From a virus: a stretch of 31,864 nucleotides of DNA. A program made the position numbers and the translations under genes. The notes below the pieces were generated by a model. It had not been told where the DNA came from. It saw only the letters and a list, made by a program, of their open reading frames with translations, and searched no databases. The stretch covers positions 1 to 31,864 of the IMG/VR virus record IMGVR_UViG_3300025449_000030. The stretch is one strand, 5' to 3'. Below, piece by piece: positions 1 to 31,864 of the stretch. How positions within the stretch are numbered: position 1 is the stretch's first letter; every line of letters starts with the position of its first letter.

Positions 1-3000
1 GTTGTTGTATGTAATGTATCTGAAAATACTTTTGGGTCCGATATCAGTGTCAACACTACCACTGGTCAAGTAACCTTACAGGCTGGCCGAACCTATCGCT
101 TGCGTGGCGGCGTTCCAGGATGGACAGGAAGTGCTGGTAGCTTACAATGGTGCTGGTATAATGAAACTACTCCGGGCTGGCTAGGCGAAAGCGGTGAAAA
201 CTATTCACCAACAAATAACGCGGCCTACGGAGCAGGAGGTGGGTCTGCTGAAGCAGTGTTTACTCCTGGGACAACCACTGTAGTATCATTTAGAGTCCAG
301 GCTGCCAGTGGCGTAAGTGCCATAGGTGGCAACTCTGACTTTAATACCGCAGGTAGTTATCCTTGGATTGATATTCAAGTCATTGGCGGGCAGGCTCCTA
401 TTACTGGATTCAGTACAGCAGGTAATGTTAATGCTAATAGTATAGTTCTTGTTAATACAGTCACAGCCAACAGTATTGTTGCTGGCACTCAAGTTACAAC
501 AACTACAACTGGTGGCAATCTCATATTGACTGAACAAAGCCCACAAAATCAAGTATTCAACGGCACTGCTAGTCAAACATTAACATTGCCGTCAACAACT
601 ACTACTGGATTGTCATATTTTGTTAATAATAATAGTAGTGGTAATATTGTAGTTAAAAACAGCACTGGCACCACCTTATATACGGTACAGCCAGGTGCCG
701 ACAACGAGTTTATCTATACAGGATCTGGTGTATATAACTGGGATATTCATGGCTTCATACCAAGTGGTGCTACATATGGCAGTGCTTTATTCACAGTTGG
801 TACAACTAACGGAGTCGCGGCCACTGCTTTCAGTGCCAGTGGTAATGTCAACGGTGGTAATGTACTATCTACCGGAGTCGTTTCCAGCTCAGGAAATGCT
901 ATTCATGGTAATATTGTTACTGCTGGATTGATATCAGCTACAGGTAATATTGTTACTGCTGGTAACTTTGTTGGTAATGGCGCGGCACTGAGCAATATTG
1001 TTGTGAGTAGTGTATCCGGCAACGTTATTGGACCACAGGCTAATGTAGGTATTATTGCCGGATCTTATACCTGGACATTTGACAATACTGGCAATTTAAC
1101 ATTACCAACCAATGGAGATTTGATATTTTCAGCAAACACTACTTTAGGAAGTCAAGCTGGATCAAATGGCAATATCACTGTCAATCCGGACGGTACCGGG
1201 CAGTTCATTGTAACTGCAATCACTCCAGCACAGTTTGGTAATAATGTTAGTGTAGCTGGCAATGTTGCGACTGGTGGGTTGACTGTAAACGGATCTGGGG
1301 TAGTTACTGGCAATTTACAAGTTCAAGGTAATTTAACCTATAATAATCTAACTAATATTACTACATCTAATTTGGTATTTGGTTTGGCAAATACGGCCAC
1401 TGGTATCAGTGCCAACGGTGCTGGTTTTGTAGTTGGTAACACCAATCAGGCTACATTTTTATACAACTATAGTGGCAATACTTGGCAAAGTAATATAGGT
1501 ATCAGTGCCGCGGGAAATATTGTTGCGTCAAATATCCAAATTGGTGGGTTGATTAGCTCTAACGGTAATTCTACGGCAGCCAACTATTTGACTAGTGGAT
1601 TAATTTCAGCCACAGGTAATATTACTGGTGGTAACTTAACTGTTAATACTACTATTACAGCAGGATCGTTAACTGTTGGTGCTATTACATCTAATAACAC
1701 TATAACTGGCAATAACGTTAATTCAAATGGTAATGTCGGGATTGGGTCAGCCTTACAAATTATTGGATCAACTAATACTTTGCAGACCAACAATGGATCA
1801 GCTGTCCAGTTTGCTAATCGTGTAAACTTCAATCAAACCGGCACAAGTATTGTGGCATCTGGCAACATTAGCGGGACTAATATTCAAGGTTCTACTCTCA
1901 GCGCCAGTGGTAATGTAAATGGCGGTAATTTAATATTAGCTGCCGGCGGGCAGGTAACTACTCCCAGTGGCAGCAATGGCAATGTTAGCATCAACCCAGA
2001 CGGCACAGGACAGTTTATAGTTACCTCAACTACTCCTGCGGCATTTGGCAATACCTTAAGTGTTACTGGCAACGTTGTTACAGCGAGTTACTTCGTAGGT
2101 AATGTTATTAGTGTTACAATGAGTGCGAGTGGTAACATATACGGTGGCAACATTATTAATGCTGGTATAAGTTCAGTTACTGGCAACCTAAGCGCTGGTA
2201 ATATTATCACAGCTGGACTGATATCAGCTACTGGTAACCTCACAGTTGGTAATATTGCTACCGCTGGCATTGTAACTGCCACTGGCAATATCACAGGTGG
2301 GAATGTACTGAGCAATGGGCTAATATCTACTACAGGCAATGCCACACACGGAAATATCGCCACTGCGGGACAGATTTCAGTTACTGGCAATATATTTGGT
2401 AATATAGCAAATGTAACCACAGTATTTGCTGGTAGCCCGGTTGCAAACTTGTACAACATTGCCGCTGTCAATGCTGTAGGTAACAGTGCCGGCAATACCA
2501 TAACCGCACTAAATCTAATTAATACAGGCGGTGGCGCTGGATCTGGATCAGGCCTAGACTTTTATACCTATACTGGCAACACACAAAATCCGCCAGAAGC
2601 TCGTATTTTTGCCTACGACAACGGCGACTATAGTGCTAATATAAGTTTTGCTACTAAAATTCCAGGAGCTAGTAATAATGCTCTAGCTACACGTATGACT
2701 TTGACCAGTTCAGGTGCTTTGAGCGTGGTGGGGAATGTTTATGCTGGTAACATCATATTAAGCGGTCAGCAGGTCAGTATGGGAGTATCAAACCCAGCTT
2801 ATGCTTATGTGTTCTTAAATACCACTACCGGTTCTTTTGGTTCAGGAACAGATGTTGTGTTTGATACCGTATCAACTTCAAATAATTTGCCTTATAGTAC
2901 CAGTAGTGGTTTGTTTACATTGACTGCTGGTGTGACCTATGAGCTAGAGGCCAGTTTATATGGACAGTTTAGTCAAGGATCCGGTGTTGTTGGTCAATAT

Positions 3001-4455
3001 TACTGGGTAGACAGTAGCAACAATCAATTGATAAGTGGAAATTACGGGCAGATAACCCCGATGACTACTGCTTATAACGACAGCGGTATTAGCCAGAGTA
3101 GTATAATATATACTCCTTCACAAAATATCAGCATCAAGCTGAGATTTACCAATATCAGTGCTGGCACGATGTTATTACAATCTGGCAAGACCTGGGCCAA
3201 AGTTAAACAACTCAATCCGGCCATAGCAGTTCAAGCCACTGCCACTGGTACGATAAACAATCAATTTATAAATGTAACCAATAGTTCTGCTCAAAATGTA
3301 GCCGCAAGTGGAACAGATATTATTTGGGATACCAACTCAGGTAGTTCAGGTATTCCTTATAACTCAGCAACCGGTGTGTTTACACTTACTGCTGGAGTTA
3401 CTTATAATATTATTGGTATGCTGTCGTTCCAAAATTACAGTGCCAATGGTTATGTATTGTATCAAGTGGTTGATGCTACTAGTAACACTGCCATTGGTAG
3501 TCAAGTGGTATCAGCGCCTTACAACACAGGCTACAATGAAGTCAACAATGGTAGTTTGGATATTGTTTATACTCCAAACACAAATCAAACCGTTAAGTTT
3601 AGAGTAACCGGCGGAACAGGTGGATTAACTGCCCAACATCGTGGTGGTTATTTTAGTCGCGCTGCCATTACACAGATTAATCAGGCCTTTAGTTTATCTG
3701 CTATCAATTCATTAAGTTCAACTGGCAATGTTGCAGCTGGTAATATTTTTACCGGAGGACAAATCAGTGCCACAGGAACTGTAACTAGTTCAGGTAACAC
3801 TAACGCCACTGCATTTGCCGTAGTAGGTAATGGAGCAGCCAGCAACGTTGCGTTAGGATTCTTTCCAACAGGTAACACCCCGGCACAAATGGCCATTCGT
3901 GATTACTCAACTGCCAATAGTATAATATATTTTGATACTACAGTAGGTAGTGCCAACACAGGCGGATCTTTCCAATTCCGTAGTAGCAATGCGTTTACGG
4001 TTCTTGCCAATGTCAACAGTTACGGGGTTGTACAACCAACTAAGCCCGGCTTCCGTGTGTATGGTAACGGGGTAACTGCCGGGTTGTCAACTACACAAAA
4101 TGGCACTGGTATACTAAACGGGAACAACTGGGCAGTTGACTATAATCAAGGTAGCTATTTAAATTCCTCAACTGGATATTTCACTGCTCCGGTAGCTGGA
4201 CTATATCAAGTAAATCTTGTAGCTCGTTGTGCTAATAATAGTGCTCCAGCTTCGCAGGCGGTTGTTATCAAAAACTACGGTACAGGTAATGTAAATCAAA
4301 TTATGTGGGAAATTCCTGCTAACGCCCAAGTTAATCACTTTGGGGTAAGCACTACATCAAAACTAGCAGTAGGCGATACTCTTGTTCTCAAAATAACTCA
4401 AGGAAATGTTACTTTTGATGTCAACGATAACTGGTCAGTGGCCTTCATAGGATAA
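1..4455 (+). CDS. Long tail-fibre / adhesin-like structural protein (5' end outside window)
   Basis: The frame is open from base 1, so the gene starts upstream; at least 1484 residues are present. The body is a low-complexity, Thr/Ser/Gly/Asn-rich series of short repeats of the type SATGNIxxGN and AGxISxTGN, as in beta-structured phage fibre shafts. Between and after the repeats are about four similar modules containing patterns like LFTLTAGVTYELEA, VFTLTAGVTYNIIG and YFTAPVAGLYQVNL. These resemble C1q/TNF-like jelly-roll domains; one lies at the extreme N-terminal end seen here and one forms the C-terminus. The inferred role is host-surface binding at the fibre or baseplate. It is followed after 3 bases by a lectin-like gene, suggesting one late tail operon. 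The family assignment to tail fibre is strong; the exact T4 counterpart is not clear. Confidence 0.85.
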   Translation, partial: VVVCNVSENTFGSDISVNTTTGQVTLQAGRTYRLRGGVPGWTGSAGSLQWCWYNETTPGWLGESGENYSPTNNAAYGAGGGSAEAVFTPGTTTVVSFRVQAASGVSAIGGNSDFNTAGSYPWIDIQVIGGQAPITGFSTAGNVNANSIVLVNTVTANSIVAGTQVTTTTTGGNLILTEQSPQNQVFNGTASQTLTLPSTTTTGLSYFVNNNSSGNIVVKNSTGTTLYTVQPGADNEFIYTGSGVYNWDIHGFIPSGATYGSALFTVGTTNGVAATAFSASGNVNGGNVLSTGVVSSSGNAIHGNIVTAGLISATGNIVTAGNFVGNGAALSNIVVSSVSGNVIGPQANVGIIAGSYTWTFDNTGNLTLPTNGDLIFSANTTLGSQAGSNGNITVNPDGTGQFIVTAITPAQFGNNVSVAGNVATGGLTVNGSGVVTGNLQVQGNLTYNNLTNITTSNLVFGLANTATGISANGAGFVVGNTNQATFLYNYSGNTWQSNIGISAAGNIVASNIQIGGLISSNGNSTAANYLTSGLISATGNITGGNLTVNTTITAGSLTVGAITSNNTITGNNVNSNGNVGIGSALQIIGSTNTLQTNNGSAVQFANRVNFNQTGTSIVASGNISGTNIQGSTLSASGNVNGGNLILAAGGQVTTPSGSNGNVSINPDGTGQFIVTSTTPAAFGNTLSVTGNVVTASYFVGNVISVTMSASGNIYGGNIINAGISSVTGNLSAGNIITAGLISATGNLTVGNIATAGIVTATGNITGGNVLSNGLISTTGNATHGNIATAGQISVTGNIFGNIANVTTVFAGSPVANLYNIAAVNAVGNSAGNTITALNLINTGGGAGSGSGLDFYTYTGNTQNPPEARIFAYDNGDYSANISFATKIPGASNNALATRMTLTSSGALSVVGNVYAGNIILSGQQVSMGVSNPAYAYVFLNTTTGSFGSGTDVVFDTVSTSNNLPYSTSSGLFTLTAGVTYELEASLYGQFSQGSGVVGQYYWVDSSNNQLISGNYGQITPMTTAYNDSGISQSSIIYTPSQNISIKLRFTNISAGTMLLQSGKTWAKVKQLNPAIAVQATATGTINNQFINVTNSSAQNVAASGTDIIWDTNSGSSGIPYNSATGVFTLTAGVTYNIIGMLSFQNYSANGYVLYQVVDATSNTAIGSQVVSAPYNTGYNEVNNGSLDIVYTPNTNQTVKFRVTGGTGGLTAQHRGGYFSRAAITQINQAFSLSAINSLSSTGNVAAGNIFTGGQISATGTVTSSGNTNATAFAVVGNGAASNVALGFFPTGNTPAQMAIRDYSTANSIIYFDTTVGSANTGGSFQFRSSNAFTVLANVNSYGVVQPTKPGFRVYGNGVTAGLSTTQNGTGILNGNNWAVDYNQGSYLNSSTGYFTAPVAGLYQVNLVARCANNSAPASQAVVIKNYGTGNVNQIMWEIPANAQVNHFGVSTTSKLAVGDTLVLKITQGNVTFDVNDNWSVAFIG

Positions 4456-4458
4456 ACA

Positions 4459-5841
4459 ATGATAATAAAAGGTGTCGCCCTTAACGGAACTAGCGTATAC
4501 GATGCTTCCTTTAATCCTCAAGGATTGGTAGTTTATCTTGACGCCAATAACAATTCAAGTTATTCCGGTACCGGAACCACTGTTAACGATTTGTCAGGCA
4601 ACGGCTATAATCATACTCTTAGCGCCAGTAGTTTATATACTATGCTGAATGGCGTACGTTGCTTCAACTGCTCATCAACTGGACAGGTTGTCTTGGCTAA
4701 TTCTACTTCAATACAAATACCCACAAACTTTACCTACATTTCATGGACAAGAGTAAGATCTACCAATACAGGTTATAGAACTCTACTAAGATGCTATGCC
4801 GGTGCGACAGGGGATCATCCTATTATTATTAATTCTGGCACTAATATTTTGGGAATGTGGGACAATGCTACACCAACTGGATTTAACAGTTCAGGCTACA
4901 ACATGGTGGCCTATGGTGACGTCTGGGCTCAGTGGGTTACCGTAGGAGACTCTTCGGGACAAACATTTTATATCAACGGCCAACAGGTTGGAACCAGCGT
5001 GAGTAAAACTTCATCAGGACAGTATCACTATGCCTGGGGTAATATACAAAGCGCCAACGATCAACCATGGGGTTATGTAGCCAACTTAGAACTGTATAAT
5101 ACCAAATTTACCGCAGATCAAATTCGTCAAAATTACTACTATTATCTGTCTAAGTTTGCCACACCAGCCAATGTAACGCCTAATCTTGTGTTATGGTATG
5201 ATCCTGACAATTCAGTAAGCTATCCTGGCTCAGGAACCACTGTAACTAATTTGGCCAACACTTCATTGGCCGGGACCATGAGCAATATCACTTATACTGA
5301 TCCTTATTTCAGCTATAACGGGACCAATAGTCAGGTCTCAGTAGCAGATAATGCCTTGTTGGAACCTGGTACCAGTGATTGGACCATGGAAGCCTGGGTA
5401 TATCTCAGCAACAACACTGGGAGTAAATGTGTGCTGGGCAAGTTCAACAATGGCGGAGGGTCCAATGCGGTTTCATATTCTATACGTATCAGCGGAAGCA
5501 ATTTATTTGCACAGATGGGTGATGGATCCGGAAGTTATGTCAACAGTACCAGTTACACTTTACCGTTGAATACTTGGACCCAGGTGGTGTATGTGTGGAA
5601 GGCAGGAGCCACAAAAACTCTTGAAACTTTCATCAACGGCGCCAGCATAGGTGTTGTAACTCACTCACTTAGTTCGCTATTGAACTCTTCTAATCCACTT
5701 TATCTCGGTTCATACAACGGTGGCGAATACAGTCAATGGATGGCCGGGCGAATTGGCATCACTAGACTGTACAGTGCAGCTTTGACCAGCAGTCAAGTGT
5801 TGCAAAATTACAATGCCAATAGAGGCACTTACGGATTATGA
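4459..5841 (+). CDS. Two-domain LamG / concanavalin A-like lectin protein of the tail
   Basis: This 460-residue protein has two tandem beta-sandwich domains of the LamG/ConA-like type. Domain one (about 20-225) begins LVVYLDANNNSSY and carries FYINGQQVG; domain two (about 240-460) begins LVLWYDPDNSVSY and carries WTMEAWVYLSN, TFINGASIG and a closing IGITRLYSAALTSSQVLQNY. Both share the x-INGxxVG hairpin and the terminal 'xxLTxxQVxQNY' helix typical of this fold. Such domains bind glycans or proteins and are common on phage fibres, so host-surface attachment is the likely role. The ATG lies 3 bases after the fibre stop, and the stop overlaps the next gene by ATGA, so the three genes are probably translated together. 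Confidence 0.75.
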   Translation: MIIKGVALNGTSVYDASFNPQGLVVYLDANNNSSYSGTGTTVNDLSGNGYNHTLSASSLYTMLNGVRCFNCSSTGQVVLANSTSIQIPTNFTYISWTRVRSTNTGYRTLLRCYAGATGDHPIIINSGTNILGMWDNATPTGFNSSGYNMVAYGDVWAQWVTVGDSSGQTFYINGQQVGTSVSKTSSGQYHYAWGNIQSANDQPWGYVANLELYNTKFTADQIRQNYYYYLSKFATPANVTPNLVLWYDPDNSVSYPGSGTTVTNLANTSLAGTMSNITYTDPYFSYNGTNSQVSVADNALLEPGTSDWTMEAWVYLSNNTGSKCVLGKFNNGGGSNAVSYSIRISGSNLFAQMGDGSGSYVNSTSYTLPLNTWTQVVYVWKAGATKTLETFINGASIGVVTHSLSSLLNSSNPLYLGSYNGGEYSQWMAGRIGITRLYSAALTSSQVLQNYNANRGTYGL

Positions 5842-6557
5842 CAACAATTATTCAAGGCACAACAATTCAAGGATTTAACGTATACGATTCATCGTTTAAT
5901 TCAAACGGGGCGTTACTGTACTTAGATGCCGGAAACTCTGCCAGTTATGCTGGGGCAGGAACTACTTGGACAGACTTGTCTACCAACACAAACAATGCTA
6001 CCTTGGTCGGCAGTCCTACATTTACCAGTTCAGGCGCCAACAGTTATTTTACATTCAACGGTGCTGGCACACAGTATGCCAGTACTGCCACTGCCAAATA
6101 CAATCAACCCTACACAGGCAAAACTGTTTTTATTGTAGCAAGATTAACTGCTATCACCGGTGGCACTTATCGTTGTATGTTTGGCACGGCTGCTGGAACT
6201 AGAAATTTTAACACTTATATGTACAGCCCAAGTTCTGGCGTGTATCAACTGCATTACAGTGCCGCTGGCTACGGTGGACTTAGCAACAACTTGTCTATTA
6301 CCACAAATCAATGGTTTGTTGCAGCGGTTACACAAACCACCGGTGGGTTAGTAACTTTTTATCTCAACGGACAACCTGTGGGGACAGCTTCAGGACAAAC
6401 ATTTAGTCAATGGGCCAGCAACGGCGGTGAAAATGTAGCCTATGCTGACAATTATTGGTATGGAGATATTAGTGTTGTGGCCGTGTATGGTCGTACTCTG
6501 ACCACAGACCAAGTACAACAAGATTACAACTCGCTAAAAGGGCGTTATGGACTTTGA
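5838..6557 (+). CDS. Single-domain LamG / concanavalin A-like tail protein
   Basis: This is a 239-residue paralogue of each half of the preceding gene. It opens with TIIQGTTIQGFNVYDSSFN, matching the N-terminus of its neighbour (IIKGVALNGTSVYDASFN), then LLYLDAGNSASYAGAGTTWTD, the FYLNGQPVG hairpin and the closing VVAVYGRTLTTDQVQQDYNSLKGRYGL-type tail (given in part). The shared leader plus one lectin-like domain suggests duplication within the locus, with the N-terminal 20 residues perhaps anchoring to a common partner. It overlaps the upstream stop by 4 bases (ATGA). Role inferred: receptor-binding accessory of the tail. Confidence 0.72.
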   Translation: MTTIIQGTTIQGFNVYDSSFNSNGALLYLDAGNSASYAGAGTTWTDLSTNTNNATLVGSPTFTSSGANSYFTFNGAGTQYASTATAKYNQPYTGKTVFIVARLTAITGGTYRCMFGTAAGTRNFNTYMYSPSSGVYQLHYSAAGYGGLSNNLSITTNQWFVAAVTQTTGGLVTFYLNGQPVGTASGQTFSQWASNGGENVAYADNYWYGDISVVAVYGRTLTTDQVQQDYNSLKGRYGL

Positions 6558-6601
6558 TATCAAAAGCAAAGCTCAACTAAATACTAAAAGGAAAACAAAT
6601 C

Positions 6602-7678
6602 ATGAGCTTACCAGGAATCACTATAGAAGGTGGTATTAGTATCGGGGGTGGCATTAGTGTTGGCACAGTTTCAGTACCTACATTACCTGTCTTGGATATC
6701 ACCGGGCATACATTTGGCCAGCCATTTGCTGACGTTACATTTGACATAACCAGTGACGGTGGCAGTCCTATAACTGAAGCCGGAGTCATCTGGGGATTGC
6801 CTGGTCAAACAACTTATGCTATCAGTGTGGATAGTTGTGTGACAACTAGCACTACTGCAGAAAGAAAAGCTGTGCGATTCCAGGATAATTGCGGAAATCC
6901 AATACTTACTGGAATTACCGGATCACAAACAGTTGGTTTTAACGCCAGTGAATTTCTATATGAATCTATTAATGCCGTAGCTTATGCGATCAATTCTGTA
7001 GGTATATCGTATAGTCCTACAGTACTAACTTGGGTTCCTACTATTTGTCTAGCTGAAGGAACATTGATTACACTAGCAGATGAAAGTACGAAACCTATCG
7101 AAAACATTCTAATGTCAGACTTGATTAAAGTCTGGGATTTTGATCTTGGTGTATTTGCTTCAGCAAAACCTTTATGGATCAAACAAAAAGAAACAACTAC
7201 ACAATATAACTTATTGACATTTAGTGATGGATCAACACTTAAAACTATTGAACAACACAGAATCTTTAATAAAGAAGCTGGAGCATTTACTTACCCAATG
7301 ACTGATGATACTCCTATTGGCACTACAACTATCAATGTACTAGGCAATGAGGTTACATTAGTTGATAAGTATATTATGATTGACACAGTAAACTACTACA
7401 ATGTAATTACTGAACACCACTTAAACTTATATGCCAACGGCATTTTAACCAGTATGCGTTATAACAATATCTATCCTATCACTGACATGAAGTTTGTCAA
7501 AGATTCTCGAGAACTGCGAGACCGTAACGAGTTTGTTGATATAGATCAGCGTTGGATTCATGGTTTACGATTAACAGAACAAACAATACCATTGGCCTCT
7601 ATTAAATGGTACACTCAAAGATTAGAACATACAGATGATAATCAGCAGACAATAAAGGAAAATAAACTATGTCATTAG
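6602..7678 (+). CDS. Hint (intein/hedgehog-fold) domain tail-associated protein
   Basis: This 358-residue protein has an N-terminal glycine-rich tag (MSLPGITIEGGISIGGG), a fibronectin/Ig-like segment of about residues 25-145, and a Hint domain of about 149-285. The Hint domain starts at Cys149 in CLAEGTLITLADESTKPIEN, has a block-B-like TIEQH (His219) and ends with VITEHHLNLYANGILTS (His273). Hint domains perform N-S acyl shift and protein cleavage or splicing. There is no clear C-terminal HN plus Ser/Thr/Cys junction, so cis-splicing is unlikely and N-terminal cleavage at Gly/Ile-Cys149 is more plausible. About 70 residues follow. A good SD (AAAGGAAAA) precedes the ATG. The CTAAATA just before it could be a degenerate late promoter. 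Confidence 0.78.
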   Translation: MSLPGITIEGGISIGGGISVGTVSVPTLPVLDITGHTFGQPFADVTFDITSDGGSPITEAGVIWGLPGQTTYAISVDSCVTTSTTAERKAVRFQDNCGNPILTGITGSQTVGFNASEFLYESINAVAYAINSVGISYSPTVLTWVPTICLAEGTLITLADESTKPIENILMSDLIKVWDFDLGVFASAKPLWIKQKETTTQYNLLTFSDGSTLKTIEQHRIFNKEAGAFTYPMTDDTPIGTTTINVLGNEVTLVDKYIMIDTVNYYNVITEHHLNLYANGILTSMRYNNIYPITDMKFVKDSRELRDRNEFVDIDQRWIHGLRLTEQTIPLASIKWYTQRLEHTDDNQQTIKENKLCH

Positions 7679-8160
7679 CAGGAATAAGAATTGAAGGCGG
7701 AATCACCATCGGTGGCGGTATCTACATTGGCGCCGCACCGTCATTCACAGTATCACCAGCGGATATTACATTTCAAACATTGCTTGTTCGCGGATACAGT
7801 GCCTACAGTTCAGCAGGATTTACTTCTGATGGCACACAAGTATACAACGGTATTTCTTATACCATCACACCAGGCTTACATGATGCCATTGCAGCTGCAT
7901 CAACTGCCGCTGGATTTACTTATCCTGGGGCATATGTGTGGCATGTTTCTTGGAACACCGGTGGAACTAGTTTAGCAAGGGTAGGACTTGACGGAAATGG
8001 GGCCGGCACTTTGGTCTTTTCACTAATTGACCAAACTGATACTCGCTGGCAAACTGGTGATGACAGTGGACCAACACAAACTGGCACATTTACATTCCCG
8101 GCCACCTTTACACCATATAGCCCACTTACACAGTTACAAAATGCCAATAACTGGTGTTAA
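7669..8160 (+). CDS. Small tail-operon protein sharing the Hint protein's N-terminal tag
   Basis: This 163-residue protein is unrecognised apart from its start. MSLAGIRIEGGITIGGGIYIG is nearly the same as the first 21 residues of the Hint-domain gene before it, including the leader DNA (AAAGGAAAAYAAAYT-like SD region). The remainder is Gly/Thr/Ser-rich and beta-like, ending in a Cys. The start overlaps the upstream gene by 10 bases. The common tag suggests that both products dock on the same structural partner, with different exposed domains. A receptor-binding or tail-tip role is inferred from position only. Confidence 0.6.
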   Translation: MSLAGIRIEGGITIGGGIYIGAAPSFTVSPADITFQTLLVRGYSAYSSAGFTSDGTQVYNGISYTITPGLHDAIAAASTAAGFTYPGAYVWHVSWNTGGTSLARVGLDGNGAGTLVFSLIDQTDTRWQTGDDSGPTQTGTFTFPATFTPYSPLTQLQNANNWC

Positions 8161-8838
8161 ATGATTGTCAAACGTCCTGCTGACACTAGGGGCAATCCTA
8201 GAGCGGATTTTATAAACAGTTACAGGACGTTTAGTTTCCCTAGTTATTACGATGTTCGCTATATGAATTTTAGCGACCTTCAAACTATCAATGATGATCG
8301 TGTACAATATGCTTGGCAAGTGCCTTGGCATGAACACAAAAACATGGAAATCTTTGGCTATGTTGTAGAAGGTTCGAGCCATCATGTAGATAGCTTGGGT
8401 AATGACATCGAAGTACCCGCCGGAGCAGTTCAACGTATGAGTTGCGGATCAGGTATCAGTCATACAGAAGGCAACACTACTAATATTCCTAATCGTTATC
8501 TACAACTTTGGATCAGACCCAATGAATTTGATACTGAACCTAGACATGATTGGCATCAGTTTACCAAGGAAGATAAACTTGATAAATTTTGTAATATAAC
8601 ACAACAATTGCCTATCAAACAAGATGCTAGACTATTAGCCGGAATTTTTACTAAAAAATACAAGTGTGAAATTGACACAGAAAGATTTTATTATTTGTAT
8701 ATGATCGCAGGTTCAGCTACAGTAAATGAGTTAGTATTAATCGAAGGTGACGGGGTGAGTTTTACTCAAGAATCCGCTATTATTATTGATACTGATAGTG
8801 AAGCAGAAATTATTTTGTTTGATTTACGACATCAATAA
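8161..8838 (+). CDS. Pirin-family cupin protein
   Basis: This 225-residue protein is a bicupin of the pirin/YhaK type, close to the short bacterial forms in length. The N-terminal cupin carries VPWHEHKNMEIFGYVVEGSS, DSLGNDIEVPAGAVQRMSCG and GISHTEGN, followed by LQLWIRP, all hallmark pirin stretches. The metal ligands are visible as His57, His59, His101 and Glu103. Known pirins bind Fe(II); some act as quercetinases and others as regulators. The phage substrate is unknown. The ATG follows the TAA of the tail gene directly, so it is probably made late with the tail proteins. Its 3' end overlaps the convergent SWIM-finger gene by 29 bases. Horizontal acquisition from a bacterium is likely. Confidence 0.85.
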   Translation: MIVKRPADTRGNPRADFINSYRTFSFPSYYDVRYMNFSDLQTINDDRVQYAWQVPWHEHKNMEIFGYVVEGSSHHVDSLGNDIEVPAGAVQRMSCGSGISHTEGNTTNIPNRYLQLWIRPNEFDTEPRHDWHQFTKEDKLDKFCNITQQLPIKQDARLLAGIFTKKYKCEIDTERFYYLYMIAGSATVNELVLIEGDGVSFTQESAIIIDTDSEAEIILFDLRHQ

Positions 8839-9175
8839 TATGTCGGCACTTGCCACGAAATTTAAAGCCTGAACAAGAGCAACTATACTCGCCACTTTCT
8901 TCCGAGACTGTATATACATCACCTTTACTGCCTTTTACAATCCAATTTTTATTCGCTGATTTCAAATCTTCTTGCGGCGAGAATCCCCAAGTGTTTGAAA
9001 TGGCTTTAAATTTACGACCGCGAACATCAAATCTGATTGGAACTTTAAATTCAAATAATTCATCAGTACCTGATTTAATGTAAGCATACATTTTACTCTT
9101 GCTATCGTCAGTGAAGTAAGTATGATTGGGCGTATTATGTTCACCCCAATTGGTGGTTTCTTCAAATACTTTCAT
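8810..9175 (-). CDS. SWIM-type zinc-finger protein
   Basis: This 121-residue protein has a C-terminal CxCx8CxH motif (Cys99, Cys101, Cys110, His112, in YSCSCSGFKFRGKCRHI). This is the SWIM zinc-finger signature, a DNA- or protein-binding element. The preceding residues (WIVKGSKGDVYTV) form the small beta sheet usually seen before the chelating residues. It is the last gene of the operon running from the promoter at 10128-10156. Its end lies inside the convergent pirin gene. Function is unknown; nucleic-acid binding is inferred from the finger. Confidence 0.7.
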   Translation of the reverse strand: MKVFEETTNWGEHNTPNHTYFTDDSKSKMYAYIKSGTDELFEFKVPIRFDVRGRKFKAISNTWGFSPQEDLKSANKNWIVKGSKGDVYTVSEESGEYSCSCSGFKFRGKCRHIIDVVNQTK

Positions 9176-9178
9176 TGG

Positions 9179-9355
9179 TTAATCCATTAAACTATATAGT
9201 CTATCTGTCCAATAACTTTCATAATCATTACAAGCTTCGGCAATAGCCTGAACAGCACTTGCTCGTTGAAGATAGGTTCTTGTCTTTTTTGCTTCTTGTA
9301 ATTTTTCAATCAAGGCATCAATACCCTGATTCATTTGGTTGTCTAATGGCGTCAT
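9179..9355 (-). CDS. Small hypothetical protein (58 aa)
   Basis: Translated from the sequence as a 58-residue frame starting MTPLDNQMNQGID and ending RLYSLMD. It is mostly helical and charged, with a coiled-coil-like stretch LIEKLQEAKKTRTYLQ. It sits one base after the upstream stop and three bases before the SWIM-finger start, so gene spacing supports it. Function not recognised. Confidence 0.55.
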   Translation of the reverse strand: MTPLDNQMNQGIDALIEKLQEAKKTRTYLQRASAVQAIAEACNDYESYWTDRLYSLMD

Positions 9356-9356
9356 T

Positions 9357-9548
9357 TTATACCTCTGCTTCTGAATTTAGTTTGTCAAAAATTTCTATGG
9401 CATCGTAGTACTCTGCCGTAATGTCGACCTTATGTTTTTTCTCACCGGCCACCGTTTCAATTTGATATTGATAGTTGCCCTTGGACCATAAAATTATTCG
9501 ATCACCGGAAAAGTCCACTCCGGACTTTATGAAAGTGTAGTTTGGCAT
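9357..9548 (-). CDS. Small hypothetical protein (63 aa)
   Basis: A 63-residue beta-rich protein starting MPNYTFIKSGVDFSG. The ATG overlaps the last base of the upstream stop (TAATG-type coupling). Charged, soluble, no motif recognised. It is part of the 9796-8810 operon of small genes. Confidence 0.55.
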   Translation of the reverse strand: MPNYTFIKSGVDFSGDRIILWSKGNYQYQIETVAGEKKHKVDITAEYYDAIEIFDKLNSEAEV

Positions 9549-9769
9549 TATGCCTCCACCATTATATCAGTGATGTCTTCGACCCGCATCATTTTAAGAT
9601 AGCTGTCGCTGGCACATAACCGAGTGGATTTGCGATCTGAAATTGCAATGTCAATCCATGGGGTAATTGCGCCTGACGCACTTGGGCTTAAAATAATGTT
9701 AGTAATTTTGCCATCTAAGTTGCCAGCGGCACTCGACCAAGTAATATGACTTCCAATTTTTAAATTCAT
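9548..9769 (-). CDS. Small hypothetical protein, possible SH3/KOW-like barrel
   Basis: A 73-residue product starting MNLKIGSHITWSS. This ATG is preferred over one 27 bases upstream because it is preceded by AAGGAGCAAAAA, a strong SD. The pattern IGSHITW..GNLDGKITNI resembles a small SH3-like barrel. A similar short pattern (VGDDVSYG..YYDGKITRI) occurs in the gene at 26309-26539, so the two may be distant paralogues. Function unknown. Confidence 0.55.
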   Translation of the reverse strand: MNLKIGSHITWSSAAGNLDGKITNIILSPSASGAITPWIDIAISDRKSTRLCASDSYLKMMRVEDITDIMVEA

Positions 9770-9779
9770 TTTTTGCTCC

Positions 9780-10097
9780 TTAAACTGTATATTCATGACC
9801 TGTTAACACATTTACAATTTTGGCACCTGCTCCAAATTCGGCACGCATTTCTAACATTTCTTCTTCACTTGGACCTTTATAATTTTTACGATAGGCTTCA
9901 ATTGCGATGCGATCTTCGACTACACGTTGATTAACGCTGTTTGAATATATTTGTCCGTCAATCCAACCGGCATCTTCAAATTCTTGTAGCATATCCTCAA
10001 AAGGAATACGATCATTTGAATTCCAACGAACAACTGGACCTGTAGCATCACTAGTCCAGTCTATATAAAAATCTGATTTACGTGTTGTGTCTAACAT
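9780..10097 (-). CDS. Hypothetical early protein (105 aa)
   Basis: A 105-residue acidic protein (MLDTTRKSDFYIDW...) with no recognised domain. It is the first gene behind the promoter at 10128-10156. The conserved leader ends in TTAGGAG nine bases before the ATG. Position behind a host-type promoter suggests early expression. Confidence 0.6.
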   Translation of the reverse strand: MLDTTRKSDFYIDWTSDATGPVVRWNSNDRIPFEDMLQEFEDAGWIDGQIYSNSVNQRVVEDRIAIEAYRKNYKGPSEEEMLEMRAEFGAGAKIVNVLTGHEYTV

Positions 10098-10103
10098 TTA
10101 GTT

Positions 10104-10156
10104 CTCCTAATTTCTTACTATGTGCATATTTTAGTTTCGGACGAATTAATTGTCAA
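10104..10156 (-). promoter_or_regulatory. Sigma-70-type early promoter with conserved leader (copy 1)
   Basis: Reading the - strand: -35 TTGACA (10151-10156), 17-bp spacer, -10 TAAAAT (10128-10133), then a leader ending in TTAGGAG. The 32 bases at 10104-10135 (-10 to SD) are identical to three other sites in the window. It drives 10097 to 8810. Confidence 0.82.
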
Positions 10157-10168
10157 CCAAAAGAACAT

Positions 10169-10192
10169 AAAAAACCCTACTTATAGTAGGGT
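10169..10192 (-). terminator. Intrinsic terminator
   Basis: On the - strand, stem ACCCTAC / GTAGGGT with a 5-base loop (TATAA) runs straight into a T run (TTTTTT, 10169-10174). It lies between the 57-aa gene ending at 10257 and the next promoter, so it insulates the two operons. Confidence 0.85.
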
Positions 10193-10208
10193 CTTTCTGG
10201 AAAAAATT

Positions 10209-10224
10209 GTTGTTTTTTCACAAC
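10209..10224. repeat. GTTGT-N6-ACAAC palindrome, copy 1
   Basis: A 16-bp inverted repeat GTTGTTTTTTCACAAC. Same half-sites as 11198-11213, 14202-14217, 25025-25040 and 26995-27010, all lying just upstream of - strand promoters. Operator or mRNA 3' hairpin; not resolved. Confidence 0.5.
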
Positions 10225-10256
10225 AAAAATACTACACAATCGTAACGGGTTTTTAT

Positions 10257-10430
10257 TCAGTAAATTTCTTTACTAATTATAAATTTATCAGTGGGATATT
10301 TGGCTAGAAATTCTTCCGTTTTAATAAATTTATTTAATTCTTCCATTTTAAAAAATACTCGATTAAGTACGGTTGACCGAGTTTCACGACTCATCACTGA
10401 AAGATAACATGATTTTGCTTTTCCTGCCAT
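10257..10430 (-). CDS. Small basic hypothetical protein (57 aa)
   Basis: A 57-residue frame starting MAGKAKSCYLSVMSRETRS and ending IISKEIY, lysine-rich. AAGGAG precedes the ATG by seven bases. It is the last gene before the terminator at 10169-10192. Size and charge would fit a host-takeover peptide, but this is only inference. Confidence 0.55.
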   Translation of the reverse strand: MAGKAKSCYLSVMSRETRSTVLNRVFFKMEELNKFIKTEEFLAKYPTDKFIISKEIY

Positions 10431-10465
10431 TTTTTTCTCCTTGTTATTTTAATTGACCGGCAAAC

Positions 10466-10678
10466 CTATGCCATACACGCTTTTTTAAACGATTCCATGA
10501 ACTGAGTATTGATCGCATCCATTTCTTCGTTACTGACGTAGAAGTCAGTACGTGGATCATAGTACGCGCCTTCAAAGGCATCATAGTATAAAACACGACC
10601 GCTAAAATTAAACGGACCTTCCAGGCCCTTTCGTGGACCGTACCCTTGACAGGCATCGGGAATAACTATATAACTCAT
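10466..10678 (-). CDS. Small hypothetical protein (70 aa)
   Basis: A 70-residue protein (MSYIVIPDACQGYGPRKG...), aromatic and acidic, with no recognised domain. The ATG overlaps the upstream TAA by one base (TAATG), so it is translationally coupled. The overlapping frame at 10444-10656 was rejected in its favour. Confidence 0.58.
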   Translation of the reverse strand: MSYIVIPDACQGYGPRKGLEGPFNFSGRVLYYDAFEGAYYDPRTDFYVSNEEMDAINTQFMESFKKACMA

Positions 10679-10857
10679 TACGCTACCTCCGTAAATGAAA
10701 TAGTACTATTTTCTAAGATCGTGCGATATGCTTCGACCGTACGCTCACTGTAAACCATACGACCGTATTTTTGTACATCTTCAATGACTTCACGGAAAGT
10801 TAATCCCAAAAATTCTGATTCTTTTTGGATCTGTTTAAAGGCAGTGGTTATTTTCAT
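10678..10857 (-). CDS. Small hypothetical protein (59 aa)
   Basis: Translated by hand: MKITTAFKQIQKESEF ... STISFTEVA, 59 residues, predicted helical. AAGGAGAATATT precedes the ATG, a clear SD. Coupled to the next gene by TAATG. Function not recognised. Confidence 0.58.
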   Translation of the reverse strand: MKITTAFKQIQKESEFLGLTFREVIEDVQKYGRMVYSERTVEAYRTILENSTISFTEVA

Positions 10858-10867
10858 AATATTCTCC

Positions 10868-11116
10868 TTAAACTAAGTTAACTTGAAAATCTATATTTTT
10901 GGCAATCATTTTGTAGTCATAAACTCTTGATTGACCCCCATAACCCTGAAGCTTATCCCGGGCAATCACTTCCAATGCTTGCCAAACTGCCACACGTTGT
11001 TCAGTAAAAAGCATTTCTGTCATGCCTTCTACTGTGGTATGAAAACCAACGCCTTCAACAATTACACGGATTTTTTGGCTGTTTTTTAATCCTTGAATGA
11101 TTGCTTTTCTACGCAT
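10868..11116 (-). CDS. Hypothetical early protein (82 aa)
   Basis: An 82-residue basic protein (MRRKAIIQGLKNSQKIRVIVEG...). It is the first gene after promoter copy 2, with the leader SD TTAGGAG. The N-terminus is strongly positive, possibly nucleic-acid binding, but no family is recognised. Confidence 0.58.
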   Translation of the reverse strand: MRRKAIIQGLKNSQKIRVIVEGVGFHTTVEGMTEMLFTEQRVAVWQALEVIARDKLQGYGGQSRVYDYKMIAKNIDFQVNLV

Positions 11117-11123
11117 TTTTGAG

Positions 11124-11176
11124 CTCCTAATTTCTTACTATGTGCATATTTTAGTGCCAATTGAATAATTCGTCAA
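11124..11176 (-). promoter_or_regulatory. Sigma-70-type early promoter with conserved leader (copy 2)
   Basis: -35 TTGACG (11171-11176), 17-bp spacer, -10 TAAAAT (11148-11153). The leader at 11124-11155 is identical to copies 1, 3 and 4. The spacer and upstream TTTTTGG match copy 3 as well. Drives 11116 to 10257. Confidence 0.83.
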
Positions 11177-11197
11177 CCAAAAAAACATATTTAAGGT

Positions 11198-11213
11198 GTT
11201 GTATTTTTACAAC
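11198..11213. repeat. GTTGTA-N4-TACAAC palindrome, copy 2
   Basis: Perfect 16-bp palindrome GTTGTATTTTTACAAC, 21 bp upstream of the -35 of promoter copy 2. It includes the stop codon of the oxygenase gene ending at 11207. Identical to copy 3 at 14202-14217. Confidence 0.6.
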
Positions 11214-11878
11214 TTTACACAAGGACTTTCAAGAAAAAATTTCTTGTCGGCACCACTGCCTAAATGTAAATGTTCGGGATAAAGATCAAATGCTATACTA
11301 ATTCTTTCTTCGTTTCCTTGATAGGTATCAGTCCAATGAGTAATACACGATGGAAATAATGTAAGGAGGCCAGGAATATTTTTTTCTACCCAATGTTGAT
11401 CAGTATCGTATGGATAATCATAGTAGGTATTGGTATCTGTTGTTGCTACTGTAAAATGCCCGCTAAGGTAAGATTCAGGTTCTGCTCCATGATTATGAGC
11501 TTCTATCTTTTGTCCGTGTCGCATCACATTAGCCCAACATTTACCCCATACTGGCACTGGGGGCAATCCTATTTCTTTTCGAAAATTATCATGCTGTTCA
11601 CGCACCCAATTTTTAAAAAAAGTAAAAACAGGCTCTGACCAATCAAAAATATTATAGTAAGTAAATTTACCAGTCAGTGTTTCTGCGCCAAGCCCTGTGG
11701 AACCATCATGCCCTTTTCCGGAAAATTCCTCAATAATAGATTTTTCTTTACTTAAAATTATATCCTTCATATGCTGAACAATATCAATTGGATCGATAAA
11801 CTCAGAATATAAATGATAGTCCCACACAGGGGCAAAAGGAGTACGTCTAGGCGGACTTTGAAGTCTTGTTACGGGCAT
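11207..11878 (-). CDS. 2OG-Fe(II) oxygenase-like protein (HxH type), no. 1
   Basis: Start chosen at the ATG giving MPVTRLQSPP (223 residues); an earlier GTG/ATG-type start at 11914 would add 12 residues. The C-terminal half has the pattern of the 'putative 2OG-Fe(II) oxygenase' family of T4-like phages: KIEAHNHGAEPESYLSGHFTV (His128/His130), then GLLTLFPSCITHWTD (His181) and NEERISIAFDL (Arg192, the likely 2-oxoglutarate carboxylate ligand). Such enzymes use Fe(II), O2 and 2-oxoglutarate to hydroxylate a substrate, unknown here. The start lies inside the end of the upstream gene (32-base overlap). Confidence 0.78.
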   Translation of the reverse strand: MPVTRLQSPPRRTPFAPVWDYHLYSEFIDPIDIVQHMKDIILSKEKSIIEEFSGKGHDGSTGLGAETLTGKFTYYNIFDWSEPVFTFFKNWVREQHDNFRKEIGLPPVPVWGKCWANVMRHGQKIEAHNHGAEPESYLSGHFTVATTDTNTYYDYPYDTDQHWVEKNIPGLLTLFPSCITHWTDTYQGNEERISIAFDLYPEHLHLGSGADKKFFLESPCVKL

Positions 11879-12107
11879 AATTATCTTTTTTAGTTTTAGC
11901 TTCACCGAATTCACGGTATACGTAGTAATTGACTAAACTACGTTGTATCATAGTGATAAGATCACCATGATCCTCAGGAACAACAAATCTAACAGGACAA
12001 TGTCCCCAAGTGCCTGTTTGAACAAAATTGTAGTAATAATAACGATGTTCTTTGTTCTCAGGGTTGAATACCGTCCAGGGTCTTCCATATAGATTTAGTT
12101 TACTCAT
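11847..12107 (-). CDS. Hypothetical protein (86 aa)
   Basis: An 86-residue Tyr-rich protein (MSKLNLYGRPWTVFNPENKEHRYYYY...) ending in a basic tail. It is the first gene behind the promoter at 12128-12156, with SD AAGGAGAAAAG. It is coupled by overlap to the oxygenase gene downstream, so it may be a partner or substrate of it (inference). No domain recognised. Confidence 0.6.
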   Translation of the reverse strand: MSKLNLYGRPWTVFNPENKEHRYYYYNFVQTGTWGHCPVRFVVPEDHGDLITMIQRSLVNYYVYREFGEAKTKKDNYARNKTSKSA

Positions 12108-12127
12108 CTTTTCTCCTTGTTACAGTA

Positions 12128-12156
12128 ATTATAATGATGTTAATATTTAAAGTCAA
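12128..12156 (-). promoter_or_regulatory. Sigma-70-type promoter
   Basis: -35 TTGACT (12151-12156), 17-bp spacer, -10 TATAAT (12128-12133) on the - strand. The -35 overlaps the stop codon of the SleB-type hydrolase gene (12153). Drives 12107 and the oxygenase at 11207-11878. Confidence 0.8.
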
Positions 12157-12776
12157 TGGGCGATATCTTTATAAAAAATATGCGGGCCGGCCATAGCGAC
12201 TACTTCAGACTTTTTACCCCATTTTGGATGTACATACGTGGCATGATAATGCAAAATTCTATCACTATCCAACGGACGAACTCTGATACCGCCAATTAAA
12301 TTACGTGCTATGGTTTCGGCTAAATTCATTTGATCTTGACTCCAAATAACTTTTTTTCTTTCTAAGGTCCAAGAAAATTGAGCTTTGGCAAAAACAACTT
12401 GACATAAGCCATTTCCCCAACTGCCTTCCTTCAGGCGATTAATATGAATTTGACCAACAGCATATTGTGCAGGAATTTCAAGAGTACCGGCTTCCCGAAA
12501 AATACTATAAGCCAAACAATCAATATCTTTTTGTGTTTGTCCTTGTAAAGGTTTGGCTGTGAGTTTAATATCCTTAACTCCAACTTCTTTGATAGATTTA
12601 ATATTTTTGGCAACTTGAATTTTTGGGCGCATTTTAACTTGAGACAATACTTGTCGACTTATAAGAGACTTCTTAGTAACTGAAATAACGTTACCATTCG
12701 CATCCTCAGTCCACATAGCACCGGCTGTATTCGCAAGGGCCGCACCAATAGCTATGGTTGCTAATTTCTTTTTCAT
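12153..12776 (-). CDS. SleB-type cell-wall hydrolase (endolysin)
   Basis: This 207-residue protein has an N-terminal signal-like segment (MKKKLATIAIGAALANTAGA, 1-20), a linker, and a Hydrolase_2/SleB catalytic domain of about 85-207. Visible hallmarks are LAYSIFREAG (probable catalytic Glu95), VGQIHINRLKEGSWGNGLCQVV, QFSW, HYHATYVHPKW and AGPHIFY. SleB enzymes cleave the glycan backbone of peptidoglycan. With a signal sequence this would be a secreted lysin. The TAATG overlap with the small membrane peptide upstream makes the pair a likely lysis cassette. Confidence 0.85.
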   Translation of the reverse strand: MKKKLATIAIGAALANTAGAMWTEDANGNVISVTKKSLISRQVLSQVKMRPKIQVAKNIKSIKEVGVKDIKLTAKPLQGQTQKDIDCLAYSIFREAGTLEIPAQYAVGQIHINRLKEGSWGNGLCQVVFAKAQFSWTLERKKVIWSQDQMNLAETIARNLIGGIRVRPLDSDRILHYHATYVHPKWGKKSEVVAMAGPHIFYKDIAH

Positions 12777-12865
12777 TATTCTAAAATTTTATCAATAGCG
12801 GTAAAAACCAAACTCACAGATAACAGTCCCACACCAGATAACACAATAAGTGATGAAAAATCCAT
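12776..12865 (-). CDS. 29-aa single-span membrane peptide, holin candidate
   Basis: Translated by hand: MDFSSLIVLSGVG ... VFTAIDKILE, 29 residues. One hydrophobic segment (about 5-23) is followed by a short charged tail. A GGGAG SD lies 7 bases before the ATG. Its stop overlaps the lysin start (TAATG), and the pair has its own promoter at 12904-12932. Position directly before a lysin suggests a pinholin-like or holin role, or lysin regulation. Size is smaller than typical holins, so this is inference. Confidence 0.5.
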   Translation of the reverse strand: MDFSSLIVLSGVGLLSVSLVFTAIDKILE

Positions 12866-12903
12866 AAATGACTCCCTACTTAAAAATTAACTGCAATATG
12901 TCT

Positions 12904-12932
12904 ATTGTAGTATCAAAAGAATTACCCGTCAA
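12904..12932 (-). promoter_or_regulatory. Sigma-70-type promoter of the lysis pair
   Basis: -35 TTGACG (12927-12932), 17-bp spacer, -10 TACAAT (12904-12909). An imperfect GTAACTTTTTTACAAC palindrome lies just upstream at 12951-12966. A strong promoter for lysis genes implies either early expression or repression by a phage factor. Confidence 0.78.
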
Positions 12933-12970
12933 TCAAAATTGATTTCAAATGTAACTTTTTTACAACAAAT

Positions 12971-13528
12971 TTAATTAATATTCTCATAGGTTGATGAGAA
13001 TGTAAATCGAAATGTCGGAGCTCGCAACGTCATTGGTAATGCTTTATGAAGAATTGTACTATCAAAAATAACCAATCTTCCCGGTAAGAATTCAAGTATT
13101 AATTCAGGCTCGTTGTTATCATTATAAAAAATTGTTTCCCCGCCCCATTCTTTATTCCACTCATTATTCACGTAATAAAGTATTGTGATAGGATTTTTGT
13201 CAGTACCGGCGTCAGTATGAACGTAAAATTCCGATAAGTGTGTAGTACACGTGATCCAAGATCTAACTCTTCGTTTATTAAGAATAAACGATTTGATGGG
13301 ATTTGCAGAATTGGTATTAAAGATTCCAAATTTTAATAGATCATCTTCGGAAAACGGAGATGCTAAAAATTTACCTTGACTTTTAGAGAATAACGGAGTG
13401 ATAGGTGTAATAGCATAATAAGAATTTTGTGCGAAGATTTCAAAATTATACATTTCAATGGTATTAAATAATCCATCATATATTTGTATTTTTTTACCGT
13501 TTGACGTGATAATTTCTTTCGTGGGCAT
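12971..13528 (-). CDS. 2OG-Fe(II) oxygenase, prolyl-4-hydroxylase-like (HxD), no. 2
   Basis: This 185-residue protein has the full P4H-type core: FYVHTDAGTDKNPITILYYVN (His104, Asp106), WNKEWGGETIFY, FLPGRLVIFDSTILHKALP (His161) and TFRFTFSST (Arg174 as probable 2-oxoglutarate ligand). The family hydroxylates proline or other residues using Fe(II), O2 and 2-oxoglutarate. SD AAAAGGA precedes the ATG. Standalone gene between the lysis cassette and small genes. Substrate unknown. Confidence 0.82.
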   Translation of the reverse strand: MPTKEIITSNGKKIQIYDGLFNTIEMYNFEIFAQNSYYAITPITPLFSKSQGKFLASPFSEDDLLKFGIFNTNSANPIKSFILNKRRVRSWITCTTHLSEFYVHTDAGTDKNPITILYYVNNEWNKEWGGETIFYNDNNEPELILEFLPGRLVIFDSTILHKALPMTLRAPTFRFTFSSTYENIN

Positions 13529-13586
13529 GTTTATTCCTTTTATTATTTAATCAAGGAAATCTTCTTCATCTCTTTTTTACTTTAAA

Positions 13587-13901
13587 TTAAGTCTTTGCCA
13601 GTACCCGAGCAGGATGACGAATCTGCCCCTCATAATCTAACTGATCCTGTTCAAACTCAGTGAGAAAATCGTTTTCTACCAGGTTCCAGCCAATGATGTG
13701 TTCATTGTAGTATGCGGAATTTTCCTCCACCTGAGCACGAACGTCCAACATGATTTCTTGAGCTTCGCTAACGGTACTGACATTCAGTACAAAGTAATCG
13801 TTACCACCTTTGGCTTTCCAGTGTTCAGGGCACTCGCCTACTCCGTCCCAGTCGTGGGCCGCATAATTTTCGTACACTTGAGTTTGAAGATGTAGTTTCA
13901 T
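13587..13901 (-). CDS. Hypothetical protein (104 aa)
   Basis: A 104-residue acidic soluble protein (MKLHLQTQVYENYAAHDWDG...). The middle segment GNDYFVLNVSTVSEAQEIMLDVRAQ (given to show its regular helix pattern in part) suggests an alpha/beta fold. No family recognised. It follows the gene at 13911 by 9 bases and shares promoter copy 3. Confidence 0.6.
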   Translation of the reverse strand: MKLHLQTQVYENYAAHDWDGVGECPEHWKAKGGNDYFVLNVSTVSEAQEIMLDVRAQVEENSAYYNEHIIGWNLVENDFLTEFEQDQLDYEGQIRHPARVLAKT

Positions 13902-13910
13902 AATTATTCC

Positions 13911-14132
13911 TTAAACAAAATCGTAGGCATATTCACCGCGAACCGGTCCGTTCATTTTAACTTTTCCACTACCAAATTCAAAATTTAATCTATCAAAAAT
14001 GTTATCGGCAGTTTCTTTAGAGCAAGCGGCAAATAAAGTACCTGAATTCCCAAAAAATCCAGCATGTTCGTCGTCATTTAACAACGGGCGAGTAATGTAA
14101 CATACATGACTTTCAAATTCTAAACAATTCAT
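13911..14132 (-). CDS. Hypothetical early protein (73 aa)
   Basis: A 73-residue protein (MNCLEFESHVCYITRPLL...) directly behind promoter copy 3. The leader SD is AGGAGCCGAAA, the same module seen before 25261 and 26005. No domain recognised. Confidence 0.58.
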   Translation of the reverse strand: MNCLEFESHVCYITRPLLNDDEHAGFFGNSGTLFAACSKETADNIFDRLNFEFGSGKVKMNGPVRGEYAYDFV

Positions 14133-14138
14133 TTTCGG

Positions 14139-14191
14139 CTCCTAATTTCTTACTATGTGCATATTTTAGTGCCAATTGAATAATTCGTCAA
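14139..14191 (-). promoter_or_regulatory. Sigma-70-type early promoter with conserved leader (copy 3)
   Basis: -35 TTGACG (14186-14191), 17-bp spacer, -10 TAAAAT (14163-14168). The leader 14139-14170 is identical to copies 1, 2 and 4, and spacer plus upstream TTTTGG equals copy 2. Drives 14132 and 13901. Confidence 0.83.
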
Positions 14192-14201
14192 CCAAAATAG
14201 T

Positions 14202-14217
14202 GTTGTATTTTTACAAC
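14202..14217. repeat. GTTGTA-N4-TACAAC palindrome, copy 3
   Basis: GTTGTATTTTTACAAC, identical to 11198-11213, ending 10 bp upstream of the -35 of promoter copy 3 and 13 bases past the lipoprotein stop codon. Confidence 0.6.
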
Positions 14218-14230
14218 ATAAAAATTAATG

Positions 14231-14518
14231 CTAGATATTAGTGATAGTTTGTATACACCCGCCACCTATAGTCCAGTCATATTGAACAGTAAAATGTTGT
14301 GATGAAAATGTGTACAAGGTGCTGAATTCGCCTTTACTAGGCGGCAAAACCGTTTTTAAATCTGGTATACCCCAACTTTGAAAGTATGGAGTAGCCATAG
14401 AGTTTACTATGTTTATGACTGTACTGTCACATTGAGTGATAACAATAGGATTTTTTAGATTATCTTGTCCGCCACTGCAGGCTGATAATATTAATGATAA
14501 AAAAATTATGTACTTCAT
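14231..14518 (-). CDS. Small lipoprotein
   Basis: Start set at MKYIIFLSLILSACSGG (95 residues), seven codons inside the longest frame, because this gives a textbook lipoprotein signal with lipobox LSAC (Cys14). The mature part is soluble (VITQCDSTVINIVNS...). It would sit on the periplasmic side of a membrane. Candidate roles are superinfection exclusion or an outer spanin partner; nothing decides. The promoter -10 ends only six bases before this ATG, so the mRNA is probably leaderless. Confidence 0.68.
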   Translation of the reverse strand: MKYIIFLSLILSACSGGQDNLKNPIVITQCDSTVINIVNSMATPYFQSWGIPDLKTVLPPSKGEFSTLYTFSSQHFTVQYDWTIGGGCIQTITNI

Positions 14519-14524
14519 ATGCCT

Positions 14525-14553
14525 AGTATACAGCGGCATTTGATTAGGTACAA
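14525..14553 (-). promoter_or_regulatory. Sigma-70-type promoter giving a leaderless transcript
   Basis: -35 TTGTAC (14548-14553), 17-bp spacer, -10 TATACT (14525-14530), then six bases (AGGCAT) and the ATG of the lipoprotein. The start codon falls at the expected transcription start. Confidence 0.65.
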
Positions 14554-14559
14554 TGACTT

Positions 14560-14593
14560 ATTACAGTAATTACATTTGATTACAGTTATTACA
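14560..14593. repeat. Tandem 15-bp direct repeat next to lipoprotein promoter
   Basis: ATTACAGTAATTACA (14560-14574) and ATTACAGTTATTACA (14579-14593), one mismatch, 19-bp period, so nearly two helical turns. They sit directly upstream of the -35. The spacing suits a dimeric regulator binding twice. Confidence 0.55.
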
Positions 14594-15656
14594 ACAAATT
14601 ACGTTTCTTAAGTACTTCTAAAGACTTCACGGCAGAATTGGCCCAAGAAAATTTTGTACGAATAATTTCACTATTTTTAATGGCTTGTGTACTCAATATG
14701 GAATATTCATCATAAGCTTTACGCATACTAACTCTAATATCTTTTATTGTGGGTACTGCCCATTTACCAAAGTTTCCATCTGGGGCAGGATAAAATTCTT
14801 GATATTCCGGGCAAGATATTTCTTTAAGGTCATATTGTACAGCAACACAAGATGACATAATATCTTTTAAAAATTCTGTATGTCCTGAATAAAATGTTGT
14901 GATCAAAGGCAACCCGCATGCGGCTGCTTCGATTAAAGGAAGACCCCATCCTTCAGCTTTGGTTGGGAATACAAAAACATCCGATCTTCTGTAAAGATTT
15001 GATAATTGTAGTAAAGTTTGATGACCCCAAACTAATTTAATATTTGAACAATTTAAATCTTTAATTATTTGATTTAATTCATTATATTTTTCAGTTGGAT
15101 TCCGAAAAAAATCTGATTTAACAACTAGCTCAAATTTATCATCATTGCCAAATTCATCAGCAAAAGCAGTCAGTGTCTCTGTGATACTTTTACGTATTTC
15201 GCTTTTTCCAATGAATAAAAATCTAAAAGGTCTAGTTTCTTGAAATTTTAAATAAGGATGAAAAATTGAACCATCTACGCCTTCGGGCACAACTTCAATT
15301 TTATTACTATCACACCCATTTTCTATAGCAATTTTACGTCCCCATTCACTGGGTACCCATAGGTTGTGATCAGCTATTGCTTCTATTAAAGAACTGGGTA
15401 TTCGAGTAGATTCAAAAACTCCCCAATTGATATTTGTACCATGGAAAAAATTATTAAGATTACAAACAACTAATGCTAGATTAATATCTCCGGACTGGCT
15501 TTCTTTTGCGGCTTTATAAATAGCATCATTATCTTGAAAATTAATGAATTCAATAATTTGATTTATACCGCCTATTTGTTTTAAGGCATTAGTGTAATTT
15601 TGATAGTGAGTGCCTATTCCCGAATCATTCGGTTGGCCAATAATTCTAAATTTCAT
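14589..15656 (-). CDS. GT4-type glycosyltransferase
   Basis: This 355-residue protein has the GT-B fold of family-4 glycosyltransferases. The N-terminal Rossmann part (1-135) includes SGIGTHYQNY near the start and VVPEGVD at 123-129. The C-terminal part has FRFLFIGKSEIRKS (145-157) and the donor-site motif AEGWGLPLIEAAACGLPLI with the E-x7-E pair Glu235/Glu243. It would transfer a sugar from a nucleotide-sugar. Phage members decorate DNA, capsid proteins or host surface. No SD is evident. It lies downstream of the 376-aa protein gene with 42 bases between. Confidence 0.87.
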   Translation of the reverse strand: MKFRIIGQPNDSGIGTHYQNYTNALKQIGGINQIIEFINFQDNDAIYKAAKESQSGDINLALVVCNLNNFFHGTNINWGVFESTRIPSSLIEAIADHNLWVPSEWGRKIAIENGCDSNKIEVVPEGVDGSIFHPYLKFQETRPFRFLFIGKSEIRKSITETLTAFADEFGNDDKFELVVKSDFFRNPTEKYNELNQIIKDLNCSNIKLVWGHQTLLQLSNLYRRSDVFVFPTKAEGWGLPLIEAAACGLPLITTFYSGHTEFLKDIMSSCVAVQYDLKEISCPEYQEFYPAPDGNFGKWAVPTIKDIRVSMRKAYDEYSILSTQAIKNSEIIRTKFSWANSAVKSLEVLKKRNLL

Positions 15657-15698
15657 CTAGTAATTATCTAGAATTATTGACTAGGTTATATTATTTGA

Positions 15699-16829
15699 TT
15701 AAAGTAATTCCCAGCTAATAAATTGTGGGTTTCTCAGACTTTGTACGCGAGCGGTTGGGTTTGATGCAAACATACCATTGGCATATCTCATATAGATATC
15801 AAGGCTGGCGGCATCATCTGAATCTGCTCTGCCAATATCTGCTAAAAATAATTGACTGGTCCCATCAGCTTCGCCGTAACGAATACCTTTTAATACTAAG
15901 TCTTGAGCTTCTTGAGCACTTGGCACATAATACAAACTCTTAGGAGTACAATAATAATACGGAGCAGGACCAAACCTTAACATTTGTGCTAGGGCTTTAT
16001 TACCTTTTAAATGTGTTTCAATAATAGTTTCGTAAGATTTAGCGATAGCAGTAAACAAAGGACGAGCATAATCTTTTTTTGTTTGCCAATGTGCCTGAAA
16101 CCAGTCTCCAAATGGTCTTTGCCAAGCGGCATTTGTTTCAATACTATTCAAAATTTTATCAGCTGGCCAATCAATTGTTTGAATAGCACCTGATGCTTTT
16201 CCTACGCATTTAAATGTGTTAGTTTTAGAAATATAAGTTACAGTAAATCTGGGATCTTTAGTGAAATAAGGTTCATCTGGAACACTTTGGGCTATTCCCA
16301 ATACTTCAGAGAATATTTTTTGTTTCATATCATCGTATTCATCTTTGGCATAATGACTAAAACCGTCCATACCTCTTGGTACTTCAATACCTAGTGAAGT
16401 AGGGGTTAAATTTGCCAGTGTAATACCTGCTTCTGCTTTAATTGAAATGCCTGCGGTTAATCCTGATTCAAACTGAATATCTGTTACCCCACCGGCAATA
16501 TTTGCTCCGGCAACCCAGCCTAAGCGAGTCGGTGCTTCTCCTTGCTTTGCTATTATTTTTCCTCGAATTTCTTTTCCTCTGGCTGCCCAAGACATGAATA
16601 ATTCTGATTTGTAAACTGGCCCTAAATATTTTTTAATATCGTTATAGGTCTGATCAGGGTTAATTAAAATAGAATTAGGTATAGTGTCTTGTGGATTTTT
16701 AATATCAAATGTCCCGTTACCTACTAACCCATAAAGAATTCCAACTTCACTATTATAGCGTATTTCTTTAGATGATTTATTTTCAACATCATCTTCGTTT
16801 ATTTTTTTAGTAACTTCAAATATTTTCAT
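15699..16829 (-). CDS. Conserved-looking phage protein, possible PD-(D/E)xK-like core, unknown function
   Basis: Start set at MKIFEVTKKINEDD (376 residues) rather than the longest frame, because an AATAAATA late-promoter-like box ends 7 bases upstream. The region GGVTDIQFESGLTAGISIKAE is reminiscent of the beta-hairpin D...xIK core of PD-(D/E)xK nucleases, but the canonical acidic residue before x-K is replaced by Ser, so activity is doubtful. The N-terminus resembles the short leader of T4 head-targeted proteins in size and composition. Product could be an internal head protein or a nuclease-like factor. Not recognised with confidence. Confidence 0.6.
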   Translation of the reverse strand: MKIFEVTKKINEDDVENKSSKEIRYNSEVGILYGLVGNGTFDIKNPQDTIPNSILINPDQTYNDIKKYLGPVYKSELFMSWAARGKEIRGKIIAKQGEAPTRLGWVAGANIAGGVTDIQFESGLTAGISIKAEAGITLANLTPTSLGIEVPRGMDGFSHYAKDEYDDMKQKIFSEVLGIAQSVPDEPYFTKDPRFTVTYISKTNTFKCVGKASGAIQTIDWPADKILNSIETNAAWQRPFGDWFQAHWQTKKDYARPLFTAIAKSYETIIETHLKGNKALAQMLRFGPAPYYYCTPKSLYYVPSAQEAQDLVLKGIRYGEADGTSQLFLADIGRADSDDAASLDIYMRYANGMFASNPTARVQSLRNPQFISWELL

Positions 16830-16836
16830 AATAGTA

Positions 16837-16844
16837 TATTTATT
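16837..16844 (-). promoter_or_regulatory. T4-type late promoter box (degenerate)
   Basis: AATAAATA on the - strand, seven out of eight bases of TATAAATA, followed by seven bases and the ATG of the 376-aa protein. It is divergent from the perfect box at 16903-16910. Confidence 0.5.
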
Positions 16845-16902
16845 AATTTTTTGTGCTGATTTCTTTTTCAATATTATGCTGTTAATTAAATTAATATTCA
16901 AT

Positions 16903-16910
16903 TATAAATA
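16903..16910 (+). promoter_or_regulatory. T4-type late promoter box
   Basis: Perfect TATAAATA, 25 bases before the papain-like gene's ATG, with an AAAGGAT SD between. In T4 this box is read by gp55-loaded RNA polymerase. Confidence 0.75.
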
Positions 16911-16935
16911 ATTTAAGTTAAAGGATCAACCTACT

Positions 16936-17784
16936 ATGATAGCACAAAATTTACCAGTATATACTTCGGAAAAAGACCCAAACTATGTAGCACAAATGGC
17001 TATAAATGCTATTCCTAAATATCACTGGAAGGCTAGTCCGCCAAATCTTCAATTCCCAATATACAATCAGGTTGCTCCGTCTATAACCCCGACAATTGTT
17101 GATTTAAGACCTTATGCTAGTCCAATAGATGATCAAGGTAATTTAGGATCTTGTACTGGAAATGCTATTGCTGGGGCAATTGATTTAGTAGACTACGAAA
17201 ATAAAAAATCAGAAAGAGTCAGTCGCTTATTCATTTATTATCAAGAACGTGTAATAGAAGGAGATATAACAAAAGACAACGGAGCTTATATTCATGACGG
17301 TATTACTGCTTGTAGTCAAACTGGAGCACCGTTAGAATCATTATGGCCTTATACTGTAAGTAAATTCGCAGTTCAGCCCAATCAAACGGCATACACAGAT
17401 GCCGCTAAACGTAAAGTAACTGGGTACAGTAAATGTAATAATTTTGCCGCTGTAAAAACTGCTCTTGCCAATAAAGCACCGGTAGTGATTGGATTTTATG
17501 TCTACAGTAGTTTTGAATCGGGAACTTGGTGGCAACCACGTGGCACAGGCTTGATGCCTTATCCTAATACAAGAACTGAGCAACTTTTAGGCGGCCATGC
17601 CGTATGTATTGTGGGATACAACGATAATTTAACCGGACCTGCTGGCAAAGGTTATTTTATTGTTAGAAATAGCTGGGGCACCAGTTGGGGGCAACAAGGA
17701 TATTTTTATATGCCTTACTCTGTAATACAAAATACGTCTATGAGTAGTGATTTTTGGGCTATCACTTCTGTGGCTAATCCTTAA
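16936..17784 (+). CDS. Papain-family (C1) cysteine protease
   Basis: This 282-residue protein has the full C1 catalytic set. DQGNLGSCTGNAIAGA gives oxyanion Gln67 and nucleophile Cys73, GGHAVCIVGYND gives His221, and VRNSWGTSWGQQGYFYMPY gives Asn245. There is no signal peptide; the first 50 residues could be a short propeptide or virion-docking part. C1 proteases occur on several large phages and may cut host surface or phage structural proteins. A perfect late promoter lies upstream. Its TAA shares a TTAA with the stop of the convergent methyltransferase gene. Confidence 0.88.
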   Translation: MIAQNLPVYTSEKDPNYVAQMAINAIPKYHWKASPPNLQFPIYNQVAPSITPTIVDLRPYASPIDDQGNLGSCTGNAIAGAIDLVDYENKKSERVSRLFIYYQERVIEGDITKDNGAYIHDGITACSQTGAPLESLWPYTVSKFAVQPNQTAYTDAAKRKVTGYSKCNNFAAVKTALANKAPVVIGFYVYSSFESGTWWQPRGTGLMPYPNTRTEQLLGGHAVCIVGYNDNLTGPAGKGYFIVRNSWGTSWGQQGYFYMPYSVIQNTSMSSDFWAITSVANP

Positions 17785-18446
17785 TTTTCCAAAGCCATAA
17801 TAGGATTATACAATAAAATTTGTTCTTTAGTTAAACTGCCCAAAGGATATTTAAGTAAGGGCATAAAAACTGTTTTTGCCTGTTTCATACGGTCCGGAAC
17901 ATATTGACAATTGTCCGGGATATCAATATTAAATGTTTTACAACTAAATTCAGTAGCCGGATGTGCTCTAAAATAAGGAGGTACTACATTGTACCAAGTC
18001 ATACGTGCATTTACATTAGCATGTTTAGTTAACATATATTGGAAAAATAAACTTAATCTTTCTCTACCGTCTTCTATTTCTCCTTCATAAGGAGAGTCAT
18101 CAAAAAATACACTATCAAATTTCCCTAAAGTTGGAAGCATTTTTTGCCAAGTACCATGAATAATATTCACAGTATGAGGTTGTTCTTTAGCCCAGCTATT
18201 TAATTTTTCTAATACTGTTTCGTCAGCTTCTATAATAGTATGCGATTTAATTGGATATTTTTGTATTTGATTAGCAGAATATGCCATTCCAAATCCTATT
18301 TCTAAAACATCGCCTGCGGGATTTAAATGATCAATTAATGCTTCCATATATGTTTTTTCCCAGGTCATCATTACTTGAAACCCTCGTCTATCTACTAGTA
18401 TTTCTTCTCCATTTTCATCAATTTTATATTTTAATTCCATATTCAT
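17781..18446 (-). CDS. Guanidinoacetate/arginine N-methyltransferase-like SAM enzyme
   Basis: This 221-residue class I SAM methyltransferase looks closest to the GAMT/RMT2 branch. The diagnostic run is FQVMMTWEKTYMEAL (23-37), VLEIGFGMAYSANQIQKYPI (47-66, SAM site), HTIIEAD with Glu73 (ribose binding), HGTWQKMLPTL and FDSVFFDDSP (110-119). In the family, these residues bind SAM and the guanidino group of guanidinoacetate or of a protein arginine. The phage substrate is unknown. SD AAGGAT lies before the ATG; 13 bases separate it from the DNA methyltransferase upstream. Confidence 0.78.
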   Translation of the reverse strand: MNMELKYKIDENGEEILVDRRGFQVMMTWEKTYMEALIDHLNPAGDVLEIGFGMAYSANQIQKYPIKSHTIIEADETVLEKLNSWAKEQPHTVNIIHGTWQKMLPTLGKFDSVFFDDSPYEGEIEDGRERLSLFFQYMLTKHANVNARMTWYNVVPPYFRAHPATEFSCKTFNIDIPDNCQYVPDRMKQAKTVFMPLLKYPLGSLTKEQILLYNPIMALEN

Positions 18447-18459
18447 AATTTAATCCTTT

Positions 18460-19392
18460 TTAACAATTCCAAATATAAATTTTATCCTGCTTTTTTTTGC
18501 CTTTTTTCTGTCCCATTTGTTGTAATAAATCTTCTTCATCATCGCATGGTGGCAAACCAAATAATACTGCGTCTTCATACATTTTTGGACTGATGTTAAA
18601 AGCCACGTGACCGCCCTTTTTAATATTATCTACACATTTTCTCCAAAGCGGAATAAAGAAATTCAAATAAAATAATTTTTCATTATCCCATGGTTCCATA
18701 TGTTCATATATTTCTAAATTAATATATGGAGGCGATGTTAAAACAAAATCATAATTAATTGTGCTAAAATCAACATCTAAACAACTTTGCCAATACATCT
18801 TTAATTTACTGGGATTCGCTTGAATAGTTAATAAAGGATTTATTTCAATATCTCGAGAAAGATAATTAATCATATTATCATATGCCGTCTTCATTTCTAT
18901 ATTAGTATCAATACCCGTATATTCTATTCCTAAACTATGAGCCGCTAACATGCGTCCTCCCCACCCGGCGGTGGGATCTAATACTGCTTGAGCACGATAT
19001 TTTTTATAAAGATATTTGGCAGTTGTGGCTTTAAACATCACAACAGCGCCCAAATTAATTCTAAAACACTCAAATATATTTCCCCCGGGAGTGCGGCCGC
19101 CCCTATTTCTTTTTTTAGTACTTTCAAGTAATTTTTGTTTTAATTCAAGATTATTCCAAATATCATAAATTGTTTTACCGTCTTCTCTGCGACATTTTAA
19201 TAAATTCTTAAACTGAAAATGATAAAGAAATCTATTTCCAGCAAAAGAATTTTTATTTGTATCACCTGTGAATTTATCCAGACTTTTTAAGTCAGCATTT
19301 AATTCTTTATCAGTAATTAATTTATGATTTTCGATATCTTGTATTGTAACAATATCTAAATTATCATTAATTGTTCGAATTTTTGTTGCCAT
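18460..19392 (-). CDS. DNA methyltransferase (amino-MTase, SPPY type)
   Basis: This 310-residue protein has motif I DPTAGWGGRMLAA (139-151) before the catalytic TSPPYINLEIYE (SPPY at 220-223). This order, with a (S/D)PPY motif, marks N6-adenine or N4-cytosine methyltransferases. GGHVAFNIS follows as a late strand. No target-recognition domain or endonuclease partner is obvious. The HNH gene lies immediately upstream. Likely role is to protect phage DNA from host restriction or to mark it. A TATATAAT box lies five bases before the ATG. C-terminus is lysine-rich. Confidence 0.82.
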   Translation of the reverse strand: MATKIRTINDNLDIVTIQDIENHKLITDKELNADLKSLDKFTGDTNKNSFAGNRFLYHFQFKNLLKCRREDGKTIYDIWNNLELKQKLLESTKKRNRGGRTPGGNIFECFRINLGAVVMFKATTAKYLYKKYRAQAVLDPTAGWGGRMLAAHSLGIEYTGIDTNIEMKTAYDNMINYLSRDIEINPLLTIQANPSKLKMYWQSCLDVDFSTINYDFVLTSPPYINLEIYEHMEPWDNEKLFYLNFFIPLWRKCVDNIKKGGHVAFNISPKMYEDAVLFGLPPCDDEEDLLQQMGQKKGKKKQDKIYIWNC

Positions 19393-19409
19393 GCTTAATT
19401 ATATATTAA

Positions 19410-19835
19410 TTAAGTCTTTAAATCAATCATATCTGCTAATCCACGCAATCTTTCCGCATCTTCAGCTCCATACATGGCATTTTTGGCAGTATTACAACGA
19501 TTACAAAGAATTTGATAATTTTCTATGCTGTCTGCTCCCCCGCGGGTTGTGGGAACAATATGATCCAGGCTGGGCATATTATCACTGGCTTTTTTGCCCT
19601 TAATATTTCCCCCTAAACTATAATCTAATACGTTCCCACATCGCAGATTAGCACATTTTTCCCCGCATATTGCTCGCATGGCGTCATGTCCCGCACGACG
19701 TGTTCTATGATTTTTACCTACCCATACATGTCGCATGGCTGTGGCAGCATCTTCGCCCGCATCTAATGCCTCTACAAATCTTTTAAATGTAGCGGCATTA
19801 CCATAGGTTTTTTTATTATATCCTAATTGTATCAT
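19410..19835 (-). CDS. HNH endonuclease
   Basis: Start set at ATG 19835 (141 residues); a TTG four codons upstream touches the ParB-like stop. The C-terminal half has an HNH fold with zinc cysteines: C57, C66, then LDHIVPTTRGGADSIENYQILC (Asp91-His92, Asn106, shown in part) and the CNRCNTAKN knuckle (Cys111, Cys114). The N-terminal 55 residues resemble a helical DNA-binding region. It may be a homing endonuclease or the nuclease part of the ParB/DNA-methyltransferase neighbourhood. Confidence 0.85.
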   Translation of the reverse strand: MIQLGYNKKTYGNAATFKRFVEALDAGEDAATAMRHVWVGKNHRTRRAGHDAMRAICGEKCANLRCGNVLDYSLGGNIKGKKASDNMPSLDHIVPTTRGGADSIENYQILCNRCNTAKNAMYGAEDAERLRGLADMIDLKT

Positions 19836-19847
19836 TTCGTGGTCCAA

Positions 19848-20840
19848 TTAAGATTTAATTACTGACATTTTTAAATCTTTAAATGGTCTACGCCCATTTA
19901 CAATATCAATACCCTTTACTTGTTCATAAACACTTAAAATACCCGAAGCCATTTTACTTTCGGCATCAATACTGGTAGTTTCTAAATCCACCCGACATTG
20001 TTCTTGTACAGCATTAAATAATACTTTAGCATCTACTACACCAGATTCGTCGACATAACGAACTTTTACAGTACGAATAATATCATCGAATAAATCATCT
20101 TTATATGATTTATTTTCTTTTAATAATTTACGAATTTGTAGCAGTCCACGAAGTGTATCTGTTTGAATATATTTCGTGGGCCAGTGTTGTTTCATTTTAA
20201 TAAGGCCAAATTTTAATTCAGATAATTTAAATGTATCCCGAATAATATATAAATGTCCAATATTAGTAATACAGCCAGCACTACGTTTACGATAACTAAT
20301 TTGACAATTAGCATCATTTACGGTATTTTCCAAATCTACGGCTTCTTGAATGCCCATAATTACTTCTTGTTTATGAATAAAATATGGCTTCATGGGCTCA
20401 TTTTCCGTATTAAGAGCCAATAACATTACACTTTCAGTGTTTTCATCCTCGGATTCAATATAACAAATGGGCACATGGCTTCCGGGTCCATATTTTAATA
20501 CCCAAGCTATTCCATGTTGTTGTCCGTCGGCAATATAATATCTATCTTCTTCCCTACTATATCGTGCTTGTAAAGGTGTAGCACAGATAATATTCCATTT
20601 AGTTAATAATTTTTTAATATGTGGGGGTTCGGGCCAACGTTGTCTGCGATAATTAATATAGCATTTTTCCACAGGTGCCCAGACAAAGTTTAATATATTC
20701 TCATAATCTCTGTTGGTATTTTGGGGAAATTCGCCCCCAGTGGCATCATTTACTGCTTGGGCCACCGATATCAAACTGACTCGATGACTTGATGAGCCAG
20801 CAGATGGGTCAAAGGCTTCTGTTTTATGTTTTTTACTCAT
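19848..20840 (-). CDS. ParB-like (DGQQH) domain protein
   Basis: This 330-residue protein carries a ParB/Srx-like N-terminal nucleotide-binding/nuclease domain, with RYYIADGQQHGIAWVLKYG (DGQQHG at 105-110) as the diagnostic motif. The C-terminal half is helical and unrecognised. ParB-like domains bind CTP or cleave DNA, and such genes often sit with DNA methyltransferases and HNH nucleases in phages. It is first in a line of four - strand genes (to 17781), behind a sigma-70-type promoter and a GGAGG SD. No ParA partner or parS-like repeat is seen. Confidence 0.72.
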   Translation of the reverse strand: MSKKHKTEAFDPSAGSSSHRVSLISVAQAVNDATGGEFPQNTNRDYENILNFVWAPVEKCYINYRRQRWPEPPHIKKLLTKWNIICATPLQARYSREEDRYYIADGQQHGIAWVLKYGPGSHVPICYIESEDENTESVMLLALNTENEPMKPYFIHKQEVIMGIQEAVDLENTVNDANCQISYRKRSAGCITNIGHLYIIRDTFKLSELKFGLIKMKQHWPTKYIQTDTLRGLLQIRKLLKENKSYKDDLFDDIIRTVKVRYVDESGVVDAKVLFNAVQEQCRVDLETTSIDAESKMASGILSVYEQVKGIDIVNGRRPFKDLKMSVIKS

Positions 20841-20893
20841 TTAGATCCTCCATTTGGCAATATGAGTGGTAATTAATTATCAATTACAAGACT

Positions 20894-20922
20894 ATTATAG
20901 CTTCAAACTGGAATTAAATCAA
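20894..20922 (-). promoter_or_regulatory. Sigma-70-type promoter of the ParB-like/HNH/methyltransferase operon
   Basis: -35 TTGATT (20917-20922), 17-bp spacer, -10 TATAAT (20894-20899). The -35 lies within the last codons of the oxygenase gene ending at 20914. A 60-base leader with GGAGG leads to the 20840 start. Confidence 0.75.
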
Positions 20923-21513
20923 GATATTTGATGCCATATTTGCTAGGGCAAAATTAAATGATATTGATATTCTTGTTTCTTCGTCAGTTGATGGTTCTAC
21001 GTCATGCTCAATCCAAGAAGGAAAAAGAATTAATTTTCCCCTGGTTGGTTTATATACTATCATGGGAACAAAGTTTGGGGACAAAGGGGCATACATCAAA
21101 TAATGTGAGCTCAGGTCAGGACGTATAAATCTAATTGCCCCGGAATTTGGGGAACTTTTTATATACACTGATCCCGAAAGAATCCCCCCGGGGTGTGTAT
21201 GTTTAAGATTTATATCTCTTCCCCTATTGATATTGACCCAGGCATTGGAAAATTGTACAGATACATTTTTACCTAATATTTCAGGTAGTGCTGATTTCGT
21301 CCTATCAATAATGATTTGAAATAAAGGACGAAATTCTGGATTATTTACCAAATTAATATACTCGCTTTGCCATCCCCCACTATTACTTTTAATTCTGCCC
21401 GAACTAGTTTCTTTTAATTCTAAACAGGTTTTTTCAATTAGGTTAAAATCCACCAGTTGATCCAACCCTTCTTCGTACCAAATAGGGGTAGCAAACCAAT
21501 TTTCTAATATCAT
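20914..21513 (-). CDS. 2OG-Fe(II) oxygenase-like protein (HxH type), no. 3
   Basis: This 199-residue protein has the phage 'putative 2OG-Fe(II) oxygenase' signature. LKHTHPGGILSGSVYIKSS gives His105/His107, GKLILFPSWIEHDVEP gives His170, and ETRISISFNF gives Arg181. GAIRFIRPD (residues 125-133) is the family's middle strand. Unlike classical P4H enzymes the first metal pair is HxH. SD AAAGG precedes the ATG. Likely an iron-dependent hydroxylase of unknown substrate. Confidence 0.82.
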   Translation of the reverse strand: MILENWFATPIWYEEGLDQLVDFNLIEKTCLELKETSSGRIKSNSGGWQSEYINLVNNPEFRPLFQIIIDRTKSALPEILGKNVSVQFSNAWVNINRGRDINLKHTHPGGILSGSVYIKSSPNSGAIRFIRPDLSSHYLMYAPLSPNFVPMIVYKPTRGKLILFPSWIEHDVEPSTDEETRISISFNFALANMASNILI

Positions 21514-21549
21514 TATATGGCCTTTATAAATTCTTTTGAATATTTACTA

Positions 21550-21804
21550 TTAGGCCCAGCGCAGTAAAAATAATCCCCGGTCTTGACTGTAATTAAATGT
21601 TACCGCACACTGATTGAAATCTGAATTAGTCAGCCACACCCAGCGTACCAAATGATGCCCTACACAAGTTTCCAGCCACGTTTCCACCATGGTGATACTG
21701 GTGATCCAATCGATAGTTTCCTGACTGTAAATTTTAGGCCAAGACACTATAGCGGGATAGGGAAATTCCCGTTGAATTCTTTCTGAATCAAGTAGGGCTC
21801 GCAT
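21550..21804 (-). CDS. Hypothetical protein (84 aa)
   Basis: An 84-residue Trp-rich protein (MRALLDSERIQREFPYPAIVSW...). No SD; a GTAAATA box ends five bases before the ATG, so it may be a leaderless late transcript. Lies between a FeoA-domain gene and an oxygenase, so may be linked to them. No domain recognised. Confidence 0.5.
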   Translation of the reverse strand: MRALLDSERIQREFPYPAIVSWPKIYSQETIDWITSITMVETWLETCVGHHLVRWVWLTNSDFNQCAVTFNYSQDRGLFLLRWA

Positions 21805-21866
21805 AAAATTATTTACCCCAATTGAACTTAACCTTTAAGCCGGTAGTGCAAAACCCCAGATTTAGC

Positions 21867-22079
21867 CTAATCCCGAACCTCCACAATCAAGCAGGATAAT
21901 TCCGCCTTATTAAGAGCAAATAAACTTGCCCCAACTCTAACAGCACTGGCGCCATTAAATGGCGAGCTATGTACACGAGTGATAGTTTCTCCCACATCAA
22001 AGCCCAATTCCTCTAGTCTGACGTCTAGACACTGACGTATTAGGGCTTTTTGCCCCAGGGGTAATTCACTGGCGTTCAC
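21867..22079 (-). CDS. FeoA-domain protein
   Basis: The favoured start is the GTG of GTGAACGCC, giving 70 residues; a longer frame from 22133 exists but its first 18 residues do not look like the family. The sequence matches the FeoA SH3-like barrel: SELPLGQKALI, then LEELGFDVGETITRVHSSPF (22-41, as 'LxxLGxxxGxxI'), VRVGASLFALNKAELSCLIVEV. FeoA is the small cytoplasmic partner of FeoB in bacterial ferrous iron uptake. No FeoB is visible. The gene starts inside the end of the oxygenase gene upstream (14-base overlap), a coupling that suggests joint function in iron supply or enzyme maturation (inference). Confidence 0.72.
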   Translation of the reverse strand: MNASELPLGQKALIRQCLDVRLEELGFDVGETITRVHSSPFNGASAVRVGASLFALNKAELSCLIVEVRD

Positions 22080-22653
22080 GATAACTGAACCACCCGGTAA
22101 TAATATACTTGGTTTGAGTGGGACTGGGCACACCCCGATGCGTATAAGTCCAATCTACAGGCCATATTAAAGTTAGCCCGGCTTGGGGACTGGTAACAAG
22201 ATTTTGATGATAAAATTCAGTGCCACCTTGGTCAGTAACAGTATTTAAATAGGTCATGAATACTAGATGTCTAGCTGAATTGATGGGTAAATTATTGGTT
22301 CTTTCTGTGTGCCAACCGTGATAGCCTTCCCCGGGCAAGTAACGCTGAATATTGATGGATTCAAAAATTCCCCAGGGACCATAACGATTAGCACAGGGAA
22401 AAAGTTCAACATATTGATCAGTAACTTTTTTTAATTGATTAGTATATCTAATGTATAAATCCTCGTCCAATAAAACAGCATCAGTGCTGTCTTTAATTTT
22501 AGTGTTGACCGCTCCCGACGTATACTGGCCGGCATTTTTAAAGCCAATAACCCCGGCGGCTTTGTGATTGCTGGCTTCAAAATAAGCGATTATGTCATCA
22601 CATAGAGATAAATCCTCTATACTGGCTTGAAAAATAAAGTTATTGTCGGTCAT
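22066..22653 (-). CDS. 2OG-Fe(II) oxygenase, prolyl-4-hydroxylase-like (HxE), no. 4
   Basis: This 195-residue protein has the P4H-type core: GEGYHGWHTERTN (His115, Glu117 in place of the usual Asp), LVFMTYLNTVTDQGGTEFY, AGLTLIWPVDWTYTHRG (His172) and TKYIITGWFSY (Lys182 as the probable 2-oxoglutarate ligand). The same HxE and Lys pattern recurs in the genes at 28376 and 29743, so the three form one subfamily. Upstream is an AT-rich stretch with no clear SD. The FeoA-domain gene overlaps its end. Confidence 0.83.
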   Translation of the reverse strand: MTDNNFIFQASIEDLSLCDDIIAYFEASNHKAAGVIGFKNAGQYTSGAVNTKIKDSTDAVLLDEDLYIRYTNQLKKVTDQYVELFPCANRYGPWGIFESINIQRYLPGEGYHGWHTERTNNLPINSARHLVFMTYLNTVTDQGGTEFYHQNLVTSPQAGLTLIWPVDWTYTHRGVPSPTQTKYIITGWFSYRERQ

Positions 22654-22873
22654 TGCGGTGTATAAATTGTGGGAATTACGGAAAATAAATTTAAATTATT
22701 TAAAATTATTCAAAATTAAACTGGTCACATACTTAATTATACTATATTATAAGAGGAAAATAAAAAATTTAAGCTGATAAGATGCTTAGGTCAGTAGTGA
22801 ATTAAAGCATAAAATACTGTGATAGTGATTAATTCAGCATAAAATACTGTGAAAAAAATAAATCCCACAATCT
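22654..22873. other. AT-rich non-coding stretch
   Basis: About 220 bases, very AT-rich, with no supported gene. It holds TATAAT-like boxes around 22737-22755 on the - strand without a good -35, and the 30-bp repeat at 22807-22852. Confidence 0.5.
22807..22852. repeat. 16-bp direct repeat, 30-bp period
   Basis: GCATAAAATACTGTGA occurs at 22807-22822 and 22837-22852. The core AAAATACTGT recurs at 23182-23191 and, as AAAATACTGTAT, at 23762 onward inside a gene. Likely a binding site for a phage or host protein, or mRNA 3' structure. Confidence 0.5.
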
Positions 22874-22999
22874 TTATTGGCAGTGAGTAAGGGTCAAGAA
22901 AGTGTCAAAACATTCATTCACCGAACTGGTAGACTGGTTTTCAGGCTGATAATACGGGGTTGTGGGAGGGTTGATGCCAGCTTGCCGCCGCCGATCCAC
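22874..22999 (-). CDS. Small hypothetical protein (41 aa), GTG start
   Basis: Translated by hand: (M)DRRRQAGINPPTTPYYQP ... LTLTHCQ, 41 residues, from GTG. Arg-rich start, Pro-rich middle. No convincing SD, and the frame is closed by a TAA three codons before the GTG. Reported because the composition looks protein-like in an otherwise empty stretch. Confidence 0.35.
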   Translation of the reverse strand: MDRRRQAGINPPTTPYYQPENQSTSSVNECFDTFLTLTHCQ

Positions 23000-23076
23000 A
23001 CCGATTTAACAGAATCTCTACTCTGATGCCCTGGTCGACTTTCTTTCAACTTTCTTGCATGCAGCGATTCTGACTG

Positions 23077-23199
23077 TTAAGTGGTTAAACACTGATTAAC
23101 CGTGGTTATAACGTACTCGGGAATATCCACATTATACAGTAATACTAGCCATAGCACGGTGCTTACAATAAAGCCCATTATAAAATACTGTATTCTCAT
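23077..23199 (-). CDS. Small membrane protein (40 aa)
   Basis: Translated by hand: MRIQYFIMGFIVSTVLWLVLLYNVDIP... 40 residues with one transmembrane helix (about 5-22). The ATG lies shortly after a TATAAA box; no strong SD. Upstream is a 13-bp palindrome CAGTTAATAACTG (23220-23232). Function unknown. Confidence 0.45.
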   Translation of the reverse strand: MRIQYFIMGFIVSTVLWLVLLYNVDIPEYVITTVNQCLTT

Positions 23200-23219
23200 T
23201 TTTTATACTCATTGATTGG

Positions 23220-23232
23220 CAGTTAATAACTG
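23220..23232. repeat. 13-bp palindrome
   Basis: CAGTTAATAACTG is an odd-centred perfect inverted repeat just after the stop codon at 23233 and before the 40-aa membrane protein start. Operator-like; no protein assigned. Confidence 0.35.
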
Positions 23233-23412
23233 TCATGAATTTACTGTATTGTAAGGGCTGAAATCTTCCCGGCAGTCAGGACGAGCCGTTTGGAAGTTTA
23301 CTACCTCATAGTGCTGTAACCAGTCCGTCTGCTCCTGGGGAAAAGCTTGATCCCATTCCGCAGAATCAATAGTATATTCGGGGTCTTCGTATATAACAGC
23401 AAAATTACTCAT
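23233..23412 (-). CDS. Small acidic hypothetical protein (59 aa)
   Basis: Translated by hand: MSNFAVIYEDPEYTIDSAEW ... FSPYNTVNS, 59 residues, acidic and aromatic. The start overlaps the upstream gene by 8 bases (ATGAGTAA), which supports coupled translation. No family recognised. Confidence 0.55.
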   Translation of the reverse strand: MSNFAVIYEDPEYTIDSAEWDQAFPQEQTDWLQHYEVVNFQTARPDCREDFSPYNTVNS

Positions 23413-23608
23413 AGATATTTACTCCTCTTAGGTCTAGTTCACGTTCCAATAGTGTAATACAAACTTGATCAAGAATGCCTTTTGAAGCAAGTGTGCGATA
23501 TTGATCAAGACGTTGAATAACTTCGCTGTCAGTAGCTGTGTCAAACCAGTCAAATAGGTTTTGTACTACTGGATGATTTTGTGCTCGTTTACTGGAAAAG
23601 CCTGTCAA
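23405..23608 (-). CDS. Small helical hypothetical protein, TTG start
   Basis: Start set at TTG 23608 (67 residues, (M)TGFSSKRAQNHPVVQNLF...) because AAAGGAG lies six bases upstream. The longest frame starts at a GTG (23695) and would overlap the oxygenase by over 100 bases with no SD. Here the overlap is 20 bases. The product is helical and charged (RLDQYRTLASKGILDQV), without recognised motif. Confidence 0.5.
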   Translation of the reverse strand: MTGFSSKRAQNHPVVQNLFDWFDTATDSEVIQRLDQYRTLASKGILDQVCITLLERELDLRGVNIYE

Positions 23609-24176
23609 TTTCCGCTCCTTTAATGTCGAATAAAAAATTAATGACCGATCTAATTTTAGTTGTTTGAGGTGATGCCGCTGAATGGATTTGCCCACTGTTA
23701 AAACAGACTAGCCTACCCTGCTTGGGTTGTACTCTATCTACAACTGTAATTGTGCTGTCAAAAAATACTGTATCCCCATCACTGTCATTGACGTAGTATA
23801 TGCAGTTTAACAAGTTGGGATCTACATGATCCACATGTGGTGTCCTGTACATTGTGCTGTCTGCCATTGGCCAATTAGCATTGACTTTAACTCTTAAGGG
23901 AACGGTTTGTATGCCAAACAGTTTGTTAATTTCTTCTATTACAGGCACCACTTCCTGCCAGTAATGACTGTTAACCCCGCCCATGACATGCTCGTATAGT
24001 ACGTGGACCAGCTGTGGTCCTTCCCTAGTATTACTGTCCGGGAAGCTATCTAAGGGGCAGGGCGGTTCGTCTACTGATGAGGGGTATAAAAACCATGGGA
24101 AGTCACCGTGTAATATTGAGTCTTTGATTGCCTGTTGACGGCTTTGAGAAACAATGTTGTCAATGACTTTGATCAT
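23589..24176 (-). CDS. 2OG-Fe(II) oxygenase (HxD), no. 5
   Basis: This 195-residue protein carries MYRTPHVDHVDPNLLNCIYYVN (His114, Asp116, shown in part), SDGDTVFFDSTI, PKQGRLVCFNSGQIHSA (His165) and KIRSVINFLFD (Arg176). This fits the cyanophage-type 2OG-Fe(II) oxygenase/P4H family. The ATG overlaps the TGA of a membrane protein gene (ATGA), making it part of a coupled - strand series back to 24942. Substrate unknown. Confidence 0.82.
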   Translation of the reverse strand: MIKVIDNIVSQSRQQAIKDSILHGDFPWFLYPSSVDEPPCPLDSFPDSNTREGPQLVHVLYEHVMGGVNSHYWQEVVPVIEEINKLFGIQTVPLRVKVNANWPMADSTMYRTPHVDHVDPNLLNCIYYVNDSDGDTVFFDSTITVVDRVQPKQGRLVCFNSGQIHSAASPQTTKIRSVINFLFDIKGAEIDRLFQ

Positions 24177-24406
24177 TTATTTTCCAAATTTTTCTGTAGA
24201 TCCAGTATTGCAGCATCATGCTCAATTTGAGCTAACCTCAAATCATAAATCAACTTGAACATAACAATGACCCCGGCGATTGCCAAGAAGATACTTAATT
24301 CTTGGGCGGTGAAATAGACCGTGGCCCAACTAATTATCAGTGCCACAAATATTACTGACACAATAATTACCACAGTATCACAAAAAGCTCTTAATTCTTT
24401 TGACAT
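24173..24406 (-). CDS. Small membrane protein with two helices
   Basis: A 77-residue protein with hydrophobic helices at about 10-32 and 36-54, then a charged coiled-coil-like tail (RLAQIEHDAAILDLQKNLENK in part). Length and topology would fit an accessory membrane factor or a holin; no evidence decides. Overlaps the following oxygenase by ATGA. Confidence 0.55.
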   Translation of the reverse strand: MSKELRAFCDTVVIIVSVIFVALIISWATVYFTAQELSIFLAIAGVIVMFKLIYDLRLAQIEHDAAILDLQKNLENK

Positions 24407-24415
24407 AATTTACCT

Positions 24416-24529
24416 TTAAATTGTTGCTAGCCAGTTGCCTAAAGCAACCAATATCACAGCCATCATGGCCGCAAATGACACGAATATCCCAAAGATAATG
24501 GGCATAAAACGCCACCACCACTTGTTCAT
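24416..24529 (-). CDS. Tiny membrane protein (37 aa)
   Basis: Translated by hand: MNKWWWRFMPIIFGIFVSFA ... GNWLATI, 37 residues, one transmembrane helix preceded by a Trp triplet. The ATG overlaps the upstream stop (ATGA). Translational coupling supports it. Function unknown. Confidence 0.5.
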   Translation of the reverse strand: MNKWWWRFMPIIFGIFVSFAAMMAVILVALGNWLATI

Positions 24530-24717
24530 TCTATATAACCTAGACTGTATAAAAAGTCTTCCCAGAGAACACCATCTTCCATGGCTTGTGTTAGCATATC
24601 ACCATTACAGATGATTCTCTCGCCGGAGGCAAACTCCATGATATACTCAGCGTATTCGCCGCTGTCCCGCAACGCATCGGCCATTTGAGGGGAGATTTTA
24701 GTTAGTTCTACTATCAT
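24526..24717 (-). CDS. Small hypothetical protein (63 aa)
   Basis: A 63-residue acidic protein (MIVELTKISPQMADALRDSGEY...), SD AAGGAAA. Predicted alpha/beta. It follows the 24727-24942 gene by 9 bases in the same transcript. No domain recognised. Confidence 0.55.
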   Translation of the reverse strand: MIVELTKISPQMADALRDSGEYAEYIMEFASGERIICNGDMLTQAMEDGVLWEDFLYSLGYIE

Positions 24718-24726
24718 TGTGTTTCC

Positions 24727-24942
24727 TTAAATGTAAAAGTCTTCGTTAAAGCCCAGTACTTCGTAAACTATTTCGCGCACCATTGTGTCCATTGACTCAG
24801 CAAAACGGCTATCCTGGCCTAGTGCCTGTAACAGGCTGTAGGTTGTAGTCCAGCTGAGTTGATGTGTTTTTGACAGTTCCACAATCTTGGCTACTGCGTC
24901 GTTGCCAGCGTCTGAAAACATTGCGAAATCTTTTGTATCCAT
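24727..24942 (-). CDS. Hypothetical early protein (71 aa)
   Basis: A 71-residue acidic helical protein (MDTKDFAMFSDAGNDAVAKI...), first gene after promoter copy 4, with SD TTAGGAG. Part of the transcript reaching the oxygenase at 23589 through overlapping genes, so that enzyme may be made early. No family recognised. Confidence 0.58.
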   Translation of the reverse strand: MDTKDFAMFSDAGNDAVAKIVELSKTHQLSWTTTYSLLQALGQDSRFAESMDTMVREIVYEVLGFNEDFYI

Positions 24943-24948
24943 GATGTA

Positions 24949-25001
24949 CTCCTAATTTCTTACTATGTGCATATTTTAGTTTCAATTGAATATTCAGTCA
25001 A
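24949..25001 (-). promoter_or_regulatory. Sigma-70-type early promoter with conserved leader (copy 4)
   Basis: -35 TTGACT (24996-25001), 17-bp spacer, -10 TAAAAT (24973-24978). The leader 24949-24980 is identical to copies 1-3. Confidence 0.83.
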
Positions 25002-25098
25002 TCAAAAAGACTTCTTTTTTTACCGTTGTGCCGGCGCAACAGATATTATATATAAAGAGCCTCTACGTCCATCCCCAGAACTAGCTGATCGAACCTAC
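25002..25098 (-). ncRNA. Candidate short non-coding transcript or leader
   Basis: A consensus promoter at 25105-25133 points into a stretch with no credible reading frame (the longest is MDVEALYI) before promoter copy 4. It contains a GTTGT...CAAC hairpin (25025-25040) and a self-complementary AAAAGAAGTCTTTT near 25003-25016. A GGTTCGATC run resembles a tRNA T-loop, but no cloverleaf can be drawn. Either a small RNA or a leader read through into 24942. Confidence 0.35.
25025..25040. repeat. GTTGT-N6-CAAC palindrome, copy 4
   Basis: GTTGTGCCGGCGCAAC with G+C-rich centre, starting 24 bp upstream of the -35 of promoter copy 4. The half-sites match the AT-centred copies. Confidence 0.5.
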
Positions 25099-25104
25099 AT
25101 TCTT

Positions 25105-25133
25105 ATTGTAGTTTCAACCGAATTATCAGTCAA
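25105..25133 (-). promoter_or_regulatory. Sigma-70-type promoter without a coding gene behind it
   Basis: -35 TTGACT (25128-25133), 17-bp spacer, -10 TACAAT (25105-25110). An imperfect GTTGTATTTAACAC lies just upstream (25141-25154). Confidence 0.72.
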
Positions 25134-25168
25134 CCCTGGTGTTGTATTTAACACACAGGGCCAACCGT

Positions 25169-25261
25169 TTATTCTCCTTTGGGTTCAACTGGAGTTCGGG
25201 GAGCTGTTGGACAGCTGAGTATGCCTTTAAAGTGCCATTTTCTGCAGTATGTACATTCCAT
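25169..25261 (-). CDS. Cys-bearing microprotein (30 aa)
   Basis: Translated by hand: MECTYCRKWHFKGILSC ... EPKGE, 30 residues, with CxxC and a third Cys plus a His that could hold one zinc. It has its own consensus promoter and the leader AAAAGGAGCCGAAGATG, also used before 26005. Strong expression signals for a 30-residue product make it worth noting. Confidence 0.5.
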   Translation of the reverse strand: MECTYCRKWHFKGILSCPTAPRTPVEPKGE

Positions 25262-25290
25262 CTTCGGCTCCTTTTTGCTGTTAAAAAACA

Positions 25291-25319
25291 ATTATACTGC
25301 CAAAAGGCCAATCAGTCAA
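25291..25319 (-). promoter_or_regulatory. Sigma-70-type promoter
   Basis: -35 TTGACT (25314-25319), 17-bp spacer, -10 TATAAT (25291-25296). The -35 lies in the last codons of the 25312-25548 gene. Confidence 0.8.
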
Positions 25320-25548
25320 CTTTGGGATTACGACTGTTGTGATTCTGTAACATACGAATAGTATCATTTTGAAACTGGCTACGATAGCGACTGCGCTTGG
25401 CCTGGGGTAGATGGTTGATCAGTTCCGCGACCATGCTTTCCAGATAGCCTGCGGCATAGGCATAACCTTCGTGTTCCAGTTGACTAACGCGAACAAATTC
25501 ACGTACTGTGTCTTTGGACACTTGAATTTCTAAAGGGGATAAAGCCAT
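25312..25548 (-). CDS. Hypothetical helical protein (78 aa)
   Basis: A 78-residue charged helical protein (MALSPLEIQVSKDTVREFVRV...), ending in a basic stretch. SD AGGAAG. Last gene of a short operon with 25562-25771. No motif recognised. Confidence 0.57.
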   Translation of the reverse strand: MALSPLEIQVSKDTVREFVRVSQLEHEGYAYAAGYLESMVAELINHLPQAKRSRYRSQFQNDTIRMLQNHNSRNPKVD

Positions 25549-25561
25549 CTTGTCTTCCTAT

Positions 25562-25771
25562 TTAAACTAAAGAATCTTCGTACTCGCCCCAGTACACCAT
25601 GGCTTTGCCCACTTCGGTCAGTACGCTAGAGACCGGGAGGCCTATTGCCACGAAAGCATTGAATAGCTGGGTGCGGATGTAGTCGTTATCCACCACACCC
25701 GATTTAAAGTCTGCGGCCATTGAGCTAAGTGAATGTATAGCTTTAATTGCCAGTAGTTGTTCGTTAGTCAT
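25562..25771 (-). CDS. Hypothetical protein (69 aa)
   Basis: A 69-residue helical protein (MTNEQLLAIKAIHSLSSMAADF...), SD AGGAACA. Upstream lies a GC-rich palindrome between a TTGACA and a TATTAT box. No domain recognised. Confidence 0.57.
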   Translation of the reverse strand: MTNEQLLAIKAIHSLSSMAADFKSGVVDNDYIRTQLFNAFVAIGLPVSSVLTEVGKAMVYWGEYEDSLV

Positions 25772-25793
25772 CTTGTGTTCCTATGATAATATT

Positions 25794-25807
25794 GGCGCCG
25801 GGGCGCC
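25794..25807. repeat. GC-rich 14-bp palindrome in a promoter-like spacer
   Basis: GGCGCCGGGGCGCC, self-complementary apart from the centre, lies between TTGACA (25812-25817) and TATTAT (25786-25791) on the - strand. The spacer would be 20 bp, longer than the 17 bp used elsewhere. Candidate operator or weak terminator. Confidence 0.45.
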
Positions 25808-25813
25808 ATTTTG

Positions 25814-26005
25814 TCAACAACCTAGGGTATCGCTGATCACTAGCCAGTCAACCCCGCTGTAGGTTTCTACCCCTACATCTGATGCTGAAACTTCCATACC
25901 ATACTCCATGTTCATGCTCATGTACACGGGCAGGGCGGGATCTACTTTAGACAAGATACGAATCAAGTCTGCTACTCTTAGTGTGTCTGGTCTGATATCG
26001 CTCAT
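25814..26005 (-). CDS. Hypothetical protein (63 aa)
   Basis: A 63-residue acidic protein (MSDIRPDTLRVADLIRILSKVD...), with the pattern 'LIxxLSxVDPxLPVYMS' often seen in small phage ORFs. Its TGA lies inside the TTGACA of the next promoter-like site. Leader AAAAGGAGCCGAAG before the ATG. Confidence 0.6.
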   Translation of the reverse strand: MSDIRPDTLRVADLIRILSKVDPALPVYMSMNMEYGMEVSASDVGVETYSGVDWLVISDTLGC

Positions 26006-26035
26006 CTTCGGCTCCTTTTGTTTCTCTATGTTAGT

Positions 26036-26064
26036 ATTATACTGTCTTTTGGATTAATAGTCAA
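26036..26064 (-). promoter_or_regulatory. Sigma-70-type promoter
   Basis: -35 TTGACT (26059-26064), 17-bp spacer, -10 TATAAT (26036-26041), reading toward 26005. Confidence 0.82.
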
Positions 26065-26085
26065 AGACCCTACGATCTGGTAGGG
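26065..26085 (-). terminator. Weak intrinsic terminator
   Basis: Stem CCCTAC / GTAGGG with a six-base loop, then TCTTT on the - strand. It includes the stop codon of the 26070-26270 gene and touches the next -35. The T run is short. Confidence 0.5.
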
Positions 26086-26270
26086 CTTTGACTCCAACGG
26101 GCGTCATTCTCTATACGAGCACAGGCCACGACCTCGTCGAACATACGCACGAACTCTTCGGTCATAACGCCTTCTCTGCGTATGAAGTCTGCCATCATTT
26201 CCATTTCGGAAACGACCCGGCTAGTATGAGTAACGACGTCTCTCCATTGTTCTGTTTCGAAACTTGCCAT
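26070..26270 (-). CDS. Hypothetical protein (66 aa)
   Basis: A 66-residue helical acidic protein (MASFETEQWRDVVTHTSRVVSE...), SD AAGGAGCAG. The last codons lie in the terminator stem. TATAAT at 26291-26296 may serve as -10 but its -35 (CACACT) is poor. No domain recognised. Confidence 0.57.
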   Translation of the reverse strand: MASFETEQWRDVVTHTSRVVSEMEMMADFIRREGVMTEEFVRMFDEVVACARIENDARWSQSPTRS

Positions 26271-26308
26271 GATCTGCTCCTTTTGTTTCTATTATACTGT
26301 CTGTTGGG

Positions 26309-26539
26309 TTAAAAGTGTGGATCTAAGTATTCTTGACGACCTGGTCTCAAAAAGCAATAACGGCAGCCAGTCACAGTATAGTATGTACGACCGTCGGCTG
26401 CTTGTTTTTGTGTATACTTACGACCGGAATCAGTAAAAATAAATCTCTGAGTAATGCGAGTAATTTTACCGTCATAGTAACTGTCGCCGCCAATACCATA
26501 GCTTACATCATCGCCTACATTGTATACTGTTTGTGACAT
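26309..26539 (-). CDS. Small beta-rich protein (76 aa), possible SH3-like barrel
   Basis: A 76-residue protein (MSQTVYNVGDDVSYGIGGDSYYDGKITRI...). The spacing of strands recalls the SH3/KOW-like small barrel also suspected at 9548-9769. SD AAGGAG before the ATG. Behind promoter 26567-26595. Function unknown. Confidence 0.58.
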   Translation of the reverse strand: MSQTVYNVGDDVSYGIGGDSYYDGKITRITQRFIFTDSGRKYTQKQAADGRTYYTVTGCRYCFLRPGRQEYLDPHF

Positions 26540-26566
26540 TGTATGCTCCTTGCTGTTTATGTGTTT

Positions 26567-26595
26567 ATTATACTAAAATTGATACCAAAAGTCAA
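26567..26595 (-). promoter_or_regulatory. Sigma-70-type promoter
   Basis: -35 TTGACT (26590-26595), 17-bp spacer, -10 TATAAT (26567-26572). The spacer is identical to that at 26949-26965 but for one base. Confidence 0.83.
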
Positions 26596-26600
26596 CCGTT

Positions 26601-26936
26601 TTATGCTAGATTCAGCGGGGGGCGATTGGCATTAATAAGCTCACGTTCTAGAGCATGTGCTGGTTTACGCCCACGTACAATGTCCACCAGTAATATACTA
26701 AAAGCTTCAGCACCATGCTCACGTATACTGCGACACAATGTCCACGATTTATTCTCTGTTAAAGCTCTGCGAACATGCTTTTGAAAACGAATTTTCAGTG
26801 CTCGACTGGGAGTTAACCCACGCCCAGCGCATACAGTAATGCCGATGTAGGACTCGTTAGTGTTAGTGTTCACTAACATATACACGGCATGCTTAGTATC
26901 TTGTCTACGTTTACGTGTTACTTTATTCTGCATCAT
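26601..26936 (-). CDS. GIY-YIG endonuclease
   Basis: Start set at ATG 26936 (111 residues). The longer frame would run through the promoter -35 and -10. The GIY-YIG fold is shown by KHAVYMLVNTNTNESYIGIT (VYM 18-20, YIG 30-32), RFQKHVRRA (Arg50), the helix HALERELI (Glu97 or Glu99) and the closing NANRPPLN (Asn103). No DNA-binding tail follows, so it is a small stand-alone nuclease, perhaps a homing endonuclease. The ATG starts six bases after the -10, so the mRNA is probably leaderless. Confidence 0.82.
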   Translation of the reverse strand: MMQNKVTRKRRQDTKHAVYMLVNTNTNESYIGITVCAGRGLTPSRALKIRFQKHVRRALTENKSWTLCRSIREHGAEAFSILLVDIVRGRKPAHALERELINANRPPLNLA

Positions 26937-26942
26937 GTGTTT

Positions 26943-26971
26943 ATTATACTGAAATTGATACCAAAAGTCAA
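26943..26971 (-). promoter_or_regulatory. Sigma-70-type promoter giving a leaderless nuclease transcript
   Basis: -35 TTGACT (26966-26971), 17-bp spacer, -10 TATAAT (26943-26948), then AAACAC and ATG. A GTTGT palindrome lies 23 bp upstream. Confidence 0.8.
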
Positions 26972-26994
26972 CCAAAAGATAACAGCATCAACAT

Positions 26995-27010
26995 GTTGTA
27001 TTAACGCAAC
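26995..27010. repeat. GTTGT-N6-GCAAC palindrome, copy 5
   Basis: GTTGTATTAACGCAAC, right after the stop codon of 27013-27309 and 23 bp upstream of the GIY-YIG promoter's -35. Confidence 0.5.
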
Positions 27011-27012
27011 AG

Positions 27013-27309
27013 TTATTGACAGCCCACTTGCTGTAACATCTGCTGTGGTTGTCCCTGTTGATCCAGTATAGTAATTGATTGGTAAACAGGCTGACACTGG
27101 GGTTGACTGTATACAATACCTGGCTGACTGTAAGTTCTATAAGGCTGAGCTAGAGCGTAGCCCAGTGCCGCACCCATCAGTGCTGGAGCTACCCAGTTAG
27201 CGTTTCGCGGAGCATAGTTATATCTGGGGGCATACTCTCTAAAACCATGTGCTTGGGCCTGTGCTGTAACTAATACTGCTAGAGCTAATACTAATGTTAA
27301 TTTACGCAT
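27013..27309 (-). CDS. Small secreted Gln/Tyr/Pro-rich protein
   Basis: Start set at MRKLTLVLALAVLVTAQAQA (98 residues), which is a clear signal peptide with AQA-H cleavage; AAGGAGTTGGAA precedes it. The mature part is rich in Tyr, Pro, Gln and Asn (EYAPRYNYAPRNANW) with a short Gly/Ala hydrophobic segment (ALMGAALGYALAQPY) and QQGQPQQMLQQVGCQ at the end. Resembles small host glycine-zipper-like periplasmic proteins; an envelope role (for example blocking superinfection) is only inferred. Confidence 0.65.
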   Translation of the reverse strand: MRKLTLVLALAVLVTAQAQAHGFREYAPRYNYAPRNANWVAPALMGAALGYALAQPYRTYSQPGIVYSQPQCQPVYQSITILDQQGQPQQMLQQVGCQ

Positions 27310-27339
27310 TTCCAACTCCTTTTTGCTTACTGTACTTAC

Positions 27340-27368
27340 AGTATACAGTAAATGGTTAGAAAAGTCAA
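27340..27368 (-). promoter_or_regulatory. Sigma-70-type promoter
   Basis: -35 TTGACT (27363-27368), 17-bp spacer, -10 TATACT (27340-27345), toward the signal-peptide gene. Confidence 0.8.
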
Positions 27369-27390
27369 CCAAAAGACTCTGTCTAGTAAA

Positions 27391-27426
27391 CCCCCAGGGG
27401 GTAGGGGGCAGAAACTGGGTGGGGGG
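27391..27426 (+). repeat. G-rich tract, possible G-quadruplex
   Basis: CCCCCAGGGGG followed by further G runs: 27397-27401, 27404-27408, 27417-27419 and 27421-27426 on the + strand, with loops of 2, 8 and 1. This fits G3+ quadruplex rules and is the most G-rich place in the window. It lies 23 bp upstream of a -35. Confidence 0.6.
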
Positions 27427-27452
27427 TGCTTGCAGCTTTAGCTACAATACTT

Positions 27453-27475
27453 GGACGCTTGCCGCGTCCTTTTTT
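27453..27475 (+). terminator. Strong intrinsic terminator without an evident + strand gene
   Basis: Stem GGACGC / GCGTCC with a five-base loop, then TTTTTT on the + strand. On the other strand there is no T run. All neighbouring genes are on the - strand. Confidence 0.8.
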
Positions 27476-27482
27476 GGCGTCA

Positions 27483-27564
27483 ATTTCCGTACGCTATAAT
27501 TTGAAATTTTGTTTTCGGTATTATTTCCGTACGCTATAATTTGAAATTTTGTTTTCGGTATTAT
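27483..27564. repeat. 40-bp tandem repeat, two copies
   Basis: The unit (including CCGTACGCTATAATTTG and TTTTGTTTTCGGTATT) is repeated perfectly with a 40-bp period over 82 bp. Not a multiple of three, so no conserved peptide repeat. Each unit holds a TATAAT on the + strand, but no good -35 17 bp upstream. Confidence 0.8.
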
Positions 27565-27662
27565 CTCTGTCGCGTATATTCTGGCCCCAGGGGTTGAAAA
27601 CTTCAACTGAAATTTTTTCCCCCTTTTGAAAATGCATGCATGCAATTTTTCTTGTCGCTACA
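27565..27662. other. Non-coding stretch with TGCATGCATGCA
   Basis: Contains TGCATGCATGCA (palindrome) around 27632-27643 and C/T-rich runs. A 67-codon frame crosses the repeat and terminator here but has no expression signals. No supported gene from 27370 to 27662. Confidence 0.5.
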
Positions 27663-28247
27663 CTATAGTCGGCGGTAACCTATATTGAATACTGCCGTAA
27701 TCCTGCCCTCTCCACTATGATTAATCAAAACTTCATGGCTTAACCAACTGGGCCACATTAAAATTAAGCCTGGTTCTGGTTCAATGTCATAGTATCTCCA
27801 GTTTAATACGTGTTCTTCTTTTACCGGCCACTGTTGAAAACTGGTGTATTGTCTGGGGTCGTACAGTCTCAATCTACCACTGTTTGGGGGTGTACTCAAG
27901 TACATTACACCCGATAGTTGGCTTTCGGGATGTTCGTGTTTGCCATGTCTGTCTCCCTCAAACATCTCACTGAAGAACGTATCCACCTGCAGATACTGTT
28001 TCATAACTTTACTGTCAAATCCCATGCTGTCGAGATAGTTATCAGCGTAGCCAATTATTCGTTGATTAAACTTATCTACACTGTTATTTGCCGTGAGGTC
28101 ACAACTGTAGGTATTACGGTAATTCCAAGTGTTGGTCAAGTTGTTGGTATCGGCTAACAGGTCTTTTGCCACTTCTAGCATTTCCTCGCCTAATTCTCTG
28201 TCTAGATAGTATCCAATGGTTGTGGGGAATAATTTTAAATGGTTCAT
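27663..28247 (-). CDS. 2OG-Fe(II) oxygenase-like protein (HxH type), no. 6
   Basis: This 194-residue protein has GDRHGKHEHPESQLSGVMYLS (His104/His106, shown in part), SGRLRLYDPRQ, GLILMWPSWLSHEV (His171) and GRITAVFNIGY (Arg182). Same family as the genes at 11207, 20914 and 30336. No SD; an ATTAAATA box ends six bases before the ATG, so a leaderless late transcript is possible. Divergent from the oxygenase at 28376. Confidence 0.82.
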   Translation of the reverse strand: MNHLKLFPTTIGYYLDRELGEEMLEVAKDLLADTNNLTNTWNYRNTYSCDLTANNSVDKFNQRIIGYADNYLDSMGFDSKVMKQYLQVDTFFSEMFEGDRHGKHEHPESQLSGVMYLSTPPNSGRLRLYDPRQYTSFQQWPVKEEHVLNWRYYDIEPEPGLILMWPSWLSHEVLINHSGEGRITAVFNIGYRRL

Positions 28248-28352
28248 TTAACATATTTAATATTTCTATATTTCTACTCTTTATTATCTAACGTCTATCG
28301 CGCTTGCACTTCGTGCGTGGGTCTTGTTTTCAATAGCTTGACCCCGTTAGCT
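28248..28352. other. Divergent intergenic region with hairpin
   Basis: Holds GCAC-TTC-GTGC (28304-28314) in a longer imperfect stem, followed by GTCTTGTTTT. Could be a + strand terminator. Otherwise AT-rich. Confidence 0.4.
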
Positions 28353-28360
28353 TATAAATA
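28353..28360 (+). promoter_or_regulatory. T4-type late promoter box
   Basis: Perfect TATAAATA, 15 bases before the ATG of the oxygenase at 28376, with an AAAGGAAA SD. Confidence 0.75.
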
Positions 28361-28375
28361 TCTCAAAGGAAATAT

Positions 28376-28951
28376 ATGGACCAATTTATATTAGAGTACA
28401 AAAACGCTTTTACCCGGGAATATTGTAATAGTGTTATTGAATACTATGAAAACGCAGTATCCGCTGGGTTTGGGTACACACGTAAACAAGTATCGGATAC
28501 ACCCGCTCAATACATCGATGACACCGCAGTCTTTGCACACAGTGAATACACTATTAAATTAGATCATTCATGGGATTTGGTGAGGCATTTTTCTTCGATA
28601 TTTTGGCGTGATTGTTACTCAAAATATATCAGTCAAGTGCCGTCGGTGAGTAATATGACTGAACAGGGTATTTTCACTTACAAAATACAAAAAACTTTGC
28701 CCGGGCAAGGCTATCACGTTTGGCATCATGAGGTTGACGGTAAATCAACTTGTCAAAGGACCATGGCCTGGATGCTGTACTTGAATGATGTTGAAGAGGG
28801 CGGGGAAACTGAATTCCTCTATCAACGATGTCGTATTCGGCCTACTGCGGGCACTGTGGTAATGTGGCCCGGGTATTATACACACATTCATAGAGGTAAT
28901 CCACCATTGAGTGGTCCTAAATATATTGTTACTGGAAATTTAGAATTTTAA
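28376..28951 (+). CDS. 2OG-Fe(II) oxygenase, P4H-like (HxE), no. 7
   Basis: This 191-residue protein carries GQGYHVWHHEVDG (His117, Glu119), MAWMLYLNDVEEGGETEFLY, AGTVVMWPGYYTHIHRGNPP (His170/His172) and PKYIVTGNLEF (Lys182). A close paralogue of the gene at 29743, with a 40-base stretch that differs at one base, and related to 22066. Behind a perfect late promoter. Fe(II)/2OG hydroxylase of unknown substrate. Confidence 0.85.
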   Translation: MDQFILEYKNAFTREYCNSVIEYYENAVSAGFGYTRKQVSDTPAQYIDDTAVFAHSEYTIKLDHSWDLVRHFSSIFWRDCYSKYISQVPSVSNMTEQGIFTYKIQKTLPGQGYHVWHHEVDGKSTCQRTMAWMLYLNDVEEGGETEFLYQRCRIRPTAGTVVMWPGYYTHIHRGNPPLSGPKYIVTGNLEF

Positions 28952-28962
28952 TGAGTGTAATT

Positions 28963-28970
28963 TATAAATA
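28963..28970 (+). promoter_or_regulatory. T4-type late promoter box, leaderless
   Basis: Perfect TATAAATA, then ACTAC and the ATG of the acetyltransferase-like gene. T4 late transcription starts about six bases past the box, which is at the ATG. Confidence 0.72.
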
Positions 28971-28975
28971 ACTAC

Positions 28976-29677
28976 ATGAGATCACGTGAATTCACTGACG
29001 AAGCTATTATTAAAATTCCTCAAATAGATTTTGAGGCGGATGATAACAATTTGCCCACTGGTAAAAAATTAAAACAGTATCTTGCTCAAAGTCGCAGATT
29101 AACTGATCAATTGGTCTACACCGTGGATAAAACCGGCGCATGGTATGGCTCGGGCATAGACATGTTTATTTTTAAAGAGGGTCAGACAGTGGGATGGATA
29201 AATGTCTACCCGGTCTTAGACTGGCCAACACAGCCTGCTTATACTGTGCCATCTATTATGGTTCGGACTGCTGCTCGAGGACAGGGAATTAGCAAATTGC
29301 TTTATCAGTTGGTATTCACTGAACTAAAAGGCTGTATACTAGCCGGGGAACAACAGACACCTGGCGGACGACGTAATTGGGTCGCTCTAAACAGTACTCC
29401 CGGGGTGCGTGTATATGGGTGGGCATCATTGGATCAAAAATATCTGCAGCGTATGAAAAAATTTAAAGTACAAGATAAATTTAATGCTAATTTGGAAAAA
29501 AACGGGGCTAAATTATTGGGTAATGCTCGAGGACAGGATTTTTATATATTTCCTGTGGCTGCCGAACGTAACATACTAGAACCCTTGATAACAAAAACAT
29601 TTAAACTTTATCAGCCCAATCCCTATAACAGCGATTCCTATGTTCATACCGGCTTAGTGGCGTATTCCAATAATTAA
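28976..29677 (+). CDS. GNAT-like N-acetyltransferase with head-targeting-like leader
   Basis: This 233-residue protein has GNAT motif A in SIMVRTAARGQGISKLLYQLV (RGQGIS at 101-106, the acetyl-CoA pyrophosphate loop, shown in part), preceded by strands GWINVYPV. The N-terminus MRSREFTDEAIIKIP resembles the capsid-targeting leader of T4 internal proteins (MKTYQEFIAEA), raising the possibility that it is packaged in the head and injected (inference). The ATG directly follows a perfect late promoter, without SD. Lies between two oxygenase paralogues. Confidence 0.7.
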   Translation: MRSREFTDEAIIKIPQIDFEADDNNLPTGKKLKQYLAQSRRLTDQLVYTVDKTGAWYGSGIDMFIFKEGQTVGWINVYPVLDWPTQPAYTVPSIMVRTAARGQGISKLLYQLVFTELKGCILAGEQQTPGGRRNWVALNSTPGVRVYGWASLDQKYLQRMKKFKVQDKFNANLEKNGAKLLGNARGQDFYIFPVAAERNILEPLITKTFKLYQPNPYNSDSYVHTGLVAYSNN

Positions 29678-29742
29678 TTTTTATTGAGCAATTTTTCTTT
29701 CAATAAATACCCCGTTAGTTTTAACATCTATATAACATACTC
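29678..29742 (+). promoter_or_regulatory. Late-promoter-like box AATAAATA (29702-29709)
   Basis: AATAAATA (7 of 8 match to TATAAATA), 33 bases before the ATG of the oxygenase at 29743. CCCCGTTAG follows it; the same word precedes the perfect box at 28353. A second weak box TATATAAC lies closer to the ATG. No SD is present. Confidence 0.45.
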
Positions 29743-30339
29743 ATGAACAATATTACTCATAACGATTTTATCGGCGTTTACCATAATGCTTTTTCCGATA
29801 GTTTTTGTCAACGTGCAATTAAGTATTTTGAAACCGTGCGCCAAGCTGGATTAACCGCTACACGCCAACAAGTAAATCCACAACATAATCGACTGGAAAA
29901 ACATGACGATACTTTAATTATTCCCGACGAAGAAACTATGAGTCTTGAGGGATCTAAAGAATTAACCAAACAATTTCTTGATATTTTTTGGAAGGAATGT
30001 TATGCCAAATATGTAGAAGAATTTTCTATATTAACTTACTATGACAGTCATAAAATTGCCAATTATAAAATACAGTGCACCCCGATAGGAGGTGGATATC
30101 ATTTATGGCATTGCGAGCACGGAAATATTGCCAGTAATAATAGAATTTTAGCTTGGATGCTGTACTTGAATGACGTTGAAGAGGGCGGGGAAACAGAGTT
30201 TATTTATCAGCGTCTACGTATAAAACCAACAGCTGGTACTATGTTAGTATGGCCAGCAGGGTTTACTCATGTACATAGAGGTAATCCACCCTATAGTAAT
30301 AGCAAATATATTATCACTGGTTGGGTAGAATTTAGTTAA
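29743..30339 (+). CDS. 2OG-Fe(II) oxygenase, P4H-like (HxE), no. 8
   Basis: This 198-residue protein has GGGYHLWHCEHGN (His123, Glu125), LAWMLYLNDVEEGGETEFIY, AGTMLVWPAGFTHVHRGNPP (His176/His178) and SKYIITGWVEF (Lys188). N-terminal halves of this gene and the 28376 gene align only loosely while their C-terminal halves are almost identical. The stop shares a TTAA with the convergent gene at 30336. Confidence 0.85.
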   Translation: MNNITHNDFIGVYHNAFSDSFCQRAIKYFETVRQAGLTATRQQVNPQHNRLEKHDDTLIIPDEETMSLEGSKELTKQFLDIFWKECYAKYVEEFSILTYYDSHKIANYKIQCTPIGGGYHLWHCEHGNIASNNRILAWMLYLNDVEEGGETEFIYQRLRIKPTAGTMLVWPAGFTHVHRGNPPYSNSKYIITGWVEFS

Positions 30340-30986
30340 TCAGTAACCTCAATGTAAATATTCCCACTCACTGATATCCTATATTCGTCACTGGTATAAA
30401 AAGGATAAACACAATGGTTTAGTCCGGACGGGAACATTACCATTTTACCATTAAATGTTCGATCTACCGGAATATTTTGTTGACCAATTTTACCTAGATT
30501 ATTAATAAATATAAAAGAAAAATGACCCGGGCATAGGCTATTAGAATTTACTGAACTAGGGTGAGCTATTTCATCATTGATATCATAGGGTACATTAATC
30601 CATAATACAAAACTTAACACTCCCGAATGATTGTGTATGGGATTGAACTCGTATTTTTTTTGAAAGTTAACCCATATTCCGCCTAGTTTAAATCTATAGT
30701 TTTTATCACGTATTCCTTGATCAGATAGATATCCTTTTGCCATATCACAATGTGAATTATATGTATATGCTAAATTAGTTGTTAGATTTTCCACATGTTC
30801 TCGACAGTCATATAACCCATATTCATGCTGAATATTTCCCGCTAACTGCTTGTTTCGAGAATCTGCTTGACTAAAATCTTGCTGAATTTTTTTTATCTCA
30901 TCATGAATAGGTTTTAGTTGTTCATCAGTAAGGACGGTATGTATTATTCCGGGGTTTGATAAAGTTAAATAAGTGACTTCATTCAT
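30336..30986 (-). CDS. 2OG-Fe(II) oxygenase-like protein (HxH type), no. 9
   Basis: This 216-residue protein has NPIHNHSGVLSFVLWINVP (His118/His120), GKMVMFPSGLNHCVYP (His191) and EYRISVSGNIYIE (Arg203), the HxH-type pattern of the phage 2OG-Fe(II) family. The loop between strands (138-175) is longer than in its paralogues. Seven bases after the 53-aa gene and probably in its transcript. Confidence 0.78.
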   Translation of the reverse strand: MNEVTYLTLSNPGIIHTVLTDEQLKPIHDEIKKIQQDFSQADSRNKQLAGNIQHEYGLYDCREHVENLTTNLAYTYNSHCDMAKGYLSDQGIRDKNYRFKLGGIWVNFQKKYEFNPIHNHSGVLSFVLWINVPYDINDEIAHPSSVNSNSLCPGHFSFIFINNLGKIGQQNIPVDRTFNGKMVMFPSGLNHCVYPFYTSDEYRISVSGNIYIEVTD

Positions 30987-30993
30987 TTTTTTG

Positions 30994-31155
30994 TTATGCT
31001 TTCTCGTAATAATGATCTTCTATCTGCTCAACGATTATCTTGGCTTGCGTTCTTGCTTCTTGATCTGTACTGCCATCTAAAATAAAAATTTCACCTGCGT
31101 AGTGTAATACATAAGTTTCCAATCGGGCATCATATTCTACTTCGTAATGTACCAT
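30994..31155 (-). CDS. Small acidic hypothetical protein (53 aa)
   Basis: Translated by hand: MVHYEVEYDARLETYVLHY ... DHYYEKA, 53 residues, alpha/beta-like. SD AAGGAAA, behind a perfect-consensus promoter. Followed closely by oxygenase no. 9. Confidence 0.58.
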   Translation of the reverse strand: MVHYEVEYDARLETYVLHYAGEIFILDGSTDQEARTQAKIIVEQIEDHYYEKA

Positions 31156-31180
31156 GAGATTTCCTTAGTTAAGATGTGTT

Positions 31181-31209
31181 ATTATAGCATTAATCTATTT
31201 GTATGTCAA
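31181..31209 (-). promoter_or_regulatory. Perfect-consensus sigma-70 promoter
   Basis: -35 TTGACA (31204-31209), 17-bp spacer, -10 TATAAT (31181-31186). It lies within the end of the 31190-31354 gene. Confidence 0.88.
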
Positions 31210-31354
31210 CAAGTTTGCCTTCTCGAAATATCCAATAAGTTTCTAAGCCATTGTAACTTACCCATATGCAGTTATTGCCCGGACGCATAGTATAATGTGT
31301 AACCCCACGTTTGACTAATTCATTAGTAACTATAATAATTTCAAATTCATTCAT
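31190..31354 (-). CDS. Small hypothetical protein (54 aa)
   Basis: Translated by hand: MNEFEIIIVTNELVKRG ... KLVDIQID, 54 residues, beta-rich. TAATG overlap with the membrane peptide upstream. The last codons carry the next promoter's -35. Confidence 0.55.
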   Translation of the reverse strand: MNEFEIIIVTNELVKRGVTHYTMRPGNNCIWVSYNGLETYWIFREGKLVDIQID

Positions 31355-31467
31355 TATTCAGGCCAATCTAAATAAACATAAACTGCAAATAAAAAAATCA
31401 ACAATGGTAAGTTACCCATTGTAGCTACCATTAACATAATGACAAAGAAAAATAATCTATCACTCAT
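31354..31467 (-). CDS. Tiny membrane protein (37 aa)
   Basis: Translated by hand: MSDRLFFFVIMLMVATMGN ... VYLDWPE, 37 residues, hydrophobic over about 5-32. Overlaps the upstream gene by 8 bases (ATGAGTGA) and the next by TAATG. Function unknown. Confidence 0.52.
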   Translation of the reverse strand: MSDRLFFFVIMLMVATMGNLPLLIFLFAVYVYLDWPE

Positions 31468-31642
31468 TATCTAAATCTAAGTCCTGATTTACCATGTCAA
31501 CCATGCTTGAATAACAGGTAGGACAGAAAGCCACGGGTAAAATACCAAAGTATCCCAAAACGCCGCCCTCGTCCTCAGTAAACTCGCAACTGCATACATT
31601 GCACTTGTGATCTGTTCCAACATGTTCAAATCCTTTGATCAT
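31460..31642 (-). CDS. Zinc-ribbon-like microprotein (60 aa)
   Basis: A 60-residue protein with CNVCSC (Cys14, Cys17) and FCPTCY (Cys40, Cys43), a CxxC...CxxC zinc-ribbon arrangement, then an acidic tail (DLDLDNE). Overlaps its neighbours on both sides. Possibly binds RNA polymerase or nucleic acid (inference from fold only). Confidence 0.6.
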   Translation of the reverse strand: MIKGFEHVGTDHKCNVCSCEFTEDEGGVLGYFGILPVAFCPTCYSSMVDMVNQDLDLDNE

Positions 31643-31848
31643 TCTTCAACTCCAAAATGTTGTTTAATCTGTTTTGCCGAATCTGTACAACCTTCATAAT
31701 AACCATCACTCCAACTACCTTGTGGCGCTGAAGGAATATCATTTATAATGGTAGCACATTCTTTCACAATCAACTCGGCGAACTTTTCTTTGTCAAAATA
31801 TTCTACTTGTTCTATGTAACCTTTACCTCTGTAACCTTCATGATTCAT
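31639..31848 (-). CDS. Small hypothetical protein (69 aa)
   Basis: A 69-residue acidic protein (MNHEGYRGKGYIEQVEYFDKEK...), first visible gene of the coupled group 31848-31190 and linked by ATGA to the zinc-ribbon gene. No SD in the 16 bases upstream that are available. No domain recognised. Confidence 0.55.
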   Translation of the reverse strand: MNHEGYRGKGYIEQVEYFDKEKFAELIVKECATIINDIPSAPQGSWSDGYYEGCTDSAKQIKQHFGVEE

Positions 31849-31864
31849 GGAGAGAGTTGAAGTA

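What the first reader, a model, noticed from the sequence alone, without database searches (positions are those of the whole stretch)
8161..8838. Pirin-family cupin attached to the tail operon
The protein retains the four metal ligands (His57, His59, His101, Glu103) and its ATG follows the tail gene's stop without a gap. Pirins bind Fe(II). With the oxygenases and FeoA-domain protein it adds to an iron theme and is an unusual phage cargo.
Basis: partly seen in the sequence, partly recalled or inferred. Interest (0 to 1): 0.6.

Follow-up and report, generated by a model that had tools for sequence, protein, structure and literature searches.

The report
Phage pirin paired with cysteine-tailed proteins
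A metal-binding enzyme of the pirin family is encoded, across very different giant freshwater phages, directly behind a gene for an adhesin-like phage protein that ends in tryptophan-cysteine, which suggests that the phage pirin acts on the cysteine tails of the phage's own surface proteins.

Summary
Window 8161-8838 encodes a full-length YhhW-type pirin (Pfam Pirin 78 bits, Pirin_C_2 53 bits; predicted fold TM 0.90 to E. coli YhhW). All four metal ligands are present and its ATG abuts the upstream stop. The 'iron theme' is not supported: several large pirin-carrying phage records have no 2OG-Fe(II) oxygenase match. Phage pirins form one clade distant from sampled bacterial pirins (at most about 41% identity), under strong purifying selection (dN/dS about 0.1). 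They are 65-83% identical between phages whose major capsid proteins are mostly 18-37% identical.

The constant companion is the gene in front. In 32 of 45 nonredundant loci that protein ends in cysteine, mostly ...W-C-COOH, against 15 of 480 other phage ORFs nearby and 0 of 23 upstream neighbours of bacterial pirins. Two protein families with no detectable similarity (WC-domain adhesins; MGRPLKI structural-type proteins) share only this tail. All 24 evaluable contigs found by searching for the WC-domain tail alone also carry the pirin.

I infer a two-gene module in which the pirin binds or oxidises the C-terminal Trp-Cys tail of phage adhesins. The association is shown; the chemistry is inference.

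The parts
8161..8838 (+). YhhW-type pirin (bicupin), 225 aa
   Evidence: Pfam Pirin 78.4 bits and Pirin_C_2 52.6 bits; YhhW E about 1e-40; Foldseek TM 0.90 to 6uts
8329..8337 (+). codons of metal ligands His57 and His59 (WHEH)
   Evidence: translation; invariant in A1 and A2
8461..8469 (+). codons of metal ligands His101 and Glu103 (HTE)
   Evidence: translation; invariant in A1 and A2
7669..8160 (+). partner protein, 163 aa, with the WC C-terminal domain; N-terminal repeats GIxIxGGIxIGGG
   Evidence: alignment A3; AF2 pLDDT 81; same family directly upstream of the pirin in many loci
8152..8157 (+). codons of the terminal Trp-Cys tail of the partner protein
   Evidence: sequence; conserved tail
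6602..7678 (+). adhesin-cluster protein, possible Hint-like segment
   Evidence: Pfam Hint E 0.11 only; 89% identical copy in L024
5838..6557 (+). lectin-like (Laminin_G_3) adhesin-cluster protein
   Evidence: Pfam 37.4 bits; PHROG virion structural protein
4459..5841 (+). lectin-like (Laminin_G_3) adhesin-cluster protein
   Evidence: Pfam 104.8 bits; PHROG virion structural protein
100..4455 (+). long repetitive fibre-like protein, gene probably runs off the window start
   Evidence: ORF; weak C1q match at the C-terminus, below cut-off
16936..17784 (+). papain-type protease; homologue next to the pirin in some loci, optional part
   Evidence: Pfam Peptidase_C1 70.7 bits; cluster 3; only 3 of 15 records

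Best explanation
The pirin is the conserved second half of a two-gene phage module. The first half is an adhesin or structural-type protein whose chain ends in Trp-Cys (or another residue followed by Cys). I propose that the pirin acts in trans on that C-terminal tail during virion assembly. Its 3His/1Glu metal centre would bind the terminal cysteine (thiolate and carboxylate) and either oxidise it or hold it as a cap, so that the adhesin is matured or protected. Shown: the pirin fold and ligands, the strong selection, the gene pairing, and the shared tail on two protein families without detectable similarity. Inferred: physical recognition of the tail, that the partners are virion proteins, and that the reaction is an oxidation.
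For: The protein encoded directly upstream ends in Cys in 32/45 nonredundant loci, versus 15/480 at other positions (Fisher 2e-29). 44 of 50 loci with at least 2.5 kb upstream have a Cys-terminal protein within four genes. A3 adhesins and A7 MGRPLKI proteins have no detectable profile similarity except the last seven columns. A scan of viral contigs for the WC-domain tail alone found 27 real WC contigs: 24 carry the pirin and the other 3 end at or shortly after the WC gene. Among MGRPLKI homologues, pirin occurs only with a terminal Cys (15 with, 0 without; Fisher 2e-8). Bacterial pirins lack the association (0/23). Both Cys codons, gaps of 0-180 nt and all three frames occur, and the stop is TAA in 45/45, so the peptide end, not a DNA signal or a fusion, is conserved. 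Pirin identity of 65-83% against MCP identity mostly of 18-37% and dN/dS of about 0.1 suggest a constant molecular partner.
Against: Most Cys-terminal partners share the A3 domain, so the counts are not independent; the independent part is A3 versus A7 plus three unassigned proteins. Four MGRPLKI loci keep the terminal Cys without a pirin nearby (fragments), and six pirin loci have no Cys-terminal neighbour. In one search terminal Cys and pirin could both simply mark one clade. The AF2 model of the WC protein read through into the pirin gives no interface (tail pLDDT below 50, pTM 0.63). No biochemical evidence exists, and known pirin activity is on flavonols (PMC11642861).
Confidence: 0.5

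Rival explanations
1. Non-catalytic virion part: the pirin is a tip or cap protein assembled on the end of the adhesin, like T4 gp38-type tip proteins, and its metal site serves only to clamp the tail.
For: Gene order directly behind the adhesin gene; one pirin in loci with several Cys-terminal adhesins.
Against: All four ligands are invariant and the sequence is strongly constrained (dN/dS about 0.1), unlike receptor-binding tips, which diversify (general knowledge).
Confidence: 0.2
2. Auxiliary metabolic enzyme: a quercetinase-type dioxygenase that degrades flavonols or similar aromatic compounds in the infected cell; the position behind adhesin genes is only a convenient late-expression slot.
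For: Full-length homology and fold match to YhhW, which has quercetinase activity (PMC11642861).
Against: Does not explain the linkage to Cys-terminal proteins or the survival of the pairing across divergent phages; no close bacterial donor found.
Confidence: 0.15
3. Hitchhiking by modular recombination: the pirin travels with an adhesin cassette because recombination happens there, and the Cys tail belongs to the adhesin (for example a disulfide in a trimer) without any contact with the pirin.
For: Remnants of the WC gene end sit before the pirin where the upstream gene was replaced; terminal Cys without a nearby pirin in four loci.
Against: The same tail occurs on a second, dissimilar family with a different gap to the pirin; variable gaps and frames; 24/24 co-occurrence.
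Confidence: 0.12

Closest known systems
E. coli YhhW (pirin family, PDB 1tq5/6uts), a quercetinase
   Same: Whole length, both cupin domains, 3His/1Glu site, fold TM 0.90
   Different: About 34% identity; the phage clade is separated by a very long branch from sampled bacterial pirins, lacks a loop of about six residues in the C-terminal domain, and pairs with Cys-terminal phage proteins
Phage tail-fibre tip and assembly genes (T4 gp38, Tfa), from memory
   Same: Small gene directly downstream of an adhesin or fibre gene
   Different: Unrelated fold, metal site, not hypervariable
Enzymes that modify a C-terminal Cys of a peptide (TglHI of the 3-thiaglutamate pathway; flavin Cys decarboxylases), from memory
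   Same: The proposed substrate is a C-terminal Cys; TglHI is iron-dependent
   Different: Different folds; the substrate here is a large phage protein; no chemistry shown

Membership tests
Pirin (PF02678, YhhW subfamily with PF17954) | N-terminal pirin domain above the curated cut-off | tested here: met
   78.4 bits vs 26.1
Pirin (PF02678, YhhW subfamily with PF17954) | C-terminal cupin domain Pirin_C_2 | tested here: met
   52.6 bits vs 22.9
Pirin (PF02678, YhhW subfamily with PF17954) | 3His/1Glu metal ligands | tested here: met
   invariant in A1 and A2
Pirin (PF02678, YhhW subfamily with PF17954) | bicupin fold | tested here: met
   Foldseek to 6uts, TM 0.90
Pirin (PF02678, YhhW subfamily with PF17954) | quercetinase activity and metal identity | not testable with these tools
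   needs purified protein
Fibre tip/chaperone (gp38, Tfa type) | gene directly downstream of the fibre or adhesin gene | tested here: met
Fibre tip/chaperone (gp38, Tfa type) | sequence or fold of a known tip/chaperone family | tested here: not met
   pirin fold; no PHROG tail family
Host-derived auxiliary metabolic gene | close relationship to a bacterial donor gene | tested here: not met
   at most about 41% to sampled bacteria; one phage clade with 100/100 support; sampling limited
C-terminal Cys-modifying enzymes (TglHI, Cys decarboxylases) | MNIO/DUF692 or flavoprotein fold | tested here: not met
   cupin fold instead
C-terminal Cys-modifying enzymes (TglHI, Cys decarboxylases) | acts on a C-terminal Cys | not testable with these tools
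   only the genetic pairing is shown

The most novel reading that the evidence does not exclude
Phages use a short C-terminal Trp-Cys tag on unrelated surface proteins as the recognition site of a dedicated pirin, which oxidises or caps the terminal cysteine: a tag-plus-cupin protein-maturation system not described before, shared horizontally among phages of different bacterial groups.
Probability: 0.35. Interest if true: 0.85.

Novelty: new variant of a known kind. Interest (0 to 1): 0.6.

Why it matters
Pirins are found widely in cells, yet their natural substrates are disputed. Here one clade of pirins comes with a candidate physiological partner, and the partner carries a short, mutable tail. 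That makes a direct test of pirin function possible. If the tail is modified, it would be a new kind of post-translational processing of phage surface proteins and would explain why the gene is kept across very divergent giant phages.

Tried and rejected
Iron theme: 2OG oxygenases (PF13640) are not found in several large pirin carriers; not the pirin's context. Papain-type protease as an obligate third partner: a neighbour in 12 of 60 loci but found in only 3 of 15 records searched. Conserved DNA signal or ribosome-binding site at TGGTGYTAA: rejected by variable gaps, all three frames, both Cys codons, and persistence in records that hardly use Shine-Dalgarno sites. Read-through fusion: rejected by frame differences and TAA stops. 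Recent host acquisition: the phage-motif scan of genome contigs found no relative; best bacterial relatives about 33-41%. Phage collection hits: the annotated hit region of 'Acinetobacter phage MD-2021a' looks like host DNA. WC-domain fold in PDB: none; one uncharacterised viral match. AF2 of the WC protein read through into the pirin: domain arrangement not defined. Literature: the one phage paper opened from the pirin search mentions pirin only in a host deletion; no paper combined pirin with 'auxiliary metabolic gene'.

Full report
What is there. The window is a complete 31,864-base IMG/VR record with no end repeats, so probably a fragment. ORF 8161-8838 encodes a 225-aa bicupin of the pirin family: Pfam Pirin 78.4 bits, Pirin_C_2 52.6 bits. 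It aligns end to end with E. coli YhhW, and the AF2 model matches YhhW with TM 0.90. The ligands His57, His59, His101 and Glu103 are present and invariant in the viral relatives aligned and in bacterial ones. The start codon abuts the upstream TAA.

Distribution and age. Scans of 2.9 million viral contigs gave about 60 loci at 53-82% identity and further loci at 45-50%. The gene occurs once in each of 14 records checked, 13 of them of 92-476 kb. None of 50,697 cultured-phage records has it at more than about 36% identity, and the annotated hit region examined looks bacterial. A scan of bacterial genomes with the phage motifs found no relative; with looser motifs the best bacterial pirins are about 33-41% identical. 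In a 73-sequence tree the phage pirins form one clade with full support on a long branch. Both sets were gathered by motif scans, so this is one clade among what was sampled.

The gene moves among phages. Carriers have T4-type major capsid proteins that are mostly 18-37% identical to each other while their pirins are 65-83% identical; the closest distinct pair by capsid (85%) has pirins of 79%. Some records, the window among them, show Shine-Dalgarno sites at 28-40% of starts, others at 0-11%. This matches the two main pirin subclades for the records I could place, and suggests hosts from different bacterial groups (inference). Selection is strongly purifying, with dN/dS about 0.1.

The partner gene. 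Neighbours of the pirin are variable adhesin-type genes. One feature recurs: the protein encoded directly upstream ends in cysteine in 32 of 45 nonredundant cases, versus 15 of 480 ORFs at other positions. Position -2 is Trp in 39 of 45 Cys-terminal proteins. 44 of 50 loci with enough upstream sequence have such a protein within four genes. The background rate of an aromatic residue plus Cys before any stop codon is 0.7%. Bacterial pirins show nothing similar: 0 of 23 same-strand upstream neighbours end in Cys, and 0 of 511 ORFs in those loci end in aromatic-Cys.

The tail is shared by protein families that are otherwise unlike each other. In the window and most relatives the Cys-terminal proteins carry one C-terminal domain (alignment A3), joined to different N-terminal parts. 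This protein is predicted at pLDDT 81 and has no PDB match. In the distant clade the upstream protein is a different family starting MGRPLKI(R/A)K and ending ENWC, NNWC, ENFC or DYAC. Profile comparison of the two families aligns only the last seven columns, and neither profile detects the other. Three further Cys-terminal proteins near pirins match neither profile (L033 +1, L066 -3, L075 -2). Five of 39 A3-domain proteins do not end in Cys, so the tail is not simply part of the fold. The fold of the MGRPLKI family was not predicted, so remote homology is not excluded.

Searching from the other side. Scanning viral contigs for the WC-domain tail, without using the pirin, gave 30 contigs. Three were not WC genes. 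Of 27 true ones, 24 carry the pirin. The other three stop 21 nt, 1 nt and 824 nt after the WC gene and cannot be judged; the last resembles L009, where a further gene lies between. The pattern came from pirin-linked tails, which is a bias. Among MGRPLKI homologues the counts are: terminal Cys with pirin 15, terminal Cys without pirin 4, no terminal Cys with pirin 0, neither 25. The four exceptions are loci with similar flanking genes where the pirin is missing.

Peptide rather than DNA signal. Gaps from stop to pirin ATG run from 0 to 180 nt in all three frames, both Cys codons are used, and the stop is TAA in 45 of 45 against 412 of 543 for all ORFs. This argues against a ribosome-binding site, a recombination site or a fusion protein, and fits selection for an exact C-terminus.

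Mechanism. The best-supported reading is a module of tailed adhesin plus pirin, in which the pirin recognises the Trp-Cys terminus and oxidises or caps it. The pairing is shown; recognition and chemistry are inferred. A read-through AF2 model of the two neighbouring proteins left the tail disordered and the arrangement undefined, and a covalent link is in any case a poor test. Quercetinase activity, reported for YhhW and human pirin (PMC11642861), remains possible but does not explain the linkage.

Nine ORFs of the window pass Pfam cut-offs for 2OG-Fe(II) oxygenases and one for FeoA, but six of the eleven other carriers examined have no PF13640 match. The pirin's constant associate is the tailed protein, not the oxygenases.

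Limits. Most evidence comes from metagenomic fragments. Sequences are related, so p-values overstate independence. Hosts are inferred, and that the partners are virion proteins is inferred from neighbours. No experiment links the pirin to the tail.

Noticed in passing
11207-30986 (nine ORFs): Nine 2OG-Fe(II) oxygenase domains above Pfam cut-off in 20 kb, of two Pfam families.
   Followed up: partly
21867-22133 (-): An 88-aa protein with a FeoA domain (41.5 bits), overlapping an oxygenase gene.
   Followed up: no
6602-7678 (+): Adhesin-cluster protein with a possible Hint (hedgehog/intein-like) segment CLAEGTLITLADES..., Pfam E 0.11; an 89% identical copy in L024.
   Followed up: partly
16936-17784 (+): Papain-type protease; its homologue is a direct neighbour of the pirin in 9 loci and lies three genes upstream in 3, so a possible optional third part of the module.
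   Followed up: partly
L007, L071 (also L025): Short remnants of the WC gene end (TPIIYANNWC, INQWC; a similar end in L025) remain in front of the pirin where the upstream gene was replaced.
   Followed up: partly
L035, L036: Pirin truncated after about residue 129 and continued in unrelated sequence, a decayed or recombined copy.
   Followed up: no
L263 5098-6474 (-): In the distant clade the pirin lies beside a tail sheath / tail sheath stabilizer-type gene (phrog_11196, E 1e-76).
   Followed up: partly
45 Cys-terminal genes near phage pirins: All 45 use TAA as stop codon, against 76% of ORFs in the same loci.
   Followed up: no

Follow-up and report, generated by a model that had tools for sequence, protein, structure and literature searches.

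Nine different genes of the iron/2-oxoglutarate (2OG) hydroxylase fold lie within 20 kb of the IMG/VR virus record IMGVR_UViG_3300025449_000030, of which positions 1 to 31,864 (31,864 nucleotides) are referred to here as the window. The favored explanation, to which a probability of about 0.55 was assigned, is that these genes encode varied oxygenase-fold enzymes, mostly peptidyl hydroxylases, and form a repertoire gathered piecemeal from a pool shared among phages. Since such genes occur in equal or greater number in marine phage isolates and in other viral contigs, the window well illustrates a phage habit that is already known rather than a new system.

Identification and Classification of the Nine Genes

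The original prediction, that nine 2OG-Fe(II) oxygenase-like genes lie in 20 kb, was confirmed. The nine open reading frames (ORFs) were all present in the ORF list of the window with the coordinates and strands that had been claimed. The profile searches proposed as a check were run, and all nine proteins exceeded the curated Pfam cut-off of 27 bits, four for PF13759 (39.2–82.4 bits) and five for PF13640 (31.5–50.5 bits). The E-values, between 3e-23 and 3.5e-7, rule out chance matches. The genes, named here by their first position, and the neighbors relevant to their interpretation are as follows:

1–6557, plus strand: fiber-like and lectin-like genes, 4.6 kb ahead of the first oxygenase gene
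11207–11914, minus strand: PF13759-type oxygenase-fold protein, 235 aa, GTG start (Pfam 44.7 bits)
12971–13528, minus strand: PF13640-type protein, HxD...H...R, 185 aa (44.1 bits)
20914–21513, minus strand: PF13759/TIGR02466-type protein, HxH...H...R, 199 aa (81.4 bits)
22066–22653, minus strand: PF13640 P4H-like protein, HxE...H...K, 195 aa (39.5 bits)
23589–24176, minus strand: PF13640/phrog_274-type protein, HxD...H...R, 195 aa (31.5 bits)
27663–28247, minus strand: PF13759/TIGR02466-type protein, HxH...H...R, 194 aa (82.4 bits)
28376–28951, plus strand: PF13640 P4H-like protein, HxE...H...K, 191 aa (40.4 bits)
28976–29677, plus strand: acetyltransferase-like (GNAT) protein amid two P4H-like genes (Pfam Acetyltransf_1, 21.0 bits, cut-off 20.7)
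29743–30339, plus strand: PF13640 P4H-like protein, HxE...H...K, 198 aa (50.5 bits)
30336–30986, minus strand: PF13759-type protein, HxH...H...R, 216 aa (39.2 bits)

The spacing is uneven, with two genes within 11.2–13.5 kb and seven within 20.9–31.0 kb, and the profile search, run on all ORFs of the window with 50 or more codons, detected no tenth oxygenase gene. The PHROG families concurred with Pfam: phrog_81 groups the four PF13759 genes (1.6e-27 for 11207), phrog_61 matches 22066, 28376 and 29743 (1.7e-43 and 2.5e-42 for the first two), and phrog_274 matches 23589 and, more weakly, 12971. The TIGR02466 cut-off of 62.5 bits was exceeded by 20914 (87.3) and 27663 (73.8), while 11207 (33.2) and 30336 (23.4) scored below it. 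Neither 12971 (75.9 bits) nor 23589 (18.4 bits) reached the 240-bit cut-off of the NCBIfam FlmC family (NF052475), and no paper giving the substrate of this family was found among the literature matches listed.

Two Kinds of Predicted Metal Site

An HxH type and a P4H-like remainder had been distinguished beforehand. The HxH group was upheld, but the remainder comprises two types, HxE...H...K (22066, 28376 and 29743) and HxD...H...R (12971 and 23589). By sequence, these five PF13640 genes all have the 2-His-1-carboxylate triad and a basic 2OG-binding residue, such as H123, E125, H178 and K188 in 29743 or H114, D116, H165 and R176 in 23589, and their products should bind Fe(II) and 2-oxoglutarate. 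Among non-redundant ORFs of the 29743 type, HxE (63/129) and HxD (60/129) were both found, and HxD occurred in 93 of the 102 ORFs of the 23589 type.

The metal triad is complete in these five genes, but the four PF13759 genes fail the classic 2-His-1-carboxylate test: the Asp/Glu third ligand is absent and each has HxH (in 11207, H140 and H142, with distal H193 and R204). This is the rule for the type: of 189 non-redundant ORFs, 184 have HxH and 179 the distal His, and HxD/E was seen in none. The four proteins probably bind iron through three histidines of the HxH...H...R site. Given the missing carboxylate, their dependence on 2-oxoglutarate is argued from the conserved Arg together with the fold, and they might not use this cosubstrate. 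The literature search returned no work apparently treating this HxH site.

Structure Models and Nearest Solved Folds

The double-stranded beta-helix fold was modeled for two of the nine proteins, the other seven being assigned to it by sequence family. As the original prediction anticipated, both AlphaFold models contain the jelly-roll core and lie near prolyl hydroxylases. The model of 11207 (pLDDT 80, pTM 0.80) aligned in VIA-align with 2rg4 (Z 17.1) and with the P. putida P4H bound to EF-Tu (Z 16.3), and the top Foldseek matches of the 23589 model (pLDDT 91, pTM 0.90) were to the HIF prolyl hydroxylase PHD2 (E about 2e-8). Sequence matches in the PDB were also obtained for 29743, to the bacterial prolyl 4-hydroxylase 3itq (E 9e-9), and for 12971, to prolyl 4-hydroxylase 6t8m (E 0.0013). 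The window shares with prolyl hydroxylases (HIF PHD2/EGLN, P. putida P4H, 3itq) the jelly roll of both models and the HxD/E...H...R/K site of five of the nine genes, although identity over the fold is about 8–21%. A published structural survey likewise found that phrog_61-type phage proteins resemble human EGLN3 (PMC12774648).

The nearest solved folds with known substrates, namely PHD2, OGFOD1 and the P. putida P4H with EF-Tu, act on proteins. The substrate of OGFOD1 is a ribosomal protein. The nine products, small single-domain enzymes of predicted double-stranded beta-helix oxygenase fold, would for the most part probably act as post-translational hydroxylases of peptidyl residues. The natural-product enzymes TlxI, PolD and AsqJ also occur among the fold matches, so that the fold does not fix the substrate. 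By sequence, the solved structures closest to 27663 and to the PF13759-type profile are 2rg4 (E 4.8e-14 to 27663) and 3bvc (7.2e-14), PF13759/TIGR02466 proteins from Oceanicola and Roseovarius. They share the HxHP signature with 27663 but are bacterial, and they were deposited as uncharacterized and so give no hint of a substrate.

Divergence and Conservation of the Set

Nine pairs of the genes could be aligned, and eight of them were just 25–32% identical, for which reason a recent local or tandem expansion was rejected. The remaining pair, 28376/29743 (47%), represents at most one recent duplication, perhaps, the tree leaving a sister relation undecided. The nearest relatives of the genes lie in different phages; that of 22066 among the gathered ORFs was found in cyanophage S-SCSM1 (48%), and 20914 and 29743 match 173 and 443 phage records, respectively. 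Different nearest relatives and at most one recent duplication point to a repertoire that would have been assembled piecemeal from a gene pool common to other phages.

A separate record from the same or another sample, IMGVR_UViG_3300025435_000173, matched the window over 15,453 bases with 2 mismatches and contains the seven genes from 20914 on unchanged. A further contig (96.7–98.5%) keeps 27663, 28376 and 29743 together with a diverged 30336. This recurrence makes an assembly error unlikely for those seven genes, 11207 and 12971 lying outside the overlap. Comparison of 30336 with its diverged copy in contig L010 gave a dN of 0.12 and a dS of 0.34, and on these codon changes 30336 is under purifying selection relative to that copy; 28376 and 29743, with 7 and 4 codon changes, had too few for a verdict. 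In a pattern scan of viral contigs for close relatives, 20914 was found again in the near-identical contig only, 12971 had one weak relative and 11207 had none. No 2OG gene was seen in a 105-kb contig carrying a relative (51%) of ORF 15699–16901, and five window proteins had no match at 60% identity or above in the phage collection.

Similar Sets in Other Phages

The density of the genes had been called extreme, a description that did not survive comparison. As published, cyanophages S-SCSM1 and S-CREM1 have 24 (PMC9602691) and 10 (PMC9964418) such genes. Our own profile counts gave 8–23 copies per genome in eight cultured phages, among them S-SCSM1, syn9, S-CREM1, HTVC008M and Mosig, and other viral contigs contain 9–12 copies within 5–9 kb, up to 12 in 9.1 kb (L123). 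Marine phages often carry oxygenases of this superfamily as accessory genes, and a published table of cyanophage genomes lists them for 76 of 153 (PMC10452541). The sets of the T4-like cyanophages S-SCSM1 and S-CREM1 resemble the window in combining PF13640 and PF13759 members, in low identity between copies and in having several in tandem, whereas the window copies are scattered among small ORFs and have no halogenase. Contigs L122/L123, L132 and L154 also have PF13759-like genes next to PF13640-like ones, but packed more tightly and accompanied by between one and three halogenase-like genes. The published passages compared name no demonstrated target of any phage oxygenase of this superfamily.

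Possible Substrates and Functions

The divergence of the nine active sites points to several substrates, and under the preferred reading of a peptidyl-hydroxylase repertoire each enzyme would, during infection, hydroxylate its own site on a host or phage protein. A narrower proposal is virion maturation, in which the enzymes, joined in related phages by halogenases, chemically tailor tail-fiber or other virion proteins and so alter adsorption or stability. The fiber-like and lectin-like genes of the window, whose virion-structural-like members stop 4.6 kb ahead of the first oxygenase, are possible candidate substrates: ORF 1–4455 has a C1q-like end under the cut-off, ORF 4459–5841 matches Laminin_G_3 (104.8 bits), and both 4459–5841 and 5838–6557 match phrog_8510, a virion structural protein. 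Gene runs in L123/L122, L109/L119, L132 and L154 adjoin ORFs that look fiber-like or structural by eye, some of which PHROG confirmed (tail fiber in L123 and L154, virion structural in L109 and L096), and in S-SCSM1, Sf-CH1a, syn9 and Mosig oxygenase genes lie near annotated fiber or structural genes. However, in eight genomes the oxygenase genes were not enriched around large ORFs, whether the minimum size was set at 700, 900 or 1200 aa (nine settings, p 0.15 to 0.92, the interior of large ORFs not counting as near). For the neighborhood of gp13, p was 0.0025 at 5 kb and 0.0037 at 10 kb among the five genomes from which the idea came, but 0.49 and 0.55 in seven other gp13 genomes, from a replication set of nine records of which two lack gp13 and one, G016, had been seen beforehand to have oxygenases beside gp13. 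Tail-fiber PHROG matches occurred in 4 of 20 ORFs flanking the clusters, with no clear difference from 1 of 19 controls. The flanking ORFs were taken from 23 of at least 150 aa around 14 cluster lineages (one lineage with none), omitting L154:14142–15572 and L132:4984–6504, both halogenase-like, and L111:7526–7987; of 20 controls drawn, one crossing a stretch border was dropped. With no reproducible enrichment near structural genes in three tests, the dedicated program for fibers or capsid that had been suggested is unproven, and a link by genome position was rejected as such. Virion maturation is a tentative reading with the odds clearly against it.

Tailoring of a metabolite or short peptide, by the oxygenases together with the flavin halogenases of related phages, is less probable still. 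In relatives, 39 of 136 2OG genes lay within 5 kb of a PF04820 halogenase against 14.8 expected (p 0.0002; second run p 0.00005), the proximity being seen in 9 of 10 genomes. These 10 records leave out G017 and G018 (contigs not whole) as well as S-SCSM1 and S-SSM7, whose matches were weak and partial. As PF04820 matched in 13 of 19 records but also in 5 of 14 control genomes, the analysis was limited to matches with an E-value of 3.5e-77 or better. With weak matches added, the 5-kb counts were 40/157 against 17.0 expected (p 0.0001), 31/147 against 14.8 without G016 (p 0.002) and 27/133 against 12.6 without G016 and Sf-CH1a (p 0.004). The association was weaker at 3 kb (p 0.017; with weak matches added, 0.11 without G016 and 0.23 without G016 and Sf-CH1a), and several records had been chosen for carrying halogenases. 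Natural-product oxygenases occur among the fold matches, and 12971 resembles FlmC and, barely, the peptide-maturing YhhC (E 0.048), but the window, a fragment, has no PF04820 match, and no biosynthetic scaffold enzyme was recognized among 20 of its other proteins.

A metabolic role, proposed for cyanophages in one paper (PMC3037559) on the basis of gene number and NtcA sites, would be that the enzymes use up 2-oxoglutarate and thereby alter the host nitrogen signal (NtcA). Such consumption would not require nine divergent active sites, and the four HxH-type proteins may not be 2OG enzymes. Uncoupled 2OG turnover is, moreover, normally slow, which also counts against this role, and we regard it as improbable. 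Modification or repair of nucleic acids is the most doubtful function of all: phrog_274 and phrog_2297 carry the labels "DNA endonuclease V" and "DNA endonuclease", and a DNA-methylase-like gene lies at 18460–19392, but at E 0.1 Pfam gave no AlkB or Tet/JBP match for any of the nine proteins, and the endonuclease labels conflict with the 2OG profile matches and with the PHD2-like fold of 23589.

The halogenase association in relatives fits tailoring of small molecules or peptides just as well as protein hydroxylation. A broader conjecture, which we consider rather unlikely, is that several lineages of aquatic phages possess a modular kit for tailoring, made up of a variable array of divergent hydroxylases. 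Many of these would belong to the three-histidine HxH subtype, flavin halogenases would often accompany them, and the kit would write many side-chain modifications on phage or host proteins during infection, the window holding a version with no visible halogenase. No publication on phage fiber hydroxylation or on oxygenase-halogenase clusters was found among the titles and abstract openings of the part of the literature covered. Three points become testable through the comparison: hydroxylation across the proteome of cells infected with the cultured phages that have 8–23 copies, a functional link of the oxygenases to the flavin halogenases, and whether the HxH...H subfamily is a three-histidine enzyme and employs 2-oxoglutarate at all.

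"Ferrochelatase" neighbors were considered as additional oxygenases and set aside because the similarity was weak (hhalign probability 3%, E 0.013), with nothing relevant in a PDB sequence search. These neighbors have an invariant HxD...H pattern and overlap with the 2OG set, possibly through profile drift.

Presence and Integrity of the Nine Oxygenase Genes

The nine 2OG-Fe(II) oxygenase-like genes predicted, in two types, within 11207–30986 were all found there as ORFs, and all of them scored above the curated cut-off in the Pfam profile search. Genes 11207, 20914, 27663 and 30336 (named by start coordinate) passed that of PF13759, and genes 12971, 22066, 23589, 28376 and 29743 that of PF13640. 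Their PHROG assignments were phrog_81, phrog_61 and phrog_274. The same genes were recovered by six-frame searches of the window, and iterated profiles run against its ORFs of at least 50 codons returned these nine only, with no tenth oxygenase gene.

The virus record, 31,864 bases long, is probably a fragment. The last 15,453 bases of the window were matched, with two mismatches, by a separate record (IMGVR_UViG_3300025435_000173), and a further contig (L010) matched at 96.7–98.5%. Since two other contigs match there, an assembly error is unlikely to explain the gene arrangement from 16.4 kb onward, a part that does not include 11207 and 12971. The copy of 30336 in the 96.7–98.5% contig has diverged (dN 0.12, dS 0.34) with the site residues kept, which indicates a functional gene. 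Just beyond the window end, L010 (5958–7123) carries small ORFs of the "MNERIRxL...FAELIVREC" kind, presumably the kind present in aquatic T4-like phages; they may hint at that lineage.

Fold Models and Active Sites

Two of the nine genes were chosen for AlphaFold2 modeling, and both models were confident: 11207 (pLDDT 80, pTM 0.80, with residues 1–27 poor) and 23589 (pLDDT 91, pTM 0.90). The 23589 model matched HIF PHD2. Foldseek placed 3bvc and 2rg4 first for 11207, followed by prolyl hydroxylases and others. In VIA-align, where rows no more than 1 Z apart count as tied, 2rg4 (Z 17.1, 181 residues, 3.3 Å) and the Pseudomonas putida P4H with EF-Tu (Z 16.3, 182 residues, 3.6 Å) were tied for this model.

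The active sites were counted in the phage and viral ORFs collected for this analysis, among them those of the window, using early-iteration profile classes thinned to non-redundant ORFs. The type of 29743 had HxE in 63/129, HxD in 60/129 and the distal His in 127/129, and 93 of the 102 ORFs of the 23589 type had HxD. Among ORFs of the PF13759 type, 184/189 showed HxH (the remainder being two HxF, two HxQ and one gap) and none of the 189 HxD/E; the distal His was present in 179, and 152 had Arg and 14 had Lys. Five of the nine genes therefore fit the classic 2-His-1-carboxylate pattern, and the four of the PF13759 type do not. In the latter we infer that three histidines hold the metal and that 2-oxoglutarate is used. 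The HxHP signature is also present in 2rg4 and 3bvc, which are solved but uncharacterised relatives.

Abundance in Other Phages and Origin of the Set

Nine such genes in about 20 kb had been considered extreme, a view contradicted by higher counts in published phages, in profile counts and in viral contigs. Published reports give 24 for S-SCSM1 (PMC9602691), ten for S-CREM1 (PMC9964418) and none to five each for 16 earlier T4-like cyanophages (PMC3037559). Profiles grown from the window's own oxygenase genes counted 21 in S-SCSM1, 12 in S-RIM44, 14 in Sf-CH1a, 23 in S-SSM7, 12 in syn9, 20 in HTVC008M, 12 in Mosig and 8 in S-CREM1, a total of 122. The window ranked high, not first, among 173 stretches, which include the window itself, its six sub-loci and duplicate contigs and are not a random sample, nearly all having been recruited via oxygenase similarity. 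In this collection, 12 such genes fit into 9.1 kb of the viral contig L123, 10 into 8.0 kb of L122, a contig of the L123 lineage, and 9 into 5.0 kb of L109. Arrays of 8–12 oxygenase genes were seen at L123:2119-11249, L109:2216-7237, L132:1270-12384 and L154:9704-18427, and three of these four also contain one to three halogenase-like genes.

Phages rich in genes of this fold are a known kind, and the window is a further case. Genomes already in print show copies in tandem, such as ORFs 213–216 of Nanhaivirus ms29 (PMC10436341), and the likeness of phrog_61-type proteins to human EGLN3 has been published (PMC12774648). Apparently new are the strict HxH...H of the PF13759 type over 189 phage and viral ORFs and a statistical link between oxygenases and halogenases. 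Among the papers listed, which span part of the literature, there was no earlier account of the HxH site, of oxygenase-halogenase clusters or of fibre hydroxylation.

Only 9 of the 36 gene pairs could be aligned (at least 60 residues, E ≤0.01), eight of them at 25–32% identity and the most alike, 28376/29743, at 47%. Among the gathered ORFs, the best relatives were in S-SCSM1 for 22066 (48%), in S-CREM1 and S-RIM44 for 20914 (35%), in the viral contigs L011/L012 for 29743 and 28376 (47–52%), and in other contigs for 11207, 12971, 23589, 27663 and 30336 (32–36%). A 41-row tree placed 22066 apart from 28376 and 29743 (support 100/99), which fell in one clade with their sister relation not resolved. 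By these comparisons the set looks gathered, rather than expanded in place.

Genomic Neighborhood and Possible Function

The nine genes most likely encode varied small protein hydroxylases with separate targets; the best-characterised neighbors by fold and sequence hydroxylate proteins. Such enzymes would be made during infection, each with a target of its own. Depletion of 2-oxoglutarate, the third in likelihood of four alternatives, would make the set a metabolic sink, and nine divergent sites suit many targets better than a single sink.

The likeliest alternative is that fibre or virion proteins are the targets. In relatives, the regions that carry the oxygenase clusters are late or structural ones. 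S-SCSM1, Sf-CH1a, syn9 and Mosig have fibre or structural genes close by, HTVC008M has neck genes adjoining, and in S-CREM1 a gene annotated as collagen-like comes before the oxygenases. No enrichment close to large ORFs was found in the eight genomes tested, an association with gp13 was not replicated in seven other genomes, and flanking genes did not differ clearly from controls (4/20 against 1/19). In these tests a structural neighborhood did not prove to be a rule, and they do not show the dedicated modification programme of the original prediction. Tailoring of small molecules or peptides together with halogenases comes next in likelihood. In ten partly related genomes or contigs, several chosen because they have a flavin halogenase (PF04820) and Sf-CH1a because the hit listing already displayed an oxygenase next to one, 39 of 136 oxygenase genes lay within 5 kb of a halogenase, against 14.8 expected from rotated positions (p = 0.0002), with at least one such gene in nine of the ten. 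When weak matches were added and Sf-CH1a and one other record (G016) were excluded, the 5-kb count was 27 of 133 against 12.6 (p = 0.004), and at 3 kb the proximity was not significant (p = 0.23). The window itself has no flavin halogenase. Modification of nucleic acids is ranked last of the four.

Doubtful Annotations and Other Genes

Four genes annotated as ferrochelatase adjoin oxygenase genes in cultured phages:

L177:6467-7237, Mosig
L176:2037-2678, HTVC008M
L173:11126-11707, Sf-CH1a
L175:17128-17670, syn9

None of the four had a Pfam match at E 0.1, and so none to ferrochelatase. Relatives of the Mosig gene had an invariant HxD (51/51) and the distal His in 47/51, and 27 of 92 hits were also in the 2OG set. 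Judging from these motifs and matches, the four are probably mislabelled oxygenases; if so, this bears on the ferrochelatase/2OG co-occurrence reported in PMC11561400.

The PHROG labels "DNA endonuclease V" and "DNA endonuclease" (phrog_274 and phrog_2297) are attached to proteins that Pfam identifies as oxygenases; one of these, 23589-24176 in the window, is an oxygenase by modelled fold too. The syn9 gene L175:15939-16550, annotated as minor coat protein, matches DUF6445, with PF13640 below the cut-off.

Within the window, 15699-16901 (400 aa) had no Pfam or PHROG match; it has a 99% match in the near-identical contig and one further relative, at 51%, in a contig of 105 kb that yielded no 2OG gene. 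The gene at 6602-7678, for which neither Pfam nor PHROGs gave a match at E 0.01, contains a stretch (CLAEGTLI...) that looks like a Hint/intein-type motif. The product of 19848-20840 (330 aa), without PHROG or NCBIfam match, presumably resembles ParB-like proteins, judged by eye, and an HNH endonuclease gene (19410-19847) adjoins it. The window also holds lectin-like, virion-structural-like and DNA-methylase-like genes, a pirin, a cell-wall hydrolase, a glycosyltransferase and a papain-like protease, the papain-family (C1) cysteine protease gene at 16936-17784 (70.7 bits) lying on the strand opposite to that of its neighbors.
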